64,000 bases of DNA from an uncultured Croceitalea sp. (GTDB lineage Bacteria; Bacteroidota; Bacteroidia; Flavobacteriales; Flavobacteriaceae). Below the pieces are notes generated by a model that saw only the letters and a list, made by a program, of their open reading frames with translations, was not told the origin of the DNA and searched no databases. The stretch lies in NCBI GenBank assembly GCA_947503285.1, contig CANNDD010000005.1, positions 124,001 to 188,000 on the forward strand, written 5' to 3'. Shown piece after piece: positions 1 through 64,000 of this stretch (position 1 is the first letter of the stretch; each line of letters starts with the position of its first letter). Position numbers and translations under genes: made by a program.

Positions 1-646
1 ATCGATCAATTAGTTTCGTCTCAGGGTTTACATATAGAATGTAAGTATCGTTCTGCTCTTTACCCGTTACGGCAGGATCATAGGTGATTTTAAGTTTATC
101 ATAGTTCGTGCCCTTCAATTCTTCTTGCCCTTCAAAACTCGCTATGGTTCCGGTATCATTTAACTTGTAGGGCATCACGAACCAGAAATAGTTTGCCTTT
201 CTTAAAAAATCACCGACTGTATTGCCATTCGGGTCATCTGTTTTTTTGTCGTCTATCATAACTATGGTCTTTTCCCCATCAAAACATTGTGTAACTTCGC
301 CGGCCACGTCAGGCATTACATTGATTTCATGTTTGGTATAATGACCGTATGAGGCTTCATTGTCAAAAATGTAACGCTCTGTTGAAATATCCGTTTTGTT
401 GACATCTGGGTTATGGTACGTATAGGTATATTGAACATCACCCTTTTTCCAAAGATCGTTCCAACCACCATGTGCATATTCAATTGCCGCCAATACCGTT
501 TGTGGATCTTGGGTATCGTAGACGGGGGGCTTCTCGATTTCCTTAACTATGGTTTCCACCTGTTGAATTTCCTTCTTTGGTTTTTCCGCGCAAGAAATAA
601 TAGCCGTAATGGCGAGAACGGATAAAGTCTTAAAAAATAATTTCAT
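1..646 (-). CDS. Secreted lipoprotein, partial (C-terminal end outside window)
   Basis: The reading frame is open from an ATG at 646 down to base 1, so the protein continues beyond the window; at least 215 residues are present. The N terminus (MKLFFKTLSVLAITAIISC) is a lipoprotein signal peptide with the lipobox IISC, so the mature protein is probably anchored in a membrane facing the periplasm or surface. The rest has the feel of flavobacterial lipoproteins with a LolA-like beta-sheet fold: an early 'AIEYAHGGWNDLWKKGDVQY' stretch, then alternating polar/hydrophobic strands ending near 'YILYVNPETKLIDR'. I cannot name a function. The + strand frame at 413-625 lies opposite this gene and is a shadow. 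Confidence 0.8.
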   Translation of the reverse strand, partial: MKLFFKTLSVLAITAIISCAEKPKKEIQQVETIVKEIEKPPVYDTQDPQTVLAAIEYAHGGWNDLWKKGDVQYTYTYHNPDVNKTDISTERYIFDNEASYGHYTKHEINVMPDVAGEVTQCFDGEKTIVMIDDKKTDDPNGNTVGDFLRKANYFWFVMPYKLNDTGTIASFEGQEELKGTNYDKLKITYDPAVTGKEQNDTYILYVNPETKLIDR

Positions 647-696
647 AATGATTTGTTGTTGTTTGAAGTCTTAGACGAAAAAAACCAAGATGCTTA

Positions 697-1635
697 CTAA
701 AGTGAAAAAACGGCTTTGAATTTCGAAGAACGAAAGCCGCCTTTGAAGACCTCATCGCTTTGCGTGCTTTTCGCATTCAATAAGGGATTGGTATGATTAA
801 AATGGATGAAATGGACTTTTTTCTTTTCCAATGGTGGTAATGACTTCAGTAAATGCATACTTTCAATGACAAACGGATGGGGAATTTCTGAAATATCGCG
901 ATTGTCGATTTCTGCAGCGTCAAAGAAAGTGGCATCTAAAAAAGCGTAGTCTACTTTTTTGATTTCTTCCACAATCGATTTTTTCCATTTTGACCACTTA
1001 TCGATATCGGGGATAAAAAGAACGCTCTTACTTGGGCCGACGATTTTATAGCCTACGGTTTCTGAAAACTCATCACGATGTGGTACCAAAAATGGAATGA
1101 TATCAATGTTATTGGTAACCGATACGGCTTGCTCATTTTCAATTTGATGGATCTGAATGTTCTCAAGTTCTACCAATTGACTCCACGGGCCATTGGTCTC
1201 CAAGAATTTTTTCAATTTTGGCATCACATATACTTTCGCCTTTTTGGCGCCTAAAACTTCCCGCCCCAAATGCATGAGGCCCGTATAGTGCCCTATATGG
1301 GCGTGGGTTATAAAAATGCCATCAGGTAATGTTCTTTCAATGCTGGCATGGCTTTGTAGCAGACGTATTTGCCGTGGCAAGTCTGGGGTTGCCTCAAAGA
1401 GGTAGGTTTTATTGTTTTCATGGTCGACTAGACCCAATGAAACCACTTTTCGATTGGGATCGGGCTTATCAAAGAGCGCTGCACAACATTCTTTTTCACA
1501 ACCTATATGGGGGCTTCCAGCGTCTTGAACAGTGCCCAATACAAGTAAAGATACTTTTAGGTCCCCCGTCGGTATTGTTTGACCATAACACGAGAGGAAA
1601 CTGACAAGTAAGATAAATGGAAAGCTGTATTTCAT
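697..1635 (-). CDS. Secreted MBL-fold metallohydrolase, PqqB-like
   Basis: A 312-residue metallo-beta-lactamase-fold protein with an N-terminal signal peptide (SFLSCYGQ could be a lipobox). The metal-binding motif is seen as THAHIGHYTG, followed downstream by VPHRDE and FIPDIDKW. The opening 'LLVLGTVQDAGSPHIGC' and the Cys-rich 'GCEKECC' are typical of the PqqB-like branch of the superfamily. PqqB itself acts in pyrroloquinoline quinone synthesis, but no other pqq gene is in view and this copy is exported, so the substrate is unknown. It overlaps the upstream phosphoesterase by 4 bases (ATGA), so the two are probably co-transcribed. Confidence 0.8.
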   Translation of the reverse strand: MKYSFPFILLVSFLSCYGQTIPTGDLKVSLLVLGTVQDAGSPHIGCEKECCAALFDKPDPNRKVVSLGLVDHENNKTYLFEATPDLPRQIRLLQSHASIERTLPDGIFITHAHIGHYTGLMHLGREVLGAKKAKVYVMPKLKKFLETNGPWSQLVELENIQIHQIENEQAVSVTNNIDIIPFLVPHRDEFSETVGYKIVGPSKSVLFIPDIDKWSKWKKSIVEEIKKVDYAFLDATFFDAAEIDNRDISEIPHPFVIESMHLLKSLPPLEKKKVHFIHFNHTNPLLNAKSTQSDEVFKGGFRSSKFKAVFSL

Positions 1636-2132
1636 GACCCTCTTTTTCCTAGCTCGACGACTTCTAAATCCTCGATTTTCTTGCCATCGATCGTAAATCG
1701 TAACATGGTTCGAACTGAATGGAAACCATGTTTACCACAGGCACCGGGGTTCATATGCAGCACCCCTATATTTTTATCGTGCATGACCTTTAAAATATGC
1801 GAATGACCGCAGATGAACAGTTTAGGGGGATTTGCCTTGATTTCAGCTCGGGTACGTGTATTATATTTTGGGGGATAGCCACCAATATGGGTAATCCAAA
1901 CATCGACTTCTTCACATAAGAACCGGTGATGTTCAGGAAATTCCTTTTGAATGATATGGTCATCGATGTTGCCATGAACGGCCCTAATGGGCCTTAGTGC
2001 TTTTAGGGTATCCGTCACCTTTAAATCACCAATATCACCAGCATGCCAAATTTCATCGGCCTGTTTTGCATACTTTAGAATGGTATTATCTATGTAGCCA
2101 TGGGTATCTGAAAGCAATAGTATTTTGGTCAT
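1632..2132 (-). CDS. YfcE/MJ0936-type metallophosphoesterase
   Basis: A 166-residue cytoplasmic calcineurin-like phosphoesterase. The metal-ligand motifs are in order: LLLSDTHG near the N terminus, WHAGDIGD, VHGNIDDH, and the C-terminal pair WITHIGG and ICGHSHILK, ending with HMNPGACGKHG. Length and motif order match the YfcE/MJ0936 group, which hydrolyse phosphodiesters in vitro; the physiological substrate is unsettled. First gene of a two-gene minus-strand operon with the MBL-fold hydrolase, and divergent from truA. Confidence 0.88.
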   Translation of the reverse strand: MTKILLLSDTHGYIDNTILKYAKQADEIWHAGDIGDLKVTDTLKALRPIRAVHGNIDDHIIQKEFPEHHRFLCEEVDVWITHIGGYPPKYNTRTRAEIKANPPKLFICGHSHILKVMHDKNIGVLHMNPGACGKHGFHSVRTMLRFTIDGKKIEDLEVVELGKRGS

Positions 2133-2188
2133 AACGCTAAAAATATGCTAAAATGGAATGACCTGACTACCTGTAAAAGGGATTCAAG

Positions 2189-2196
2189 TATCTTTA
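2189..2196 (+). promoter_or_regulatory. Possible -7 promoter element for truA
   Basis: TATCTTTA lies 24 bases before the truA start and differs by one base from the Bacteroidetes -7 consensus TAnnTTTG. No clear -33 TTTG box was seen at the right distance, so this is tentative. Confidence 0.35.
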
Positions 2197-2220
2197 TTCC
2201 GCTAAAAATAGCAGTTTACT

Positions 2221-2967
2221 TTGAGATATTTTATTCGCTTCTCTTATTTTGGTAAAACGTACCATGGATGGCAAAACCAACCCAATGCCATTACGGTACA
2301 GCAGGTTTTAGAAGAGGGGCTCACCTTATTGCTAAGGTCGAAAATCAGTATGGTAGGTGCCGGTAGAACCGATGCTGGGGTTCATGCCAAAGAAATGTTC
2401 GCCCATTTTGAACATGGGTTTGTTCAAGATATCACAGATTTAACCCACCGATTGAATAATTACCTGCCACCCGATATCGCGGTCACCTCAATTTTTGGCG
2501 TCCCTGATGACGCGCATGCGAGGTTTGATGCACTTGAACGTACTTATGAGTATTGGATAGTTCAAGAAAAAAACCCTTTTTACATAGATATGGCACACTA
2601 TGTTTGGTCTTCCTTAGATATTGATGCGATGAACCGTGCGGCAAAAATTCTTCTAGAGTATCACGATTTTGAATGTTTTTCAAAATCGAATACGGATGTC
2701 AAAACATTTTTATGCACTATTAAAAATGCGGAGTGGGCCCGAAAGAGGGATAAATTGGTTTTTACGATAACGGCCAACCGTTTTTTGAGAAATATGGTCA
2801 GGGCGATTGTGGGTACTATGCTGGAAGTAGGTCTTGGTAAGAAGAAACCTGAAGGGCTACGGGATATTATAGAAAGTAAAGACAGGGGGCAAGCGGGCGT
2901 ATCGGTGCCGGCAAAAGGATTATATTTGACCAAGATTGTATATCCGGAAACAATTTGCAATGAGTAA
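2221..2967 (+). CDS. truA: tRNA pseudouridine(38-40) synthase TruA
   Basis: Isomerises uridines 38-40 in the anticodon arm of tRNAs to pseudouridine. 248 residues, the usual family length. The catalytic aspartate is in GAGRTDAGVHA, preceded by the diagnostic YFGKTYHGWQ. The start is TTG at 2221: an in-frame TAG sits at 2209 and no ATG lies between, while the translation begins with the expected RYFIRFSYFG. Its stop overlaps the start of the ABC exporter by 8 bases (ATGAGTAA), suggesting translational coupling. Confidence 0.96.
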   Translation: MRYFIRFSYFGKTYHGWQNQPNAITVQQVLEEGLTLLLRSKISMVGAGRTDAGVHAKEMFAHFEHGFVQDITDLTHRLNNYLPPDIAVTSIFGVPDDAHARFDALERTYEYWIVQEKNPFYIDMAHYVWSSLDIDAMNRAAKILLEYHDFECFSKSNTDVKTFLCTIKNAEWARKRDKLVFTITANRFLRNMVRAIVGTMLEVGLGKKKPEGLRDIIESKDRGQAGVSVPAKGLYLTKIVYPETICNE

Positions 2968-4732
2968 GGATAAAGACACGGGAACAGCATTTGATTTTGG
3001 ACTATTCCAAAGGGTTTTTGCCTATACAAAGCCATATAGGACCGTATTTTGGTTGGTAGCTTTTGTGGCCATTTTTTTGGCTGCCTTTGCGATTTTCACC
3101 CCTTTTTTGGTAAAAGCGGTCATCAACCAAGCGCTTCCCGTTAATGACATCGATCTTTTGGTAACCTTGGTTTGGTTAATGCTTGCCGCCCTTTTTGGCC
3201 AAGTGGTCTTACAATTGACCTTTAACTATTATGCAAACCTTTTGGGGGAGTCGGTCATCAAAGATTTGCGTATTAAGCTTTTCAAAAAAATGATGGGTTT
3301 TAAAATGACCTATTTCGACAATTCTTCCATTGGGGTTTTGGTAACAAGGGCCGTGGCCGATATGCAACGTATCGGGGAAATCTTCAGCCAAGGTTTTTTC
3401 GTCATTGTTTCAGACCTATTAAAGATGATCGCTGGTGCATTGGCAATGGTGCTGATCAATTGGAAACTGGCCTTGATCGTCTTTGCCATATTACCCATTA
3501 TCCTTATTGCTACGCGTCTGTTTCAAAAAGCAATGAAAGTTGCTTTTATTGAGGTTCGTACACAGGTCTCAAACCTAAATTCTTTTGTACAAGAGCGAAT
3601 TTCCGGGATGAAAATAGTACAGTTGTTCAATAGGGAAGCGATAGAGCGCGAGAAGTTTAGGGTAATCAATGAGAAACACCAGAATGCCTGGCTTAAAACG
3701 GTTTGGTACAACTCCATTTTTTTTCCTATTGCTGAGATTTCGTACTCTATTGGTATAGGCTTGGTGGTTTATTTTGGGGTACTTCAAAATATCAATATCG
3801 AAGGGTTCAATGACACCGGAACCATCATTGCCTTTTTCTTTTTAATGGACCTGTTGTTCCGTCCGTTACGACAAATAGCCGATAAGTTCAATACCTTACA
3901 GATGGGTATGGTGGCGGCCAATCGAGTCTTTCAGATCATCGATACCGAAAGCCATATAGACGATCTCGGTACCGTGGTAAAAGACGATGTTACCGGCGTG
4001 ATCGAGTTTAAAGATGTTCGCTTCGGATACGTGGAAAACGAAGAAGTACTTCATGGGGTATCCTTTAAAGTCAATGCGGGGGAAACCATCGCAATCGTAG
4101 GTACTACCGGAGCAGGTAAGTCTACGATCATTAACTTATTGAATCGTTTTTACGAAATCAATTCAGGTGATATCAAAGTAGACGGAATATCGATCCGTGA
4201 TTATAAATTGAAGTCATTGCGTTCACATATTGCCGTAGTATTGCAAGATGTTTTTTTGTTTGCTGATTCCATAGCGAACAACATCTCTTTACAAGATGAT
4301 TCGATTGGTATTGAGACCATTGAAGCTGCGGCCAAGCAAATTGGAGTGCATGAATTCATCTCAAGATTACCTGGTGGTTTTCAATACAATGTGAAGGAAC
4401 GGGGTACCATGCTATCAAGCGGGCAACGTCAATTGATTGCCTTTTTAAGGGCATATGTTAGTAATCCGGGGATTTTGGTTTTAGACGAGGCTACTTCTTC
4501 CGTGGATACATATTCAGAGCAGTTGATACAACAAGCTACCTCAAAAATAACGGAGGGCAGAACATCCATAATCATAGCCCATCGTTTAGCGACTATCAAA
4601 AATGCCGATAAAATATTGGTAATGGATGCCGGTAAGATTGTGGAAAGTGGCACGCATAAAGAACTTTTGCAACAAGGGGGCTACTACAACGATTTATACG
4701 AAGCACAATTTTTGGAGGAAGAAGTTGCCTAG
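2960..4732 (+). CDS. ABC exporter, MsbA/MDR-like half-transporter
   Basis: A 590-residue fused permease and ATPase. About six membrane helices occupy residues 1-320 (for example VFWLVAFVAIFLAAFAIFT), followed by the nucleotide-binding domain with Walker A GTTGAGKST, Q-loop VVLQDVFLF, signature LSSGQRQ, Walker B ILVLDEATSS and switch histidine IIAHRL. It should act as a homodimer in the inner membrane. Substrate (lipid A core, lipid or drug) cannot be told from sequence. I chose ATG 2960, which overlaps the truA stop, rather than the in-frame ATG at 2936 lying deeper inside truA. It ends 9 bases from the convergent DUF3667 gene. Confidence 0.92.
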   Translation: MSKDKDTGTAFDFGLFQRVFAYTKPYRTVFWLVAFVAIFLAAFAIFTPFLVKAVINQALPVNDIDLLVTLVWLMLAALFGQVVLQLTFNYYANLLGESVIKDLRIKLFKKMMGFKMTYFDNSSIGVLVTRAVADMQRIGEIFSQGFFVIVSDLLKMIAGALAMVLINWKLALIVFAILPIILIATRLFQKAMKVAFIEVRTQVSNLNSFVQERISGMKIVQLFNREAIEREKFRVINEKHQNAWLKTVWYNSIFFPIAEISYSIGIGLVVYFGVLQNINIEGFNDTGTIIAFFFLMDLLFRPLRQIADKFNTLQMGMVAANRVFQIIDTESHIDDLGTVVKDDVTGVIEFKDVRFGYVENEEVLHGVSFKVNAGETIAIVGTTGAGKSTIINLLNRFYEINSGDIKVDGISIRDYKLKSLRSHIAVVLQDVFLFADSIANNISLQDDSIGIETIEAAAKQIGVHEFISRLPGGFQYNVKERGTMLSSGQRQLIAFLRAYVSNPGILVLDEATSSVDTYSEQLIQQATSKITEGRTSIIIAHRLATIKNADKILVMDAGKIVESGTHKELLQQGGYYNDLYEAQFLEEEVA

Positions 4733-4741
4733 CCCTTTTCG

Positions 4742-5542
4742 TCAAGAAGCGGCTTTGATCTGTTCCAAGAATTCAGGTTGGGTCAACATGTATGCCACTA
4801 CTAAGAATATTGCCACAATAATCAAAATCACAAGTATACCCAAGAAAAGGAGCAGTTTTAAAATAGTCTGTTCAAGACTAAGTTTAAACAGTTTTTTAAA
4901 GACGTACGTGAAATAGACAATCTGTGCGATTCCGGTTAGAAAACTTAAGATCATAAGCATTTGGGAGTTCCAAATGAACATTATGTACAGCAAATTGACA
5001 CATATCGACATTTGTGCGTATCCATAAATATTAATCACAAAGTGTTCACTGAAATTGTACGTTTTTTTATTGAAGAAGACAATCTTTGAGATCAACGAAA
5101 GCAAGGGAATCATCAAAACATAGAAAAGGTTTTGGTACTCGAAAATAGCATCGTTGATTTTTTTACCCATTTCGATATTGGCATTGTACCTAGGATCCGT
5201 GGGTTCTATCATTGCGTTTTGTGAAAAATCCATGGCTTCAGGAAAAACGGAACGTATCAGAAATACGAATAAGGCCCCCAAGGTCACGGCAATCGTAAAG
5301 TAAGAAATCGGATTTAAATATTTTTTGCGTACTCCATTAATGTAGCCGCCTATGACATCTTCGGGTCTGGTGAACAGCGCAAGAAATGTTTTTAAAAAGG
5401 TGTTGTCGATATTAAAAAAACGTTCAACGGCATCGTACCATAGGTTTTTTACCGTAATTCGATTTCGAATTACTTTTGCTCCGCAATCTGGACAATAACT
5501 ATAATCTGTTCGTAGTGTATTCTCGCAGTTTTTGCAATGCAT
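4742..5542 (-). CDS. DUF3667-type zinc-ribbon membrane protein
   Basis: 266 residues. The N terminus is a zinc ribbon with two CxxC pairs (CKNCENTL and CPDCGAK), followed by the family block with ALFTRPEDVIGGYINGVRKKY and then five or so hydrophobic segments. This matches the DUF3667 family, common in Bacteroidetes and of unknown function. Its ATG overlaps the cdaA stop by one base, so it is the last gene of folP-cdaA-DUF3667. Confidence 0.85.
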   Translation of the reverse strand: MHCKNCENTLRTDYSYCPDCGAKVIRNRITVKNLWYDAVERFFNIDNTFLKTFLALFTRPEDVIGGYINGVRKKYLNPISYFTIAVTLGALFVFLIRSVFPEAMDFSQNAMIEPTDPRYNANIEMGKKINDAIFEYQNLFYVLMIPLLSLISKIVFFNKKTYNFSEHFVINIYGYAQMSICVNLLYIMFIWNSQMLMILSFLTGIAQIVYFTYVFKKLFKLSLEQTILKLLLFLGILVILIIVAIFLVVAYMLTQPEFLEQIKAAS

Positions 5543-6327
5543 TACGTCAAATCTTTTTTAATCGTCTCTGATAATTCGTTTAGATTTTTATAAAGGACGA
5601 ATTCCCCATTTTTTATATACGAAATAAGTCCCGTCTCTTCACTGACCACCAAGCAAATGGCATCGGTTTTTTCGGTAATGCCCACTGCGGCGCGATGGCG
5701 CAACCCAAAGCGAAGTGGAATATTCCTCTCGTTTGAAACTGGCAATATTACCCTGGTCGCGGTAATGTAATTGTCTTGTATTATGGCCGCACCATCATGT
5801 AAGGGACTGTTTTTGTAGAATATACTTTCAATAATGGGTTGGGTGATTTCTATGTTCATCGTATCACCTGTAGACCTAACGAAATCAAGACTGTTATTTC
5901 TTTCTATGACTAAAATAGCCCCGGTTTTGGTCATAGCCATTTTCTCACAGGCAGCCATTATGGCATTTACATCGGTATCTGTGGGTAATGCCTCTTGTTT
6001 TAAAAACTTAAAGTGTTTGATAAAACTACGTTTAGAGGCAAAATTAGTAGAGCCGATCATTAACAAGAACTTACGGATTTCTTGTTGGAATACAATGATC
6101 AAGGCGATAAGGCCGATATTCATAAAACCGCCTACCATACTACTGATCATTTTCATTTGAAGTAGCTCTGTGAGCTTCCAAAGTGCCCAAACGATAACAA
6201 TACCGATGAAAATGTTGATGGCAACCGTACCTTTTACGAGTTTGTAGATGTAGTAGAGTAGAATAGCGACCAAAAAGATATCGATGAAATCGGTAATCTT
6301 AAACTCTAAAAAATTAAGGAATTCCAA
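5542..6327 (-). CDS. cdaA: Diadenylate cyclase CdaA (c-di-AMP synthase)
   Basis: Condenses two ATP into cyclic di-AMP, a second messenger that controls potassium and osmotic balance. With a TTG start at 6327 the protein is 261 residues, the normal CdaA length: three hydrophobic helices (IDIFLVAILLYYIY; NIFIGIVIVWALW; GFMNIGLIALIIVF), then the DAC domain with both catalytic motifs, SPLHDGAAII (DGA) and LRHRAAVG (RHR). A longer frame reaches an ATG at 6411 inside folP, but its extra 28 residues look unlike the family, so I prefer the TTG 37 bases after folP. Confidence 0.93.
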   Translation of the reverse strand: MEFLNFLEFKITDFIDIFLVAILLYYIYKLVKGTVAINIFIGIVIVWALWKLTELLQMKMISSMVGGFMNIGLIALIIVFQQEIRKFLLMIGSTNFASKRSFIKHFKFLKQEALPTDTDVNAIMAACEKMAMTKTGAILVIERNNSLDFVRSTGDTMNIEITQPIIESIFYKNSPLHDGAAIIQDNYITATRVILPVSNERNIPLRFGLRHRAAVGITEKTDAICLVVSEETGLISYIKNGEFVLYKNLNELSETIKKDLT

Positions 6328-6364
6328 CGGCCGTGTTTTTGTAAAATTAGGAAAAATAGGTGTA

Positions 6365-7204
6365 TTAAAGCGAAATTCCGTTCGCTTCCAATTCTTTGTG
6401 CAACAGAACACATTCGACGGCCTCTTTTACATCATGAACCCTTAAAAGGTTTGCACCGTTCTGTAGTGCTATCATATGTAGTGCGGTCGTTCCATTCAAG
6501 GCCTTCGAGGGGTTTGAATGTACTGTTTTGTATATCATTGACTTGCGGCTGATACCCGCAAGCAATGGTACCCCAAAGGTCTTGAGTAAATTGAAATGGG
6601 CCAGTAGCTGAAAATTTTGTTGGGTCGATTTTGCAAAACCAAACCCTGGGTCTATGATGATATCGTTGATTTTCAGTTCCCTTGCCAATGCGACCTTTTG
6701 TGAAAAAAAATAGCGTAAGTCTTTCATAATGTTGCCGTAGTTGGTAAGTTCTTTCATGTTTTGTGGGGTACCCTTCATATGCATCATGATATAAGGAACT
6801 TGGTTTGATGCTATGGTATCGAACATGTGTTCATCTAAATTGCCGGCAGAAATATCGTTGATCATTGCCGCACCAAGTTGCAAACACTTTTGGGCCACTT
6901 TGCTTCTAAAGGTATCTACTGAGATCAGGGTTTCAGGAAATTCTTGTATAATCAGATTGATTATGGGTAAAATACGATGTAACTCTTCATCTTCTGAAAC
7001 ATGCTCTGCCCCAGGTCTCGAACTATAGGCACCGATGTCTATGAATGTTGCTCCTTCCAAAAGCATTTTCTCAACTTGTTGGAGAATAGTTCGCGAATTT
7101 TTGAATTTTCCTCCATCATAAAAAGAGTCTGGGGTTATATTCAGGATTCCCATGATTTTCGGATCGGTCAAATCAATCAGGTTCCCCCTACAGTTTATTG
7201 TCAT
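6365..7204 (-). CDS. folP: Dihydropteroate synthase
   Basis: Joins 6-hydroxymethyl-dihydropterin diphosphate to p-aminobenzoate in folate synthesis. 279 residues, complete. Family motifs are present in order: MGILNITPDSFYDGG, FIDIGAYSSRPGA, SVDTFRS, MINDISAG, IIDPGFGFAKS and GISRKSMI. First gene of the folP-cdaA-DUF3667 operon; the folP-cdaA pairing is common in Bacteroidetes. Confidence 0.96.
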   Translation of the reverse strand: MTINCRGNLIDLTDPKIMGILNITPDSFYDGGKFKNSRTILQQVEKMLLEGATFIDIGAYSSRPGAEHVSEDEELHRILPIINLIIQEFPETLISVDTFRSKVAQKCLQLGAAMINDISAGNLDEHMFDTIASNQVPYIMMHMKGTPQNMKELTNYGNIMKDLRYFFSQKVALARELKINDIIIDPGFGFAKSTQQNFQLLAHFNLLKTFGVPLLAGISRKSMIYKTVHSNPSKALNGTTALHMIALQNGANLLRVHDVKEAVECVLLHKELEANGISL

Positions 7205-7232
7205 AAAAAAAGTTAGCTTTACTGGGTTTCGT

Positions 7233-7240
7233 TATCTTTG
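7233..7240 (+). promoter_or_regulatory. -7 promoter element (TATCTTTG) for the DUF1599-tpiA-prmA-clpS run
   Basis: TATCTTTG is an exact match to the Bacteroidetes -7 consensus TAnnTTTG. It lies in the divergent gap with folP, and a TTAG at 7214 could stand in for the -33 box. The predicted transcript start, near 7245, is about 50 bases before the ATG at 7298 and argues against the in-frame TTG at 7238, which overlaps the element. Confidence 0.6.
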
Positions 7241-7297
7241 TCGCTTTCCGATTACGGACTTTTAATTGAAACGAAATTTACACAAATAAACCCATTC

Positions 7298-7837
7298 ATG
7301 CAGCAGACCTCGCAACAGTATGATGCCGTTATTAAAGAATGTCGAAAATTATTTGAGAACAAAACGAAAGACTATGGTACGGCCTGGCGAATTCTGAGAT
7401 TACCGTCACTTACCGATCAAATTTTCATAAAGGCCCAACGCATTAGGGGCTTGCAAGAAAATGAGGTGCGCAAAGTAGATGAAGGGGAACAATCAGAGTT
7501 TATGGGCATTATCAATTATGCGGTAATGGCGTTGGTGCAATTGGAAAGGGGAGTGGTTGAAAAGCCTGATTTGAATGAGTCGGAAGCCATCGCCTTGTAC
7601 GATGAGAAGATAGCTTCGACCAAAGCATTGATGGAAAACAAAAACCACGATTACGGTGAGGCATGGAGGGCGATGCGGGTGAGTTCGCTTACAGATCTGA
7701 TTTTGCAAAAATTACTTCGTGTAAAGGAAATTGAAAACAACAAAGGTAAAACCTTGGTCAGTGAAGGTGTTGATGCCAATTACCAAGATATGATCAATTA
7801 TGCCGTTTTTGCGTTGATACATTTAAATAGGCCCTAA
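7298..7837 (+). CDS. DUF1599 protein
   Basis: 179 residues from ATG 7298, chosen because the promoter box at 7233-7240 overlaps the only earlier in-frame start (TTG 7238). The protein is an internal duplication: FENKTKDYGTAWRILRLPSLTDQI in the first half (split here as KTKDYGTAWRILR and SLTDQIFIKAQRI) matches KNHDYGEAWRAMR and SLTDLILQKLLRV in the second, each ending with INYAVMAL or INYAVFAL. This is the DUF1599 fold of unknown function. It sits directly upstream of the BT_3928-type gene, which it overlaps by one base. Confidence 0.88.
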   Translation: MQQTSQQYDAVIKECRKLFENKTKDYGTAWRILRLPSLTDQIFIKAQRIRGLQENEVRKVDEGEQSEFMGIINYAVMALVQLERGVVEKPDLNESEAIALYDEKIASTKALMENKNHDYGEAWRAMRVSSLTDLILQKLLRVKEIENNKGKTLVSEGVDANYQDMINYAVFALIHLNRP

Positions 7838-9504
7838 TGAAATATATCGTTGGATTTTCAAGAGTATTCGTTGGAATATTGTTTATCATCAGTGGATTGA
7901 TCAAACTGAATGATCCCGTCGGGTTTTCATTTAAGTTGGAAGAATATTTTAGCCAAGGCGTTTTTGATTGGCCGATATTTATGCCCTATGCTTTGGGCAT
8001 AGCCATTTTCGTAGTAATCGTTGAGGTTATTCTTGGAGTAATGTTGTTAATTGGTTTTAAGCCGAGGTTCACCGTGTGGAGTTTGCTGGCCATGATCTTG
8101 TTTTTCACCTTTTTGACCTTCTACTCGGCCTATTTCAATAAGGTTACCGATTGTGGTTGCTTTGGTGATGCCATTAAGCTAACCCCGTGGGAATCCTTTA
8201 CGAAAGACATCATTTTATTGGTATTGATAGCGATATTGGTTTTTGGGGTAACTTACGTTAAACCACTTTTTAATAGAAAGGTAAATCTAAACGTGATGGC
8301 CTTCGCCCTCGTTGGGTGCATTCTTTTCTGTTATCAAGTTTTAAGCCACCTGCCTTCTTTGGATTTTAGACCTTATAAAATCGGTGCCAACATCAAAGAG
8401 GGAATGACGGTCCCTGATAATGCCCCGAAGGCCATTTATGAATACGAATGGAAGTTCAAGGTCGACGGTGAAGAACAAATTATTGTTACCAATGGTGATT
8501 ACCCTGATATAGCCGGTGAATTCATAGGTGTGGAAACTACTGAAATACAAAAAGGATATGAGCCTCCCGTACATGATTTCACTATTGAAAAAGAGGGTGG
8601 TGATTTCACCGAAAGTATGCTTCAAGAACCGAAATTGGTGATGGTGGTTTCCTACGACTTGGCCAAAAGTAATTACGGCGTTTTTGAGTCACTTAAATCA
8701 ACTACTGATGAGGCTATTCGAAAAGGTTATAAGGTAATCGGTATGTCAGCGTCAAGCAATGAAGTGGGCCAGGCCCTAGCCAAAGAATATGATTTGAACT
8801 TTGATTTCTATTTTACCGATGAAACCACTTTAAAGACCATTGTGCGTTCAAACCCGGCAATTCTGGTGCTAGATAATGGTACCATCCTTCAAAAAGTGCA
8901 TTATAATGATTTTGATACGTTGGAGTTTGAAGAACCTGAAAACGGTATTTATTTTGACCTTAGGTTAAAGAAGGGTTTGGATAGTATTCTTGAATTGGAC
9001 CAGAAGTATCGCGCCAATCCTTCGTCAGAGACTTGGAAACTTCAGATGGCAATAGATAGTTCGAATATCGACTATGTGGCGAAAGTGATAGCTGAGCATG
9101 GATATCCGGGCAAAAGCATGGTTGGTGAAGGGGCAAATGTTGCAGCTTGGTACGTAATTCAACATTCTGACGAAATTGGGCAATATTTGCCCGTGATAAA
9201 AAAGGCTGCTGATCAGGGTGAATTGCCTTTTAGATTGTATGCCATGATGTTGGACAGACATTTGATGCAAAGTAACAAACCCCAGATATATGGAACGCAA
9301 GGTTCTTCTTATTTCATGGGTACGCCTAACCAGATAAGCTTTATTTGGCCCATACAAAATCTTGATTCCGTAAATATTTTAAGAAAAGGTATTTTTGAAA
9401 ATACCGTTGAAGAGAACGCCAAGCGATTGTTCGGCGATGACTTTGAATTGAAGTATTATACCCTAGAAGAAATTAACAAACTTATTCCTGAAATAAATAA
9501 TTAA
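7837..9504 (+). CDS. BT_3928-type DoxX/thioredoxin membrane protein fused to DUF6624
   Basis: 555 residues. Residues 1-155 form four membrane helices of the DoxX/MauE type, with SGLIKLNDPVGFSFKLEEYF and a VTDCGCFGDA motif before the fourth helix. Residues about 225-365 look like a thioredoxin-fold domain. These two parts make up the BT_3928 family, often placed near tpiA in Bacteroidetes. The last ~165 residues are extra and resemble DUF6624: VAAWYVIQHSD, LPFRLYAMMLDRHLM, IYGTQGSS and LDSVNILRKGIF. The DUF6624 tail would face the same side as the thioredoxin domain. Function unknown; a redox or envelope role is a guess from the MauE resemblance. Confidence 0.82.
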   Translation: MKYIVGFSRVFVGILFIISGLIKLNDPVGFSFKLEEYFSQGVFDWPIFMPYALGIAIFVVIVEVILGVMLLIGFKPRFTVWSLLAMILFFTFLTFYSAYFNKVTDCGCFGDAIKLTPWESFTKDIILLVLIAILVFGVTYVKPLFNRKVNLNVMAFALVGCILFCYQVLSHLPSLDFRPYKIGANIKEGMTVPDNAPKAIYEYEWKFKVDGEEQIIVTNGDYPDIAGEFIGVETTEIQKGYEPPVHDFTIEKEGGDFTESMLQEPKLVMVVSYDLAKSNYGVFESLKSTTDEAIRKGYKVIGMSASSNEVGQALAKEYDLNFDFYFTDETTLKTIVRSNPAILVLDNGTILQKVHYNDFDTLEFEEPENGIYFDLRLKKGLDSILELDQKYRANPSSETWKLQMAIDSSNIDYVAKVIAEHGYPGKSMVGEGANVAAWYVIQHSDEIGQYLPVIKKAADQGELPFRLYAMMLDRHLMQSNKPQIYGTQGSSYFMGTPNQISFIWPIQNLDSVNILRKGIFENTVEENAKRLFGDDFELKYYTLEEINKLIPEINN

Positions 9505-9511
9505 GACGATC

Positions 9512-10261
9512 ATGAGAACCAAAATAGTTGCTGGAAATTGGAAAATGAACAAGAATCTCGAAGAAACGGAAGCCCTATTGGGCGAATTGGCTGCAAAACT
9601 TCCAGATACTTCTGCAGAAGTTATAGTGGCCCCTACCTTTGTAAGCCTATCTTCTGCCGTACAACAGTTGTCACAATCGGTTATTCAGGTTGCGGCTCAA
9701 AATATGCACTTTGCGGAAAACGGTGCCTATACGGGTGAAATCTCGGCCGATATGTTATTAGCCATTGATGTTGATACGGTGATTATAGGGCATTCTGAAA
9801 GACGCTCGCTTTTTGGTGAAAATGATGAATTGTTGGCCAAAAAAGTAAAGTCTGCATTAGACAAGAACATGAAGGTGATATTCTGTTTTGGGGAAGAACT
9901 CGATGATAGAAAGTCAGACAATCATTTCAAGGTCGTCGAAACACAATTGAAGAATGCATTATTTGATTTGACGGCATCTGCCTGGAGTCAGATCGTGCTC
10001 GCTTATGAACCTGTTTGGGCCATCGGTACAGGCGAAACAGCAAGCCCGGAACAGGCTCAAGAAATGCATGCGTTAATACGCAAGACAATTGCCGAGGCTT
10101 TCAATGCCGAAATAGCGGGCAATGTTACCATTCTCTACGGCGGTAGCGTAAAACCGAATAATGCGAAAGAGATATTCTCAAAACCTGATGTCGACGGGGG
10201 CCTAATTGGTGGTGCGTCTTTAAAATGTGATGATTTTATTGAAATCGTCAAGGCAATCTAA
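9512..10261 (+). CDS. tpiA: Triosephosphate isomerase
   Basis: Interconverts dihydroxyacetone phosphate and glyceraldehyde 3-phosphate. 249 residues. Substrate lysine in GNWKMN, catalytic histidine in IIGHSERR, catalytic glutamate in AYEPVWAIGTG and phosphate-binding ILYGGSVKPNN and GLIGGASL are all present. Seven bases after the preceding gene, so in the same operon. Confidence 0.98.
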   Translation: MRTKIVAGNWKMNKNLEETEALLGELAAKLPDTSAEVIVAPTFVSLSSAVQQLSQSVIQVAAQNMHFAENGAYTGEISADMLLAIDVDTVIIGHSERRSLFGENDELLAKKVKSALDKNMKVIFCFGEELDDRKSDNHFKVVETQLKNALFDLTASAWSQIVLAYEPVWAIGTGETASPEQAQEMHALIRKTIAEAFNAEIAGNVTILYGGSVKPNNAKEIFSKPDVDGGLIGGASLKCDDFIEIVKAI

Positions 10262-10278
10262 CCAGAACGAATAAAGGT

Positions 10279-11106
10279 TTGAACTATTTAGAATTTCAGT
10301 TTCATTTGCTACCGCTACAACCAACATCCGATATTTTAGTGGCGGAACTGAGCGAAATCGGTTTCGAAAGTTTTGTTGAGCATGAGCACGGGCTTACCGC
10401 TTATTGCACTGAAGATGACTTCGACAAAAGCCAATTTGAAGATTTATTTATTTTCAGTTCCGATAATTTCAAAATCACATGGTCCTCAAAATTAGTAGCA
10501 CAGCAAAACTGGAACGCCGCATGGGAAAAAAGTTTTGATCCGATCAAAGTTGGTGACGATTGTATTGTTCGTGCACCGTTTCATGAAAAAGAAGGGGTTA
10601 CTTACGATTTGGTCATAGAACCGAAAATGAGTTTTGGCACAGGGCATCATGAAACAACCCATATGATGTTATCGCATATTCTCGATAATGACTTTAAGGG
10701 AAAAAAAGTACTTGACATGGGTTGCGGAACGGGGGTCTTGGCCATACTTGCCGAAAAACGGGGGGCCATCGAACTTGAAGCAATAGATATCGATAATTGG
10801 TGTTACCAGAATTCGATAGAAAATTCCCAAAGGAACAACTGTAAAAAAATAAAGGTCTTTGAGGGTGATTCGAGTTTGCTCAAGAACAGAAAATATGATA
10901 TTATCCTAGCCAATATCAATAGAAATATTCTATTGGAAGACATTCCCTACTATGTAAATTCTTTGAATGCAAAAGGCACCCTTTTTCTTAGTGGGTTCTA
11001 TTTGAGGGATTTAGATACGATATCCGCAAAATGTGAATCGGTTGGATTACAATTTGAAAAAAATCTGGAAAATAATAATTGGGTTGCTGCAAAATATGTA
11101 TTTTAG
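10279..11106 (+). CDS. prmA: Ribosomal protein L11 methyltransferase PrmA
   Basis: Trimethylates ribosomal protein L11 using S-adenosylmethionine. 275 residues from a TTG start; the translation opens with MNYLEFQFHLLP as in flavobacterial PrmA proteins. The SAM-binding motif is VLDMGCGTGVLAI, preceded by the family block MSFGTGHHETTHMM and followed by the LANINRNILLEDIP motif. 17 bases after tpiA. Confidence 0.95.
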   Translation: MNYLEFQFHLLPLQPTSDILVAELSEIGFESFVEHEHGLTAYCTEDDFDKSQFEDLFIFSSDNFKITWSSKLVAQQNWNAAWEKSFDPIKVGDDCIVRAPFHEKEGVTYDLVIEPKMSFGTGHHETTHMMLSHILDNDFKGKKVLDMGCGTGVLAILAEKRGAIELEAIDIDNWCYQNSIENSQRNNCKKIKVFEGDSSLLKNRKYDIILANINRNILLEDIPYYVNSLNAKGTLFLSGFYLRDLDTISAKCESVGLQFEKNLENNNWVAAKYVF

Positions 11107-11124
11107 ATAATCTAAGGTCAAGCA

Positions 11125-11400
11125 ATGGGAACAAGAGAGAAGATTTCTGAAGAGGTACTGCTAGAAGAAGAGGTTGTCAAACAAAGTGAAATCATACTTT
11201 TCAATGACGATGTAAATACCTTCGATCATGTTATCAATACGTTGATAGCCGTTTGTGAACATTCCCCAGAACAAGCGGAACAATGTTCACTGATAGTCCA
11301 TTACAAAGGCAAGTGTACGGTAAAGACCGGTGAATACGATGACTTAAAGCCCAAGTGTTCAAGATTGCTTCAGGCCGGTCTGAGTGCTGAAATAGTCTGA
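11125..11400 (+). CDS. clpS: ATP-dependent Clp protease adaptor ClpS
   Basis: Delivers N-degron substrates to ClpAP or its equivalent. 91 residues. The core shows LFNDDVNTFDHVI (peptide-binding Asn-Asp), the CEHSPEQAEQCSLIVHYKGKC helix region (given in two parts: HSPEQAEQCSLIVH and YKGKC) and the terminal RLLQAGLSAEI. Last gene of the run that starts with DUF1599. Confidence 0.95.
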   Translation: MGTREKISEEVLLEEEVVKQSEIILFNDDVNTFDHVINTLIAVCEHSPEQAEQCSLIVHYKGKCTVKTGEYDDLKPKCSRLLQAGLSAEIV

Positions 11401-11599
11401 CTTGAACTTGGTTTGAGATCATTGCCCTCAACTCAATTTTATCATATTTGTAAAAAAGCTATTCGTTTTTTGCGATTTTGGTGCTATATTTCGATATAAT
11501 TATGTGATTGTTTGATGTTTTTCGTATTTTTTACGGATTTTCTTTATAAACATTAAACAGATTCTTGAAATATATTTAACCAAACTTCAAAAAAACGAG

Positions 11600-13702
11600 A
11601 TGAAAAAAAATAGCTTTGCTTTAGCTTATTTAGTATTGTGCGCATTCATTGTGTTATTATCATGCGATGATGACGATATTCCGGCCCAGGGCGTCATTCC
11701 GGTAAACCTGACTATTGATTCCAATGTATCCGCTGATGGTTCAGGGTTAGTGGAAGTCACTCCTTCCGCTGAAAATGCGGTTAGTTTTGTCGTTGATTTT
11801 GAGCCTGACGCAGATGCGGTCATTATAGCCCCTGGTGAGACGGCGTCATATCAATACACCCAAACTGGTGAAACCACGTATGAAATAACCGTAACGGCTT
11901 ATAGCCTTGGCGGTGGTAAGGTGAGTTCTACTATCACGGTTGGTTTAGAGGTACTTCCCGGTATTGATCCAGACATCTTACAGAAGTTGGCAGGTGATGG
12001 TGAAAAACGATGGGTTTGGGCACAAACTGTCGGGGGTCATTTTGGGGTAGGTCCTACTACAAATGATTTTCCTGAATTTTTCAGTGCTACCCCAAATTCG
12101 TTAAACCCTTGCCTTTATGATGACGTCTTGGTTTTTAGTTACGACGATAGTAACAATTTCACTTATACCTTGGAACCAGGATCAACTAATGAGGTTTTTA
12201 TCAATTGGACAGAAGTGAATCGCTTTTTTCCGGAAGCTACTCCACAACAATTCGTGGATGAGTGTCGGGACATTACCGACCAAGCTAGTTTTCAATCCGA
12301 GTTTACGGTTATCGAGAATGTTGATGGTACGCAAACCTTGGATATTGGAGAAAGCTTTTTAAGTTATTGGGCCGTAATACCCGGACAGTATCAGATTACC
12401 GAACTCACTGAAGATAGATTAGTAGTACGTGGAATAAGCCAGCCTTTTAATGGTGACGACCCCCTAGCTTGGTACAGCATTTTTACGCCAGAAGGTGAAA
12501 CAGGCGGTGGAGATCCTTTAGAGACCGCTTTTACAAATCTGGTTTGGTCAGATGAATTCGATACGGATGGTGCACCTGACCCGGGAAGTTGGACGTACGA
12601 TTTAGGTAATGGCGATAACGGGTGGGGCAATCAAGAACTTCAGAGTTATACCAGCGACCCAAGCAATGTGGTGGTCGAAGGAGGTAACTTAAAAATTACC
12701 GCCAGGTCTGAGGGAACGACTACGGATGGGATTTATTACTACGATGAATTTCAACTCGTTGATGCGGGTAATACGACCCAGGTCTTGGTAGAGGATTTTG
12801 AAAATGCCGCGCCTGCACTCAATAATTTTGGTGGTGGCTTTTCTGAGGTAATAGACAACCCCGATCCGACCGGTTCGAATACGACTGCAACCGTAGCAAG
12901 GTTTACAAAACCAATTGGTTCAGAAGTTTTTGCCGGGACCTCATTTGATGTTTCATCACCTTTAGACTTATCGACTACCAATCAAATCAGTATTAAGACC
13001 TGGTCACCTACCATTGGTACGGTGGTTAAATTGAAATTGGAGAACTCGGCAGATGCCGATAACCAGTCGTTCGAAGTGGATTTAAGCACTACGGTCATGA
13101 ACGCTTGGGAAGAGCTGGTCTATGATTTTAGCATGGCCCCGGACTTTTCTTACGATCGAGTGGTGATTTTCTTTGATTTCGGCAGCACGGGTTCTGCGGG
13201 CGCAGCGTATACCTCTGCGAGGATCAAGAGTGAAGGTCTTCAAGAATTTACCTATGGTCGGGTTGCTGCAAGGGCAAAACTCCCTACAGGAGGAGGTACT
13301 TGGCCGGCTATTTGGATGCTGGGTGCCGATTATTTGACGAATCCATGGCCAGCGGCCGGTGAAATGGACATTATGGAGCATGTAGGCAATCAACAAGATG
13401 TTGTTTTCGCCTCAACACATGACCCGAATAATTTTGCGGGAAATGCAAGAACTGGTTCTACTTTGGTCGAAGGGGCTTCCGATGAATTTCATCTCTACGA
13501 AATGGAATGGAACGAGACGGAGATTAAGTTTGCGGTAGATGGTATTGTTTATCATACGGTCAGTAATGATACATCCTTGCCATTCAACAAAGACTTTTTC
13601 TTTATTCTTAATGTGGCCATGGGCGGTACCTTTGGCGGTAACGTGGATGCGAACTTTACAGAATCTACAATGGAGATCGACTATATCAGGATGTATCAGT
13701 AA
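11600..13702 (+). CDS. GH16 beta-glucanase lipoprotein with a domain inserted in the catalytic module
   Basis: A 700-residue surface lipoprotein (lipobox LLSC then DDDD, a surface-export type signal), probably an endo-beta-1,3-glucanase. Domains: PKD-like (about 35-115); a ~170-residue module with GEKRWVWAQ and GGHFGVGP, often seen in flavobacterial glucan-binding lipoproteins; then GH16. The GH16 opening (LVWSDEFDTDG, GWGNQELQSYT) is separated from the remainder (YTSARIKSEG, TWPAIWMLGADY, catalytic GEMDIMEHVG with E588, D590, E593) by an extra ~160-residue beta-rich domain encoded at about 12715-13203. The inserted domain resembles the C-terminal domain of the tandem-CBM protein at 22431. 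First gene of the glucan locus, followed by a hairpin terminator. Confidence 0.9.
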   Translation: MKKNSFALAYLVLCAFIVLLSCDDDDIPAQGVIPVNLTIDSNVSADGSGLVEVTPSAENAVSFVVDFEPDADAVIIAPGETASYQYTQTGETTYEITVTAYSLGGGKVSSTITVGLEVLPGIDPDILQKLAGDGEKRWVWAQTVGGHFGVGPTTNDFPEFFSATPNSLNPCLYDDVLVFSYDDSNNFTYTLEPGSTNEVFINWTEVNRFFPEATPQQFVDECRDITDQASFQSEFTVIENVDGTQTLDIGESFLSYWAVIPGQYQITELTEDRLVVRGISQPFNGDDPLAWYSIFTPEGETGGGDPLETAFTNLVWSDEFDTDGAPDPGSWTYDLGNGDNGWGNQELQSYTSDPSNVVVEGGNLKITARSEGTTTDGIYYYDEFQLVDAGNTTQVLVEDFENAAPALNNFGGGFSEVIDNPDPTGSNTTATVARFTKPIGSEVFAGTSFDVSSPLDLSTTNQISIKTWSPTIGTVVKLKLENSADADNQSFEVDLSTTVMNAWEELVYDFSMAPDFSYDRVVIFFDFGSTGSAGAAYTSARIKSEGLQEFTYGRVAARAKLPTGGGTWPAIWMLGADYLTNPWPAAGEMDIMEHVGNQQDVVFASTHDPNNFAGNARTGSTLVEGASDEFHLYEMEWNETEIKFAVDGIVYHTVSNDTSLPFNKDFFFILNVAMGGTFGGNVDANFTESTMEIDYIRMYQ

Positions 13703-13719
13703 TAACACTGATTTTTTCT

Positions 13720-13749
13720 AAAAAAGGCCGGATTTATCTGGCCTTTTTT
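13720..13749 (+). terminator. Rho-independent terminator after the first GH16 gene
   Basis: An inverted repeat AAAAAAGGCC / GGCCTTTTTT with a 10-base loop, ending in a T-run, 17 bases after the GH16 stop. Its symmetry means it would also work on the other strand. It separates the GH16 gene from the regulator gene. Confidence 0.85.
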
Positions 13750-13844
13750 AATAAATGGACTTTGATGCCTTCCGTTGGAATCAAGAAAAGGACTGGTGAA
13801 AAAAATAAGCACAATACATTGAACTAAAGATTTTTTGATATGTA

Positions 13845-16652
13845 ATGGAAAGATGGGTGTCATGCTTTTTTAAAGTGTTTTTTTCGTTTTTGACCTTTGG
13901 GATGTATGCCCAAGAGCTGCCACCTATTCGAAATTATGCCCCCATTGAGTATAATGCCGAGAACCAGAATTGGAGCATTTCGCAAGCAGCTTCCAAACTA
14001 ATTTATGTCGCCAACAATAAAGGACTTTTAGAATATAATGGTGCCCGATGGAAATTATATCCTTCACCGAACGAGAGTGTTATAAGATCGGTTAAAACGG
14101 TTGGGGATGTCATATATACGGGCTGCTATATGGAGTTTGGATACTGGGAAAAAGACAATTTGGGCCAACTTCAGTATACCTCATTATCCCAAAAATTGGA
14201 AATCGATCACATCGAGGATGAAGAATTCTGGAATATTCATGCTATTGGTGATTTGATGGTCTTTCAATCTAAACGGGCAATTTACATAACCAACCTTGCT
14301 AAGGGTACGGTGAACAGAATAGCTTCGGATAATACCATTGGCAAAATGTTCAAAGTAGATCAAACCATTTATTTTCAAAGAATTGGCATCGGCCTGTATA
14401 AGATTGAATATGGTAGGGCCAAGCTTGTTACAGATCATCCGGCAGTAAAAACCGATGAGGTCATCAATATTTTTCAAGATGGTCGAAATCTACTCTTACT
14501 GACACAGAATAATGGTTTTTATACTTTAGATTCCAAGCTAACCCTAAATCAGGCTGAATTCACTTCGGCCCGGTTACTTTCCGATTACAGTTTCTATACG
14601 GCAATAAAATCAAAGGATGAAAAGTACATTTTGGGTACCATATCAAATGGGTTGATTTACTTAAATGAAGATGGGGTATTCGAGAAACAAATCAACCAAA
14701 CCAATGGCTTGATTAATAACACGGTTCTATCAATATATGAAGACGTAAGCGGTAGGCTGTGGTTAGGTCTTGATAACGGCATTTCTTTAGTGAACACAAA
14801 TTCCCCCTTCAGGGTCTTTGATGATAGTAAGGGAACTCTTGGAAGTATTTATGCTTCGGCTTTACACGACGATTTATTATATATAGGTACGAATCAAGGG
14901 CTTTTTTATAAAAGGGCGAATAGCAATGCTGCTTTTGAGTTTATAAAAAATACACAGGGACAAGTTTGGAGTTTGCAACTAATAGATGACACTTTGTTCT
15001 GTGGCCATCATTCAGGCACTTATATTGTAGAAAAAGAGAAGGTCAAAAAAATCGTGGATGTACCCGGTACATGGCGTATTTCAAAATTTGACAATAATCC
15101 TGACCTACTATTACAGGGTAACTATGACGGATTGTACGTATTGAAAAACGACCAGGGTTCTTGGGGCCTTCGAAATAAGATCAAGGGTTTCGGGAATTCC
15201 TCTAGGTATTTTGAGGTTTTTGAAAACAAGATTTTCATCAATCATGAGTATAATGGCATTTTTGAATTAGAAGTAGACCCATCTTTTCGAGAAGTGCAAG
15301 AGTTTAAGAAAGACACCTCTATAAGGGGAGCTAATTCCGGATTGGTAAAATACAGGGAAGATATTCTGTATGCCTATAAAAATGGAATTTTAAAATATAG
15401 TAGGGAAGAAGATAGGTTTGTAAGTGATAGCGTCTTGAATACCTTATATACCGAAGGGGATTATGAATCCGGAAAGTTGATTTTCAATGAGCGTGAAGAC
15501 GCGTTATGGGTTTTTACAAAATCAGGTATTTCTTGTTTGACCTATGACATACTATCCAACCAACCCAAAGTAAGTACGATTCCACTAGCTAACAATATCA
15601 GGAATGATGTTTTAGGATATGAGAACATGCTTCCATTAGGTGATGGAAAGTACCTTTTAGGAACAGCGTCTGGTTACATCGTATTGAACAATACCAATGT
15701 CGGGACCAAAAATTTCGAAGTACGACTTGGGGAGGTCATATTTGTCGATGCCCCCAGTTCAAGAACCAACAAAGACGTAAAGACTAAAGGTAGTTTTGAT
15801 AGCGGACCGAGTAGTATAGAAATTTCTTTTTACGTACCTGAATATTATAAGCTCTTGAATAAACAATATCAATACAGGCTAAGTGGATTTTATAATAATT
15901 GGAGCCCGTGGTCAGAAGATGATGTGGTCACTTTTGATAACCTACCCTACGGTGATTATACGTTTCAGGTACGAGGTAAGATCGGTAACAAGATTTCGGA
16001 AAATATCGGTGTGTACAATTTCAGCATTGCCAAACCTTGGTATATCTCTAACCTGATGTTGGGCATTTATGTCTTATCAGTGGTGTCGTTCTCAATACTT
16101 ATGCATACGATTTATAAAAGGTATTACACGCGTCAACGTGAAAAATTGATGGAACGGAATAAAAAAGAATTGGCTTGGAACAAAATTCAAAGTGAGAAGG
16201 AAATAATCAATATCAAAAATGCGCAATTAGAACTGGAAAATAAGGCGAAGAGTAAAGAACTGGCAGCTTCAACGATGAATATTATCAAAAAGAACGAACT
16301 ACTATCCAACATTAAGGATGAATTGTTGCAGATTGATCACAAAGAAACAATGAAGCCTGTGATTCAAATTATTGATAAAAATCTAAATCAAAATGATGAT
16401 TGGGAGTTGTTTCAAGAAGCTTTCAACAACACGGATAGCGGGTTTTTGAAAAAAATCAAAGAATTGCACCCGTCAGTATCACCAAGTGACTTGAAACTAT
16501 GTGTATACCTGCGCTTAAATCTTTCATCGAAAGAGATTGCCCAATTGTTGCATATTTCACCTAGAAGTGTGGAGATCAAGCGATATCGTTTGCGCAAAAA
16601 ATTAGAACTTCGACATGAAGATAATCTTGCAAACTACATTTTAGGTCTTTAA
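13845..16652 (+). CDS. Transmembrane one-component regulator (beta-propeller, Y_Y_Y, LuxR-type HTH)
   Basis: 935 residues. A signal peptide (residues 1-22, ending GMYAQ) is followed by a large periplasmic beta-propeller sensor (about 25-620, for example LSIYEDVSGRLWLGLDNGIS), a Y_Y_Y domain (about 655-745, YQYRLSGFYNNWSPWS), one membrane helix (about 750-770), a coiled coil rich in Lys/Glu, and a C-terminal LuxR-type helix-turn-helix (LRLNLSSKEIAQLLHISPRS). It has no kinase or receiver domain, so it would pass a periplasmic oligosaccharide signal directly to DNA. Its position inside the locus points to control of the glucan genes. The HTH tail distinguishes it from hybrid two-component regulators of PULs, which carry AraC domains. 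Confidence 0.9.
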   Translation: MERWVSCFFKVFFSFLTFGMYAQELPPIRNYAPIEYNAENQNWSISQAASKLIYVANNKGLLEYNGARWKLYPSPNESVIRSVKTVGDVIYTGCYMEFGYWEKDNLGQLQYTSLSQKLEIDHIEDEEFWNIHAIGDLMVFQSKRAIYITNLAKGTVNRIASDNTIGKMFKVDQTIYFQRIGIGLYKIEYGRAKLVTDHPAVKTDEVINIFQDGRNLLLLTQNNGFYTLDSKLTLNQAEFTSARLLSDYSFYTAIKSKDEKYILGTISNGLIYLNEDGVFEKQINQTNGLINNTVLSIYEDVSGRLWLGLDNGISLVNTNSPFRVFDDSKGTLGSIYASALHDDLLYIGTNQGLFYKRANSNAAFEFIKNTQGQVWSLQLIDDTLFCGHHSGTYIVEKEKVKKIVDVPGTWRISKFDNNPDLLLQGNYDGLYVLKNDQGSWGLRNKIKGFGNSSRYFEVFENKIFINHEYNGIFELEVDPSFREVQEFKKDTSIRGANSGLVKYREDILYAYKNGILKYSREEDRFVSDSVLNTLYTEGDYESGKLIFNEREDALWVFTKSGISCLTYDILSNQPKVSTIPLANNIRNDVLGYENMLPLGDGKYLLGTASGYIVLNNTNVGTKNFEVRLGEVIFVDAPSSRTNKDVKTKGSFDSGPSSIEISFYVPEYYKLLNKQYQYRLSGFYNNWSPWSEDDVVTFDNLPYGDYTFQVRGKIGNKISENIGVYNFSIAKPWYISNLMLGIYVLSVVSFSILMHTIYKRYYTRQREKLMERNKKELAWNKIQSEKEIINIKNAQLELENKAKSKELAASTMNIIKKNELLSNIKDELLQIDHKETMKPVIQIIDKNLNQNDDWELFQEAFNNTDSGFLKKIKELHPSVSPSDLKLCVYLRLNLSSKEIAQLLHISPRSVEIKRYRLRKKLELRHEDNLANYILGL

Positions 16653-16913
16653 CCCGCCCTTAACTCCGGCATCAAACCTCAACATTGTCATACTACAACT
16701 CAACATTACCTATACAATCGTGAATTGAGGTTGTTTTTTGTTTAGGTATATCCTTCAATACCGACTCTAAGAATATACCGCTAAACAAGCATGCTTTATA
16801 TGAAATCCGCAAAAAATAAAATCCATAAATACGTTGTATACTTTTTGTAAAGGTATTTTTTGAAGAATTCATAATGTTTTACAGTATGTTTAAAATTCGA
16901 AAAATACTGGAGT

Positions 16914-19900
16914 ATGAACAAAAACTTTAAATGGGTACTCGGGCTAAGTTGTTTATTAGTTACAACAACAGTGCTCACTCAGTCGGCAAACGTGTCCGTT
17001 GTGAAAAATGAAATGGGCATGACGTTGATGGTAGACGGAAAAGACTTTATGGTGAATGGCATGAATTGGGATTACATTCCAATTGGTACGAACACCGTGA
17101 ATGCCCGTTTTTGGGAAAAATCAGATGATGTCATCAGGGCAGGATTGGATATTGAGATGCCCTTACTTCAAAATATGGGGGTGAATGTCATTAGGCAGTA
17201 CACTGGTGTTCCAGCACGGTGGATCAAATACATCTATGAAAATTATGGCATTTATACGATGCTGAACCATTCTTTTGGTAGGTATGGTCTTACATTGGAT
17301 GGTGTTTGGGTCGAAATCACGGATTATGCCAATCCACGAACCCAAGAATACCTTTTAACGGAAGTTGAAAAGTTGGTGACGGAGTATAAGAATACACCAG
17401 GGCTCTTAATGTATCTTCTTGGTAATGAGAATAATTATGGCCTTTTTTGGGCAGGGGCCGAAACGGAGGACTTTCCAGATGATGAAGAGGAAAAGAAGTT
17501 CATAGGCGAAAAAAGGGGGCGCCCTATGTATAAATTGATGAATGAGGCGGCCAAACGTATGAAGATGATGGATACCTCGCATCCAGTGGCAATCTGTAAC
17601 GGTGATGTGTTGTTTATCGACATTATCGCAGAAGAATGCAAAGATGTCGATATCTATGGTACGAATACCTACAGGGGTGTTTCTTTCGGTGACATGTTTC
17701 AAGAAGTAAAGGAAAAACTTGATATGCCCATTATGTTTACCGAGTTTGGGGCTGATGCATTCAATGCAATTGAGAATGAAGAAGACCAATATTCCCAAGC
17801 CTACTATATGGTCGGTAACTGGAAAGAGATCTATGAGAATGCCGCGGGTTTGGGTAAAGCAAATAATTCCATTGGGGGGTTTACCTTTCAGTTTAGTGAT
17901 GGCTGGTGGAAGTATGGTTTTGATGAACGAAAAAATGCGGATAGACATGACAACAACGCCTCTTGGTCAAATGGCGGTTATGCCCGAGATCTAGCCGCTG
18001 AAGGGGTGAACAATATGAACGAAGAGTGGTTTGGTATTTGTGCGAAAGGGCAGACCAGCTCAAGAGGTCTTTATGAATTGTATCCCCGTGCGGCCTACTA
18101 CGCGTTGAAAGAGGCACATCAATTGAATCCGTATGATGAAGGTGTTGATTTGGGTTTTATTCAAAATCATTTTGAAAACATTCAATTGACCGAGGCCGTG
18201 CTTAAGGCACGTGGTGACAAAGCCGCCTTAAGGGGTGAGCAAAGTAACCTACTTCGCATCAGTAATCTTACGGCGAGGTTTTCAACTTTCAGCACCGGTG
18301 GTAGTCTTATCACGACTCCTGAAAATCCGGATCCAGATGATCCATTGACATTTCCAAATCAATTGGGTTTTGATCATATGCAATCCTATTTTATAGGTGT
18401 TGAAGGCAACCCAGCTTCCAACATGCGTGCAGAAGTCAACTTGAACGTTGTCGGTAACGTAGCCCAAAACCCTATCAACGAGATTTTTTATGAGAATAGG
18501 GCCAGGCCGATAACGGTAAGCTCGCCAGATGGTAATGTGATATTGGCCGATAATAATCGGGTAGCGGTATATCAGGCCAAATTTGAATGGAATGCCAAGG
18601 AATTCGACTTAAGGGGGTTTTTCAGAACTGGGCATTACCATTGGGGTTATGAAGGGGATTTTTTCAATTTATATCGAGAAGCAAACTACGGACCGAACCT
18701 TGATATTTATAATGGCGAAACCTTAGGCGTTGAGATTGACGGTAAGGGTCCCTTAAAAGGGATAAAGGCCGTGATTGGACCCCAGATTTGGTGGGGGGCT
18801 AATCCGACGATGCTATACAAATACAGTACCGATTTAGGCAAATTCGGTATTTCAGGTATTTACCAGAGGGATTTTGAAACGGAGATTATATTGGATGATA
18901 ATGGGGTGCGGGTTTTAGACGCCAACCAAGTGGCAAGTGGTATTATCCCCCCGTTTCCTACCGAAAGGGCTACTATTGCCGTAGAACGCGAGTTCGGTAA
19001 ATTCGGGGTTACGGCAGGTGGAATATGGGCTGGTAGTCCTTTGAATGGCACGATATTCCAAGATGTTAGGGGTACCCCGGGTAACTACACGGTTTTTGAG
19101 GATAAGATTCAAGCAAGTGATAATTGGGGAGGTAAAGTCAAGGTCACTTATGAAGGGGGAAAGTTCAATTGGTACGGTCAAGCTGCGGCGATGGGATTGG
19201 TCGCTAGCGGTAGCGCAGATCAAACCTTGACCTTTACGGGTTGGAAGTTGAGGGATACCGGAAGTGGAAACCAAACAAATGTTCTTAGCGGTTTCACCTA
19301 TAGTACGGGAAACTTCCAAATTGCACCAAATTTTTTATGGCAAAAACCCTTGGTTGATCCAATACCGAATGATGTTCAAGGGCCAGGACGCTTACGAAAC
19401 GTTATCGATGACCCCTTTGCGGTTCGGGCAAATCGAGAGACCACCGGAGGGGAATTGTTGATTACCTACGACCCAACACCAGGTACTTGGATGTATGAAT
19501 GGGATAATGATAGGGCAGAAGATGCCAAATTTGCCATGAACCTGGGCTTTGTATACCGTCACCTACCAACGACCCAAGATGCGCATGTCGGATTCTTGGC
19601 CACGAGACAATTTTTTGCTTTTCCGAAATCTGTTCCAGCAGAGGATTTATGGGAGGTACATTCCAGAATGGTTTCCAAACTGGGTCCTGATTTAGGTATC
19701 ATTGGTAACTTTTATTACGGTAATGGACAAGGTAATGGTGATTCAGAACGATTGATCAGACGTTTCGGTGGAGATGTACGAATGATCTATAAAAAGTATA
19801 GACTACAGTTCACACAAAAGATCAACGATTGGGGCCCTTTTGATTACCATCGTGATTTTAACTTGACCTTTCCGGTACAATTGATGCTTGATATATCTAC

Positions 19901-20114
19901 CACCCTTGGCAAACCAGACTGGTTTATTTTGCCAAGCACCCAAATAGGGATACGGGGTATATGGAGGTCTTTAGACGAGTTTTCACCTCGATTCGCCCCT
20001 ACGGCGGTAGACCCTAATGTATTTCCACCTGCGCCCATTCTGGATCCGGCTGGATTCGATAATGGAAATGAGTGGGAGATTATGACGTACATACATATCA
20101 ATATCGGAAAATAA
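16914..20114 (+). CDS. Clan GH-A glycosidase fused to a putative outer-membrane beta-barrel
   Basis: 1066 residues with a signal peptide (VLTQS region). Residues ~25-415 are a TIM-barrel glycosidase: MVDGKDFMVNGMNW opening, acid/base E172 in LLGNENNYG, nucleophile E277 in IMFTEFGADA. The layout fits GH2-C or GH72-like families; I cannot choose. From about residue 480 to the end the protein changes character: many amphipathic strands separated by turns (VYQAKFEWNAKEFDLRGFFR, FGISGIYQRDFETEI, MIYKKYRLQFTQKI, WFILPSTQIGIRGIW, EIMTYIHINIGK), as in porin-type barrels. The fusion would put a glycosidase at an outer-membrane channel. Followed 12 bases later by the binding lipoprotein gene, so the start of a long transcript. 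No SusC-like plug or carboxypeptidase-like domain is seen. Confidence 0.75.
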   Translation: MNKNFKWVLGLSCLLVTTTVLTQSANVSVVKNEMGMTLMVDGKDFMVNGMNWDYIPIGTNTVNARFWEKSDDVIRAGLDIEMPLLQNMGVNVIRQYTGVPARWIKYIYENYGIYTMLNHSFGRYGLTLDGVWVEITDYANPRTQEYLLTEVEKLVTEYKNTPGLLMYLLGNENNYGLFWAGAETEDFPDDEEEKKFIGEKRGRPMYKLMNEAAKRMKMMDTSHPVAICNGDVLFIDIIAEECKDVDIYGTNTYRGVSFGDMFQEVKEKLDMPIMFTEFGADAFNAIENEEDQYSQAYYMVGNWKEIYENAAGLGKANNSIGGFTFQFSDGWWKYGFDERKNADRHDNNASWSNGGYARDLAAEGVNNMNEEWFGICAKGQTSSRGLYELYPRAAYYALKEAHQLNPYDEGVDLGFIQNHFENIQLTEAVLKARGDKAALRGEQSNLLRISNLTARFSTFSTGGSLITTPENPDPDDPLTFPNQLGFDHMQSYFIGVEGNPASNMRAEVNLNVVGNVAQNPINEIFYENRARPITVSSPDGNVILADNNRVAVYQAKFEWNAKEFDLRGFFRTGHYHWGYEGDFFNLYREANYGPNLDIYNGETLGVEIDGKGPLKGIKAVIGPQIWWGANPTMLYKYSTDLGKFGISGIYQRDFETEIILDDNGVRVLDANQVASGIIPPFPTERATIAVEREFGKFGVTAGGIWAGSPLNGTIFQDVRGTPGNYTVFEDKIQASDNWGGKVKVTYEGGKFNWYGQAAAMGLVASGSADQTLTFTGWKLRDTGSGNQTNVLSGFTYSTGNFQIAPNFLWQKPLVDPIPNDVQGPGRLRNVIDDPFAVRANRETTGGELLITYDPTPGTWMYEWDNDRAEDAKFAMNLGFVYRHLPTTQDAHVGFLATRQFFAFPKSVPAEDLWEVHSRMVSKLGPDLGIIGNFYYGNGQGNGDSERLIRRFGGDVRMIYKKYRLQFTQKINDWGPFDYHRDFNLTFPVQLMLDISTTLGKPDWFILPSTQIGIRGIWRSLDEFSPRFAPTAVDPNVFPPAPILDPAGFDNGNEWEIMTYIHINIGK

Positions 20115-20126
20115 AAAGAAACCAAA

Positions 20127-21542
20127 ATGAAGAATAATACATACAAGCACTTACAGTTCATACTTTTTATGAGCTTGGGTATCACTGTTTTCTACAGTTG
20201 TGAAAGGGGGTTCTCTGATGATGTACAATTTGCGACCTTTTCTAATACCGGTGATATTTTTACGGATGGGCCCATAGGCTTGGGCAGTGATTTTTACTTT
20301 CCCTTTATGGGATCCAAAGCGACCGCAGCCTCTTTTACTGATGAAAACGGATTTGAAAGTGAGGTAGCCATACGCATTGACGTGCCCAATGCAGATGATC
20401 CTGAGGGAAGTTTTGCCGGGGCAATTCTAAGAATTGATGGTTCTGGTCGAGACCTTACCGGATTCGATGCATTAACATTTTATGCAAAAGCCTCACAAGG
20501 TGTGGTTATCGGTGAAATAGGGTTTGGACAGGATTTTTTGGAAAATAGGTTTCAAGTGACCAGAACCAACCTTAGTTTGAGTACCCAATGGACAAAATAC
20601 ATTATTCCGATCCCAGATCCTTCGAGATTAATTGAAGAAAGGGGCATGCTCTGGTATTCCGCAGGGACCGATGATACTGACGGGTTGGGATATTCATTCT
20701 TTTTAGATGAAATACGGTTCGAAAAATTAGGTACGATTGCACAACCGAGCCCCGCCATTTTAAATGGTGTCGATGCTGAACAAACGGGCTTTGTAAATAT
20801 CCCATTGGAATTGTCAGGTCTTACACAAACCTTTAATACCGCTTCTGGTGAAAACATTACCGTTATAGCGACACCGGCCTATTTTGATTTTGAATCCACC
20901 GATATAGAAGTGGCTAGGGTAAGTGAATTGGGTATTGTTTCGGTGGTAGGCCTTGGGCAGGCTACCATTACCGGCAGTATTGGTAATGTAGCGGCGGCAG
21001 GTTCGCTGGCACTCGATGTTACTGGTTCATTCGATTTTGCACCGATTCCACCGCCACGAGATCCCGATGATGTTATTTCCATATTCAGTGATGCGTATGC
21101 CAATGTGCCGGTAGATTTTTTCAACGGATTTTTCACCGACGGTTTTCAAACCACCGAAGGGGGTGCACCACCTATAGATGTTAATGGTGATGCAATAATC
21201 AATTACACCATGTTGAATTTTGTGGGTATTGGAACATTCGAAGAAGTTCCTTCAATCGATGCCACCGAAATGACCACGCTACATATTGATATAAAGGTCA
21301 ATGAAAATATTGATCCGGGCGATTTCATTACCATAGAATTACTTAACTCGGTCGGTACAAATGAAACCTCCGGTTCAGTTACGTTCAATGCAAGCACTTT
21401 TATAACGGATGAGTGGGTCGGCTTAGATATTCCATTAGATGATTTCGGCCTGGCCGATCGCTCTCAGATAGGATTGTTGTTCTTTATATCTGACGCGACC
21501 ATCTCTGATATTTTCGTTGACAACATCTATTATTTCAGGTAA
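20127..21542 (+). CDS. Surface lipoprotein with two CBM-like domains and an Ig-like domain
   Basis: 471 residues with lipobox FYSC. Residues ~35-205 form a beta-sandwich resembling carbohydrate-binding or carbohydrate-bound-surface domains (SFAGAILRIDGSGRDL, ALTFYAKAS, TQWTKYIIPIPD, YSFFLDEIRFE). A BIG2/Ig-like domain follows (about 215-300), then a second beta-sandwich (about 310-471, ending ISDIFVDNIYYFR). No catalytic motif is visible. As the gene sits between the GH/barrel fusion and a GH16 enzyme, it is most likely a surface glycan-binding protein, taking the role that SusE/SusF-type proteins play elsewhere. 12 bases after the fusion gene. Confidence 0.75.
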   Translation: MKNNTYKHLQFILFMSLGITVFYSCERGFSDDVQFATFSNTGDIFTDGPIGLGSDFYFPFMGSKATAASFTDENGFESEVAIRIDVPNADDPEGSFAGAILRIDGSGRDLTGFDALTFYAKASQGVVIGEIGFGQDFLENRFQVTRTNLSLSTQWTKYIIPIPDPSRLIEERGMLWYSAGTDDTDGLGYSFFLDEIRFEKLGTIAQPSPAILNGVDAEQTGFVNIPLELSGLTQTFNTASGENITVIATPAYFDFESTDIEVARVSELGIVSVVGLGQATITGSIGNVAAAGSLALDVTGSFDFAPIPPPRDPDDVISIFSDAYANVPVDFFNGFFTDGFQTTEGGAPPIDVNGDAIINYTMLNFVGIGTFEEVPSIDATEMTTLHIDIKVNENIDPGDFITIELLNSVGTNETSGSVTFNASTFITDEWVGLDIPLDDFGLADRSQIGLLFFISDATISDIFVDNIYYFR

Positions 21543-21552
21543 GGGAATGAAT

Positions 21553-22419
21553 ATGAAAACCAAGAAAAAGATGAAAAATTCCATACGGCACATTAGCGAA
21601 AGAAGGATCTTATTTTTGACCTTTCTGTTATTATTAAGCTGCTATGGTTGCGAGACCGATGATGAACAGACCGTTGCTATGTTCACGACTAATCTTGTCT
21701 TGGCCGAAGAGTTTGATACCGATGGTATTCCCAATGCTGAAGTTTGGGGTTATGATATTGGCACTGGGCCCAATGGCGATGGCTGGGGAAACCAAGAACT
21801 GCAGTACTACACCGATCGTACTGATAATGTAACTGTTCAAAATGGGGTTCTATTGATTACTGCGAAAGAAGAACCATTTGAAGGCGCATCGTACACTTCG
21901 GCGAGGTTATTGACCAAAGATCTGTTCGAGCAACGGTATGGTCGCTTTGAAGCTCGAATTCGGTTGCCCTTCGGTCAAGGAATTTGGCCTGCCTTTTGGA
22001 TGCTCGGGGCAGACATTGATGAAAACCCTTGGCCAGCGGCAGGTGAAATCGATATTATGGAATACCGAGGGCAAGAGCCTACCAAAATATTAGGAAGCGT
22101 ACACGGACCGGGCTATTCTGCCGGAGCAGCAATTTCTAAAGAGTTCAATTTAGAGAATGACAGATTTGATACCGGCTTTCACATATTCGGTATAGAATGG
22201 GGTCCTGAATTCGTCAACTTCTATGTAGACGATATGCTTTATAATCAAATTACACCCGAAGACGTTACCGGTCCTTGGGTTTTTGACAAACCCTTCTTCA
22301 TTTTGATAAACGTTGCCGTCGGGGGAACTTTTGTAGGTGCACCCAATGAAGAAACGGTTTTTCCCCAGACCATGTTGATAGACTACGTAAGGGTCTATGA
22401 AAATACAAACACAAACTAA
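21553..22419 (+). CDS. GH16 beta-1,3-glucanase (laminarinase-type) lipoprotein
   Basis: 288 residues from ATG 21553; an ATG at 21547 is equally possible. Earlier in-frame starts lie inside the preceding gene. Signal peptide with lipobox CYGC. Compact GH16 domain: VLAEEFDTDGIPN, GWGNQELQYYTDR, YTSARLLTKDLF, IWPAFWMLGADID, catalytic AGEIDIMEYRG (E165, E170 of this start), and IDYVRVYE at the end. This is the uninterrupted counterpart of the GH16 in the first gene and shows where the insertion there lies. Expected to cut internal beta-1,3 linkages of laminarin-type glucans at the cell surface. Confidence 0.92.
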   Translation: MKTKKKMKNSIRHISERRILFLTFLLLLSCYGCETDDEQTVAMFTTNLVLAEEFDTDGIPNAEVWGYDIGTGPNGDGWGNQELQYYTDRTDNVTVQNGVLLITAKEEPFEGASYTSARLLTKDLFEQRYGRFEARIRLPFGQGIWPAFWMLGADIDENPWPAAGEIDIMEYRGQEPTKILGSVHGPGYSAGAAISKEFNLENDRFDTGFHIFGIEWGPEFVNFYVDDMLYNQITPEDVTGPWVFDKPFFILINVAVGGTFVGAPNEETVFPQTMLIDYVRVYENTNTN

Positions 22420-22430
22420 AACAAGCTAAG

Positions 22431-25073
22431 ATGAAAAAATTGACAAAAAAGTTAAAACTCATTTTCACCCTGCTGTTGGCCATATCTTTTTTTGGATGCG
22501 ACGATGATGACGATAACCTACCCCAGGTAGTCGCGGGATTTACCTTTACCCAAAATATGGAAACGGGTACCGTGACCTTTATCAATATATCTGAGGAAGC
22601 GACCGCCTTTGAATGGGATTTTGGAAATGGGGCCACCTCCACGGAAGTGAATCCAATTTTCACCTTTAGCAACGGAACCTTTACAGTAACCCTGGAAGCT
22701 TCAAATGTCGCTGGCGCTTCAGCTACTTTTGAAGATGAAATTATCGTACAGGTAGCGGATCCAGATCCTGGTTTTGATGCAGGTTTATTGACCAACGGCG
22801 ATTTTGAAAATGGGACTGAACCATGGATTGGTGGAGGACTTAATATCGTTACGGAAGAAGACAATAGCTTCAACTCGGTCAACGTAGAGGTTGCCGGAAA
22901 CCCTTTTGATGTGAATTTAAGCCAGGTGGTCGAATTAACCCAAGGCACCAATTACATTTTAACCTTTGACGCTTCTGCCAGTGTCGCTCGTTCAATACTC
23001 GCAGGGATAGGGCTAAATGAAGCCCCTTTTACGAATAGTGCACCTGTGGTTGATTTAACTACTGAAACACAAACATTCACACTGCAACTTTCCGCTGCCG
23101 ATTTCGGTGGAGCGAATAGTCGTGTGCTCTTTGATATGGGTGCCGATGTGGGCACCGTTGTAATCGACAACGTATCCTTGGTAGAAGGCGGGGACGGCAG
23201 TGATACCAATGGGGGCGGAGGAGGCTTCGACTCGGGTCTGTTGACCAACGGTGACTTTGAGAACGGTGGCGACCCATGGATTGGCAATGCGTTGAATGTT
23301 CAGACCGAAGGAGGCAATAGTTTTAACTTTGCCGATGTTCAAACGGCGGGGGATGCTTTTGCCGTGAATTTGAGCCAAGTGGTGGAAATCACGCAAGGAA
23401 CAAATTATATTTTGACTTTTGATGCCTCATCCGATCAGGCACGAACGATGCTCGCGGGGATAGGGCTGAACGTGGAACCTTTCACAAATACGGCCCCTGA
23501 GGTTAACCTGACAACGGAGACACAGACATTTACCCTACAACTTTCCGCTGCCGATTTCGGCGGGGCGAATAGTCGTGTGCTCTTTGATATGGGCGCCGAT
23601 GTGGGCACCGTTGTAATCGACAACGTATCCTTGGTAGAAGGCGGGGACGGCAGTGATACCAATGGGGGAGGAGGAGGCTTCGACTCGGGTCTGTTGACCA
23701 ACGGTGACTTTGAAAATGGGACGGATTCTTGGATTGGCAATGCGTTGAATGTTCAGACCGAAGGAGGCAATAGTTTTAACTTTGCCGATGTTCAAACGGC
23801 GGGGGATGCTTTTGCCGTGAATTTGAGCCAAGTTGTTGAGATTACCCAGGGCACGAACTACATTTTGACTTTTGATGCCTCATCCGATCAGGCACGAACG
23901 ATGCTCGCGGGGATAGGGCTGAACGTGGAACCTTTCACAAATACGGCCCCTGAGGTTAACCTGACAACGGAGACACAGACATTTACCCTACAGCTTGCCG
24001 CGAACGATTTTGGAGGTGCGGACAGTCGTGTGCTCTTTGATATGGGTGCCGATGTGGGCACCGTTGTAATCGACAACGTATCCTTGGTAGAAGGCGGGGA
24101 CGGCAGTGATACCAATGGGGGAGGAGGAGGCTTCGACTCGGGTCTGTTGACCAACGGTGACTTTGAGAACGGTGGCGACCCATGGATTGGCAATGCGTTG
24201 AATGTTCAGACCGAAGGAGGCAATAGTTTTAACTTTGCCGATGTTCAAACGGCGGGGGATGCTTTTGCCGTGAATTTGAGCCAAGTGGTGGAAATCACGC
24301 AAGGAACGAATTATATTTTGACTTTTGATGCCTCATCCGATCAGGCACGAACGATGCTCGCGGGGATAGGGCTGAACGTGGAACCTTTCACAAATACGGC
24401 CCCTGAGGTTAACCTGACAACGGAGACACAGACATTTACCCTACAACTTGCCGCGAACGATTTTGGAGGTGCGGACAGTCGTGTGCTCTTTGATATGGGC
24501 GCCGATGTGGGCACCGTGGTCATCGACAACGTATCCCTAATTGAAGATACCAGTGGTGGTTCAGGTAGCGGAGTTACGGCACTATCTTCTTTACCTGCCG
24601 ATTTTGAAAATGGGGAAGAATTCAGTGCTGTTTTCGAACCAGCAAGCGTTAACGGTTCCATTACCGCAAATGTTGTCGCAGGTGGAATCAATACCTCACC
24701 TAACATTTATACTTTCAATAAACCTGAAGGGACGGAATTTTTCGGGGGTATGGAAAATGTTTTTACCACTCCGTTGGATTTGACTACGGCTAGAACATTT
24801 CGGGTACAGATTTATTCCACGAAACCAAATGTAGTCGTTCGGTTTGAGTTACAAACAAGGCCCGACGGTCCTAATTTTAGTATAGACCAAACGGTGGTCA
24901 ATGCAAACGAATGGGTTGAGTTGACTTTTGATTTTGGGCCGGTCACTAATGGGGACGCAGGCTTTAATCCGAATATATACAATGCTATAGTCATCATTCC
25001 TGATTTTGACCCGGCAAATGACCCAACAACCACTTCGGAAACCTATTACATCGACAATATAATCCTTGAATAA
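22431..25073 (+). CDS. Glycan-binding lipoprotein: PKD + four tandem CBM4-like repeats + C-terminal beta-domain
   Basis: 880 residues with lipobox FFGC followed by DDDDD. A PKD domain (about 30-105, AFEWDFGNGATS) precedes four copies of a 151-residue unit (about 114-717) that reads as a CBM4/9-type module: LLTNGDFENG, NLSQVVEITQGTNYILTFDA, RVLFDMGADVGTVVIDNVSL. CBM4 modules include beta-1,3-glucan binders. Gly-rich linkers (GGDGSDTNGGGGG) join the copies. The last ~160 residues form a different beta-sandwich ending TYYIDNIILE, related to the domain inserted in the GH16 of the first gene. No catalytic site is visible; it probably tethers glucan on the cell surface. 11 bases after the GH16 gene. 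Confidence 0.87.
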   Translation: MKKLTKKLKLIFTLLLAISFFGCDDDDDNLPQVVAGFTFTQNMETGTVTFINISEEATAFEWDFGNGATSTEVNPIFTFSNGTFTVTLEASNVAGASATFEDEIIVQVADPDPGFDAGLLTNGDFENGTEPWIGGGLNIVTEEDNSFNSVNVEVAGNPFDVNLSQVVELTQGTNYILTFDASASVARSILAGIGLNEAPFTNSAPVVDLTTETQTFTLQLSAADFGGANSRVLFDMGADVGTVVIDNVSLVEGGDGSDTNGGGGGFDSGLLTNGDFENGGDPWIGNALNVQTEGGNSFNFADVQTAGDAFAVNLSQVVEITQGTNYILTFDASSDQARTMLAGIGLNVEPFTNTAPEVNLTTETQTFTLQLSAADFGGANSRVLFDMGADVGTVVIDNVSLVEGGDGSDTNGGGGGFDSGLLTNGDFENGTDSWIGNALNVQTEGGNSFNFADVQTAGDAFAVNLSQVVEITQGTNYILTFDASSDQARTMLAGIGLNVEPFTNTAPEVNLTTETQTFTLQLAANDFGGADSRVLFDMGADVGTVVIDNVSLVEGGDGSDTNGGGGGFDSGLLTNGDFENGGDPWIGNALNVQTEGGNSFNFADVQTAGDAFAVNLSQVVEITQGTNYILTFDASSDQARTMLAGIGLNVEPFTNTAPEVNLTTETQTFTLQLAANDFGGADSRVLFDMGADVGTVVIDNVSLIEDTSGGSGSGVTALSSLPADFENGEEFSAVFEPASVNGSITANVVAGGINTSPNIYTFNKPEGTEFFGGMENVFTTPLDLTTARTFRVQIYSTKPNVVVRFELQTRPDGPNFSIDQTVVNANEWVELTFDFGPVTNGDAGFNPNIYNAIVIIPDFDPANDPTTTSETYYIDNIILE
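22770..24581 (+). repeat. Four tandem 453-base coding repeats
   Basis: Units begin at 22770, 23223, 23676 and 24129, an exact period of 453 bases (151 codons). Copies 2-4 are nearly identical in DNA sequence; copy 1 is diverged in its first two thirds but nearly identical in its last third. Variants are shared in a patchwork: copies 1 and 2 have LSAADFGGANSR, copies 3 and 4 LAANDFGGADSR, while copies 2 and 4 share GGDPWIG and copy 3 has GTDSWIG. Confidence 0.93.
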
Positions 25074-25074
25074 A

Positions 25075-25475
25075 ATGAAGAACGATGATGCGGCAGAAAA
25101 GGTGGCCCACGAAAGTATATTACCGTCTTTTTTCTTGGTGAAAGATGAAAAAAGATAACTGATATGGTCTTAGTGGCAATTTAAGAAGGAACATGGAAAA
25201 GACGACAAATACGGTTCAAATGAACAGGGCTTACGCCATTTTGATTAGCCTAATCGTTGCATTGGGTGTTTTTCGGTTACCTCTGTCTTTTCTTGGGAAT
25301 TAATGACCTTAGGACCGACGATAACTTTTAAAATCAACGCTGCGTTTTTCACTGCCAACCGTCGTTTCGATTTATAGGTTCATCATTAAAAACCAAAGGA
25401 AAGAAAGAAGGGCGAATAGAAGAAACCTAGGCAGTACTAATTGATCATAAAGTTTAAATATTTAAAAAAAATTGA
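25075..25475 (+). other. Gap between binding protein and phosphorylase; possible remnant coding
   Basis: About 400 bases without a convincing gene. It holds two short open frames: one of 27 codons from 25075 starting MKNDDAAEKVAHES, and one of 36 codons from 25193 (MEKTTNTVQMNRAYAILISL...) with a hydrophobic stretch resembling the first helix of a membrane protein. Both end abruptly. They may be scraps of a decayed gene, for instance a lost transporter, or chance. No terminator or clear promoter was identified. Confidence 0.4.
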
Positions 25476-28400
25476 ATGGATTACGTTCAAATCGGAAATG
25501 AGGGGTACTATAAAATAGAGAACAGCGATTCTTTGAGACCTTTTTTTATGAGCATCGTTAGTGATTCGAATCATTGGATGTTCATTTCAAGTAATGGAGG
25601 GCTGAGCGCGGGCAGAAAAGATAGGGACAATGCTATATTTCCCTATTATACCGATGATAAGATTACTGAATCATATGATACCACCGGCAGTAAAACAATA
25701 GTTCAAGTTGCCGATAGTAATGGGAAGAACGTAATCTGGGAACCATTTTCGAATAGATATACAGGGGTATTCAATACCACCAGAAACCTTTATAAAAATG
25801 AGTATGGTAATAAGATCATCTTTGAGGAAATCAATCATGATCTTGGTCTGAAATTTCAATATCAATGGAGTTCCAGCAATCGTTTTGGTTTTGTTAGAAA
25901 AAGTAAGCTAACCAATACTTCAGAAGCAAGTGTTGCCGTGAAAGTTTTGGATGGTATTCAAAACATTATGCCCTATGGGGTAGGTGCAAGCACCCAGCAA
26001 GCGAGTAGCAATCTGGTCGACGCTTACAAACGAAGTGAACTATTACAAGGTTCCCGATTAGGGATTTTTGCCCTTAGTGCCATTATTGTTGACAAAGCAG
26101 AGCCAAGTGAAGCCTTGAAAGCCAATGTCGTTTGGTCTATTGGTCTTGATACGGCTATGGTCTTACTATCATCCCTACAGCTCGATAAATTTAGAAAAGG
26201 GCTATCAGTGGTTCAAGAGGTTGATGTAAAAGCAGAGAAAGGGGCATATTTTGTCGTGACCAATTTGAACCTGGGTCCAAGACAAGAAAGAGAATGGGCT
26301 ATCGTCGCTGATGTGAACAAGAGTACTGCCAAGGTGATTAGCCTATCAGAGCAGCTGAAATCGAATAAAAAATTATGGTCTGAGGTTTTTGATGATGTGG
26401 CAATAGGCACCCATAATTTATTGAAACTTACCAATGCTGCGGATGGCAAGCAATTGACAGCTGATAAAAGAAGCAATACAAGGCATTACGCGAATGTAAT
26501 GTTCAATATAATGCGTGGTGGAATTTTTGATGCCAATTATAGCGTTGAAAAAGACGATTTCGTAACCTACATCCGCAAAGCGAATACGAATGTTTTTACA
26601 GCCAATAAGAAGACATTGGAAAACTTGTCTGATAGGTTTACTTATGAAGAGCTACAAAAAATTGCTTCTGAAAGTGATGACAAAGACTTTAGTAGGCTAT
26701 GTTTGGAATATTTGCCATTGAAGTTTAGTAGAAGGCACGGTGACCCAAGTCGGCCATGGAACCGATTTTCGATTAACACCACTACCGAAGACGGCAAGAA
26801 AATATTGGATTATGAGGGTAACTGGCGCGATATCTTTCAAAATTGGGAAGCTTTGGCACATTCATATCCCGAGTTTATCAAAGGCATGATTTTTAAATTT
26901 TTAAATGCCACTACATTTGACGGGTATAACCCTTACAGGGTTACAAAAGACGGTTTTGATTGGGAGACTATCGAGCCAGACGACCCATGGTCTTATATCG
27001 GGTATTGGGGTGATCATCAAATTATTTACTTATTGAAGTTTTTGGAGTTCTCAGAGAATCACTATCCAAAGCTTTTAGAACGGTACTTCACTGAAGATAT
27101 CTTCGTGTATGCCAATGTACCCTACACTATCAAAGGGTATCAATCAATTTTAAAAGACCCAAAAGATACTATCGAATTTGATGACGGGTTGAATAGGGCA
27201 ATTTGTAAAAAAAGAGCTCGACTTGGTTCAGATGGCGCACTTCTGACCAATGCCCAAAATGAAATTTACAAAGTCAATCTAATTGAGAAACTGTTGGCCA
27301 CCCTATTGGCAAAATGTGCCAACCTTATCCCAGAAGGTGGAATCTGGATGAATACCCAAAGACCGGAATGGAACGATGCCAACAATGCCCTTGTTGGTAA
27401 CGGGGTATCAATGGTGACCTTGTATTACATGAGAAGGTTCTTTGTTTTTTTTAAAGGATTATTGGCTGGTAGTAATATGGGGGCCTTACCACTGTCCAAT
27501 GATTTGAAAGTACTTTTTGATCAGGTCTTGCGGGCATTTGATTCTTGCAGCCAATTAGCTCAAAAAGGTTTTTCAGATAAGGAACGAAAAAGGATAATGG
27601 ATGATTTAGGAACTGCTGCTGGCGATTACCGTTCCTTTATTTATGAAAATGGATTTTCAGGCAAAAAGGCCGCCGTAAAAAAAGAGGATATTCTAGAATT
27701 TGCAAAACTTGGTATAGCGGTTCTAAATCAATCGATTGCAATCAATAAAAGGCCTGACGGATTATTCCATGCCTATAATTTAATGACGGTTCGCAATGAT
27801 CAAGAGGTTTCCATTTCACACCTAAGTGAAATGTTGGAGGGCCAAGTAGCCGTTCTTAGCTCTGGTTACTTGTCTGCAAAAGAAAGTCTGGCCGTTTTAG
27901 ACAGCATGAAAAACAGCAAACTGTTTCGTGACGATCAGTATAGTTATTTGCTTTACCCAAATAAGGAATTACCGCATTTTATAGCGCGTAATACCATTCC
28001 GCAAAGTGTGGTCAAAAATTCGGATCTTCTAAAGCGTTTGTTAAAAGAGGGGAATACCCAGGTCATCGAACAAGATGTTAACGGTGCCTATCATTTTAAT
28101 GGTGATTTCAACAATGCAAATAGTTTGGCGAATGCCCTTGAAAATCTTGATGCCACCTACCAAGATTTGGTCGCCAAAGAGCGAGGTCAACTCTTAACGG
28201 CTTTTGAAGAAGTGTTCAATCATAAGGCATTTACGGGCCGATCGGGTACTTTTTATGGTTATGAGGGTTTAGGGTCAATTTATTGGCACATGGTATCGAA
28301 GTTGTTACTCGCGGTTCAGGAGACAAGTTTAAAAGCCATGGAAACCAATGGGAATGAAGAAATTATAGGAAGGCTTCTAGAACATTACTATGAGATAAAT

Positions 28401-28883
28401 GCAGGAATAGGGGTGCATAAATCCCCTGAGCTGTATGGAGCCTTCCCTATAGATCCCTATTCCCATACACCAGCGGGTAAAGGGGCTCAGCAACCGGGAA
28501 TGACAGGGCAGGTCAAGGAGGATATCTTGAGTAGGTTTGGTGAACTTGGTGTTTTTGTGAACGATGGTAAATTAAATTTTGCGCCTTCCCTATTACAAGA
28601 AAAAGAGTTTTTAAAAGAGTCATCGGCTTTTGAATATGTGACTACTCACGGAAAATTCGAGAAACAGCAGTTAGAAAAAGGTTCTTTGGGTTTTACTTAT
28701 TGTCAAATACCGATAATCTATAAAATTTCAGGGTATGAGGGCATGACCGTTTTTTTAGATAATGGTTCTTCCTTAGAATTTGAAGGGTTGGTGCTGGATC
28801 GTGCCGTAAGCACTATGGTGTTTAAAAGAACGGGTGAAATACAAAAGATTGAGGTTGCCCTTACAAAAAATAAAATGCGATAA
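25476..28883 (+). CDS. Cytoplasmic beta-1,3-glucan/oligoglucan phosphorylase, GH149-like
   Basis: 1135 residues without signal peptide, so cytoplasmic. Size and motifs fit the large clan GH-Q phosphorylases (GH149 or GH161, relatives of GH94): the central block NTQRPEWNDANNALVGNGVS carries the likely general-acid aspartate (D634), and SGRSGTFYGYEGLGSIYWHM-type sequence (TGRSGTFYGYEGLGSIYWHM) and GAFPIDPYSHTPAGKGAQQP form further active-site blocks. These enzymes release glucose 1-phosphate from the non-reducing end of beta-1,3-glucans, conserving bond energy. The N-terminal ~270 residues match the beta-sandwich domain of the clan. Lies 7 bases before the GH17 lipoprotein gene. GH149 versus GH161 cannot be settled by eye. 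Confidence 0.82.
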   Translation: MDYVQIGNEGYYKIENSDSLRPFFMSIVSDSNHWMFISSNGGLSAGRKDRDNAIFPYYTDDKITESYDTTGSKTIVQVADSNGKNVIWEPFSNRYTGVFNTTRNLYKNEYGNKIIFEEINHDLGLKFQYQWSSSNRFGFVRKSKLTNTSEASVAVKVLDGIQNIMPYGVGASTQQASSNLVDAYKRSELLQGSRLGIFALSAIIVDKAEPSEALKANVVWSIGLDTAMVLLSSLQLDKFRKGLSVVQEVDVKAEKGAYFVVTNLNLGPRQEREWAIVADVNKSTAKVISLSEQLKSNKKLWSEVFDDVAIGTHNLLKLTNAADGKQLTADKRSNTRHYANVMFNIMRGGIFDANYSVEKDDFVTYIRKANTNVFTANKKTLENLSDRFTYEELQKIASESDDKDFSRLCLEYLPLKFSRRHGDPSRPWNRFSINTTTEDGKKILDYEGNWRDIFQNWEALAHSYPEFIKGMIFKFLNATTFDGYNPYRVTKDGFDWETIEPDDPWSYIGYWGDHQIIYLLKFLEFSENHYPKLLERYFTEDIFVYANVPYTIKGYQSILKDPKDTIEFDDGLNRAICKKRARLGSDGALLTNAQNEIYKVNLIEKLLATLLAKCANLIPEGGIWMNTQRPEWNDANNALVGNGVSMVTLYYMRRFFVFFKGLLAGSNMGALPLSNDLKVLFDQVLRAFDSCSQLAQKGFSDKERKRIMDDLGTAAGDYRSFIYENGFSGKKAAVKKEDILEFAKLGIAVLNQSIAINKRPDGLFHAYNLMTVRNDQEVSISHLSEMLEGQVAVLSSGYLSAKESLAVLDSMKNSKLFRDDQYSYLLYPNKELPHFIARNTIPQSVVKNSDLLKRLLKEGNTQVIEQDVNGAYHFNGDFNNANSLANALENLDATYQDLVAKERGQLLTAFEEVFNHKAFTGRSGTFYGYEGLGSIYWHMVSKLLLAVQETSLKAMETNGNEEIIGRLLEHYYEINAGIGVHKSPELYGAFPIDPYSHTPAGKGAQQPGMTGQVKEDILSRFGELGVFVNDGKLNFAPSLLQEKEFLKESSAFEYVTTHGKFEKQQLEKGSLGFTYCQIPIIYKISGYEGMTVFLDNGSSLEFEGLVLDRAVSTMVFKRTGEIQKIEVALTKNKMR

Positions 28884-28890
28884 TAAGCAT

Positions 28891-30177
28891 ATGATCATGA
28901 AGAACTTCCATAGAATAATGAATTGTATCATACTACTCATCATGGTTTCTTCATGTAAAAATGCCACTAAATCAGAAGGTAAGACCATTTCAGTGAAGCA
29001 AGAAATCAATAGAACGGCAAAAGAAATTTTAGGTAACCCTGATTATTTGGCAATTTCTTATGGGGGCTACCGTCATGTGGATCATGGTATTGAACCAACC
29101 ATTTCAGAGCTTAAAGAAGATATGAGGATTCTTGCCGCGATGGGAATCAAAATTTTACGTACCTACAAAGTACATTTTCCGCACGCAGCTAACGTATTGA
29201 AGGCCATACGTGAACTGAAAAAAGAAGACCCTGATTTTGAAATGTATGTAATGCTGGGTGCTTGGATAGATTGTAAAAATGCATGGACGAATCTAGAACC
29301 TGACCACTACCAAGAAAGTGGGCGCAATGCCACTGAAATAGAAGAAACTGTTCGATTGGCCAATAAATACCCAGACATCGTTAAGATTATTGCGGTAGGT
29401 AATGAGGCCATGGTAAAATGGGCCACAAGTTATTATGTACAACCTGGGATAATCTTAAAATGGGTCAATCATTTGCAAGATTTAAAACAATCGGGAAAAT
29501 TATCTAAAGACCTTTGGGTGACCAGTTCTGATAATTTCGCTTCGTGGGGAGGCGGCGATGGTGGGTATCATGTTGAAGATTTGAATAAGTTGATTGCCGC
29601 TGTAGATTTCCTTTCCATTCATACCTACCCCATGCATGATACCCATTATAATCCTCAGTTTTGGGGAATTCCAGAATCGGAAAAAGACATTTCGGATATT
29701 GAAAAGATAGAAGCTGCCATGCTGAGGGCCAAAGAATATGCCATGTCGCAATATAAAGGGGTTTCTAATTATATGAAAAGTTTGGGTATTGATAAACCAA
29801 TCCATATTGGGGAAACGGGATGGGCGACAACCTCTAATGGGTATTATGGCGCTGAGGGCTCAAAAGCAACGGACGAATATAAAGAGGCATTATATTATGG
29901 GCATATGAGGGATTGGACCAATGCCGAGGGTATTTCATGCTTTTATTTTGAAGGGTTTGACGAACAATGGAAAGACGCTGCCAACCCTTTGGGTTCTGAA
30001 AATCATTTTGGATTGATAAACTTAAGGAGTGAGGCAAAATTCGCCCTTTGGCATTTGGTGGACAAGGGGCTCTTTGAGGGCCTCAACCGAAACGGTAAAC
30101 CTATCACAAAAACATTCAACGGCGATAAAGAAGCATTGATGAAAGAAGTATTGGTGCCACCTTACAAACATGAATGA
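28891..30177 (+). CDS. GH17-type beta-1,3-glucanase or transglycosylase lipoprotein
   Basis: 428 residues from ATG 28891 (ATG 28897 also possible); signal peptide with lipobox MVSSC. Single TIM-barrel domain: opening YLAISYGGYRHVDHG, LGAWIDCKNAWTN, acid/base E172 in AVGNEAMVKW, SIHTYPMHD, nucleophile E308 in IHIGETGWATTSNG, and CFYFEGFDEQWKD near the end. This is the GH17 pattern (GETGW) known for beta-1,3-glucanases and glucanosyltransferases. Because the lipobox is not followed by an acidic surface-export run, a periplasmic location is likely. It would shorten oligosaccharides entering through the outer membrane. Confidence 0.85.
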   Translation: MIMKNFHRIMNCIILLIMVSSCKNATKSEGKTISVKQEINRTAKEILGNPDYLAISYGGYRHVDHGIEPTISELKEDMRILAAMGIKILRTYKVHFPHAANVLKAIRELKKEDPDFEMYVMLGAWIDCKNAWTNLEPDHYQESGRNATEIEETVRLANKYPDIVKIIAVGNEAMVKWATSYYVQPGIILKWVNHLQDLKQSGKLSKDLWVTSSDNFASWGGGDGGYHVEDLNKLIAAVDFLSIHTYPMHDTHYNPQFWGIPESEKDISDIEKIEAAMLRAKEYAMSQYKGVSNYMKSLGIDKPIHIGETGWATTSNGYYGAEGSKATDEYKEALYYGHMRDWTNAEGISCFYFEGFDEQWKDAANPLGSENHFGLINLRSEAKFALWHLVDKGLFEGLNRNGKPITKTFNGDKEALMKEVLVPPYKHE

Positions 30178-30279
30178 ACTTTAAGTAAAAGGCATTTTTG
30201 GACATAGGTGAACTCAAATAACGAAAATAGACCAACAAAATTATCATAACCTAAAGTACCACCCACTAATCAAAAAACT

Positions 30280-32652
30280 ATGAGTCAAGCAAAAACACTT
30301 TCAAAGAACAGGGTCCCTTTTGGGCAAAAAATCGCTTTCGGCATTGGTATGTTGGCCAATCAAATGTTTCCTGCCATATTGGGCATATTCATGGTAGTGT
30401 TGGTGCAAGATCTGGGTTTTCCTGGTTGGATGTGGGGAATACTATTTTTCTTACCAAGAATATTTGATTGCTTCACCGACCCTGTAATGGGTTTTATTTC
30501 AGACAATACCAAGTCAAAGTGGGGTAGGCGAAGACAGTACGTTTTCATTGGCGCCCTTCTTATGGGGATTTCATTCGTGATCATGTGGCAATTATATCGT
30601 GAAAACGGTTTAGATTATAATTTTACATATTTCTTATTGTGGTCATTTGTGTTCTATTTGGGTATTACCATTTTTGGCGTTCCTTATGTGGCTATGGGTT
30701 ATGAGATGAGCAATGACTTTCATGAACGAACTGATATTATGGCCATTGCGCAATGGATAGGACAATGGGCATGGGTGATTGCCCCTTGGTTTTGGGTCAT
30801 TATGTATGATGAGGGCTGGTTTGCGTCAGCGGAAATCGCGACAAGGGAGCTTTCTATCTGGGTAGGTATTGGCTGTATGTTGTTTGCAATGGTTCCCGCT
30901 ATTTTTATAAAAAGCGAATCAACGATCAATGCCGATTATTCACCGTTGACCATCAAAAATATTGGTGGCAGTTTAAAGGAAATTGGAAAAGGATTCAAAG
31001 AAGCATTCCGATCCCAACCTTTTAGACAGCTATGCATAGCTACATTTTTGATTTACAATACGTTCTATACCATTGCCAGTTTCTCGTTTTTTATTGTGGT
31101 GTATTATCTTTTTGGTGGCGATGCCGGAGCGGCCGGACTTTGGCCAACACTTTTTGGTAGCGTAGGGGCTTTGGCCACCACTTTTATCGTAATTCCAATT
31201 ATTACGGCAATGTCCAAAAAGATGGGGAAAAAGAAGGCCTTCATAATTTCGCAGGCCATCTCCATAATCGGCTATATTATGCTCTGGTTTTTGTTCATTC
31301 CCGGAAAGCCTTATATGTTCTTGTTCGCATTACCCTTCTTTTCTTTTGGTATCGGAAGCCTCTTTACCTTAATGATGTCGATGACCGCGGATGTTATCGA
31401 TTTAGATGAGCTGAATACGGGGCAGCGCAGGGAAGGGGTATTTGGGGCGATTTATTGGTGGATGGTAAAATTTGGATTTGCAATAGCAGGGGGATTGACC
31501 GGTGTCATCATGTCCGCCGTTGGATTTAACCCTGATTTAGCGACACAACCCGAAGGAGCGGTTTTAGGATTGAGGATATTTTACTCCGGTTTCCCGATTA
31601 TTGGTACGTTGATAGCCATCTACGTGATGTGGAACTATGATTTAACCGAAGAAAGGGCAAACGAGATAAGCGAGGCATTGGAAAAGCGAAAAGGCATGAA
31701 AGGTTCTGGGTATCAACAAACGGGATTGCTTTCGAACGTCAATTTTGAAGAAGTTACGGAAGCTGATTTCAACATAAAACACCCTGATTTTTTCACTACC
31801 AAAGTTGATTTTACAAGCATGCCCCTGAAAGCTCTCAAAACGGAATTCCAAACCGTTTTCAATAAGGGAATGTCAGGCATCTGTTTTAGTGCTTACAAAG
31901 TGGGCCAAGAACCTGGCGACCCCATAACTGAAATGCAGATTAGGGAGCGACTTAAAATCTTAAAACCCCACACACAATGGATACGCATTTTTTCTTGTAC
32001 CAATGGGCATGAGAGTATCCCTAAAATTGCCAAGGAAATGGGACTTAAAACCTTGGTCGGTGCTTGGTTGAGCGATGATTTGGAAGAAAACAAAGCTGAA
32101 ATTGAAGCGCTGATAACCCTGATGAAAAACAACTTAGTTGATATTGCGGCCGTAGGGAATGAAGTGCTTTATCGGGGAGAACTGAATGATGAAGTCATCA
32201 TTGAATATATTCGAGAGGTCAAGAAAGAAGCAAAACATGTTCCTGTTGGTTACGTAGATTCTTACTATGAATTTGCAAATAGGCCACACTTGACTGCCGA
32301 ATGTGATATCATACTAGCCAACTGCTATCCATTTTGGGAAGGAGCCGATATTCGAACTTCAGGTTTTCACCTTCAAGAAATGTATCGCAACACATTGAAG
32401 GCAGCGCAGGGCAAAAGGGTAATCATAACTGAAACTGGCTGGCCAAGTAGGGGAGAAGTCGTTGGTGCGGCAGTTCCTTCTGAAGAAAACGTATTGCAGT
32501 ATTTTATAAAAACACAACTGTGGGCAGCGCACGAAAAGGTCGACATGTTCTATTTCTCTTCTTTTGATGAATCTTGGAAAATACATTTCGAGGGTTGGGC
32601 AGGTACTTCATGGGGCTTATGGGATGTCAATGAGGACTTCAAATATCAGTAG
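30280..32652 (+). CDS. GPH-family sugar:cation symporter fused to a C-terminal GH17 domain
   Basis: 790 residues. Residues ~15-470 are a 12-helix MFS protein of the glycoside-pentoside-hexuronide (MelB-like) family, with the diagnostic GFISDNTKSKWGRRRQYVF loop and DVIDLDELNTGQRREG. Residues ~500-790 are a GH17-type TIM barrel: FQTVFNKGMSGICFSAYK, acid/base E628 in AVGNEVLYRGE, nucleophile E718 in IITETGWPSRGE, and FYFSSFDESWK. MFS C termini face the cytoplasm, so the enzyme domain should act on sugar as it emerges, next to the cytoplasmic phosphorylase. There is no stop or frameshift between the parts; the reading frame is continuous. Last gene of the glucan locus. Confidence 0.88.
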   Translation: MSQAKTLSKNRVPFGQKIAFGIGMLANQMFPAILGIFMVVLVQDLGFPGWMWGILFFLPRIFDCFTDPVMGFISDNTKSKWGRRRQYVFIGALLMGISFVIMWQLYRENGLDYNFTYFLLWSFVFYLGITIFGVPYVAMGYEMSNDFHERTDIMAIAQWIGQWAWVIAPWFWVIMYDEGWFASAEIATRELSIWVGIGCMLFAMVPAIFIKSESTINADYSPLTIKNIGGSLKEIGKGFKEAFRSQPFRQLCIATFLIYNTFYTIASFSFFIVVYYLFGGDAGAAGLWPTLFGSVGALATTFIVIPIITAMSKKMGKKKAFIISQAISIIGYIMLWFLFIPGKPYMFLFALPFFSFGIGSLFTLMMSMTADVIDLDELNTGQRREGVFGAIYWWMVKFGFAIAGGLTGVIMSAVGFNPDLATQPEGAVLGLRIFYSGFPIIGTLIAIYVMWNYDLTEERANEISEALEKRKGMKGSGYQQTGLLSNVNFEEVTEADFNIKHPDFFTTKVDFTSMPLKALKTEFQTVFNKGMSGICFSAYKVGQEPGDPITEMQIRERLKILKPHTQWIRIFSCTNGHESIPKIAKEMGLKTLVGAWLSDDLEENKAEIEALITLMKNNLVDIAAVGNEVLYRGELNDEVIIEYIREVKKEAKHVPVGYVDSYYEFANRPHLTAECDIILANCYPFWEGADIRTSGFHLQEMYRNTLKAAQGKRVIITETGWPSRGEVVGAAVPSEENVLQYFIKTQLWAAHEKVDMFYFSSFDESWKIHFEGWAGTSWGLWDVNEDFKYQ

Positions 32653-33039
32653 TTTGCCTCACAGTAGGTGAAAAAGGCGAGCAAGGTGAAAATGGTTCAC
32701 TAAAAGGCACCATGGTTTCAAGGTGGATACTATAATATATGTCGTTAAAAACCGGATTGGAGGGGCTAAATGGGGATATCGGTAACATTTAATTCGTGTC
32801 TTTTGAAGGGTGATGGAAAGTCATTACTGAAGGTAATTTCGGTGCGTAATAAAGACAGTATGATAAAATGAAAATTTGAAATTTCCTTCCTTTGGTTTTT
32901 AAGATTGATTTCTAAAACTATTTTTTACGGGAACATGTTGCACTTTTATGGGATGGAATCAAAAAAAATAGCTCCAAATAATATGGGTTTGGTTTATTTT
33001 TGACGAAACTTATGAGGTATCTAACCACCGCGATTACGA
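32653..33039. other. Non-coding gap after the glucan locus
   Basis: About 390 bases with no open frame of note. TATTTTTG at 32995-33002 fits the Bacteroidetes -7 consensus and lies 38 bases before the next gene, so it is a possible promoter for it. No strong hairpin terminator was recognised for the glucan transcript. Confidence 0.5.
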
Positions 33040-33651
33040 ATGAGTGAATTCTTCAAGGCTGAATTAAAGGATAAATTTTTAGAGTATGCTTCAGAACGTG
33101 ATGATTATTTTCAGCTTCACTTGCTCTATGATGAATTTTTAAAGCCAAATTATAGTCTTCAATTTGTCGAAAAACTTGTTTATGAAATCATGGAATACGA
33201 TTCAGCACTCTTGGACATCATGAGTGGGAATGGTTCCAAAATTTTTATGCTTTCCGCAACCGCCCTTACCAAAGATTTTCTTGATGAAAGTGGTTTCAAA
33301 AACCTTTATATTCAAGAGGAAGAAAAATGGGACGTGTTTTTGACACAGTTGGCAGATAATCGCAAATTGTCTTTTTCTAGTAAGGTTACACCCAGTAATA
33401 CGGTAAAAACTGAAAACAAAAAAGAACGTTTTCTACTTTTAAGTCTGCTAAGCGCCGTAATTCTAAGTTTCGTCTTTACTTTATTCAGCTTACTAAAACC
33501 TCTCTTTAGAAATGACGATTATGTCTCTAGGGAAGAGTTTCAAAGGGTCATTTTCGAAATGGAACGAAAGATAAAGGAGAATGATGTTATGCCCAACGAT
33601 TTGTTCTTACAGTCCAAGCCCACTGAAATAAAAAAAGATAGTATAAACTGA
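33040..33651 (+). CDS. Hypothetical single-pass membrane protein
   Basis: 203 residues. The first ~125 are soluble, acidic and mostly helical by composition (LHLLYDEFLKPNYSLQFVEK); one membrane helix lies at about 130-150 (LLSLLSAVILSFVFTLFSLL), followed by a short charged helix (EEFQRVIFEMERKIKE). No signal peptide, so N-in topology is likely. I do not recognise the family. Confidence 0.65.
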   Translation: MSEFFKAELKDKFLEYASERDDYFQLHLLYDEFLKPNYSLQFVEKLVYEIMEYDSALLDIMSGNGSKIFMLSATALTKDFLDESGFKNLYIQEEEKWDVFLTQLADNRKLSFSSKVTPSNTVKTENKKERFLLLSLLSAVILSFVFTLFSLLKPLFRNDDYVSREEFQRVIFEMERKIKENDVMPNDLFLQSKPTEIKKDSIN

Positions 33652-33660
33652 TTTTGAATA

Positions 33661-34146
33661 TTATTGCGTAACCGGATCCAATCTGGTATATACTACACTT
33701 TGAATACCTGGCAAATCATTGCCAAGTAACTCGGTAAGTTGGTTTGTTCCACTTATCGTAAAGGGTCTAGAGGTACCTGAAACCAGAAAAAGCTGTCCGG
33801 CCTGAACCCCCCAATTGCCATTTGTGTTTTGAAGGTCGGAACAGGTAAGGGCATATAGATTTCCGGTAATGGCAGTCAATAGTTCAATAGATACGGTACT
33901 TGCCGTAAAGGTAAAATCAGGATTCAATTGCAGTGTGCCGGTCAGACAATCGGCCTCATCCAAAAGATTGGTGGAAGTAACCCCATCATTGTTGATATCT
34001 ATGGCCGAACTGACGGTGATTGCGGTTATTTGCCATGAACCGGCGAACTCGACCCCTGTACTTTCACCGCCCCCATCACCATCATCATCAGAACATGAAA
34101 GCATAAACAGAACAAACAGGCCAAAAAACAAATACTGGAATCTCAT
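33661..34146 (-). CDS. Lipocalin-like small lipoprotein
   Basis: 161 residues with lipobox MLSC followed by SDDDGDGGG, an acidic tether of the surface-lipoprotein type. The remainder has the shape of flavobacterial lipocalin-like lipoproteins: FAGSWQITAITVSS near the start, a cysteine pair (EADCLTGTLQLNPDFTFT and YALTCSDL) and strands ending GIQSVVYTRLD. Function unknown. It is convergent with the membrane protein gene, 9 bases away. Confidence 0.72.
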   Translation of the reverse strand: MRFQYLFFGLFVLFMLSCSDDDGDGGGESTGVEFAGSWQITAITVSSAIDINNDGVTSTNLLDEADCLTGTLQLNPDFTFTASTVSIELLTAITGNLYALTCSDLQNTNGNWGVQAGQLFLVSGTSRPFTISGTNQLTELLGNDLPGIQSVVYTRLDPVTQ

Positions 34147-34359
34147 ATCAATTTTTTTATGAATTTAAAGTTTTAAGTTTAATTTGGGAAATTAGTTCGA
34201 GGTTATTTCTTTATATTCGAAAAATCATTGCTATTGAACTTGTTTCGTTTTAAAAGTAAAGGGAAAACCTCGGGTATTGAGAGCGTCGATCTGCCCATAA
34301 AGTTTAATAATGATAAGAGTAGTATTAAATAGTATTTAGTTTTTAAATTAAAATAAAAA

Positions 34360-34587
34360 ATGACCGCAGATTTATTGGCAAAAGCAACTGAGTTTGAGAA
34401 TAGAACCTTAAGCCACATGTCTACAAGTGACAGGGTTGCCGCTTCGAGAGAGGCAAAACAGCTTATTCTAGATATTAATGAAATATATAAAAAGACAAAA
34501 GATTCCAATTTGATGGATATCATGAAGCGTCTTACCGAAAAGAAAAAGAAAATCGAAAAACGTTTGAAGGGTACTCCGTTGGTGTAA
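34360..34587 (+). CDS. Small helical protein
   Basis: 75 residues, charged and predicted to be mostly helical (SREAKQLILDINEIYKKTKD), no signal peptide. Upstream lies a short AT-rich stretch ending AAATTAAAATAAAAAATG, and a good terminator follows 24 bases after the stop, which supports a real gene. The antisense frame across 34203-34523 lacks such support. Function unknown. Confidence 0.65.
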   Translation: MTADLLAKATEFENRTLSHMSTSDRVAASREAKQLILDINEIYKKTKDSNLMDIMKRLTEKKKKIEKRLKGTPLV

Positions 34588-34611
34588 AACTTAAGTTTTG
34601 AACATTAGCAG

Positions 34612-34641
34612 AGCCCATTACATTGTCGTAGTGGGCTTTTT
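34612..34641 (+). terminator. Rho-independent terminator
   Basis: AGCCCATTAC (34612-34621) pairs with GTAGTGGGCT (34628-34637) with one G-T pair, a 6-base loop, and runs into TTTTT. It ends the small-protein gene. Confidence 0.8.
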
Positions 34642-34723
34642 AGTTTTCGGTGACCAACATGACATAATGAATCAATATCTTGGGCTTACCTAAGACTAAG
34701 AAAAATGGATGTAATACCAACTA

Positions 34724-36106
34724 TTATTTTCCTCGATTTTTTGCTTCCATCCTTATATCTTCCGCATAAGAAAGTTCAATAACGCTGACTGTTTGATTGG
34801 GTTCCAAGACCGTCAAATCAAAAACCAGTTTACCCGCCTCGGTCTTCTTAAAGGGTACGGCTTGATTGGTTCCAAATATCGTAGCCCCCTGTAAACCTTG
34901 TTTTAATTGGGCCAATTCTATTTTTTGGGTATTGGGTTTTGTAACGAAGAGCCAAGCCTTGTTCTTTCTTCGAGTGCTGACACCATATTCAAAGGGGTAA
35001 TATGGACCACCCCTAGTGCCGTATATGGCATTTGCATGTTGATGTAACCATTCGCCCAGTTGGTCCATTAAGGCTATTTGATCGGGTTCAAAAGTGCCGT
35101 CTGGTCTTGGCCCGAGGTTGATCATGTAATTTCCATTGTTACCTAATGCACTTAGCATATCCAATAAAAGCTCGTCAATGGTCATGAGTTCGGTATTCTT
35201 GCGATACGACCATTGCCCCTTATCAATAGTGACCCATGCTTGCCAAGGATGGTCTGCCCAGGCAAAAACCTCATTTCCCTCACCTACCACCCGTTCCCGT
35301 TCTTGGTAGTCACCGGCATATTTTTGACCGTCAATGTCAATGTGGTTCTTTGAGAAAGTCCGCCCTTTGTCAATTCTCGTGCTTAGTAGTACATCTGGGT
35401 CCGCTTCTCTAAATTTACGGTAGAGTTCAGCTCCGATTTCATGGGTGTAAGTATCATCCCATTCCCCATCAAATTGAATGAACTCCACACCATATTTGGT
35501 GATTAATTCTAAAACCTGACCTTCCATAAACTTAAGATATCGCTCCATATTCGGGCTATCAGGATAGGTTTTAAATAGTTGGCCAGGGCCACCATGTTCG
35601 TTAGGTGACCAATCAGGGTGGTACCAATCAAGGTTTGAATAATAGCTACCAAAAGCAATGTTGTTTTCTTTACAGACCCTTGCCCATTCTTTCATTAAAT
35701 CTATAGAAAGTTTGGCATTTTCCATGTCGTATTCGGTATAATCTGAAAACCATAATGTAAAGCTGTCATGGTGTTTTCCGGTTGGGGCCATATATTTTAT
35801 TCCCCAACGTTTCATGAGGGAGGCCCATTCATTGGCATCAAAATTGACGGGATTGAACTGCTTGTAATAGCTATCGTAAATTTCAGTCGCAATGCTATCC
35901 CCACGAGACCAACTTATTTCCTTCCCTCCGATGGACGAAGGCCCCCAATGGACACTCAAGCCTATGCGAAGGTCCATGAACCTTTCTTGAGCCTCTTTTG
36001 GGGCTTTTAAATCAGGATTGAGGTCTCCGCCACCGCTAAGCTGGGCTTGAACTGCAACCAAACCAATTGTCATGAAAATTATAAGTACACTAACTGATTT
36101 TTTCAT
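34724..36106 (-). CDS. GH29 alpha-L-fucosidase, secreted
   Basis: 460 residues with a cleavable signal peptide (ending VQAQ). GH29 motifs: RIGLSVHWGPSS near the start, WGIKYMAPTGKHHDSF, AFGSYYSNLDWYHPDW, and the nucleophile aspartate in FIQFDGEWDD, followed by NYMINLGPRPDG and a small C-terminal beta-sandwich. It would release alpha-L-fucose from fucosylated glycans. Fourteen bases after the histidine kinase gene and on the same strand, so co-transcription is likely. It is separate from the beta-glucan locus and on the opposite strand. Confidence 0.92.
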   Translation of the reverse strand: MKKSVSVLIIFMTIGLVAVQAQLSGGGDLNPDLKAPKEAQERFMDLRIGLSVHWGPSSIGGKEISWSRGDSIATEIYDSYYKQFNPVNFDANEWASLMKRWGIKYMAPTGKHHDSFTLWFSDYTEYDMENAKLSIDLMKEWARVCKENNIAFGSYYSNLDWYHPDWSPNEHGGPGQLFKTYPDSPNMERYLKFMEGQVLELITKYGVEFIQFDGEWDDTYTHEIGAELYRKFREADPDVLLSTRIDKGRTFSKNHIDIDGQKYAGDYQERERVVGEGNEVFAWADHPWQAWVTIDKGQWSYRKNTELMTIDELLLDMLSALGNNGNYMINLGPRPDGTFEPDQIALMDQLGEWLHQHANAIYGTRGGPYYPFEYGVSTRRKNKAWLFVTKPNTQKIELAQLKQGLQGATIFGTNQAVPFKKTEAGKLVFDLTVLEPNQTVSVIELSYAEDIRMEAKNRGK

Positions 36107-36120
36107 TTGTTTTTGTTTTT

Positions 36121-38094
36121 TTATGCCGCGGCCGTGTCCTCTACATAAATATTAAACCCTGCACCGCTGCCATTACGAAATTGTATTTCCCCATTGAGTT
36201 GTCTCACCAATCCTTTAACCATTTGTAGTCCAAAAGAGCTTAATTTATCGATATCAAAATTTTTCGGAAGCCCGTTGCCGTTATCATAGATTTCTAGGTT
36301 GTAGCTATTCATCTTGCTGGTCTTTTTGAACTTTATAGTTATCAGATTTTCTTTTTGATTTACGTTAAACGCATATTTATAGGAATTGGTTATCAATTCG
36401 TTCAAAATAAGCCCTAGTGGTACGGCAAGGTCCATTTTAATTTCACTATCATCAATATCCATATTAAAGGTTACAGTCTTGTTGTGGGGTTCATTGTTGG
36501 AATTTTTGACATGTTCAATAAGGTCTTTAAAGTAGTTGGAAGTATGGACTTTTACGAAATTATCGGAATTATAGAGGTTTTGATGTATTAGGGCCATCGT
36601 TTTGATTTTATTCTGACTATCTAACAAAACTTCGTTTACCCTTTTATTTCCCTCTACGGTCTTGGTGTTCAAAAGGCTTGAGATTATTTGTAGGTTGTTT
36701 TTTACCCTATGGTGGGTCTCTTTTATCAATAACTCGTTTTCGGTATTCTTTAGGGTAATGGCCTTTTTCTGTTCTTCTATGATTTCAACCGCTTTTTTCT
36801 TCAATAAAAAACGGTTGTAAAGCATCCCTAGTGAAATGGCCAATAAAATCGTACCTATCAACAAGCCTATTTTTAAATTGCGCTGCTGCTTGGCTTCTAG
36901 GCTCTTGATATTTTTCTCTGCGGTCAGCAACGAAATCTCCTCATTTTTTTTATCAAGTTCAAAATTTGCGGTAAGCTCTTCCAATTCCCTTGCCTTATCG
37001 ATATTGAAGATCGAATCCCTTATCGCATAGGCGAGTGATTTGAATTCGTAAGCTTTGTAAAAGTTACCTAGGGCAGAATCTACCTGTGCCAATGATTCGT
37101 AAGTAGAGCGTTTTCCATCTAACATGTCATATTCTTCTGCCACCCTATTGGCCTCTAAAAAGAATTTTTTAGCTGTCCTAAAATCGTTACGCATAAAGTA
37201 AACCCAACCAATTTGTTGGCTGACGGCCATTTTGCTTCTTTGGTGCCCACTATTTTCTATTATTTGGTAAGCTTTTTCAAAATTGGTCATTGCCGCTTCA
37301 TATTGTTCTAGTTGTAAGTAAAGGTTGCCCATGTCAATATGGATATCCGATTCTACCAAGCGGTCCACAGAACTTTTTGCAATAAGCAAGGCTTTGTTCA
37401 TATAATCCAATGCTTCTTCGTAGTTTTCTTCAAGCTTACTTATTTGGTACTTATTGACCAATACTTTTACTTTTAACCTATCTGATGTATCACCTATCAA
37501 AACAAGTACCTTGTCCAATTGCTCGTGGCATAGCCCATATTTTCCGGTTTTCTGGAAGGATGCCGCAAGATTGATTCTAAGACTTGCAAGTACCATGGTA
37601 TCAGTGGGAACTATCTTTTCTTGTATATCCAATGCCTTTAAAGAAAGTTGCAATGACTTGTTATAGTTCTTTTTTACATAGTTCAGATTGCCTAGGTTGA
37701 TATAGCATTTTGCAATGTTCTTTTTATCGTTTAATTCAATATAAGTATCAAGTGCTTTGTTTAAAAGGTCGAAGGCCTTTGGAACATCTCCTGAAAACCA
37801 GTATGCTACGCCAAGACGTTGGTTGGCATTGGCTATTTCCAATTGGTCATTATTATTTTCGGCCAGACTTAAATATTTCTTTCCATAAAAAACACCGGAA
37901 TCCGCATTTACGACTACATACCTGAAGGTTAGGTCCCATAAAGAGCGATAACGGTCTTCGTCATTTTTTGCTTGTTCAAATTGTAAGCGTAACGAATCTA
38001 GAGGAAGGTTGTCTGAACTTTTACGCTGCCCCTTAATAGTACTACTTAACAAGCATGTTAATGCGAAAAAATAAAGAGCAATCCTATAGTTCAT
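36121..38094 (-). CDS. TPR-containing sensor histidine kinase (HisKA_2 type)
   Basis: 657 residues from ATG 38094; a longer frame to 38154 puts 20 residues before the signal peptide. Order: signal peptide, about six TPR repeats in the periplasm (AKCYINLGNLNYVKKNYNKS), a coiled coil, one membrane helix (GLLIGTILLAISLGMLY), then a HisKA_2 dimerisation domain with phospho-acceptor in ETHHRVKNNLQ and an HATPase domain (NELITNSYKYA, DNGNGLP, FGLQMVKGLV). No response regulator gene is adjacent, so its partner lies elsewhere. Located directly upstream of the fucosidase gene. Confidence 0.88.
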   Translation of the reverse strand: MNYRIALYFFALTCLLSSTIKGQRKSSDNLPLDSLRLQFEQAKNDEDRYRSLWDLTFRYVVVNADSGVFYGKKYLSLAENNNDQLEIANANQRLGVAYWFSGDVPKAFDLLNKALDTYIELNDKKNIAKCYINLGNLNYVKKNYNKSLQLSLKALDIQEKIVPTDTMVLASLRINLAASFQKTGKYGLCHEQLDKVLVLIGDTSDRLKVKVLVNKYQISKLEENYEEALDYMNKALLIAKSSVDRLVESDIHIDMGNLYLQLEQYEAAMTNFEKAYQIIENSGHQRSKMAVSQQIGWVYFMRNDFRTAKKFFLEANRVAEEYDMLDGKRSTYESLAQVDSALGNFYKAYEFKSLAYAIRDSIFNIDKARELEELTANFELDKKNEEISLLTAEKNIKSLEAKQQRNLKIGLLIGTILLAISLGMLYNRFLLKKKAVEIIEEQKKAITLKNTENELLIKETHHRVKNNLQIISSLLNTKTVEGNKRVNEVLLDSQNKIKTMALIHQNLYNSDNFVKVHTSNYFKDLIEHVKNSNNEPHNKTVTFNMDIDDSEIKMDLAVPLGLILNELITNSYKYAFNVNQKENLITIKFKKTSKMNSYNLEIYDNGNGLPKNFDIDKLSSFGLQMVKGLVRQLNGEIQFRNGSGAGFNIYVEDTAAA

Positions 38095-38347
38095 AAGTGT
38101 GCCTTTGATATTATGTAAGATTAATTGCCTAGCGTAGTTCCATCGTTTTTTCAACCTGATAAAACAGGTCTTACTTTATGCATTGGTACTATTTGACAAA
38201 CAGGTGGCTCATCTTGATTTTTATAAAAATATAAAAATATGGGGTATCATACGGTAAAAGATTAAGTGGCCAGTTTTATCAGACAAAACCTATCTCAGAT
38301 TGGTATTGTGACAATCACCACTAAGTTTAAAGGTAGTTTTTAACAAA

Positions 38348-39283
38348 TCACTTTTTAAAAATTTCATACTTGTTGCCTGAGGATTTTGAAATGGACTTCT
38401 TTGGTTTTTCATCAGTTGTCTTATAAAGATCTTTTTTGGGATAGAGCACCTCGTTCGCCACCCCATCGAAAAGAAATGATTTAATCTCAAGGGTATGAAT
38501 GGGTTTTTTGTTCTTTTTGATCTTACCGAATAGGGTCTCATGTTTCATGGGAATCAAAATACCTTCCACCTTTTTAAAGTCACTGTATCGAATACTGCCA
38601 TAAAAGGAATGCCTACCAGGTAAATAGCCCTCATGGGCCGAGTACGAGACCAGTTCCATAAGGCCGGTTTCTTTGCTGATATAGACAAGATATTGGTCAT
38701 GTGCCTTTGTGGGTTTACTGTTTGTCCCCCAAGTAACCAATACCATTTCATAATCTTTGCCTAATAACATTGTGGCGCCTGCATAAAGTTTTAAGGGCGC
38801 GTTTTTCAATCGATTGGGCAACTCGGTCAAATAATGGAAAGTGGGTATGGCAAAAGCTCTTTTTTTATCTTTCTTTACGTTGAAATCAGGCGGTGTTCTT
38901 TCATTACCTTCATAATATTGCCATGATTGGAGTCCGAAATATGTTCCCGTTTTTCGACCTGATAAGATGGTGACCCTGCCATCGAACGTATTGATTGCAT
39001 ATTCAAATAGGAGCAATTCATTGTTCAGCCGCCATGGGTTCCCCAACTTTCCTATTAATGATCGCCAAGCTTCGTGACCAACGAATTGAATGGAGCTATG
39101 TGACATTAGCCTATCCATCCCCTGTGATTTCCATGAGGCAGCTAATAACTTATTGCCCTTGATTTCCAATTCATGGCTATGATTGGCCAAGTTTTCCTTT
39201 AAATAAGGGGTTCTCAAATCTACTGTGCGACAGCTCTGCAGGGCAAAACCCATCACAAGTGCCATAATAATCGGATATCGCAT
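38348..39283 (-). CDS. Hypothetical lipoprotein
   Basis: 311 residues, signal peptide with lipobox ALQSC. The body is rich in beta strands and aromatic residues (FGLQSWQYYEGN, YLVYISKETGLMELVSY, GSIRYSDFKKVEGILIPMKH), a layout like LolA/LolB-fold lipoproteins that bind hydrophobic ligands. The 'YISKETGLMEL' strand recalls the partial lipoprotein at the left edge of the window. Function unknown. Confidence 0.72.
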   Translation of the reverse strand: MRYPIIMALVMGFALQSCRTVDLRTPYLKENLANHSHELEIKGNKLLAASWKSQGMDRLMSHSSIQFVGHEAWRSLIGKLGNPWRLNNELLLFEYAINTFDGRVTILSGRKTGTYFGLQSWQYYEGNERTPPDFNVKKDKKRAFAIPTFHYLTELPNRLKNAPLKLYAGATMLLGKDYEMVLVTWGTNSKPTKAHDQYLVYISKETGLMELVSYSAHEGYLPGRHSFYGSIRYSDFKKVEGILIPMKHETLFGKIKKNKKPIHTLEIKSFLFDGVANEVLYPKKDLYKTTDEKPKKSISKSSGNKYEIFKK

Positions 39284-39774
39284 TTTCTAATCGTACACTT
39301 TTACCTTATCTAAGTCGCAAGAGTATCCCTTTACTTAGAAAATAGTTGCAACCAATAATATTGCGGTGATGGTGTATGAAAATTCAAATACTACCACCCA
39401 AAATAAAAAATCCAGGTTTTTATTGGCACCGCCAAAGGGTATAATACTCCGAGGCTTGCCTCGAAATCAAATGTTTGTTTCCTATGAATGCCTCGCGGAC
39501 TTGCCCAGAGGTAGTTTACTTGATACGTTCGGTTTATTAGAACCTTTTAAGGATTTTGTTTTTGATTTCCTTCCCTTTTTTACCCACATACTAATGGGAA
39601 ATCCATCGGCTAATTAAGATTGATTTGAAAACCAATATTTTACTTCTTTTACGGAGTTTGTAAATTTTACCATTTTATAGCTTGGCTTTGGCAATACCTG
39701 ACTTTCATCGAATGTTCCAGTGTTTGTGCAATATGAATTCTCTCTTTAGCGTTGGCACTACAAATACCGGTATC
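39284..39774. other. Gap with a possible intergenic repeat remnant
   Basis: About 490 bases. An open frame at 39366-39617 exists but its composition does not look coding. Within it, around 39448-39535, CTCCGAGGCTTGCCTCG and GCCTCGCGGACTTGCCC share CTCG-rich arms that can pair with each other, which suggests a structured intergenic element rather than a gene. No family was assigned. Confidence 0.4.
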
Positions 39775-40590
39775 ATGAGAAATCTTTTAACCTTGACCCT
39801 GATGATTCTAGTGACGTTACAATCTTGTAGTAGCGAAGATGGAGCAATTGAAGAAGGATTGCCGGAAGATGCCATTGAACAAGAAGACGAAACACCTGAA
39901 GATAGTGACATGATGGACGATTCTGAAGATGATGGGGAGCCTACGGAACAAGGTAACGAATGTCCCGATTCCATCGGTTTTGTTTTTGAGGAACAAAATG
40001 GTCTGATTTCCATTGAATTTGAGAACAACGATTTTCCTGAAGGTTGGATACTGAAGAATGATGTCACCGACGTTTCGGGCGAGGGGTACATGCAATGGGA
40101 GGGCAATCCAAGTATGGCCAATCCTGGGAATGGAATGGTAACTTTTCCGGTGAAGATTACCAATACGGGAACCTATAGATTTATTTGGAAGTCTTCCTAT
40201 AGAAAGGGGAACAATGGAACGGAGCATAACGATTCTTGGTTGCGGTTTCCTGATGCCGATAATTTTTTCGGAATGAAGAACGATGGTAGTGTAGTTTATC
40301 CAAACGGTTCGGGTAAAGAACCTAATCCTAACGGAGCTTCAAAAGAGGGTTGGTTTAAGGTGTATCGAAGCGGAAACGACAACGAATTCAAGTGGCAGTC
40401 GAAAACCTCTGACAATGATGCCCATGATATCTATGTAAGCTTTGAAACCCCGGGGGTTTACTTGATGGAAATCTCTGCGCGTTCTGACTTTCATGCCATA
40501 GATAGAATATTGATACACCAAGAAGACATTTCATTAAATGCGGCCATTGACCAGGCAGATAATTTTAGCCTTAAGGTGACCTGTGATTGA
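39775..40590 (+). CDS. Surface lipoprotein with an acidic tether, CBM-like
   Basis: 271 residues from ATG 39775, chosen because it begins a clean lipoprotein signal (MRNLLTLTLMILVTLQSC); a longer frame to 39682 has no signal. After the cysteine there is a strongly acidic, repeat-like linker (about 25-60: EDDGEPTEQ and similar) and then one beta-sandwich domain of ~190 residues with aromatic and Asn-rich strands (GTYRFIWKSSYRKGNNG, FFGMKNDGSVVYPNGSG, FETPGVYLMEISARS). The domain resembles carbohydrate-binding modules appended to flavobacterial enzymes, but no enzyme is attached. Binding partner unknown. Confidence 0.72.
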   Translation: MRNLLTLTLMILVTLQSCSSEDGAIEEGLPEDAIEQEDETPEDSDMMDDSEDDGEPTEQGNECPDSIGFVFEEQNGLISIEFENNDFPEGWILKNDVTDVSGEGYMQWEGNPSMANPGNGMVTFPVKITNTGTYRFIWKSSYRKGNNGTEHNDSWLRFPDADNFFGMKNDGSVVYPNGSGKEPNPNGASKEGWFKVYRSGNDNEFKWQSKTSDNDAHDIYVSFETPGVYLMEISARSDFHAIDRILIHQEDISLNAAIDQADNFSLKVTCD

Positions 40591-40724
40591 AGTATTTGGT
40601 TTAAACTTATAACTAGCGCTGGTACACCCAAACTAAAGTAAAACCGAAAAGTCTGGTTTTAAATCAAAACTGCGGCCTTAGTCCCTTGCACCGAAAGAGG
40701 TGAATTTTAGTGAAGGTTATATTT

Positions 40725-41282
40725 TTACTTCCATTTCCAATTTGATTCATCGCTGTATTCTAAATTTAAATCGGAAAATAGCTTTTTGAATTTTTCATGA
40801 TCAATTACCTCCCGTTTCGGAATAATGAATGATAATCCGGATTTAAGCCTTAAAAAGTAGTGTTCTCTTATTTCAATAAGTTTATCAAATTCAGAATATT
40901 TTATTTTTGTTTCAGCGCCTGAATCATACGTTTCTAGAAAGTCCGCGTTTTCGTGAAAATCTATAGATAACTCTTTTCCGATTCTGTTTTTATAATTTTC
41001 CTTAACATGATTTTTAAAGTGTTTCCTATACTTCCATTTCGAGTATAAGGGATAAAAAAGATACCATAGAATTGCAATTCCAAATATCACGATTGCTTGA
41101 TTGACAAAATTTATATATGACAATAAAGATGCAATGGCAAAATATATTACAGGAACTATAATTCTGATTTTCTTACGATTCTTTTTATGCAACTTAGATT
41201 TGGAAGAGGCGTAAAGTTGATATTCTAAAAAATCTGAAAATCTTAATTTGTATTTTAGTTTCATGGTTGCATTTATGTCCAA
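40725..41282 (-). CDS. YcxB-like membrane protein
   Basis: 185 residues. Two membrane helices (about 45-85, IIVPVIYFAIASLLSYINFV and IVIFGIAILWYLFYPLY) are preceded by a basic N terminus (KSKLHKKNRKKIRI) and followed by a soluble domain (DFHENADFLETYDSGAETK, YFLRLKSGLSFIIPKREVI). This matches the YcxB-like pattern in small membrane proteins; function unknown. It lies immediately outside the left repeat of the proposed island. Confidence 0.65.
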   Translation of the reverse strand: MDINATMKLKYKLRFSDFLEYQLYASSKSKLHKKNRKKIRIIVPVIYFAIASLLSYINFVNQAIVIFGIAILWYLFYPLYSKWKYRKHFKNHVKENYKNRIGKELSIDFHENADFLETYDSGAETKIKYSEFDKLIEIREHYFLRLKSGLSFIIPKREVIDHEKFKKLFSDLNLEYSDESNWKWK

Positions 41283-41515
41283 AGGGCATGTAATTTACGG
41301 CAGCAATTTTTGCGTTTAGTGCCTTTTCAAATTTAGGAAAACTATGGCTTGCGTTTTTGGCTAATCGTCAACATTGTTGACGATTAAAAATCTGTTTACC
41401 GATTTGTTGACGTTTAGAATCATATCAATTCAAGTCTTATTATGGTCCAAGAAACCACGAAACCTTGCAAATCATAGCTTTTGCAAGGTTTTCTATTATT
41501 TTGGAGTTCCCTCGC

Positions 41516-41531
41516 AGTGACCTCGGCAAGG
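41516..41531 (-). other. Candidate attachment core 1 (tRNA 3'-end-like)
   Basis: AGTGACCTCGGCA, read on the minus strand as TGCCGAGGTCACT, resembles the T-arm/acceptor 3' end of a tRNA gene. A terminator-like hairpin sits 26 bases away on the side where a tRNA's terminator would lie. No full tRNA is present here. Confidence 0.5.
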
Positions 41532-41711
41532 GCCCCCACTGGACATCAAAGGTCTTGTGTGCCTTTTGATAAGTAGGAGCCTGATGGCGCGCAAGCATCC
41601 TTCTAAGCAAGATTTTCTTCAAATGTCCAGACAAAGCTTCGCTTTGAAAATTGAAAATCCCCAAAATCAAAAAAGCAAGCTTTACGATTTTGCTTGCTTT
41701 TCAATTTATTC

Positions 41712-41736
41712 GTGACCTTGGCAGGGTCATAACTTA
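41712..41736 (-). other. Candidate attachment core 2 (tRNA 3'-end-like)
   Basis: GTGACCTTGGCAGGGTCATAA is the second core of the left repeat, with one mismatch to core 4 at 51884. It is preceded by a strong hairpin, AAAAGCAAGC...GCTTGCTTTT (about 41671-41702). Confidence 0.5.
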
Positions 41737-41979
41737 CCTTTTACCCCTTTGATATTCAAAAAGTTATATTTTTTTATTTTAAAATAAGCGCTGAATTACT
41801 CACTTGGTTATTTTCATAATTAAAAAAATCTCTTTGATATTGAATATGGGTAAATTAAATTGATTTTAAGTGTTTGAGGAGGCCAACTTGATAAATTAAT
41901 TTTTATTTCTCTTCATTTTGTATCTCATAAGAATGTACTGCTATCAATCTCAAAGAATGGTCGATGATTGTTATTTGAA

Positions 41980-43002
41980 TTATAGATGCTTGCGGAAAAA
42001 ATTAATCGCTAACTTGGTTGTTATCTGATGAATTTCTCTTCGGTCTATACTGGGATGGTCAATGGTTAAGTCTGGTAATATCTGTTTTCCAAATTCCGTA
42101 GCTTCATTTAAGAAAACATAATGGTTTACATGTTCTCCAAAAAGATAAAGCTCACTTGTTTCTATTAATAGATGATAATTTTCAGCATTTCCTGAGATAG
42201 GGGTATTCGTATCACCTTTCCCTGCTATTATAAAAATTGGAGCGGTAATACTTTTAGTTTGTTTTTCGGATTGAAACCCAAAGCCTATAGCTGGAGCCAT
42301 TATAAAGAATGCTTTCATTCTTTCATCTTTAACTTGGTCTTTATACTTATTGTAAGATGCAATTATTAAACTATCCGTATAAAAATCAATAATTTCCTCT
42401 CCTTTGGGGAATTCAGGAGGTAGTTCTATATCCATTGTTTTAGTTAGATTTCTATTAACATAACCACCAGCTAGTGCAATATTTGTATATCCTCCTAATG
42501 AGAATCCAACGCCTCCAATTTTTGAAATATCAATTTTTGACCCTACTGTATCATCATTTAATACTTGTGTCAGGACATGCTTAATATCAATGGCTCTTTC
42601 CCACCATTTTACAAATTCACGAGGAATTTTATCAAATGATGAGTTTCCATAATGGTCTAACGATACTACGATATAACCTTCTTTTACCATTTTTTCAATG
42701 AACCAGGTTAATGAGAACCGATTACCACCAGTACCGTGGGAAACTAGTAGTAAAGGGTGTTTCTCGTCTATAATGCTTGCATCTGGTATCGCATTTATTG
42801 TGACAAAGGGAGTTCTTTGAGTATTAGTAGCGATGTTTTTATCTAGACTATCTTTAGTAGGATACCATATTTCTGTTACTAAAGGACGGTTTCGAGATTC
42901 ATCGATATAAGTGATGGATTTTTGACCTACGTTAAAATCACTTTCTTGCGACCTGCAAGAAAAGTAAAAAAGAACTGTTGTAATTATCAAAAAAATCTTC
43001 AT
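41980..43002 (-). CDS. Alpha/beta hydrolase (dienelactone hydrolase/PAF-acetylhydrolase-like), lipoprotein
   Basis: 340 residues with a signal peptide ending FYFSCRSQ (lipobox FSC). Alpha/beta-hydrolase fold: LVSHGTGGNRFSLTW (oxyanion region), nucleophile elbow GVGFSLGGYTN, a downstream acid in IAGKGDTNTPI and histidine in EHVNHYVF. The layout is that of the secreted dienelactone/PAF-acetylhydrolase-like group; the ester substrate is unknown. Codon use is visibly AT-rich compared with the core genes at the start of the window, in keeping with the island setting. Confidence 0.82.
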   Translation of the reverse strand: MKIFLIITTVLFYFSCRSQESDFNVGQKSITYIDESRNRPLVTEIWYPTKDSLDKNIATNTQRTPFVTINAIPDASIIDEKHPLLLVSHGTGGNRFSLTWFIEKMVKEGYIVVSLDHYGNSSFDKIPREFVKWWERAIDIKHVLTQVLNDDTVGSKIDISKIGGVGFSLGGYTNIALAGGYVNRNLTKTMDIELPPEFPKGEEIIDFYTDSLIIASYNKYKDQVKDERMKAFFIMAPAIGFGFQSEKQTKSITAPIFIIAGKGDTNTPISGNAENYHLLIETSELYLFGEHVNHYVFLNEATEFGKQILPDLTIDHPSIDRREIHQITTKLAINFFRKHL

Positions 43003-43036
43003 TTTATTTCTTTGATAGTTAAAAATAAATATTTCC

Positions 43037-43525
43037 CTATTGACTTGGTACTATTTCTATATGCCAATTATTTTTAGTCTTTTTAGAAGGAATAAGTACT
43101 GGACTTAAAAATCCTAACCCCAATACACCAACACCAGTAATCGATAATGTGCTCCCACTAATTGCTGTTGCTGCGCCAAAAGCATCAAAAACCAATCCTA
43201 CAATTATTAGTGAGCTTCCTAAATAAATGAGACCACCTGTTATAACGATTTTTAGAGCAAAAGGGTCTTTTCTTATATAACTAATATCTTGAATAGCTAT
43301 TGTATCATTTTTGATACATATTCTAGAGTTATCAATGATTTTGAATCTACCTTTAAATTTGTCTTTGTTAACAGTTTTGATTCGTATTCTTCTGTTCTCC
43401 TTGATTATTTTTTCTTTGCCATTAAGTGTATTCTTAATCGAAAGAGATTGCCCCTGAGTAGTAATAGGTAAGCAGCATAAAAAAGCAAAAATTAATAAAA
43501 TGTTATATAAGTATCTGTTGTTCAT
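43037..43525 (-). CDS. Hypothetical secreted/membrane protein
   Basis: 162 residues from ATG 43525, which starts a signal peptide (ILLIFAFLCCLPITTQGQ); an earlier in-frame ATG at 43579 adds 18 residues. A short beta-rich segment (RIKTVNKDKFKGRFKIIDNS, DTIAIQDISYIRKDP) resembles the surface-bound part of small flavobacterial proteins, followed by two hydrophobic glycine-rich helices. Function unknown. Confidence 0.65.
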   Translation of the reverse strand: MNNRYLYNILLIFAFLCCLPITTQGQSLSIKNTLNGKEKIIKENRRIRIKTVNKDKFKGRFKIIDNSRICIKNDTIAIQDISYIRKDPFALKIVITGGLIYLGSSLIIVGLVFDAFGAATAISGSTLSITGVGVLGLGFLSPVLIPSKKTKNNWHIEIVPSQ

Positions 43526-43633
43526 ACTGTTTATTAATCGGTTATAATAATTATAGAAATATGACAATTCTTGTATCAAAAATTTTAGCTCAAGAAATAT
43601 TCAACACTATCTTTTTTTTATAATTAAATCAAA

Positions 43634-44200
43634 TTATTCAATCTTAGTTTGCTTTCTTTTTAGAATCAAACCAATTACAAAAGAAAAGAACAGCATAAAA
43701 ACAAAATTGAGAACTACATTGGCAAATAGCATGTTCCATACACTTCCATTTCTTGATACGTGAATATCCATATCAGCTTGAGTATAGTCTCTACCTATTT
43801 CTTGGTGCCCTTCTAATAAAATAGTATAAATCTGCTCTCTATTGAGTTCATAAAATTTGGTGGCAAATTCAGGCTCAATAATAAATCTGAAAAAAAGATT
43901 ATAGCCAATAACAACTATCGTATTTATAAGAAAAATCCAAAGTCCAATTTTAAGTGCTTCTTTTAACCTTAAAGTTCCAGAATTAGATTTTTTGTAAATA
44001 TATATCGCTATAAAAAGTATAACAGGCAAAAGAAATGACCTAGCTTTAGTATACGATTCTCCTAAACCATCGCCATAATAATTGTAATCTAAATGCAATC
44101 CCATTATCACTAATCCAATATTGTAAATGGTTGGGATAGCTGCCAATATGAGTCCATATTTTAAAGCAAACTTGTATAGTGGTTGTTCTAGTGATTCCAT
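43634..44200 (-). CDS. DUF4199-like four-helix membrane protein
   Basis: 188 residues with four membrane helices (YGLILAAIPTIYNIGLVIMG, FLLPVILFIAIYIY, GLWIFLINTIVVIGYNLFF, VVLNFVFMLFFSFVIGLIL) and the polar stretch GTLRLKEALKIG between the second and third. This matches DUF4199, common in Bacteroidetes and of unknown function. Its stop is 4 bases from the start side of the neighbouring hydrolase on the same strand. Confidence 0.8.
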   Translation of the reverse strand: MESLEQPLYKFALKYGLILAAIPTIYNIGLVIMGLHLDYNYYGDGLGESYTKARSFLLPVILFIAIYIYKKSNSGTLRLKEALKIGLWIFLINTIVVIGYNLFFRFIIEPEFATKFYELNREQIYTILLEGHQEIGRDYTQADMDIHVSRNGSVWNMLFANVVLNFVFMLFFSFVIGLILKRKQTKIE

Positions 44201-44204
44201 ACTC

Positions 44205-45323
44205 TTATTTTAAGTTATTTAGAAAAGCTTTTACGGCTTCCCAATATTCTGCGGCATAAGGCTGTCCATTCCATAGTACACTTGAGCCATGACCACCTTC
44301 ACTATTTGGTATAAAATGGATTAGATTTTCTTTTTGTGGCACATCCTTGAGCAAGGTTTTTATTTGCGAAGCTTCTTCTTTTGAAGAGGTCATAAAAACA
44401 GGTTTCTCTAGTTTTAATAGTTCTTTGGATAATCCATTTGCGAGACCACTAAAACTTATAGCCGCATTTACGTTGTCATTTTTTGTTATGGATATAGCAT
44501 AATTAGCAGAGTAAGAACTTCCCCAAACTATCACTTTTCTGTTGTACTTTTTATTTAGGTAATCGATAGCTGCTTCTAATTCACCCTTAATCCTCTCAAT
44601 CATTTTACGTCTGTTTTCTGGAGAATTGTCTATTGGTGACCCTTTGTCTACGGTTTCATTATTATGCGCCGCAAATGTGCCACCGCCAGTTAAATCTATT
44701 GCTAAAGCATTAAATCCCATATCATTTAACTTAGGGGCGATATCTGAGTATTCATATTTATTATAACCGAATTGATGAAGTAATAAAATGACTGGTTTAT
44801 TGTTTTCAATATCATATAGTTCTCCAAAAACAGTTCTGTCATCTAAAGTTTTGAATGACACTTTTTTTGCGGGATATTTAGTAGTGAATTCGTCTGCGAT
44901 GGGTTGCTCGGCATCTTTGCCTAGTTTGCGCTCTTGAGCTTCTTTAATAAGTTCTCCTATAATTTTAATATCCTTTATTTTCCCTTCGGAATCTAAAATA
45001 ATTGACGATACTCTATCTTTTGTTTTAACATCTATAAAATCATAAAAAACGACTATTTCACTATCTGTATATTCTTTTATGGATACAGAATTAATTTCTT
45101 TAAAAACATCTTGAAAAACACGCTCTAAAAGTGCAGGTGATAGTCGCTCTTTTGGCAGAAAAGGAAGGAATTCAATTTCTGAACTAACAAAAGGCTTTAA
45201 AGCAGTTCCATTTTTTGCTTCAACTGATTGCTTAAAAGCTTCGAATTGTTCCGTATAGCTTTGTGCTCTCATACCCATTGATGATACCAAAGCGAGTAGT
45301 ATTAAAATGAGATTTTTTTTCAT
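44205..45323 (-). CDS. Secreted alpha/beta hydrolase with an N-terminal DUF3887-like domain
   Basis: 372 residues, cleavable signal peptide (ending MRAQ). Residues ~20-130 form a small cone-shaped domain of the DUF3887/NTF2 type (LLERVFQDVFKEINS); residues 140-372 are an alpha/beta hydrolase: PVILLLHQFGYNKYEY, nucleophile elbow VIVWGSSYSANYA, and catalytic histidine near SEGGHGSSVLW. The C-terminal motif HGSSVLWNGQPYAAEYW is repeated as a scrap at 50377-50490. Peptidase or esterase; substrate unknown. Confidence 0.8.
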   Translation of the reverse strand: MKKNLILILLALVSSMGMRAQSYTEQFEAFKQSVEAKNGTALKPFVSSEIEFLPFLPKERLSPALLERVFQDVFKEINSVSIKEYTDSEIVVFYDFIDVKTKDRVSSIILDSEGKIKDIKIIGELIKEAQERKLGKDAEQPIADEFTTKYPAKKVSFKTLDDRTVFGELYDIENNKPVILLLHQFGYNKYEYSDIAPKLNDMGFNALAIDLTGGGTFAAHNNETVDKGSPIDNSPENRRKMIERIKGELEAAIDYLNKKYNRKVIVWGSSYSANYAISITKNDNVNAAISFSGLANGLSKELLKLEKPVFMTSSKEEASQIKTLLKDVPQKENLIHFIPNSEGGHGSSVLWNGQPYAAEYWEAVKAFLNNLK

Positions 45324-45400
45324 AATTTATTGTTCTTGCAAAAAACTTAATAGATTAAAACATAAAGGCAAGAGTAATAAAGCTGTTCGTTTCATTGTAT

Positions 45401-45751
45401 CTACTCTATTTTCTTACCTGGATTATCTTGCCCATTTTGCTGTAGCGTAAGGCCTATGATATTGTCTTTGTCGTCGGCTCTAAAAATCACTTTTGCTTCA
45501 ACTACTTTTAAATAAAACTCGGTCATTGACGACGGAAAAATTTCAAATTTTGATTGCCCTGTCATTTGTACAAAAATGCGATTAGCATCCGTCGTAACAT
45601 CTATAATTGCACCTGGTGCCATTTCATATTTGCCAACGTAAGTTTTTAATGTTTCAATAGGGACTTTTACATCTGGAGTGTCTTTCTTATCCTGTGCAGA
45701 TGCGGTTAAACTTAGACATACAACACTTAGAAATACTAGTATTTTTTTCAT
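45401..45751 (-). CDS. Small secreted protein with a DUF3471-like domain
   Basis: 116 residues with a signal peptide (ending TASAQ). The mature part has the pattern of the DUF3471 beta-domain often found behind serine-beta-lactamase-type enzymes: LKTYVGKYEMAPGAIIDVT, then IFVQMTGQSKFEIFPSS and VIFRADDKDNIIGLTL. Here it stands alone. A related domain ends the cupin protein at 49063. Function unknown. Confidence 0.72.
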   Translation of the reverse strand: MKKILVFLSVVCLSLTASAQDKKDTPDVKVPIETLKTYVGKYEMAPGAIIDVTTDANRIFVQMTGQSKFEIFPSSMTEFYLKVVEAKVIFRADDKDNIIGLTLQQNGQDNPGKKIE

Positions 45752-45934
45752 TTTTATGAGTTTATAATTTGATACAAATGAAGTAGAAAGTTCATTTGCA
45801 AATCCTATGAAGTTATAAAGAGAGTATGTTTTGTTATGAGATGTAAAAAATATGTGATGTAGTAAATTTTGCTCAATTCATAACAAGAAAACCCTGTTTC
45901 ATAACACTAGCAGATTATAATTGGTGCAGAACAG

Positions 45935-45942
45935 TATCTTTG
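45935..45942 (+). promoter_or_regulatory. -7 promoter element (TATCTTTG) upstream of the LytS-type kinase
   Basis: TATCTTTG matches the Bacteroidetes -7 consensus exactly and ends 4 bases before the GTG start of the kinase. The transcript would begin at or very close to the start codon, suggesting a leaderless or near-leaderless mRNA. Confidence 0.5.
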
Positions 45943-45946
45943 ATTT

Positions 45947-46993
45947 GTGAAATTTAAACGTATAGAAATACTGCTGAATGTTTTATTCTGGGGATTCATG
46001 ACTTGGTTTTTTGTCTTTGGAAATGGTTCTATGGATGTAGTCGATATTGAAATTATTGACGGAAAAAAGCATAAAATACAAGTTAGAAATGCAGAGAAAC
46101 TAATTGTGCTTGCTATTACACAATTCTTGTTTATACTATTCTTTTATGCTGAATTGTATCTGATTCATAAACTTAAAAAGCCACAGGCAGTTAAAGGTTT
46201 TGTCCTAAAATCAATAGGACTTTTTACAATCACATTATTACTTTATGGCATATTAGTAACGGTAATATTTTTTCCTGATAACAAGGAGAATTGGGAGATT
46301 GATGGAGCTATATTTTTGAATATTTTTTATGTAGCAGTAGTTGTATGCTATGGGTTTACCAAAAAATGGACCAAGCACGAAAGAGAGAGGAAAGAGTTAG
46401 AGCTGGTTAAAAATCGAGCAGAATTAAATTTATTGAAACAGCAATTGCAACCTCATTTTTTATTCAATACAATGAATAATTTGCTATCGATGGTAAACCA
46501 GACAGATAACCCAAGATTAGCACAAAGTATCGATAAGTTATCAGCATTATTGCGCTATGTAGTATATGATACTAAGAATGAAAAAGTAGCTATTGCCGAA
46601 GAGATTAAGTTTCTTAAGAATTTTGCTGAATTACACCTGCTACGTTTTGAAGATGACGAAATTGACTTCAAAATTAAAACTTCAGGAAATTTTGATGCAC
46701 AATATATTGAACCAGGTATTTTCGTATGCTATGTGGAAAATGCATTTAAACACGGTGTACAACCTGAAGAAAATGCATTTATTACTATAGATATCGACAT
46801 ATCTAAAGAAGATACAGTTGTATTCCATATTGAGAATTCCATACCTAAAGTGCCTTTTACTACTAAAAGTGGAGGGTTTGGATTAAAATCTAATCAAGAG
46901 CGATTAGATTTAGCTTACCCAGATAAACATTCGATAGCTATTAAAAGTAATGGGACATACAAAGTTGAATTAACAATTAATACAGATGATTAA
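45947..46993 (+). CDS. LytS-type sensor histidine kinase
   Basis: 348 residues from GTG 45947. Four hydrophobic helices in the first ~145 residues, then a His_kinase domain of the LytS/YehU class: phospho-acceptor in LNLLKQQLQPHFLFNTMNNL (H in QPHFLFN), then CYVENAFKHGVQ (N box) and GGFGLKSNQERL (G box). It overlaps the response regulator gene by 8 bases, so the two are a coupled two-component system. Confidence 0.9.
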   Translation: MKFKRIEILLNVLFWGFMTWFFVFGNGSMDVVDIEIIDGKKHKIQVRNAEKLIVLAITQFLFILFFYAELYLIHKLKKPQAVKGFVLKSIGLFTITLLLYGILVTVIFFPDNKENWEIDGAIFLNIFYVAVVVCYGFTKKWTKHERERKELELVKNRAELNLLKQQLQPHFLFNTMNNLLSMVNQTDNPRLAQSIDKLSALLRYVVYDTKNEKVAIAEEIKFLKNFAELHLLRFEDDEIDFKIKTSGNFDAQYIEPGIFVCYVENAFKHGVQPEENAFITIDIDISKEDTVVFHIENSIPKVPFTTKSGGFGLKSNQERLDLAYPDKHSIAIKSNGTYKVELTINTDD

Positions 46994-47687
46994 GGCAATT
47001 ATAGTAGATGATGAACCAAAGGCAATTGAGTTAATAAGCTCATATGTATCTCATTTTTCTGAATTTCAATTGGTAAAGACATTTAGAAATGGCCTTAAGG
47101 CTTTAGAATTTATTAATGTCAATAAAGTCGATGTTATTTTTCTAGATATTAATATGCCTCATTTAAGCGGGTTGTCTTTATCTAAAATGATACCTAAAGA
47201 AACTGCTATTGTTTTTACCACTGCATATTCTGAACACGCAGTAGAGAGTTATAATGTTAATGCGTTTGATTACCTTTTAAAACCGATTAGTTTAGAACGT
47301 TTTTCTAAAACAATTACAAAATTGACTAGCGCCTTTAGTATAAATAATGTAGTTGATACAAATGAGTCCAGTAAAACAATTTTTGTTAAAAGTGGCCTTG
47401 AAACACATCAACTTAAAGTTGATGATATAAATTACCTTGAAAAAGACGGTAACTATATTTATTACGTGACGCCTCACAAAAAAATTATGGCAAGACAAAG
47501 TATTAGTGAGGCAATGCAAAACCTAACTACTGATTTTATACAAGTTCAAAAATCTTTTATTGTCAACTTTAAAAAAATTGACTCGATGACTCCCGATTAC
47601 ATTACTGTAGGTGAGATTAAGATACCAATTGGGTCTCAGTTTAAAAGTATATTAACGAAAAAAGTGAAATCTTACCCTAAGCGATAG
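46986..47687 (+). CDS. LytTR-family response regulator
   Basis: 233 residues: receiver domain (AIIVDDEPKA, phospho-acceptor aspartate in VIFLDINMPHLSG, FTTAYSEHAVESYN) and a C-terminal LytTR DNA-binding domain (INYLEKDGNYIYYVTP, FIQVQKSFIVNFKKIDS). Works with the kinase encoded just upstream. Targets may be the divergent secreted genes in the same island. Confidence 0.93.
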   Translation: MIKAIIVDDEPKAIELISSYVSHFSEFQLVKTFRNGLKALEFINVNKVDVIFLDINMPHLSGLSLSKMIPKETAIVFTTAYSEHAVESYNVNAFDYLLKPISLERFSKTITKLTSAFSINNVVDTNESSKTIFVKSGLETHQLKVDDINYLEKDGNYIYYVTPHKKIMARQSISEAMQNLTTDFIQVQKSFIVNFKKIDSMTPDYITVGEIKIPIGSQFKSILTKKVKSYPKR

Positions 47688-47795
47688 ATGGTAATTTTAT
47701 TCATTACATAGAACTTGCTAGACGTATTAATTATTCATTTCAATAATTATCGCAATAGTTTTGGAGCCTTCTTCTTTACTTTAAATTATAAAGAA

Positions 47796-48185
47796 TCAAA
47801 TATTAAGTTTATAATTTAAATTGACTTCATCTCCTGTCAGCCCTCTAAAGCCCCAATTGAAAGCTTCGCTTTCAATAATAGTAATCTCAATATCATTTAA
47901 TGAAATATGCAACTGCTCATTAATCTTTTTAATTAGCATTTTAATTAATCTTTTTTTAGTTGAGGACGTTCTACCCGATATCATCAAAATTTCAATAATG
48001 ATGTAAGCATCTGTCCTTCCTTTTGGATAAAGAAAATCATCTTTATCCAGATTAATGAATCTATGAAATCGCTTAGAAATAGGAAGCTGTAATGTTTCAA
48101 CAATACAATTGTGTATTATATCAGATAATTGAAGTTTAATTTCATTCAGATTTGTTCTTAAGCCGTAAATTTTAATTTGTGACAT
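47796..48185 (-). CDS. Tautomerase-family protein
   Basis: 129 residues matching the Tautomerase_2 group: starts MSQIKIYGLR (an extra residue pair lies before the expected N-terminal proline position, so a canonical Pro-1 is missing), middle ISGRTSSTKKRLIKMLIKKI and end EAFNWGFRGLTGDE, the family signature. Enzymes of the superfamily usually use Pro-1 as the catalytic base; here that residue is not visible, so activity is doubtful. Confidence 0.78.
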   Translation of the reverse strand: MSQIKIYGLRTNLNEIKLQLSDIIHNCIVETLQLPISKRFHRFINLDKDDFLYPKGRTDAYIIIEILMISGRTSSTKKRLIKMLIKKINEQLHISLNDIEITIIESEAFNWGFRGLTGDEVNLNYKLNI

Positions 48186-48194
48186 TAGTTTTGG

Positions 48195-49040
48195 TTATTG
48201 TTTGGGCCTAAGATTTTCAATAACCTGAGCATCTACCCAAAATATATCTACATTCTCATACTTGTCTGACCCTATATTTCTATTGAAAAAAAGGTATTTC
48301 CCGTCAGGTGTTACACTTGCAGAAGCTTCCCAAGCCTTTGTGTTTATTTTATCACCCAGATTAATAGGATTGCCCCAAGAACCATTTTGTAGGCGAAAAC
48401 TAATATAGATGTCTGAATCTCCGTATCCATCTTCTCTTTTACTATCAAATAGTAAGTAAGATTCGTCTGGTGCAATAAAAGGATGAAAACTTTTCCCCGT
48501 ATTAATACTTTTATTGAGTAACCTCGGTTCTTCATACGTTCCATTTACAAGTCGCGAATACCGAATATCACCAGTGAAGTCACGTTTGAATTCATCAAAA
48601 AAATAGGTGCCTTTAGAAGAGGCAGAAAGAGACATAATGGGTAGACTATCAAAAGGAGTGTCGAGTTTTTTTATTTCAGACCAGTCTCCATTTTCCTTAC
48701 GTTCCATATATCTTTTTCCTAAGAACATTATCTTTCCGTCAGGAGAAATAAAAGGTTGCCCTTTACGAGGAGATATGACTGTTTCTTTCCATTTATTGTC
48801 ATCATCTTTATAGACAACAAATTCTTGTTTTTTATTAGTTTCGCCAACTTGTCGTAGAAAATAAAACTCTTTCATATCTGGACTAAAAGTACCGCCGTGT
48901 TCCCATCCTCCTGTAGTAACTAAACCGGGAGCGAAAGCTTCAGGAATTGAGCCTGGAGGTTTTTGACCGAGATATGGATTTTTAGTATTGCAAGAGTTTA
49001 AAATTATTAGTCCTACTATTAATATTTTAATGATTTTCAT
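48195..49040 (-). CDS. PD40/TolB-like beta-propeller lipoprotein
   Basis: 281 residues with lipobox LNSC. Repeated PD40-type blades (GTFSPDMKEFYFLR, QPFISPDGKIMFLGKR, HPFIAPDESYLLFDSKRED, ASVTPDGKYLFFNRN) form a small TolB-like propeller. Such lipoproteins are common in flavobacteria; partner unknown. It starts 22 bases after the cupin gene, on the same strand. Confidence 0.82.
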   Translation of the reverse strand: MKIIKILIVGLIILNSCNTKNPYLGQKPPGSIPEAFAPGLVTTGGWEHGGTFSPDMKEFYFLRQVGETNKKQEFVVYKDDDNKWKETVISPRKGQPFISPDGKIMFLGKRYMERKENGDWSEIKKLDTPFDSLPIMSLSASSKGTYFFDEFKRDFTGDIRYSRLVNGTYEEPRLLNKSINTGKSFHPFIAPDESYLLFDSKREDGYGDSDIYISFRLQNGSWGNPINLGDKINTKAWEASASVTPDGKYLFFNRNIGSDKYENVDIFWVDAQVIENLRPKQ

Positions 49041-49062
49041 ACTATTTCTTTGTTTATAAATG

Positions 49063-50133
49063 CTACATTATCTTATTAGCAGTAACTCCCGCTCCTGGGA
49101 TTGTATATAGAGTAATGCTTTTAGGAGCTTTTCTACCATCCATATTGAAAATACAACGCGTATCCTCGCCGCTTACCCAAAACTTGTTTTGTTCATATGG
49201 CAATAAACTTATTTTTCTGCCAGATGCATCTAAGCTGCGGGTTCGTTCTAAAATGATTTCTTCATCTTTTCTGAAAATCTTTAGAAAGTTTTTATCATTT
49301 ATTTTATATGAACCGACATATCGATTTAATTCTTCCCCGCTTAGTGTTATGGTATGTACTTCTGATAGGTCTTTGATTGTATATTCTGCTTCAAATATAT
49401 TTTCACGTCCCATGTAAAATTCATCTTCGTTTACCTTATACCAATTGGCATTTGTGTCAGGCTTGTAGGCTGGTGTAAAGACATCGATCAATTGAGTTAA
49501 TTCATTTGGCATGATGGAATGAATATTTCCTTCATCTGCAGTAAGAATACTAACATCTCCACCTTTAACAACTTCATTTCCTACTTCCCTGATGGTGCAC
49601 TTTCGCAATACTTCTTTTCGCCCATTCTTTATAACTTCCCTTGTTGTTGAGAGTTGTTCGGTTATTGAATAATTTTTTGTCAACAAGTTTCCAGAAACAA
49701 CATTTATCACTCCAGTCATATCCGGATGGTCATGATGTGAAATATATTCACCCTTTTCAAATTGAAATAGAGATACCTGAAAGTCTACTTCCTTATGTAA
49801 GCGCGCAGCTTCGATCCAGTTTGGTGTTTTATTTTTAAAAGATTCAATTTCTTTTTTGACATTTTCAAATTCAGGGAAGTTGCAGTTAAGAAGTAATTGT
49901 TTTACCTGTTCAGTATACCTTTTCTGTTCCCAATGCGGTTTGTGTTGGGCTTTAGCTAGTTGTGTAAGACGCTCTAAAAAGGCATCCCAATTGAGACTAG
50001 TGTCTTTATACCATTTCCCAAAATGTGCGTTAGCCGACTGCGCATACGAAGAAATAGAATTAAGTTGCAAAGCAATGCTCGCAAAACCTATCGCACTCAG
50101 CTTGATAAATTCTCTTCGTTTGAAATCATCCAT
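49063..50133 (-). CDS. Tat-exported cupin related to cysteamine/cysteine (PCO/ADO-type) dioxygenases, with DUF3471-like tail
   Basis: 356 residues. The N terminus has a twin-arginine signal (FKRREFIKLSAIGFA). Residues ~70-230 are a cupin of the PCO/ADO thiol-dioxygenase type, with the iron-ligand motif in EYISHHDHPDMTGVINV and a later histidine in EGNIHSIMPN. In ADO and plant cysteine oxidases this fold adds O2 to a thiol. Residues ~270-356 (ELNRYVGSYKINDKNFLKIF) match the DUF3471-like domain. Export by Tat would fit a folded iron enzyme. Substrate unknown; the dioxygenase call is from motif resemblance. Confidence 0.65.
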   Translation of the reverse strand: MDDFKRREFIKLSAIGFASIALQLNSISSYAQSANAHFGKWYKDTSLNWDAFLERLTQLAKAQHKPHWEQKRYTEQVKQLLLNCNFPEFENVKKEIESFKNKTPNWIEAARLHKEVDFQVSLFQFEKGEYISHHDHPDMTGVINVVSGNLLTKNYSITEQLSTTREVIKNGRKEVLRKCTIREVGNEVVKGGDVSILTADEGNIHSIMPNELTQLIDVFTPAYKPDTNANWYKVNEDEFYMGRENIFEAEYTIKDLSEVHTITLSGEELNRYVGSYKINDKNFLKIFRKDEEIILERTRSLDASGRKISLLPYEQNKFWVSGEDTRCIFNMDGRKAPKSITLYTIPGAGVTANKIM

Positions 50134-50376
50134 ATTTTACCTTTAAATTTCAATCAATTTCTATTAATAAAAATTGACTGTCGTAGCTATTAATAAAAAC
50201 ACACAAGAGTTTAACCTTTCCGGTAAGTTTTTATTAAAGTTAATTTTAATTCAGGCCCGATTAGCCTGAAAGTGACGAGGCTATTTATTTATGTTATAAA
50301 AGCTACCAAAAATGGTATGGGTACTATTTATTAATGCTTGTTTTTGCAGTTTTATATCTTTTTAAATATGTCACTG

Positions 50377-50490
50377 CTAGTATTTTATAGCTATTAAAAA
50401 CAACTTCTTTAAGGCATCCCAATATTCATTGGTGCTTTTTTGTCCTGTCCAAGGCACATGCGAATCGTGTATCCCTGAAGATTCTAGAAT
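50377..50490 (-). pseudogene. C-terminal scrap of an alpha/beta hydrolase
   Basis: On the minus strand this segment reads ...GIHDSHVPWTGQKSTNEYW then DALKKLFLIAIKY and a TAG at 50377. It matches the C terminus of the hydrolase at 44205 (GHGSSVLWNGQPYAAEYW, EAVKAFLNN). The upstream part of the gene is missing: at about 50487-50495 the sequence passes into the truncated integrase. A deletion or recombination joined the two. Confidence 0.75.
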
Positions 50491-51500
50491 AAACTGCTGT
50501 TGATTCTTTCGTTGGTGAGCACCGGAAGCAATGTTTTAGAAACAATGGTAATTGGATCATCCACATATTTTTGAATAATGGATTCTGCTTTATCCAACAG
50601 GGGAATTTTAACGGGTGTTTTTGTTTTCTGTCTTTTGGTATATATCCACCTGCTACCATCTATTCCCAAAACAATGTGATTTGGTGTCAACTTTATGAGG
50701 TCTGCATAGCTAATTCGGGTATAACAGCTAAAAATGAACAAATCATGAACCCTATCCAGTCGTTCCAACGGAAAAGCATAAGTTTCTAGATTAGATAGCT
50801 CATTTGCATTTAAAAACTCACGTTGCTTGGTCTCAAAAGTGGGTTTCCATCTAATAAATGGGTCTTTGTCCAACCATTCCAAATGATAAGCCAAGGTCAC
50901 AATCTTCCGAAGCTTTTGAAGATGCTTCATGACAGTATTATGGCTCATAGCTTTGGGATACCCTTTTGGATAATAACCAATCAGAAAAGTTTCAAAATTT
51001 GAAATGAATTTGTAGTTGAGCTGCCTCAAGTGAATATCTGAGGTTCTAAGTTTTTTTGTAAAAAGCGATTGATATAATTTTCAGTGATACCGAAATTTCT
51101 AACGGTTCTGGAAGCTAGTGTTTTTTCAATTTTTTATTTTGTGGTAGATAAGAATTTCTTGAAGGGTTTTTGAGTTATCATCTTTCCCATTGTATCTGGC
51201 TTTGATGAGCTGAGCGGTAATGAACTGATTCTTATATTTCAATTCTTGATAGATCTCATACAGTCTAACGCGCACAGACTCAATATGATTGTTTATTTTT
51301 ATCAATTCAGTAAATGTTCCACTAGCCTTTTTAGCTTTAGTGTCCCATCGTTTAATTTCAATTTTTCTTTTTAAACCAAGGTTGGTCCGACGGCCATCTA
51401 CTGTCGCTCGTTCGAACAGTTCTGCCTTTCCATCAATGATACGTGATTTGTTTACCCAAAATAGGAAAGTGAAGGTGAGTGACGTTTTCATAGTTGTCAT
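50484..51500 (-). pseudogene. Broken tyrosine integrase (phage/ICE type)
   Basis: The 5' part (51500 to 51126) encodes an arm-type DNA-binding domain (ATVDGRRTNLGLKRKIEIKR, WDTKAKKASGTF). Between about 51135 and 51030 there are at least two frame disruptions, with pieces readable in different frames (TENYINRFL; KLRTSDIHLRQLNYKF). The next piece (51029 to 50484) covers the SAM-like core and the start of the catalytic domain (FIFSCYTRISYADLIKL, with the expected R and its GLSY-like motif as RISY), but the sequence stops before the HxxR, W/H and Tyr boxes. The protein cannot be active. Confidence 0.88.
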
Positions 51501-51710
51501 CTTTAAGGTTGAACATTAAGATGAAAGTCAAATCAACTATGGCTGGTGTTTTTGGCTAATCGTCAACACTGTTGACCGATTAAAAATCTGTTGACCGATT
51601 TGTTGACGTTTAAAACCAAATCAATTCAAACCGTATTACCGCCCAAAAACAACGAAACCTTGCAAATCATAGGTTTTGCAAGGTTTTCTATTCGTTTGGA
51701 GTTTCCTCCC

Positions 51711-51725
51711 AGTGACCTCGGCAGG
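51711..51725 (-). other. Candidate attachment core 3 (tRNA 3'-end-like)
   Basis: AGTGACCTCGGCAGG. Immediately downstream the sequence departs from any tRNA, so only ~15 bases of tRNA-like 3' end are kept. Closest core to the broken integrase. Confidence 0.5.
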
Positions 51726-51882
51726 ATTGTTTCATACCCTTTGAGCCCATTCCTGAAAATGCAATTGTGCATCGCAATTGCATTGCGGTTTTGCTATTTC
51801 TTTCCGATTACAAAAATCTCGTGGTTTTTGATACTCCATGAAATAACAAAACCCTGCATTTTCATACAGGGTTTGCGCTTTA

Positions 51883-51908
51883 AGTGACCTCGGCAGGGTC
51901 ATAACTTA
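51883..51908 (-). other. Candidate attachment core 4 (tRNA 3'-end-like)
   Basis: AGTGACCTCGGCAGGGTCAT followed by AACTTA, matching core 2 (41712) and its downstream flank up to GAATTACTCAC. Confidence 0.5.
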
Positions 51909-51975
51909 TATTTTATCTATTTGATATTCAAAAAGTTATGTTTTCAATATTTAAAACAGGCACCGAATTACTCAC

Positions 51976-52523
51976 CCGATTCTAATCTTATTTTAAAAGA
52001 ACCTATTTTATGTTAAAAGTACTTAAATTTTATTGAATCCACTGTCTGGATTTTACGGATATATATTATTTAATAAAGCCAAGTAACCTTATGGCGTAAT
52101 TCAAAAACCAAAAATTGTAGATTTATTGTAATTAATGTGTCTCATAAAAGGTGAATTAACGAAACTACTAAAAGAGACCTCGAATGGGACTTTTAAAGAA
52201 ATGGCTTTTCTCCCTTTTGAAACTGTCCTATTAAACGGCCTTTCAATAGAACTAAATCTACAAAAAATCAAACTCAGAGAATTTATGGTTTTGAGCTATA
52301 TTTATAACTTCACTATTACATTTCACAAACAACGAGTGACATTTTAAAAAAAACCATTGCAATCTACCATTTCTTTACTTTTTTTGTGGAATACTTCGGG
52401 GCTGTACCAGTAAATTAAGTTCTTCTCAACTTGAAAGATAACTTTATCCTTTAAAAGGGATCCTAACAACTTGTTGTGGGACAAGAAAGTTAATTGAGTG
52501 AAAAGCTCCCAAAAAATATTTAA
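51976..52523. other. Gap between island edge and second LytS kinase
   Basis: About 550 bases. A 70-codon frame at 52135-52347 (MCLIKGELTKLLKETSNG...) is preceded by TAGATTTA and is the only candidate gene; it has no recognisable domain and may be spurious. The rest, 52348-52523, is AT-rich with no hairpin I trust; it must carry the kinase promoter. Confidence 0.35.
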
Positions 52524-54446
52524 GTGAACTATCGAATATTCCTATTCTTAACAATTCTCATAACTGAACTTACCTATTCACAGGTAGGGGACCTTCAATT
52601 AATTAGCGAATTAACAAATGACTTTGAAAACCAACTTCGATATTCCCACGAAAATGCACTGGGGTTGTTCAATCAAATTGAGGAAAGAGCCCTAAAGGTA
52701 AATACACGGGAGTCAAAGGCACTCCTGAACTATGTTAAATCCTTGCGTTATCTTAAACTGGACAAATTGCAAGATTCTGCAGTTCATTATGCAAAAAAAT
52801 CTTATTCGGCCCATAAATCATTAAATGACACCTTATCCCAGTCTAAAGATATAAACCTATTGTATAGATGTTTTCTAACCACCAATGAACGTGATAGTGC
52901 TTTTTATTATGCCTCCAAAGAATTGGAATTGGCCAAGTTAATTAGGAATAAGGAGTTATTGGCCAGGGCCAATTTGGACATGGGCGATGTTTATTATTTG
53001 ACCCGTCAGTATGAAAAGGTAAAATACTTTAGAAATAGAGCACTGTCCTTTGCCTATGGGTATGGGGCAAAACGTTTATTGGCCGACACTCATTTAAAAG
53101 TGGGCCAATCGTATATCAACCTCAGTAAAGAAAGGTCCAAAAAGAACTTGGATTCTGCCGTTTATCATGGGTACAAAGCGCTTTCATATGCTCAAGCTGC
53201 AAACTATGATTATGGCATTTACCATAGTACGGTAATTTTAGCTGATTTTTTAAATACAAGCAAACGACATAAAGAAGCCTTGCAATTGATAGAGACCATT
53301 GTCAGTTCGCCCAAAGATAAAGTTCCTTTAAATTATGGGTATAATGCCCAGTTTTATTACGCCACTATTTTAAAGGACAACCAGAAATACAAGCAGGCCA
53401 AAATCATAACGCAAAAATTGTTAAAAAGCACTGCAAAGGAAGATTTTAGCAGGAGGAAAGCATTGAACTATTTTTTAAGCGTATTATACGCCTATAACCA
53501 ACAACCTGATAGTACCGACTATGCCATTAAACAGGCTATTATAGCAAGTAATGCCCAAGATGTGGCGAAAATTAACGCAAGCATAAGTAAACTGCAGACC
53601 CAGTACGAAACCAAAGAGAAAGAGCAAGAAATTAAGTTGCTGGAACAAAATGAGCGTTTACGATTGCTCGAGGTAAAAGAATTACAGCGACAGCGTCTTA
53701 TTTTAGGGTATGCATTGCTCATTCCCTTTGTCTTGATCATAACTGGAGGTTGGTATTGGAACAGGCGTAGGTTAAAATTACAATTAGTAACTGAACAAAG
53801 TGAAAATGCGATTAAATTGAGCGAGTTGAGAGCCTTAAGATCTCAGATGAACCCCCATTTTATCTTCAATGCTTTAAATTCCATACAGGAGTATATTCTT
53901 TCAAACGACAAGACATTGGCAAGCTCATACTTGGTGAAGTTTTCAAGGTTGATACGAATGTATTTGGAACATAGTAGGGTCTTGGAAATTTCCATAGCCG
54001 AAGAAATCAAAGCCTTAAAACTTTACCTGTTTTTGGAAAAGAGCCGTATGGACAACGAACTCCACTACACCATAGATATAGATGAAAAACTCGACATCAA
54101 TCAGAATATATTGCCTCCGTTATTTATACAGCCATATGTTGAAAATGCCATTAAACATGGATTGCTACACAAAAAAGGGCGTAAAGAACTGGGCATTTCA
54201 TTTAGCCACGACAATGTATACAATGCCCTTGACATATCGATTAAGGATAATGGCATTGGAATGGAAGCCTCAAAAAAGTACAATAGAAATAGGAGATATA
54301 AACCGTTTGCTACAGATGCCAATGTGCATAGGTTAGAGTTGATTAATTTCAAAAGAATCAAAAAAATCAGTTTAAAGTTTATCGATTTAAATGGTGGCAA
54401 TAATGAAGTTAATGGTACGGAGGTAAGAATACGAATACCCTTATAA
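52524..54446 (+). CDS. TPR-containing LytS-type sensor histidine kinase
   Basis: 640 residues from GTG 52524, which begins a signal peptide (FLFLTILITELTYSQ). About seven TPR repeats in the periplasm (residues ~40-365, for example RANLDMGDVYYLTRQYEK), a coiled coil (about 355-395), a membrane helix (RLILGYALLIPFVLIITGG), then the His_kinase domain with QMNPHFIFNALNSIQE (phospho-His), YVENAIKHGLL and KDNGIGMEASK. Followed by its LytTR regulator. Confidence 0.9.
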   Translation: MNYRIFLFLTILITELTYSQVGDLQLISELTNDFENQLRYSHENALGLFNQIEERALKVNTRESKALLNYVKSLRYLKLDKLQDSAVHYAKKSYSAHKSLNDTLSQSKDINLLYRCFLTTNERDSAFYYASKELELAKLIRNKELLARANLDMGDVYYLTRQYEKVKYFRNRALSFAYGYGAKRLLADTHLKVGQSYINLSKERSKKNLDSAVYHGYKALSYAQAANYDYGIYHSTVILADFLNTSKRHKEALQLIETIVSSPKDKVPLNYGYNAQFYYATILKDNQKYKQAKIITQKLLKSTAKEDFSRRKALNYFLSVLYAYNQQPDSTDYAIKQAIIASNAQDVAKINASISKLQTQYETKEKEQEIKLLEQNERLRLLEVKELQRQRLILGYALLIPFVLIITGGWYWNRRRLKLQLVTEQSENAIKLSELRALRSQMNPHFIFNALNSIQEYILSNDKTLASSYLVKFSRLIRMYLEHSRVLEISIAEEIKALKLYLFLEKSRMDNELHYTIDIDEKLDINQNILPPLFIQPYVENAIKHGLLHKKGRKELGISFSHDNVYNALDISIKDNGIGMEASKKYNRNRRYKPFATDANVHRLELINFKRIKKISLKFIDLNGGNNEVNGTEVRIRIPL

Positions 54447-54512
54447 AGTATCGTTGGAATCAATATTTCCTGTATCGGGTTTTAGTTTGTTTATAACGAA
54501 AAAACAAGAAAT

Positions 54513-55268
54513 ATGAAGATACTAATAGTCGATGATGAGTTAAGCGCGAGAAAGCTCTTAAAACGTATGCTGTACAAACTGTTCAAGGAAGAAAAGGAAG
54601 TTATCCTTTATGAGGCGAAAGATTTGCCAAGGGCGGTCGAACTAATCAAAGAAGAACAGCCGAACATTGTCCTTTTGGACATTGAAATGCCCGAACATTC
54701 GGGATTGGAAATCTTGGATTTTTTTAAAAATACACCCATAAATTTTCAAATCATCTTTACCACAGCTTATAATGACTATGCCCTAGAGGCTTTTAAGCTT
54801 AACGCTACGGATTACCTGCTAAAACCGATTGATATTGTCGAGTTGGAAAATGCCATGCAAAAGGCACGAACAAAGTCAATGGATAGTCTGGAACAAAAAC
54901 TGGAAGATCTGCGACAGACTTTTTTGGAATTAAAAACGACCAAGATAGTCTTGGATGTGCCCAACGGGTTCATGTTTGTCTCCCCGGATGATGTCATTGC
55001 CTTGATAGCGGACGGCATGTACACCACAGTGTATCTAAAAGACAAAAGTAAGACGGTTATCGCGAAGCCCATAAGGCATTTTATCGAGCGCTTGGAACAG
55101 CATAAATATTTTTACAGGCCCCACAGGTCATACTACATCAACTTGAAGTATATCAAAGAGTTTTCTAAAAAAGATGGTGCCACGATTGTGCTGGAAAATG
55201 GAATGTCCATTCCTATTGCCAGAGATAAGAAAGAGGAATTTCTGTACATCATAAAAGGTATTTTTTAG
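54513..55268 (+). CDS. LytTR-family response regulator
   Basis: 251 residues. Receiver domain (ILIVDDELSARK, aspartate in IVLLDIEMPEHSG, FTTAYNDYALEAFK) and LytTR DNA-binding domain (IALIADGMYTTVYLKDKSK, YFYRPHRSYYINLKYIKEF). Partner of the kinase 66 bases upstream. The secreted genes downstream on the same strand are possible targets. Confidence 0.93.
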   Translation: MKILIVDDELSARKLLKRMLYKLFKEEKEVILYEAKDLPRAVELIKEEQPNIVLLDIEMPEHSGLEILDFFKNTPINFQIIFTTAYNDYALEAFKLNATDYLLKPIDIVELENAMQKARTKSMDSLEQKLEDLRQTFLELKTTKIVLDVPNGFMFVSPDDVIALIADGMYTTVYLKDKSKTVIAKPIRHFIERLEQHKYFYRPHRSYYINLKYIKEFSKKDGATIVLENGMSIPIARDKKEEFLYIIKGIF

Positions 55269-55447
55269 ATTTCAAAGACCTAATGATCTCTCCATTGAAC
55301 TTCCTTCACGACCTTGTTGTGGGGTTCGGTTTTTCTACAGAATTACATTTTAGAAATAAGCACTCGCATTTTAGAAACAAAAGGTCGCTTCTACATACTA
55401 GTATGGGAATTTTGCGTTCAAAAGATTCAATATAAAACAGAATTTTC

Positions 55448-57433
55448 ATGAAACAGCGATTCCATTTACGCACGTATTTTATGTGTCTTACTTTTACAAT
55501 TTTAATCTTTTCCTGCGGAAAGGATGATGATGGTGGTATGCCATCCTCAACCAATAACGCCCCTGAGATAATAGCACAAAGCTTCAATGCCTCTGAGGCC
55601 ATAGATGACGCCACGGTCATTGGCAAGGTAGCCGCTACGGATGCGGACAATGACGCTTTAACCTTTAGCATCAAGACCGATAGCGATAACCTATTTGAGA
55701 TTACGGATAGTGGCGATATCGGTTTGCAATCGGGCAAAGCCTTGGACTTTGAGACCAAAACAAGCCACACCTTATCAATTGATGTTACAGATGGTGAAGC
55801 AACTGCCAATGCCGCGGTGACCATTACCGTTGTAGATGTTAATGAAAATCAGGCTCCAGTTTTTACAGCACAGACCTTTACTATAGGAGAAAACGCAGCT
55901 TTGAATACCGAAGTAGGCATTCTAGGGGCAACCGACCCAGATGGTGATACCATAACGTATAGTTGGGATCCAAATGGAAGTGTCAGTGCCTTTGCCTTAG
56001 AAAATTTAAATGGTGTAGGCAAGATCAGAACGGCAGATAATGCCGCGGGCAATCTGGATTTTGAGACGACTTCTCAGTATATAGTGTCTGTTATTGCCAG
56101 TGACGGGGAGCTATCTACACAAGCCAATATCACTATTAATGTAACGGATGAGAATGATAGACCATTAATTGACTCCCAAACATTCACCGTAGCCGAGGAT
56201 ATTGATGAAACAGTGCTAATTGGGCAAGTTGTAGCCAATGATCAAGACAACGACCCTCTTACCTTTTCAGTGGATATTGATTACGATTTACTTTTTGAAG
56301 TATCAAGCACAGGTGAAATCAGCTTAAGATCAGGAAGCACCCTAGATTTTGAGACAAAAACGTCGCACCAACTGGACCTATTTGTATCGGACGGCACGGA
56401 AACCATCGGGGCAACCATTACCATTGATGTTACCGATGTTACAGAAAGTGGGGGAACTGTATCAAGATTTGCAGGCAACGTAAATGGTATTGCTGGAAAT
56501 ATTGATGGCGATGCCTTAAACGATTCTGCATTTGGCAATCCATCAAGTATCGAAAGAGACTCGCAAGGGAATATTTATATAATTAATTCTGGATATAGTA
56601 ATGTAAGAAAGATTGATGTTAATAATCAAGTAACTACTTTAAGCTTGAACTTACCAAACCAAGTAAGACAATTCATTCCCCAGGGACTCGCTGTGGACTC
56701 CAATGATAGATTATACATTTCCGATGGTGGTAGCCATGTTATTTATAGATGGGACCCAACAACGGAGGTACTCACTACTTTTGCCGGAACTATCAACTCA
56801 CCTGGTTTTACCAATGGAAGTTCGGGAACATTTAATGGGCCAGCCGGTATGGATTTTAACGCATCGGGCAATCTTCTTGTTGCCGATGTAAATAACCATA
56901 GTATTCGTCAAGTAAGTCCGAGTGGAGTAATATCAACCATAGTGGGAACAACCGGTATGAGTGGTAGCGGAAACGGATTGTTCAATCGACCAGTTGACAT
57001 CGTAGTCTCTCCTTCCGATGGCTCTTTGTACGTTGCAGATAGTGGCAACAATGCTATTAGATTAATTGAATTTTCAACATTCGGTGCCGGTATGACAGCT
57101 ATTACTATGTCCACATATGCAGGTGACAACAGTGGGGCTTCTGGGTTTGTTGATGACAATGGACTCACCGCACGTTTTAATGACCCCAGAGCACTTGTAA
57201 TCGATTCGAATAACAACCTTTATGTTGCCGATACAGGTAACAACACTATTCGTAAAATAACACCAAACGCAGACGTTACCACACTTAACTCATCCAATCA
57301 ATCTGGTTCCACTAACGGGAATTTGAGTGTCGCCCGTTTCGATGCCCCTTCGGGTATTGAACTTGATGCTTCGGGAAATCTTTATATAGGGGATAGTGGT
57401 AATAACGTGATTCGATATATACAATTTCAATAA
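55448..57433 (+). CDS. Lipoprotein with cadherin-like repeats and an NHL-type beta-propeller
   Basis: 661 residues with lipobox IFSC, then GKDDDGG. Three cadherin-like repeats (about 35-330; markers FNASEAIDDATVIGKVAATD, LDFETKTSHTLSIDVTDGEA, IDVTDV) lead into an NHL-repeat propeller (about 345-661) with recurring NLYVADTGNNTIRKI-like blades (GLAVDSNDRLYISDGGSH, NLLVADVNNHSIRQVS, SLYVADSGNNAIRLIE). Cadherin-like repeats bind calcium in known examples, and NHL propellers mediate binding. A surface adhesion or scaffold role is plausible, unproved. Confidence 0.87.
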   Translation: MKQRFHLRTYFMCLTFTILIFSCGKDDDGGMPSSTNNAPEIIAQSFNASEAIDDATVIGKVAATDADNDALTFSIKTDSDNLFEITDSGDIGLQSGKALDFETKTSHTLSIDVTDGEATANAAVTITVVDVNENQAPVFTAQTFTIGENAALNTEVGILGATDPDGDTITYSWDPNGSVSAFALENLNGVGKIRTADNAAGNLDFETTSQYIVSVIASDGELSTQANITINVTDENDRPLIDSQTFTVAEDIDETVLIGQVVANDQDNDPLTFSVDIDYDLLFEVSSTGEISLRSGSTLDFETKTSHQLDLFVSDGTETIGATITIDVTDVTESGGTVSRFAGNVNGIAGNIDGDALNDSAFGNPSSIERDSQGNIYIINSGYSNVRKIDVNNQVTTLSLNLPNQVRQFIPQGLAVDSNDRLYISDGGSHVIYRWDPTTEVLTTFAGTINSPGFTNGSSGTFNGPAGMDFNASGNLLVADVNNHSIRQVSPSGVISTIVGTTGMSGSGNGLFNRPVDIVVSPSDGSLYVADSGNNAIRLIEFSTFGAGMTAITMSTYAGDNSGASGFVDDNGLTARFNDPRALVIDSNNNLYVADTGNNTIRKITPNADVTTLNSSNQSGSTNGNLSVARFDAPSGIELDASGNLYIGDSGNNVIRYIQFQ

Positions 57434-57509
57434 CAAGAATTAAACAAGTTCCCATTACCTAAAAGGTTAAGGGGACTTGTTATACTCCATATTTAAAACT
57501 TTAGATCTT

Positions 57510-58619
57510 ATGAAAAGTAAAACATTCAAAACAACATTATTCTCCTGCTTGACCCTGCTAGCGGTCAATATTGAATCCCATTCACAGGAGGTTGTCAATC
57601 AAACCGAACAACTTAAAACATTACGAACTGGAAAGTACATAGCCTTTGATGTCAAAAAAAACAACAACGGAAATTATGAATACCATGATTTAAAGGGAGA
57701 GCACGAATTGCTTGAGATTCATCAAGAACCCAACTTTCCTGAACACAAATATTTTGAAATGAAAATTTATGGTGATGACTATAATTTTATTCCGGATAAC
57801 ATGGCCTTTCCCGTAACCTATGCTAGATTATCCTATGAGGGAAATGATAAGTTAAAAAAACAAGTTGGTTTTGTTCCAAGGGAAATTAGACCAGGATCCA
57901 CAAACAGGGTGTGTATTGTTGACGGAGTTATTTTTGATTTAAGCACTTCATTTAAAGAAGACGATACAGAGACTTATGTTCCTTATCGTTTATATGTTCA
58001 CGAAAATTTTGGGGAGGACTTCAAAGAGGGGGATAAAAAAGAGAGTGGTAAAAAGAAAAAGTTGTCCCTTAAAGAGCGAATGGAGCAAGCCATGGTAAAA
58101 AAAATAGCAAACAAAGACCCTGAAATGAAGGCCCGTTACAATAGCATGCAAAAACTTATGGCCATGGATGCAGCGGGCCTTGTACAACGGTATCTTATCA
58201 ACGCGGTGGCCCAACAAAAGTCAGCAGAGCCTAAATGGCAACAAGACCCTTTAAATACGCAGAGAGTCCAACTGGTGGAAGAACGAAGAGAGCTCATGTT
58301 CGCAGCGATGAAAAAGTATAACGAAGATTTGATGGATACTCCTGAGTGGAGGCGTATACAGGAGAACAATAGAAGGGCCAATGCCGCCTTAGCTGCGAAC
58401 AACGTGACTGTTAAAAACGCAACAGGTCGTGACATCTATCTTTATGAGGAAGGCTCAATGAATGGCACTCGCATCAATGCAGGTAGTTCAGGTTCTTTCA
58501 GTTGTAGCAGCTCCTATTATTATGCCTTTGATGGCAATTCAGGTACCCGAGGTGGCAATGCGGGTCCTTTGGCTTATTCGGCCAATTCTTCCTGTGGCGG
58601 TGCAGTTACCGTGAATTAA
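57510..58619 (+). CDS. Hypothetical secreted protein
   Basis: 369 residues from ATG 57510, which gives a signal peptide (LFSCLTLLAVNIESHSQE); an earlier ATG at 57477 lies in frame. After a beta-rich N-terminal half (KYIAFDVKKNNNGNYEYHD) comes a Lys/Glu-rich helical stretch (about 175-200, KEGDKKESGKKKKLSLKERM), a helical region, and a C-terminal ~65 residues of small residues with repeated Gly/Ser/Asn and cysteines (SGSFSCSSSYYYAFDGNSGT, SCGGAVTVN), looking like a beta-domain. I do not recognise the family. Confidence 0.65.
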   Translation: MKSKTFKTTLFSCLTLLAVNIESHSQEVVNQTEQLKTLRTGKYIAFDVKKNNNGNYEYHDLKGEHELLEIHQEPNFPEHKYFEMKIYGDDYNFIPDNMAFPVTYARLSYEGNDKLKKQVGFVPREIRPGSTNRVCIVDGVIFDLSTSFKEDDTETYVPYRLYVHENFGEDFKEGDKKESGKKKKLSLKERMEQAMVKKIANKDPEMKARYNSMQKLMAMDAAGLVQRYLINAVAQQKSAEPKWQQDPLNTQRVQLVEERRELMFAAMKKYNEDLMDTPEWRRIQENNRRANAALAANNVTVKNATGRDIYLYEEGSMNGTRINAGSSGSFSCSSSYYYAFDGNSGTRGGNAGPLAYSANSSCGGAVTVN

Positions 58620-58815
58620 TTTGAACACCCATTTTGCATTGACAAAGAACTCATGACACCTTTTCCCATTTACTTTCGTTTGGGAGCTTATAAAGAAATA
58701 AGATTGATGCTTTTCCAAAGAACGGCTCTTCAATTCATAAGGGCCTTTCTTTATATTAAAGGCTTCGTAAAAACATTTAATCCAAATAACAAATTCATAT
58801 CCTAAAGAAATTTCA

Positions 58816-59268
58816 ATGAAAAATTGCATGCTTCTTTTATGCTTTTGCACAACATTCCTGACGTTTTCCCAAACGGCTATGCCAGATGAAATCGATACAT
58901 CATATGTCGCTAAATTTGAGGTAGAGGGAGTAGGCGGAAGACCAGTGAATCCAGAAAGGAAAATCAAATTGGCGTTAAAGGACGGACATCCTATTCTGTC
59001 CGTTGTTCTATGCGAAGGGTGCTTCCCGGCTACTTTTGGACTTATGGAAGAATTAAGTGATAGGTTTGGCGAACTTGTTTTTAAAAACAGCCTTGGGGTT
59101 TACATATTGGTTTACAATGAACAAGGTTTTGTAATTGCAGAACCAAGCTCGGAAGAAAACAAAAGATTTTCCTTTATCGATTTTTATACTAGAAGTAGAA
59201 TTGATTATGATACAATCACCAAAACCACTATTGAAGCTTATGCCAGGAGACTTTTGGAAATTATTTAA
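58816..59268 (+). CDS. Hypothetical small secreted protein
   Basis: 150 residues, signal peptide (MLLLCFCTTFLTFSQ). The mature part contains the pair CEGCFP in a strand-turn segment (LSVVLCEGCFPATFG), then EELSDRFGELVFKNSLGV. A CxxC placed like this can be redox-active or metal-binding, but no thioredoxin-fold pattern is complete. Function unknown. Confidence 0.6.
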   Translation: MKNCMLLLCFCTTFLTFSQTAMPDEIDTSYVAKFEVEGVGGRPVNPERKIKLALKDGHPILSVVLCEGCFPATFGLMEELSDRFGELVFKNSLGVYILVYNEQGFVIAEPSSEENKRFSFIDFYTRSRIDYDTITKTTIEAYARRLLEII

Positions 59269-59719
59269 TATCAAAGACTAAATCTTAATTATACATAATC
59301 AATAAAAGAAACGCATTTATTTTGGAGTATCACAAAAAGAACGATTTCTAGTACATCGGCACTTTTTATTACCCGTTCTATATATTTGGCCATTTTAAGG
59401 GAACAAATAATTAGAAAAAATCATAATGTTTAAGATTGTGGATTCTTATCTTAAGTTGCCAGTGACAAAACTAAAATCCTACCGCCTAATAGGGTACATC
59501 CACCTAATAAAAATCAAGTTTTACTTAATAGTGAAGCTCCTTATTTTAAAGCTGAATTGAAATAAAGATAGTAAACACGCGTTTCTGTTTATTCAGGAAT
59601 AACCTTACAAATAATCCACTGAAAAAAAAGGCTCAATTTCACTTATCTATCGAATATTAATTTACCATAGATTAAACCATTTGGTTTTTAGGTAGTCTGA
59701 CTTATCAAACAATGTAATT
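59269..59719. other. Non-coding gap
   Basis: About 450 AT-rich bases with no credible open frame. The string CCTACCGCCTAATAGGGTACATCCACCTAATA (59480-59511) contains a doubled CCnCCTAATA motif of unknown meaning. No terminator hairpin was recognised. Confidence 0.5.
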
Positions 59720-60721
59720 ATGAAAACCAAATCTAATAACCTACTAAGGAAAACCTACACGCTCTTTTTAATAATTTTTCTAACAGTTCTTAGCTGTAGT
59801 AAGAGCGAAGAGACAACGGCAGAAATTGAACAGGTAGAGCAAACCGATGATAGTGATGATACCACACCCGAAACGGATAATACAACAGATTCATCCGGAA
59901 CCGTTGATTTGACAAGTTTACCTTTTGGTGGTATCGGGGAAACTAAAATTATGATTCGAACAGATGGTGTTCAATCTCCAGATTTTTTATCACTATGGCT
60001 TTGCGGACTTCCTTCCGACGGTGCCGGTGCCGATAATGCAAGCGATTGGACCAACCCTGATGGCACTTGGAATTATGAATTGAAGCCGCAGGTCGAGGGA
60101 AACATCACCTGGAACCATGTTTTTGACATTAGTTTAGATGGTAATGGCAATCGAATTATTACAGGAAATAATTTGCCGGACCACCCTACCGGTATATTTC
60201 CAATAGAACAAGGTACTGACGCTTTTGAGTACGACAGAAACCCGAATATCATCTCTGAACAAGTTGTAAATTATACCTTACCGGCAATACCTGAAATGGC
60301 CCAAGAAGCAAATTGTGTTTTTTTTGGCCCTGCAGGGTTTTCTTTGACCGGTGCAGCGATTTACCACGGCGCTTCAACTTTAGGTACCGATGCAGCTGCC
60401 CACGAAATGTTGGATAGGTTCGGTGGCCATACGGATGGTACGGAAAGATACCATTATCACTTTCCTTCACAAGACCTTCAAGATCACATTCACGAACACG
60501 AATCTGGTCACGGAGCACTTATGGGATATATGTTAGATGGTTTTGGAATATATGGTCCGCAAGGTGAAAATGGCGAAATTTTGACTTCGGCAGATTTAGA
60601 CGAGTGCCATGGTCACAAACATCCTGTTATGTGGGATGGAGAGATGATCGAAATGTACCATTATCATTGGACTTACGATTTCCCATACAATATTGGATGT
60701 TTTAAAGGCACACCTCAATAA
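59720..60721 (+). CDS. YHYH-domain lipoprotein
   Basis: 333 residues, lipobox VLSC followed by a Ser/Glu/Asp/Thr-rich tether (about 25-62). The mature domain has the YHYH family marks: ERYHYHFPSQD, EHESGHGALMGYMLDGFGIY, ECHGHKHPVMWD and MYHYHWTYDFPYNIGC. The histidine clusters suggest a metal-binding site. Function of the family is unsettled. Its stop is 7 bases before the sulfatase start, so the two form an operon. Confidence 0.85.
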   Translation: MKTKSNNLLRKTYTLFLIIFLTVLSCSKSEETTAEIEQVEQTDDSDDTTPETDNTTDSSGTVDLTSLPFGGIGETKIMIRTDGVQSPDFLSLWLCGLPSDGAGADNASDWTNPDGTWNYELKPQVEGNITWNHVFDISLDGNGNRIITGNNLPDHPTGIFPIEQGTDAFEYDRNPNIISEQVVNYTLPAIPEMAQEANCVFFGPAGFSLTGAAIYHGASTLGTDAAAHEMLDRFGGHTDGTERYHYHFPSQDLQDHIHEHESGHGALMGYMLDGFGIYGPQGENGEILTSADLDECHGHKHPVMWDGEMIEMYHYHWTYDFPYNIGCFKGTPQ

Positions 60722-60728
60722 GATTGAT

Positions 60729-62081
60729 ATGATAATTAAGAAATCAATTATAGTTTTATCCAGCATTCTTTTGAGCCTAGTTATTTTTTCCTGTTCAAAT
60801 GACGCGGTAGATGTCATAACGGATACGGATGAGATTGCTGATACTGATGAAGAAACTATTGATACACCAAATTCAACTTCATCATCTCCCAATATTTTGT
60901 TCATTATAGCTGATGACTTGGGAAAGGATGCAATTAATGGTTTTACAGAAGGGAGCATTAAGCCCAATACCCCAAATATTGATGCCATAAGAACCAATGG
61001 AATATCATTTGACAATTTTTGGACCAACCCGACCTGTACCCCGACAAGGGCATCTATAATCACGGGAAAATATGGATACCGAACGAATGTTAAAGGAGCA
61101 GGTGATGTTTTGGCACAATCAGAAGTTTCCTTGCAACAGTATATAAGCGATAACACTAATGATACTTATGCCTCTGCGGTTATCGGTAAATGGCATTTAG
61201 CCGGGAACGAATCTAGTGTAAATCCAGAGGATTTTGGCATCGATTATTACGCTGGTTTAATTCGCGGTGCTGTTGATGATTACTACCAATGGCAACTCAC
61301 CGAAGATGGTAGTAGTAGTTTACAGACCGAATATACTACGGAGGTTTTTACTGATTTGTCCATTGATTGGTTAAATGGGCAATCAAAACCTTGGTTTTTA
61401 TGGCTGGCTTATAATGCGCCCCATACACCGTTTCACATTCCGCCGAGTAATATGCACAGTCAAGGAAATTTACCGGAATATTCAGATAGTTTAGACCCAT
61501 TGCCCTATTATATGGCCGCTATTGAAGCTATGGATTTTCAAATTGGAAGGTTATTGGATGCCATCCCTGTAGAGGAGAAAGAAAATTTGGTCATAATTTT
61601 TATAGGGGATAATGGCACTCCAAATCAAGTAGCCCAAAGCCCTTATTCAAGTAATAAGGTGAAAAATACCCTATATCAGGGGGGCATAAACGTACCCATG
61701 TTCATTTCGGGAAGTTCTGTTTCCCGTATGGGAACAGATGATAATCTTATTACGAGTACGGATTTATTCGCAACCATAGCCGAAATTTCAGGAACCACTA
61801 CGTCCGAGATTCACGATAGTGAAAGTTTCAAAAGTCTATTGAGTAATGATATGTCAACTAGGGAATTTCAATATTCAGAGATGAACAATGGGATAACTGA
61901 TCAATGGACAATCAGTAACGGTGTATATAAGTTTATTATTGATTCAGGTGGAGATGAGCAACTATATAATCTTATGGATGATTCCTATGAGGATAATAAT
62001 CTGTTAAATGGTAGTTTATCTTCAACGGAGCAGGATGCTAAAACTTTATTAGAAGCTGAACTTAGTGCTATACGAGATTGA
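60729..62081 (+). CDS. Secreted sulfatase (formylglycine-type)
   Basis: 450 residues from ATG 60729, which opens a lipoprotein signal (lipobox IFSC); a frame extension to 60693 overlaps the YHYH gene. Sulfatase marks: NILFIIADDLGKDA (metal-binding Asp pair), NPTCTPTRASIITGKYG with the cysteine (C103) that is converted to formylglycine, AVIGKWHLAG, YNAPHTPFHIP, FIGDNGTPNQ. It would remove sulfate esters from a polysaccharide or glycan; the substrate is not known. No anaerobic maturase gene is in view. Confidence 0.9.
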   Translation: MIIKKSIIVLSSILLSLVIFSCSNDAVDVITDTDEIADTDEETIDTPNSTSSSPNILFIIADDLGKDAINGFTEGSIKPNTPNIDAIRTNGISFDNFWTNPTCTPTRASIITGKYGYRTNVKGAGDVLAQSEVSLQQYISDNTNDTYASAVIGKWHLAGNESSVNPEDFGIDYYAGLIRGAVDDYYQWQLTEDGSSSLQTEYTTEVFTDLSIDWLNGQSKPWFLWLAYNAPHTPFHIPPSNMHSQGNLPEYSDSLDPLPYYMAAIEAMDFQIGRLLDAIPVEEKENLVIIFIGDNGTPNQVAQSPYSSNKVKNTLYQGGINVPMFISGSSVSRMGTDDNLITSTDLFATIAEISGTTTSEIHDSESFKSLLSNDMSTREFQYSEMNNGITDQWTISNGVYKFIIDSGGDEQLYNLMDDSYEDNNLLNGSLSSTEQDAKTLLEAELSAIRD

Positions 62082-62646
62082 TATAACTACCTATAAGAAG
62101 CACCATGAGGATTTATCTTTTTTAATTTTCCAGGAATTTATAAGTAGCCAGTGGTCTATTTCTTGAATTGAAATAGTTTATGCCAACCAAATCACGATAC
62201 CTTGCGAGGATGTTAACAAAAACGCCTGGTATTCCTTTAAAACGAACGTTATTAGAAACTCAAGTGGGATACACAAATGATTACGTCTTGTGATACTTCT
62301 GGTCTTAAGCTATTGACCCAATTAATCCTTATGCATCCTGTATTAATTCAAACCTTTCACTAAAATATCCTTGATTTTTCCATTTAGCGCTTCTTAAAAC
62401 CTAGGAAATCTCAGCGAAATGTAGTAAAGGCCATTACCTTAAAAGTAATGGTATTCCGAAGTCCCCACTCGTGGGGAAAAGGAATAGCAAGAGGGTAACG
62501 CGCTAAAGCGACGTTGCGTTGACGATTTGCTTTGCAAATAATTGATTTTAAGGTAGTTATTAGGGGTTTTTTAATTGGACTCAAATCCAAAGTTTGTTGA
62601 AAAACATCCTGAATACCCCATAAACACAGAAAAAGTTTGTTGAAAA
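62082..62646. other. Gap before the mobilization gene, with structured repeats
   Basis: About 560 bases without a convincing gene. The second half holds the inverted-repeat cluster (62431-62536) and direct repeats (62589-62647) listed below. The first half is AT-rich; nothing recognised. Confidence 0.5.
62431..62536. other. Candidate oriT or regulatory region (cluster of inverted repeats)
   Basis: Three perfect inverted repeats in ~105 bases: CCATTAC/GTAATGG (62431-62437 and 62445-62451), TCCCCAC/GTGGGGA (62462-62468 and 62471-62477) and TTTGC/GCAAA (62525-62529 and 62532-62536). It lies ~110 bases before a mobilization gene. Origins of transfer often show such hairpins next to the mob genes, but no nic site could be identified. 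Confidence 0.4.
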
Positions 62647-62647
62647 A
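62589..62647 (+). repeat. Direct repeats upstream of the mobilization gene
   Basis: AAAGTTTGTTGAAAAA occurs twice, at 62589-62604 and 62632-62647, 43 bases apart (about four helical turns). The second copy runs into the start codon of the mobilization gene, where an autorepressor could block translation or transcription. Confidence 0.6.
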
Positions 62648-63219
62648 TGGTTGTAAAAGGGAAATATGAGTACAAATACCTGGCTTTGAACCTAAGGGCA
62701 TCCGTGGTAAAACGGTTCCGCTCGTTCGCTAAAAAGATAGCAGGTTCGCAATCCGAAGCTTTGGAGAAAATGATTGATTTTTTTGAGTGGCACGGCTTTA
62801 AGCCCAATGACCGTTTTGTGGATAGTATCTTGGAGGAAATCCGAAAGAACCGAAAACGCACCGAGGCCAATATTGCAATTCTTCGGGATATTGAAGTCAC
62901 CCAGACAAAGCCCAGCAATATCATGTTGCTTTCGCTTTTCGGCGAAAATCTCAAACAGCAAGAACCAGTGAGAAGGGAAAAAGGGTTTATGGAGAAACCA
63001 AAACCACCTCAAAGGGAAATTGATATTAAGGTACCCAAAATTCGGTATGAACGTCTACAAGATGAAATGAAAGGACTGTCCCAGGATTTTCATTATGTCT
63101 TGGGTAAAGCACGTTTGGTGAAGAGCAGTCTTGGCAAGCCTTACCTAAAACTTGAGATTTCCAGAAGTGAACTTGCAAGGTATAAGAGAAAGGCAAGTAA
63201 AAGCATTTCAAGTGAATGA
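62647..63219 (+). CDS. BfmA/BtgA-family mobilization protein
   Basis: 190 residues, highly basic in places. The opening VRASVVKRF-type stretch (LNLRASVVKRFRSFAKKIAG) with the ribbon-helix-helix character of SEALEKMIDFFEWHGF, and the length, fit the BfmA/BtgA mobilization accessory proteins of Bacteroides and relatives, which help start transfer of small mobilizable elements. With an integrase encoded next to it on the other strand, it marks the edge of a mobilizable or integrative element. Confidence 0.75.
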   Translation: MVVKGKYEYKYLALNLRASVVKRFRSFAKKIAGSQSEALEKMIDFFEWHGFKPNDRFVDSILEEIRKNRKRTEANIAILRDIEVTQTKPSNIMLLSLFGENLKQQEPVRREKGFMEKPKPPQREIDIKVPKIRYERLQDEMKGLSQDFHYVLGKARLVKSSLGKPYLKLEISRSELARYKRKASKSISSE

Positions 63220-63266
63220 TTGTTGATAGCAGCATTTAGCAGGTGCGCCCTATTCGATTTTTGCTT

Positions 63267-63286
63267 CCTGCCTGCCGGCAGGCAGG
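63267..63286. repeat. Self-complementary 20-base palindrome between mob and integrase genes
   Basis: CCTGCCTGCCGGCAGGCAGG is a perfect palindrome. It sits inside a larger inverted repeat (TTCGATTTTTG at about 63253-63263, CAAAAATCGAA at about 63310-63320). The 3' ends of the mob gene (plus strand) and the integrase gene (minus strand) face this region, so it may act as a bidirectional terminator; the same palindrome type also occurs as a dispersed intergenic repeat in Bacteroidetes. Confidence 0.7.
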
Positions 63287-63379
63287 TACGCTTATCTATC
63301 GGAACACTACAAAAATCGAACAGGATCCGTGCGCGAAGTATAAGGGTAAGATTTGGGGATTTTCCATTTAAAATGCCCA

Positions 63380-64000
63380 TCAATACTTACCAGCAACACG
63401 CTTCATGTCTTCACTTAGTTTCTTATCAATGACCTTGGCGTAAATTTGGGTGGTCTTTAAGGAAGAGTGTCCTAACATTTTACTTACCGATTCAATGGGA
63501 ACGCCATTCGCTAAAGTAACAGTTGTCGCAAAAGTGTGTCTTGATAAATGGAAGGTCAACTTCTTTTCCATATTGCAGATTACCGCTATCTCCTTTAGAT
63601 AAATATTCAGCTTTTGGTTACTGATTACAGGAAGAAGTTTGCCGTCCCTGATTTCTATATCCGAACCGTATTTTTTTAGTATTCTCGAGGCTACTGGAAG
63701 AAGGGGAACACTACTCTTGGTATCCGTTTTTGAGCGGTTGATTTTTATCCATTTTTCACCGTTCATGTTTAGAACGAAATGGTAGTCCGATAGTTTTTCC
63801 ACATCGATATATGACAAGCCAGTGAAACAGCAGAAAACAAAAACATCCCTGACCTGTTCCAATCTTTGGTTGGGCATTTCGGTTTCCATCAAGATTTTGA
63901 GTTCCCGTTCGTTCAGGATATCCCTTTCCACTTTCTTCCATTTTGCCTTCCAATGGTAAAAGGGATCCTTGCTTATCCAGTCATTGGCATAACTGATACG
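63380..64000 (-). CDS. Tyrosine integrase, partial (N-terminal part outside window)
   Basis: The frame is open through base 64000, so the 5' end is missing; about 207 residues are present. It covers the catalytic domain of a Bacteroidetes tyrosine recombinase: first Arg in FVFCCFTGLSYIDVEKLS region, HLSRHTFATT (HxxR), MLGHSSLKTTQIYAKV with the H and the tyrosine nucleophile, and an ending ...MKRVAGKY. Unlike the copy at 50484 it is intact as far as visible. A GTG at 63931 is an internal codon, not the start. Confidence 0.9.
   Translation of the reverse strand, partial: RISYANDWISKDPFYHWKAKWKKVERDILNERELKILMETEMPNQRLEQVRDVFVFCCFTGLSYIDVEKLSDYHFVLNMNGEKWIKINRSKTDTKSSVPLLPVASRILKKYGSDIEIRDGKLLPVISNQKLNIYLKEIAVICNMEKKLTFHLSRHTFATTVTLANGVPIESVSKMLGHSSLKTTQIYAKVIDKKLSEDMKRVAGKY

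Follow-up and report, generated by a model that had tools for sequence, protein, structure and literature searches.

A gene cluster of an uncultured Croceitalea sp. encodes a glycosidase joined in one reading frame to a predicted outer-membrane barrel, with a lipoprotein, LP471, as the next gene. This conserved glycosidase/outer-membrane-barrel protein with its constant lipoprotein neighbour is likely what is new in the locus, and apparently neither the absence of SusC/SusD (SusCD) as such nor the transporter–GH17 fusion is. The cluster was analysed within a window of 64,000 nucleotides (the whole stretch of DNA under study, G000:C5:124001-188000); computation established which genes it holds, that the fusion exists and is conserved, that LP471 is its constant neighbour and that the window has no SusCD. 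We give an even chance to the reading that this is a laminarin/beta-1,3-glucan locus in which the outer-membrane step would be taken by the enzyme-fused barrel instead of SusC/SusD.

Organization of the locus

Window positions 11600–32652 hold nine ORFs, all on the + strand (eight genes and a GPH–GH17 fusion). ORF calls and family scans agree on this set, as an earlier sequence-only reading had listed it, and the beta-glucan locus proposed there was borne out as one of the beta-1,3-glucan type. The first gene (11600..13702, +) encodes a 700-aa GH16 lipoprotein (GH16a; PF00722) with a putative acidic surface-type lipoprotein signal, followed by a 935-aa Y_Y_Y/propeller/LuxR-type regulator (13845..16652, +; Pfam family scan), of which a homologue lies near the fusion in 47 of the 53 Flavobacteriaceae loci with at least 9 kb upstream. 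The 1066-aa fusion (16914..20114, +; PF02836 and structural models) comprises a GH-A enzyme (residues ~23-440) and a predicted barrel (~447-1066). LP471 (20127..21542, +), which has a central Big_2-like domain, a weak match in the family scan, and weak CBM11- and discoidin-like matches, is followed by a second GH16 lipoprotein (GH16b, 21517..22419, +; PF00722) and a lipoprotein with a PKD and four CBM4_9 domains and a surface-type signal (22431..25073, +; Pfam family scan). The remaining genes encode a GH149 beta-1,3-glucan phosphorylase (25476..28883, +; NF058639, PDB 6hq6), a GH17 lipoprotein of the FbGH17A type with a non-acidic, periplasm-type signal (GH17A, 28834..30177, +; PDB 6fcg), and a GPH symporter fused to a GH17 domain of the FbGH17B type (30280..32652, +; PF13347 and PF00332). 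GH16b and GH17A probably start at the ATGs at 21547 and 28891, each directly after the stop of the previous gene.

The fusion, LP471, GH16b and CBM4 genes are closely joined, with gaps of 12 and 11 bases and of about 4 with the later GH16b start. Between the CBM4 gene and GH149 lie 402 bases, and a scan of window positions 25000-25600 found two promoter-like sites against 1.7 expected and no terminator. The same gene order recurs in many relatives, so the arrangement is not due to chance. Within the CBM4_9 lipoprotein gene, positions 23067-24536 form a tandem repeat of 453 bases (3.2 copies, 94% matches), that is, near-identical binding modules from recent internal amplification. A 203-aa protein that had no Pfam match (33040-33651) follows the transporter; it is conserved behind the transporter in a genome of the same genus (G176) and precedes the regulator in L033 and L141.

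A glycosidase fused to a predicted outer-membrane barrel

Residues 82-293 of the fusion match the GH2 TIM-barrel family PF02836 at 26.2 bits against a cut-off of 21. No other GH2 domain was matched in the protein, including the beta-sandwich domains that would precede the TIM barrel, and the model leaves about 25 residues between the TIM fold and the signal-peptide-like start, which was read directly from the sequence. Among the fold matches listed, GH158 laminarinases lead (Z 26.4), with GH2, GH5 and GH157 tied within about 1. Against the GH158 structure PDB 6pal the profile match has E=1.4e-5, yet no single stretch passes. Across 32 sequences Glu172 and Glu277 do not vary, and their motifs align with the acid/base and nucleophile motifs of 6pal (BuGH158), which in passages of PMC7157763 requires N136, E137 and E220 for activity. 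The enzyme is modelled as a GH158/GH2-like fold.

AlphaFold2 modelling of the whole fusion gave a TIM barrel followed by strands, at weak confidence (pLDDT 67.8, pTM 0.46), and residues 441-1066 folded alone (18234..20111, +) gave a predicted barrel of 26 strands by count (pLDDT 72.8, pTM 0.73). The underlying alignments are shallow (63-82% identity), so the strand count and the domain orientation may change. The barrel's Foldseek matches were for the most part barrels of the outer membrane, among them MOMP, TonB-dependent receptors, AlgE and ushers, with mitochondrial VDAC/Tom40 ranked lower, and VIA-align placed PapC/FimD first among the matches listed (Z 14.9, 363 residues aligned, rmsd 4.6, 10% identity). 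The predicted model has the features of an outer-membrane barrel, namely an even number of amphipathic strands with long loops and tight turns on opposite sides: the median gap is 26 residues after odd strands vs 2 after even ones (p=1.4e-4), the alternation of strand hydrophobicity is 2.19 vs a maximum of 2.09 among 2000 shuffles, and inward faces are 28% charged vs 7% for outward faces, a comparison that is partly circular because the faces were set by hydropathy. No Pfam family was found for the barrel of the window copy, and a scan of 71 relatives returned only DUF6882, in two of them (best E 0.042). TonB plug families had no match in the fusion at E<=0.01, its N-terminal part being the GH-A enzyme. 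On the modelled fold, the barrel very probably sits in the outer membrane. That the only barrel-like protein of the locus carries its own glycosidase, as the sequence-only reading had supposed, holds for a GH-A enzyme and a barrel of predicted outer-membrane type. No title or abstract opening among the openly licensed PMC papers searched reported an outer-membrane barrel with a glycosidase joined to it.

The tight turns of outer-membrane barrels are usually periplasmic. By this rule both barrel ends, and hence GH-A, would lie on the periplasmic side, and we consider a periplasmic location of the enzyme probable. The opposite placement would make the barrel an autotransporter-like device that displays GH-A at the cell surface, the products entering through other porins or SusCD. 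In autotransporters the passenger precedes the barrel, as GH-A does here, and the classical type has 12 strands. Display would also fit the helices that the model places directly before the first strand, the GH16 surface types that make up the other catalytic lipoproteins with acidic signals, and a locus (G199) in which GH-A is fused to GH16 in place of the barrel. Against it stand the 26 predicted strands vs the 12 of classical autotransporters, and the fact that G176 and G258, whose GH-A proteins have no barrel, show the same pre-barrel helices; the helices therefore belong to the enzyme, which weakens the case for an autotransporter-like linker. We judge surface display unlikely and retain a periplasmic GH-A as the preferred reading.

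LP471 and the localisation of the lipoproteins

Relatives were collected from named genomes, in which, among the matches listed, 565 of 590 stretches encode one; the best 80 of at least 565 were taken. Among these, LP471 adjoins the fusion in 75 of the 75 loci whose downstream DNA reaches 1.6 kb or more; 70 were scored by script and the other five from gene order. It is likewise present in 53 of 53 Flavobacteriaceae loci with at least 9 kb upstream and in 20 of 20 further loci of the family. Outside Flavobacteriaceae it follows the fusion in 20 of 20 loci, with GH16b next in 17 of the 20.

Of 25 LP471 members, 19 match Big_2 and one has a weak CBM11 match, which would fit a glycan-binding surface protein. 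Matches in the PDB were to CBM-type and discoidin domains, at E values of 0.08-0.4 only, and the SusD family was not among the matches of the 25 members at E<=0.05.

Acidic residues after the lipobox cysteine mark surface export in Bacteroidota. Localisation was therefore scored as the mean number of D/E at positions +2 to +7 after this cysteine, in samples that overlap, with some genes counted twice, and after exclusion of rows with no recognised lipobox (46 for LP471, 35 for GH16b, 17 for CBM4, 15 for GH16a, 16 for SusD and 31 for GH17A). The means were 2.76 for LP471 (111 rows), 2.36 for GH16b (113), 3.80 for the CBM4 protein (49) and 3.27 for GH16a (41), with SusD at 2.66 (29 rows, surface control) and GH17A at 0.71 (52 rows). 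LP471, both GH16s and the CBM4 protein are accordingly predicted at the surface, and GH17A in the periplasm.

The phosphorylase, GH17 enzymes and transporter

The GH149 protein scores 1779 bits with NF058639 (cut-off 1150) and 1558 bits with PDB 6hq6, and GH17A matches PDB 6fcg at E=1e-190; both assignments are strong. In the last gene a GPH/MFS domain and a GH17 domain follow one another in one frame, the arrangement of an MFS–GH17 fusion of the FbGH17B type. Clean versions of this fusion (at least 780 of 790 residues matched, no internal stop) occur in 17 of 299 Flavobacteriaceae genomes, and in several other genomes of the family the transporter and GH17 are separate neighbouring genes. In a simple hydropathy scan of the transporter fusion, membrane-like segments numbered 10 instead of 12 and all lay ahead of residue 452. 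The topology of the MelB family is known and, taken with a Formosa homologue of 12 helices, would turn the GH17 domain towards the cytoplasm. The helix number comes from the excerpted parts of PMC6246565, in which the fusion itself is already described: the inner-membrane transporter does carry a glycosidase, as the sequence-only reading had claimed, and the arrangement is not new. No GH30 was found in the window's own genome with PF02055; the step that GH30 takes in relatives is therefore missing from view there.

The nearest PDB entry of the transporter's GH17 domain is a beta-1,3-glucanosyltransferase (4wtp), and MlGH17B is reported as a transglycosylase in passages of PMC13188888. Together with the reversibility of glucan phosphorylases (passages of PMC5827456) and the presence of AlgE among the Foldseek matches, these points could be read as a locus that makes and exports beta-glucan, with GH149 running in reverse, GH17 acting as a transglycosylase and the barrel as exporter. 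We consider this very improbable: family scans found no glycosyltransferase among the nine proteins, the locus carries GH16/GH17 endoglucanases and a sensor-type regulator, and the related Formosa laminarin genes are laminarin-induced according to the same excerpts of PMC6246565.

Presence and absence of SusC and SusD

The sequence-only reading had found no SusC/SusD in the window, and both searches agree: none of the five PF07980 matches of the genome falls within it, and tblastn with five SusC and six SusD found no relics there at E<=1e-3. The window thus holds no SusC/SusD pair of the kind that defines a canonical PUL, and it has the composition of a SusCD-lacking cluster (GH149, GH16/GH17 and a transporter, no SusCD). 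Genome-wide (4.34 Mb in 29 contigs) there are five SusD genes, the nearest 67 kb past the window end on the same contig. In 19-kb stretches round the five, no ORF of at least 200 aa matched any of 12 locus and flank reference proteins at E<=1e-4. Ten neighbours were scanned and included GH65, galactose-1-phosphate uridylyltransferase, FG-GAP proteins and others, with no beta-glucanase among the ten. At two of these loci (L111 and L115) SusC/D pairs stand beside FG-GAP/UnbV_ASPIC proteins of ~1100 aa, and one locus has GH65 and a LacI-type regulator.

Relatives were searched with profiles built from the six SusD and five SusC of the window's genome and G176, which could miss remote ones. SusCD were found in the same cluster, upstream, in 28 of 72 Flavobacteriaceae loci (19/53 and 9/19), and, among the best 80 named loci of at least 565, SusD with SusC in 17 of the 60 that reach 9 kb or further upstream; the two samples overlap in genomes. 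Outside Flavobacteriaceae, neither this SusD profile nor PF07980 had a match within 20 kb in any of 20 loci (nearest ~27 kb), and three genomes with the locus (G542, G361 and G347) had no PF07980 or PF14322 match at all.

The 28 of 72 family loci rule out two stronger formulations, that the gene set is always SusCD-free in flavobacteria, a point that the sequence-only reading had proposed to check, and that barrel and SusCD are mutually exclusive. A SusC/D pair in the same regulon elsewhere and required for growth on the same glucan had been named in advance as refuting that reading, and the pairs in the same cluster go part of the way there. The barrel is thus not a simple substitute for SusCD. 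The claim of a parallel uptake route is partly borne out: in its favour are the 0 of 20 loci with SusD within 20 kb outside the family, and set against it are the same family count and G176, which has SusCD and neither barrel nor LP471.

The same count, and the five SusD genes of the window's genome, would suit a barrel that is a passive helper or anchor, a general porin with a tethered enzyme, while laminarin is imported by SusCD in the cluster or elsewhere. Weighing against this are the surroundings of the genome's own SusD genes, devoid of locus homologues and of any scanned beta-glucanase, and the three genomes that have the locus and no SusD match. We hold the passive role to be unlikely, to the same degree as surface display.

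Distribution, barrel loss and module exchange

Searched against 299 Flavobacteriaceae genomes, the whole fusion matched 95 at E<=0.001, many of them through GH-A only at ~30% identity. With a barrel profile, 35 of 395 genomes drawn from the phylum gave a match; the near-complete matches, from Flavobacteriaceae and ten other families, lay inside frames of 1028-1084 aa in 33 of 33 cases, and GH-A was confirmed with the barrel in all 20 annotated loci outside Flavobacteriaceae.

Triosephosphate isomerase and prmA genes at window positions 9512-11106 flank the locus, as they do in relatives L137-L139, L143, L160, L167, L195 and L237. This common flank points to a locus that kept its chromosomal position through changes of its outer-membrane module. 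G176 has the flank and the order YYY-SusC-SusD-GH16-GH16-GH-A-GH149-GH17A-GPH; its GH-A stops at about residue 438 and retains the catalytic motifs, the barrel and LP471 are absent and the GPH is unfused. A further genome of the genus, G726, has the barrel and no SusCD at the same flank. The nearest relatives of the window's GH16a are GH16s of SusCD-bearing loci (63% identity in G176, 57% in L071), a kinship hinting that the window lineage once had, or borrowed from, a SusCD-bearing module.

G258 also has SusCD and no barrel; there the match passes the protein's stop codons to residue 450, which is perhaps a remnant. In G199 (L119/L192), a SusCD-bearing locus, GH-A is fused to GH16 instead of the barrel. 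Barrel-less GH-A loci (G176, G258, G199) thus have SusCD in 3 of 3 cases vs 28/72 with the barrel, a difference that is not significant (p=0.067); a fourth case, G048, was excluded because its contig ends inside the gene, and including it gives p=0.022 on 53 loci. A quick tree places the barrel-less GH-A sequences at separate positions among barrel-bearing ones, with SusCD scattered, which suggests repeated barrel loss; 31 of its 89 inner branches are open, G176 and G199 sit on long branches, the contig-cut G048 is included, and the tree was used for label scatter. Other loci that have no barrel (L124-L126, L128-L136) carry a GH2_C-like enzyme of ~335 aa, ~30% identical to GH-A, beside GH17A, and L125 has a sub-threshold match to GH72 glucanosyltransferases.

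Proposed mechanism

Surface lipoproteins (the two GH16s, the CBM4 protein and LP471) would bind and cut the glucan, and the barrel, partnered at the surface by LP471, would let the resulting oligosaccharides through. GH-A, tethered at the periplasmic mouth, would trim incoming chains, and GH17A would cut these to still shorter ones in the periplasm; the GPH symporter would import the products, and the cytoplasmic GH17 and the GH149 phosphorylase would convert these to glucose and glucose-1-phosphate. That the barrel is a pore for beta-1,3-glucan oligosaccharides, and with it transport, substrate and an LP471–barrel complex, we infer from these assignments; the physical coupling of hydrolysis and transport proposed by the sequence-only reading would follow in the same way. 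We lean slightly towards an importer role of the barrel, counting against it that TonB receptors and SusD are found close to the laminarin genes of Formosa (passages of PMC6246565) and that the window's genome has five SusD loci.

More tentatively, and at somewhat less than even odds, the GH-A/26-strand barrel and LP471 may constitute a second class of Bacteroidota outer-membrane glycan importer that needs neither SusC/SusD nor, possibly, TonB and whose own periplasmic glycosidase would make entry irreversible; it would be the older outer-membrane step, to which SusCD were added repeatedly in Flavobacteriaceae, replacing it in a few lineages. In Bacteroidota, SusC/SusD pairs are the usual sign of glycan uptake across the outer membrane, and surveys of genomes rely on them to locate the corresponding loci. 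Because this laminarin-type locus occurs in many families, mostly without SusCD and also in genomes with no SusD match, some users of laminarin can escape such surveys. Were an outer-membrane pore indeed joined to a glycosidase, hydrolysis and import would be tied together in a new way. Barrel alone, barrel with SusCD and SusCD alone form a natural set inside one family, even one genus, and make the question directly testable by gene deletion.

Comparison with known systems

GH149, the FbGH17A-type GH17, the MFS–GH17 fusion (2018) and SusCD-lacking GH149 clusters are already known. The paper that described the fusion in Formosa considers it common in marine Flavobacteriia and reports GH17A as endo-acting and GH17B as exo-acting on laminarin, with laminarin-induced GH149/GH17/GH30 genes near TonB receptors and SusD (passages of PMC6246565). 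Compared by that description, the Formosa laminarin PULs share GH149, GH17A, GH16 and the MFS–GH17 fusion with the window, which has in addition the GH-A/barrel fusion and LP471 and lacks SusCD and, in its genome, GH30. The laminarin PUL reported in 2026 for Muricauda lutaonensis (LuxR regulator, GH2, GH16, GH149, GH30_1, MFS, GH17A and GH17B; parts of PMC13188888) is nearly the same as the window cluster, with one gene there named a GH2 beta-glycosidase. In two strains of that paper (L038 and L049) the barrel fusion lies on the contig that it cites, and its GH2 gene seems to be the GH-A/barrel fusion; the terms 'susd' and 'outer membrane' do not occur in its main text. CAZyme clusters with GH149 and GH16/GH17 and no SusCD are already in PMC5827456, and PMC10108472 has a laminarin cluster with no susCD in one MAG; the passages available of these two papers name no outer-membrane replacement for SusCD.

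The GH158 endo-laminarinase BuGH158 (6pal; passages of PMC7157763) resembles GH-A in modelled fold and in the alignment of the catalytic motifs; GH-A, a predicted glycosidase, differs in its ~20% identity, in lacking the Ig-like domain and in being fused to a barrel. Among the solved barrels listed, the pilus ushers PapC/FimD come nearest in size and in alignment over the whole length, at 9-11% identity and with no pilus genes in the locus, so that only the large-barrel arrangement is common to both. The fusion differs from SusC in having an N-terminal enzyme instead of a matched plug, and LP471 from SusD in having no SusD match; what the pair shares with SusC/SusD is an outer-membrane barrel with an adjoining surface lipoprotein, in the role proposed here.
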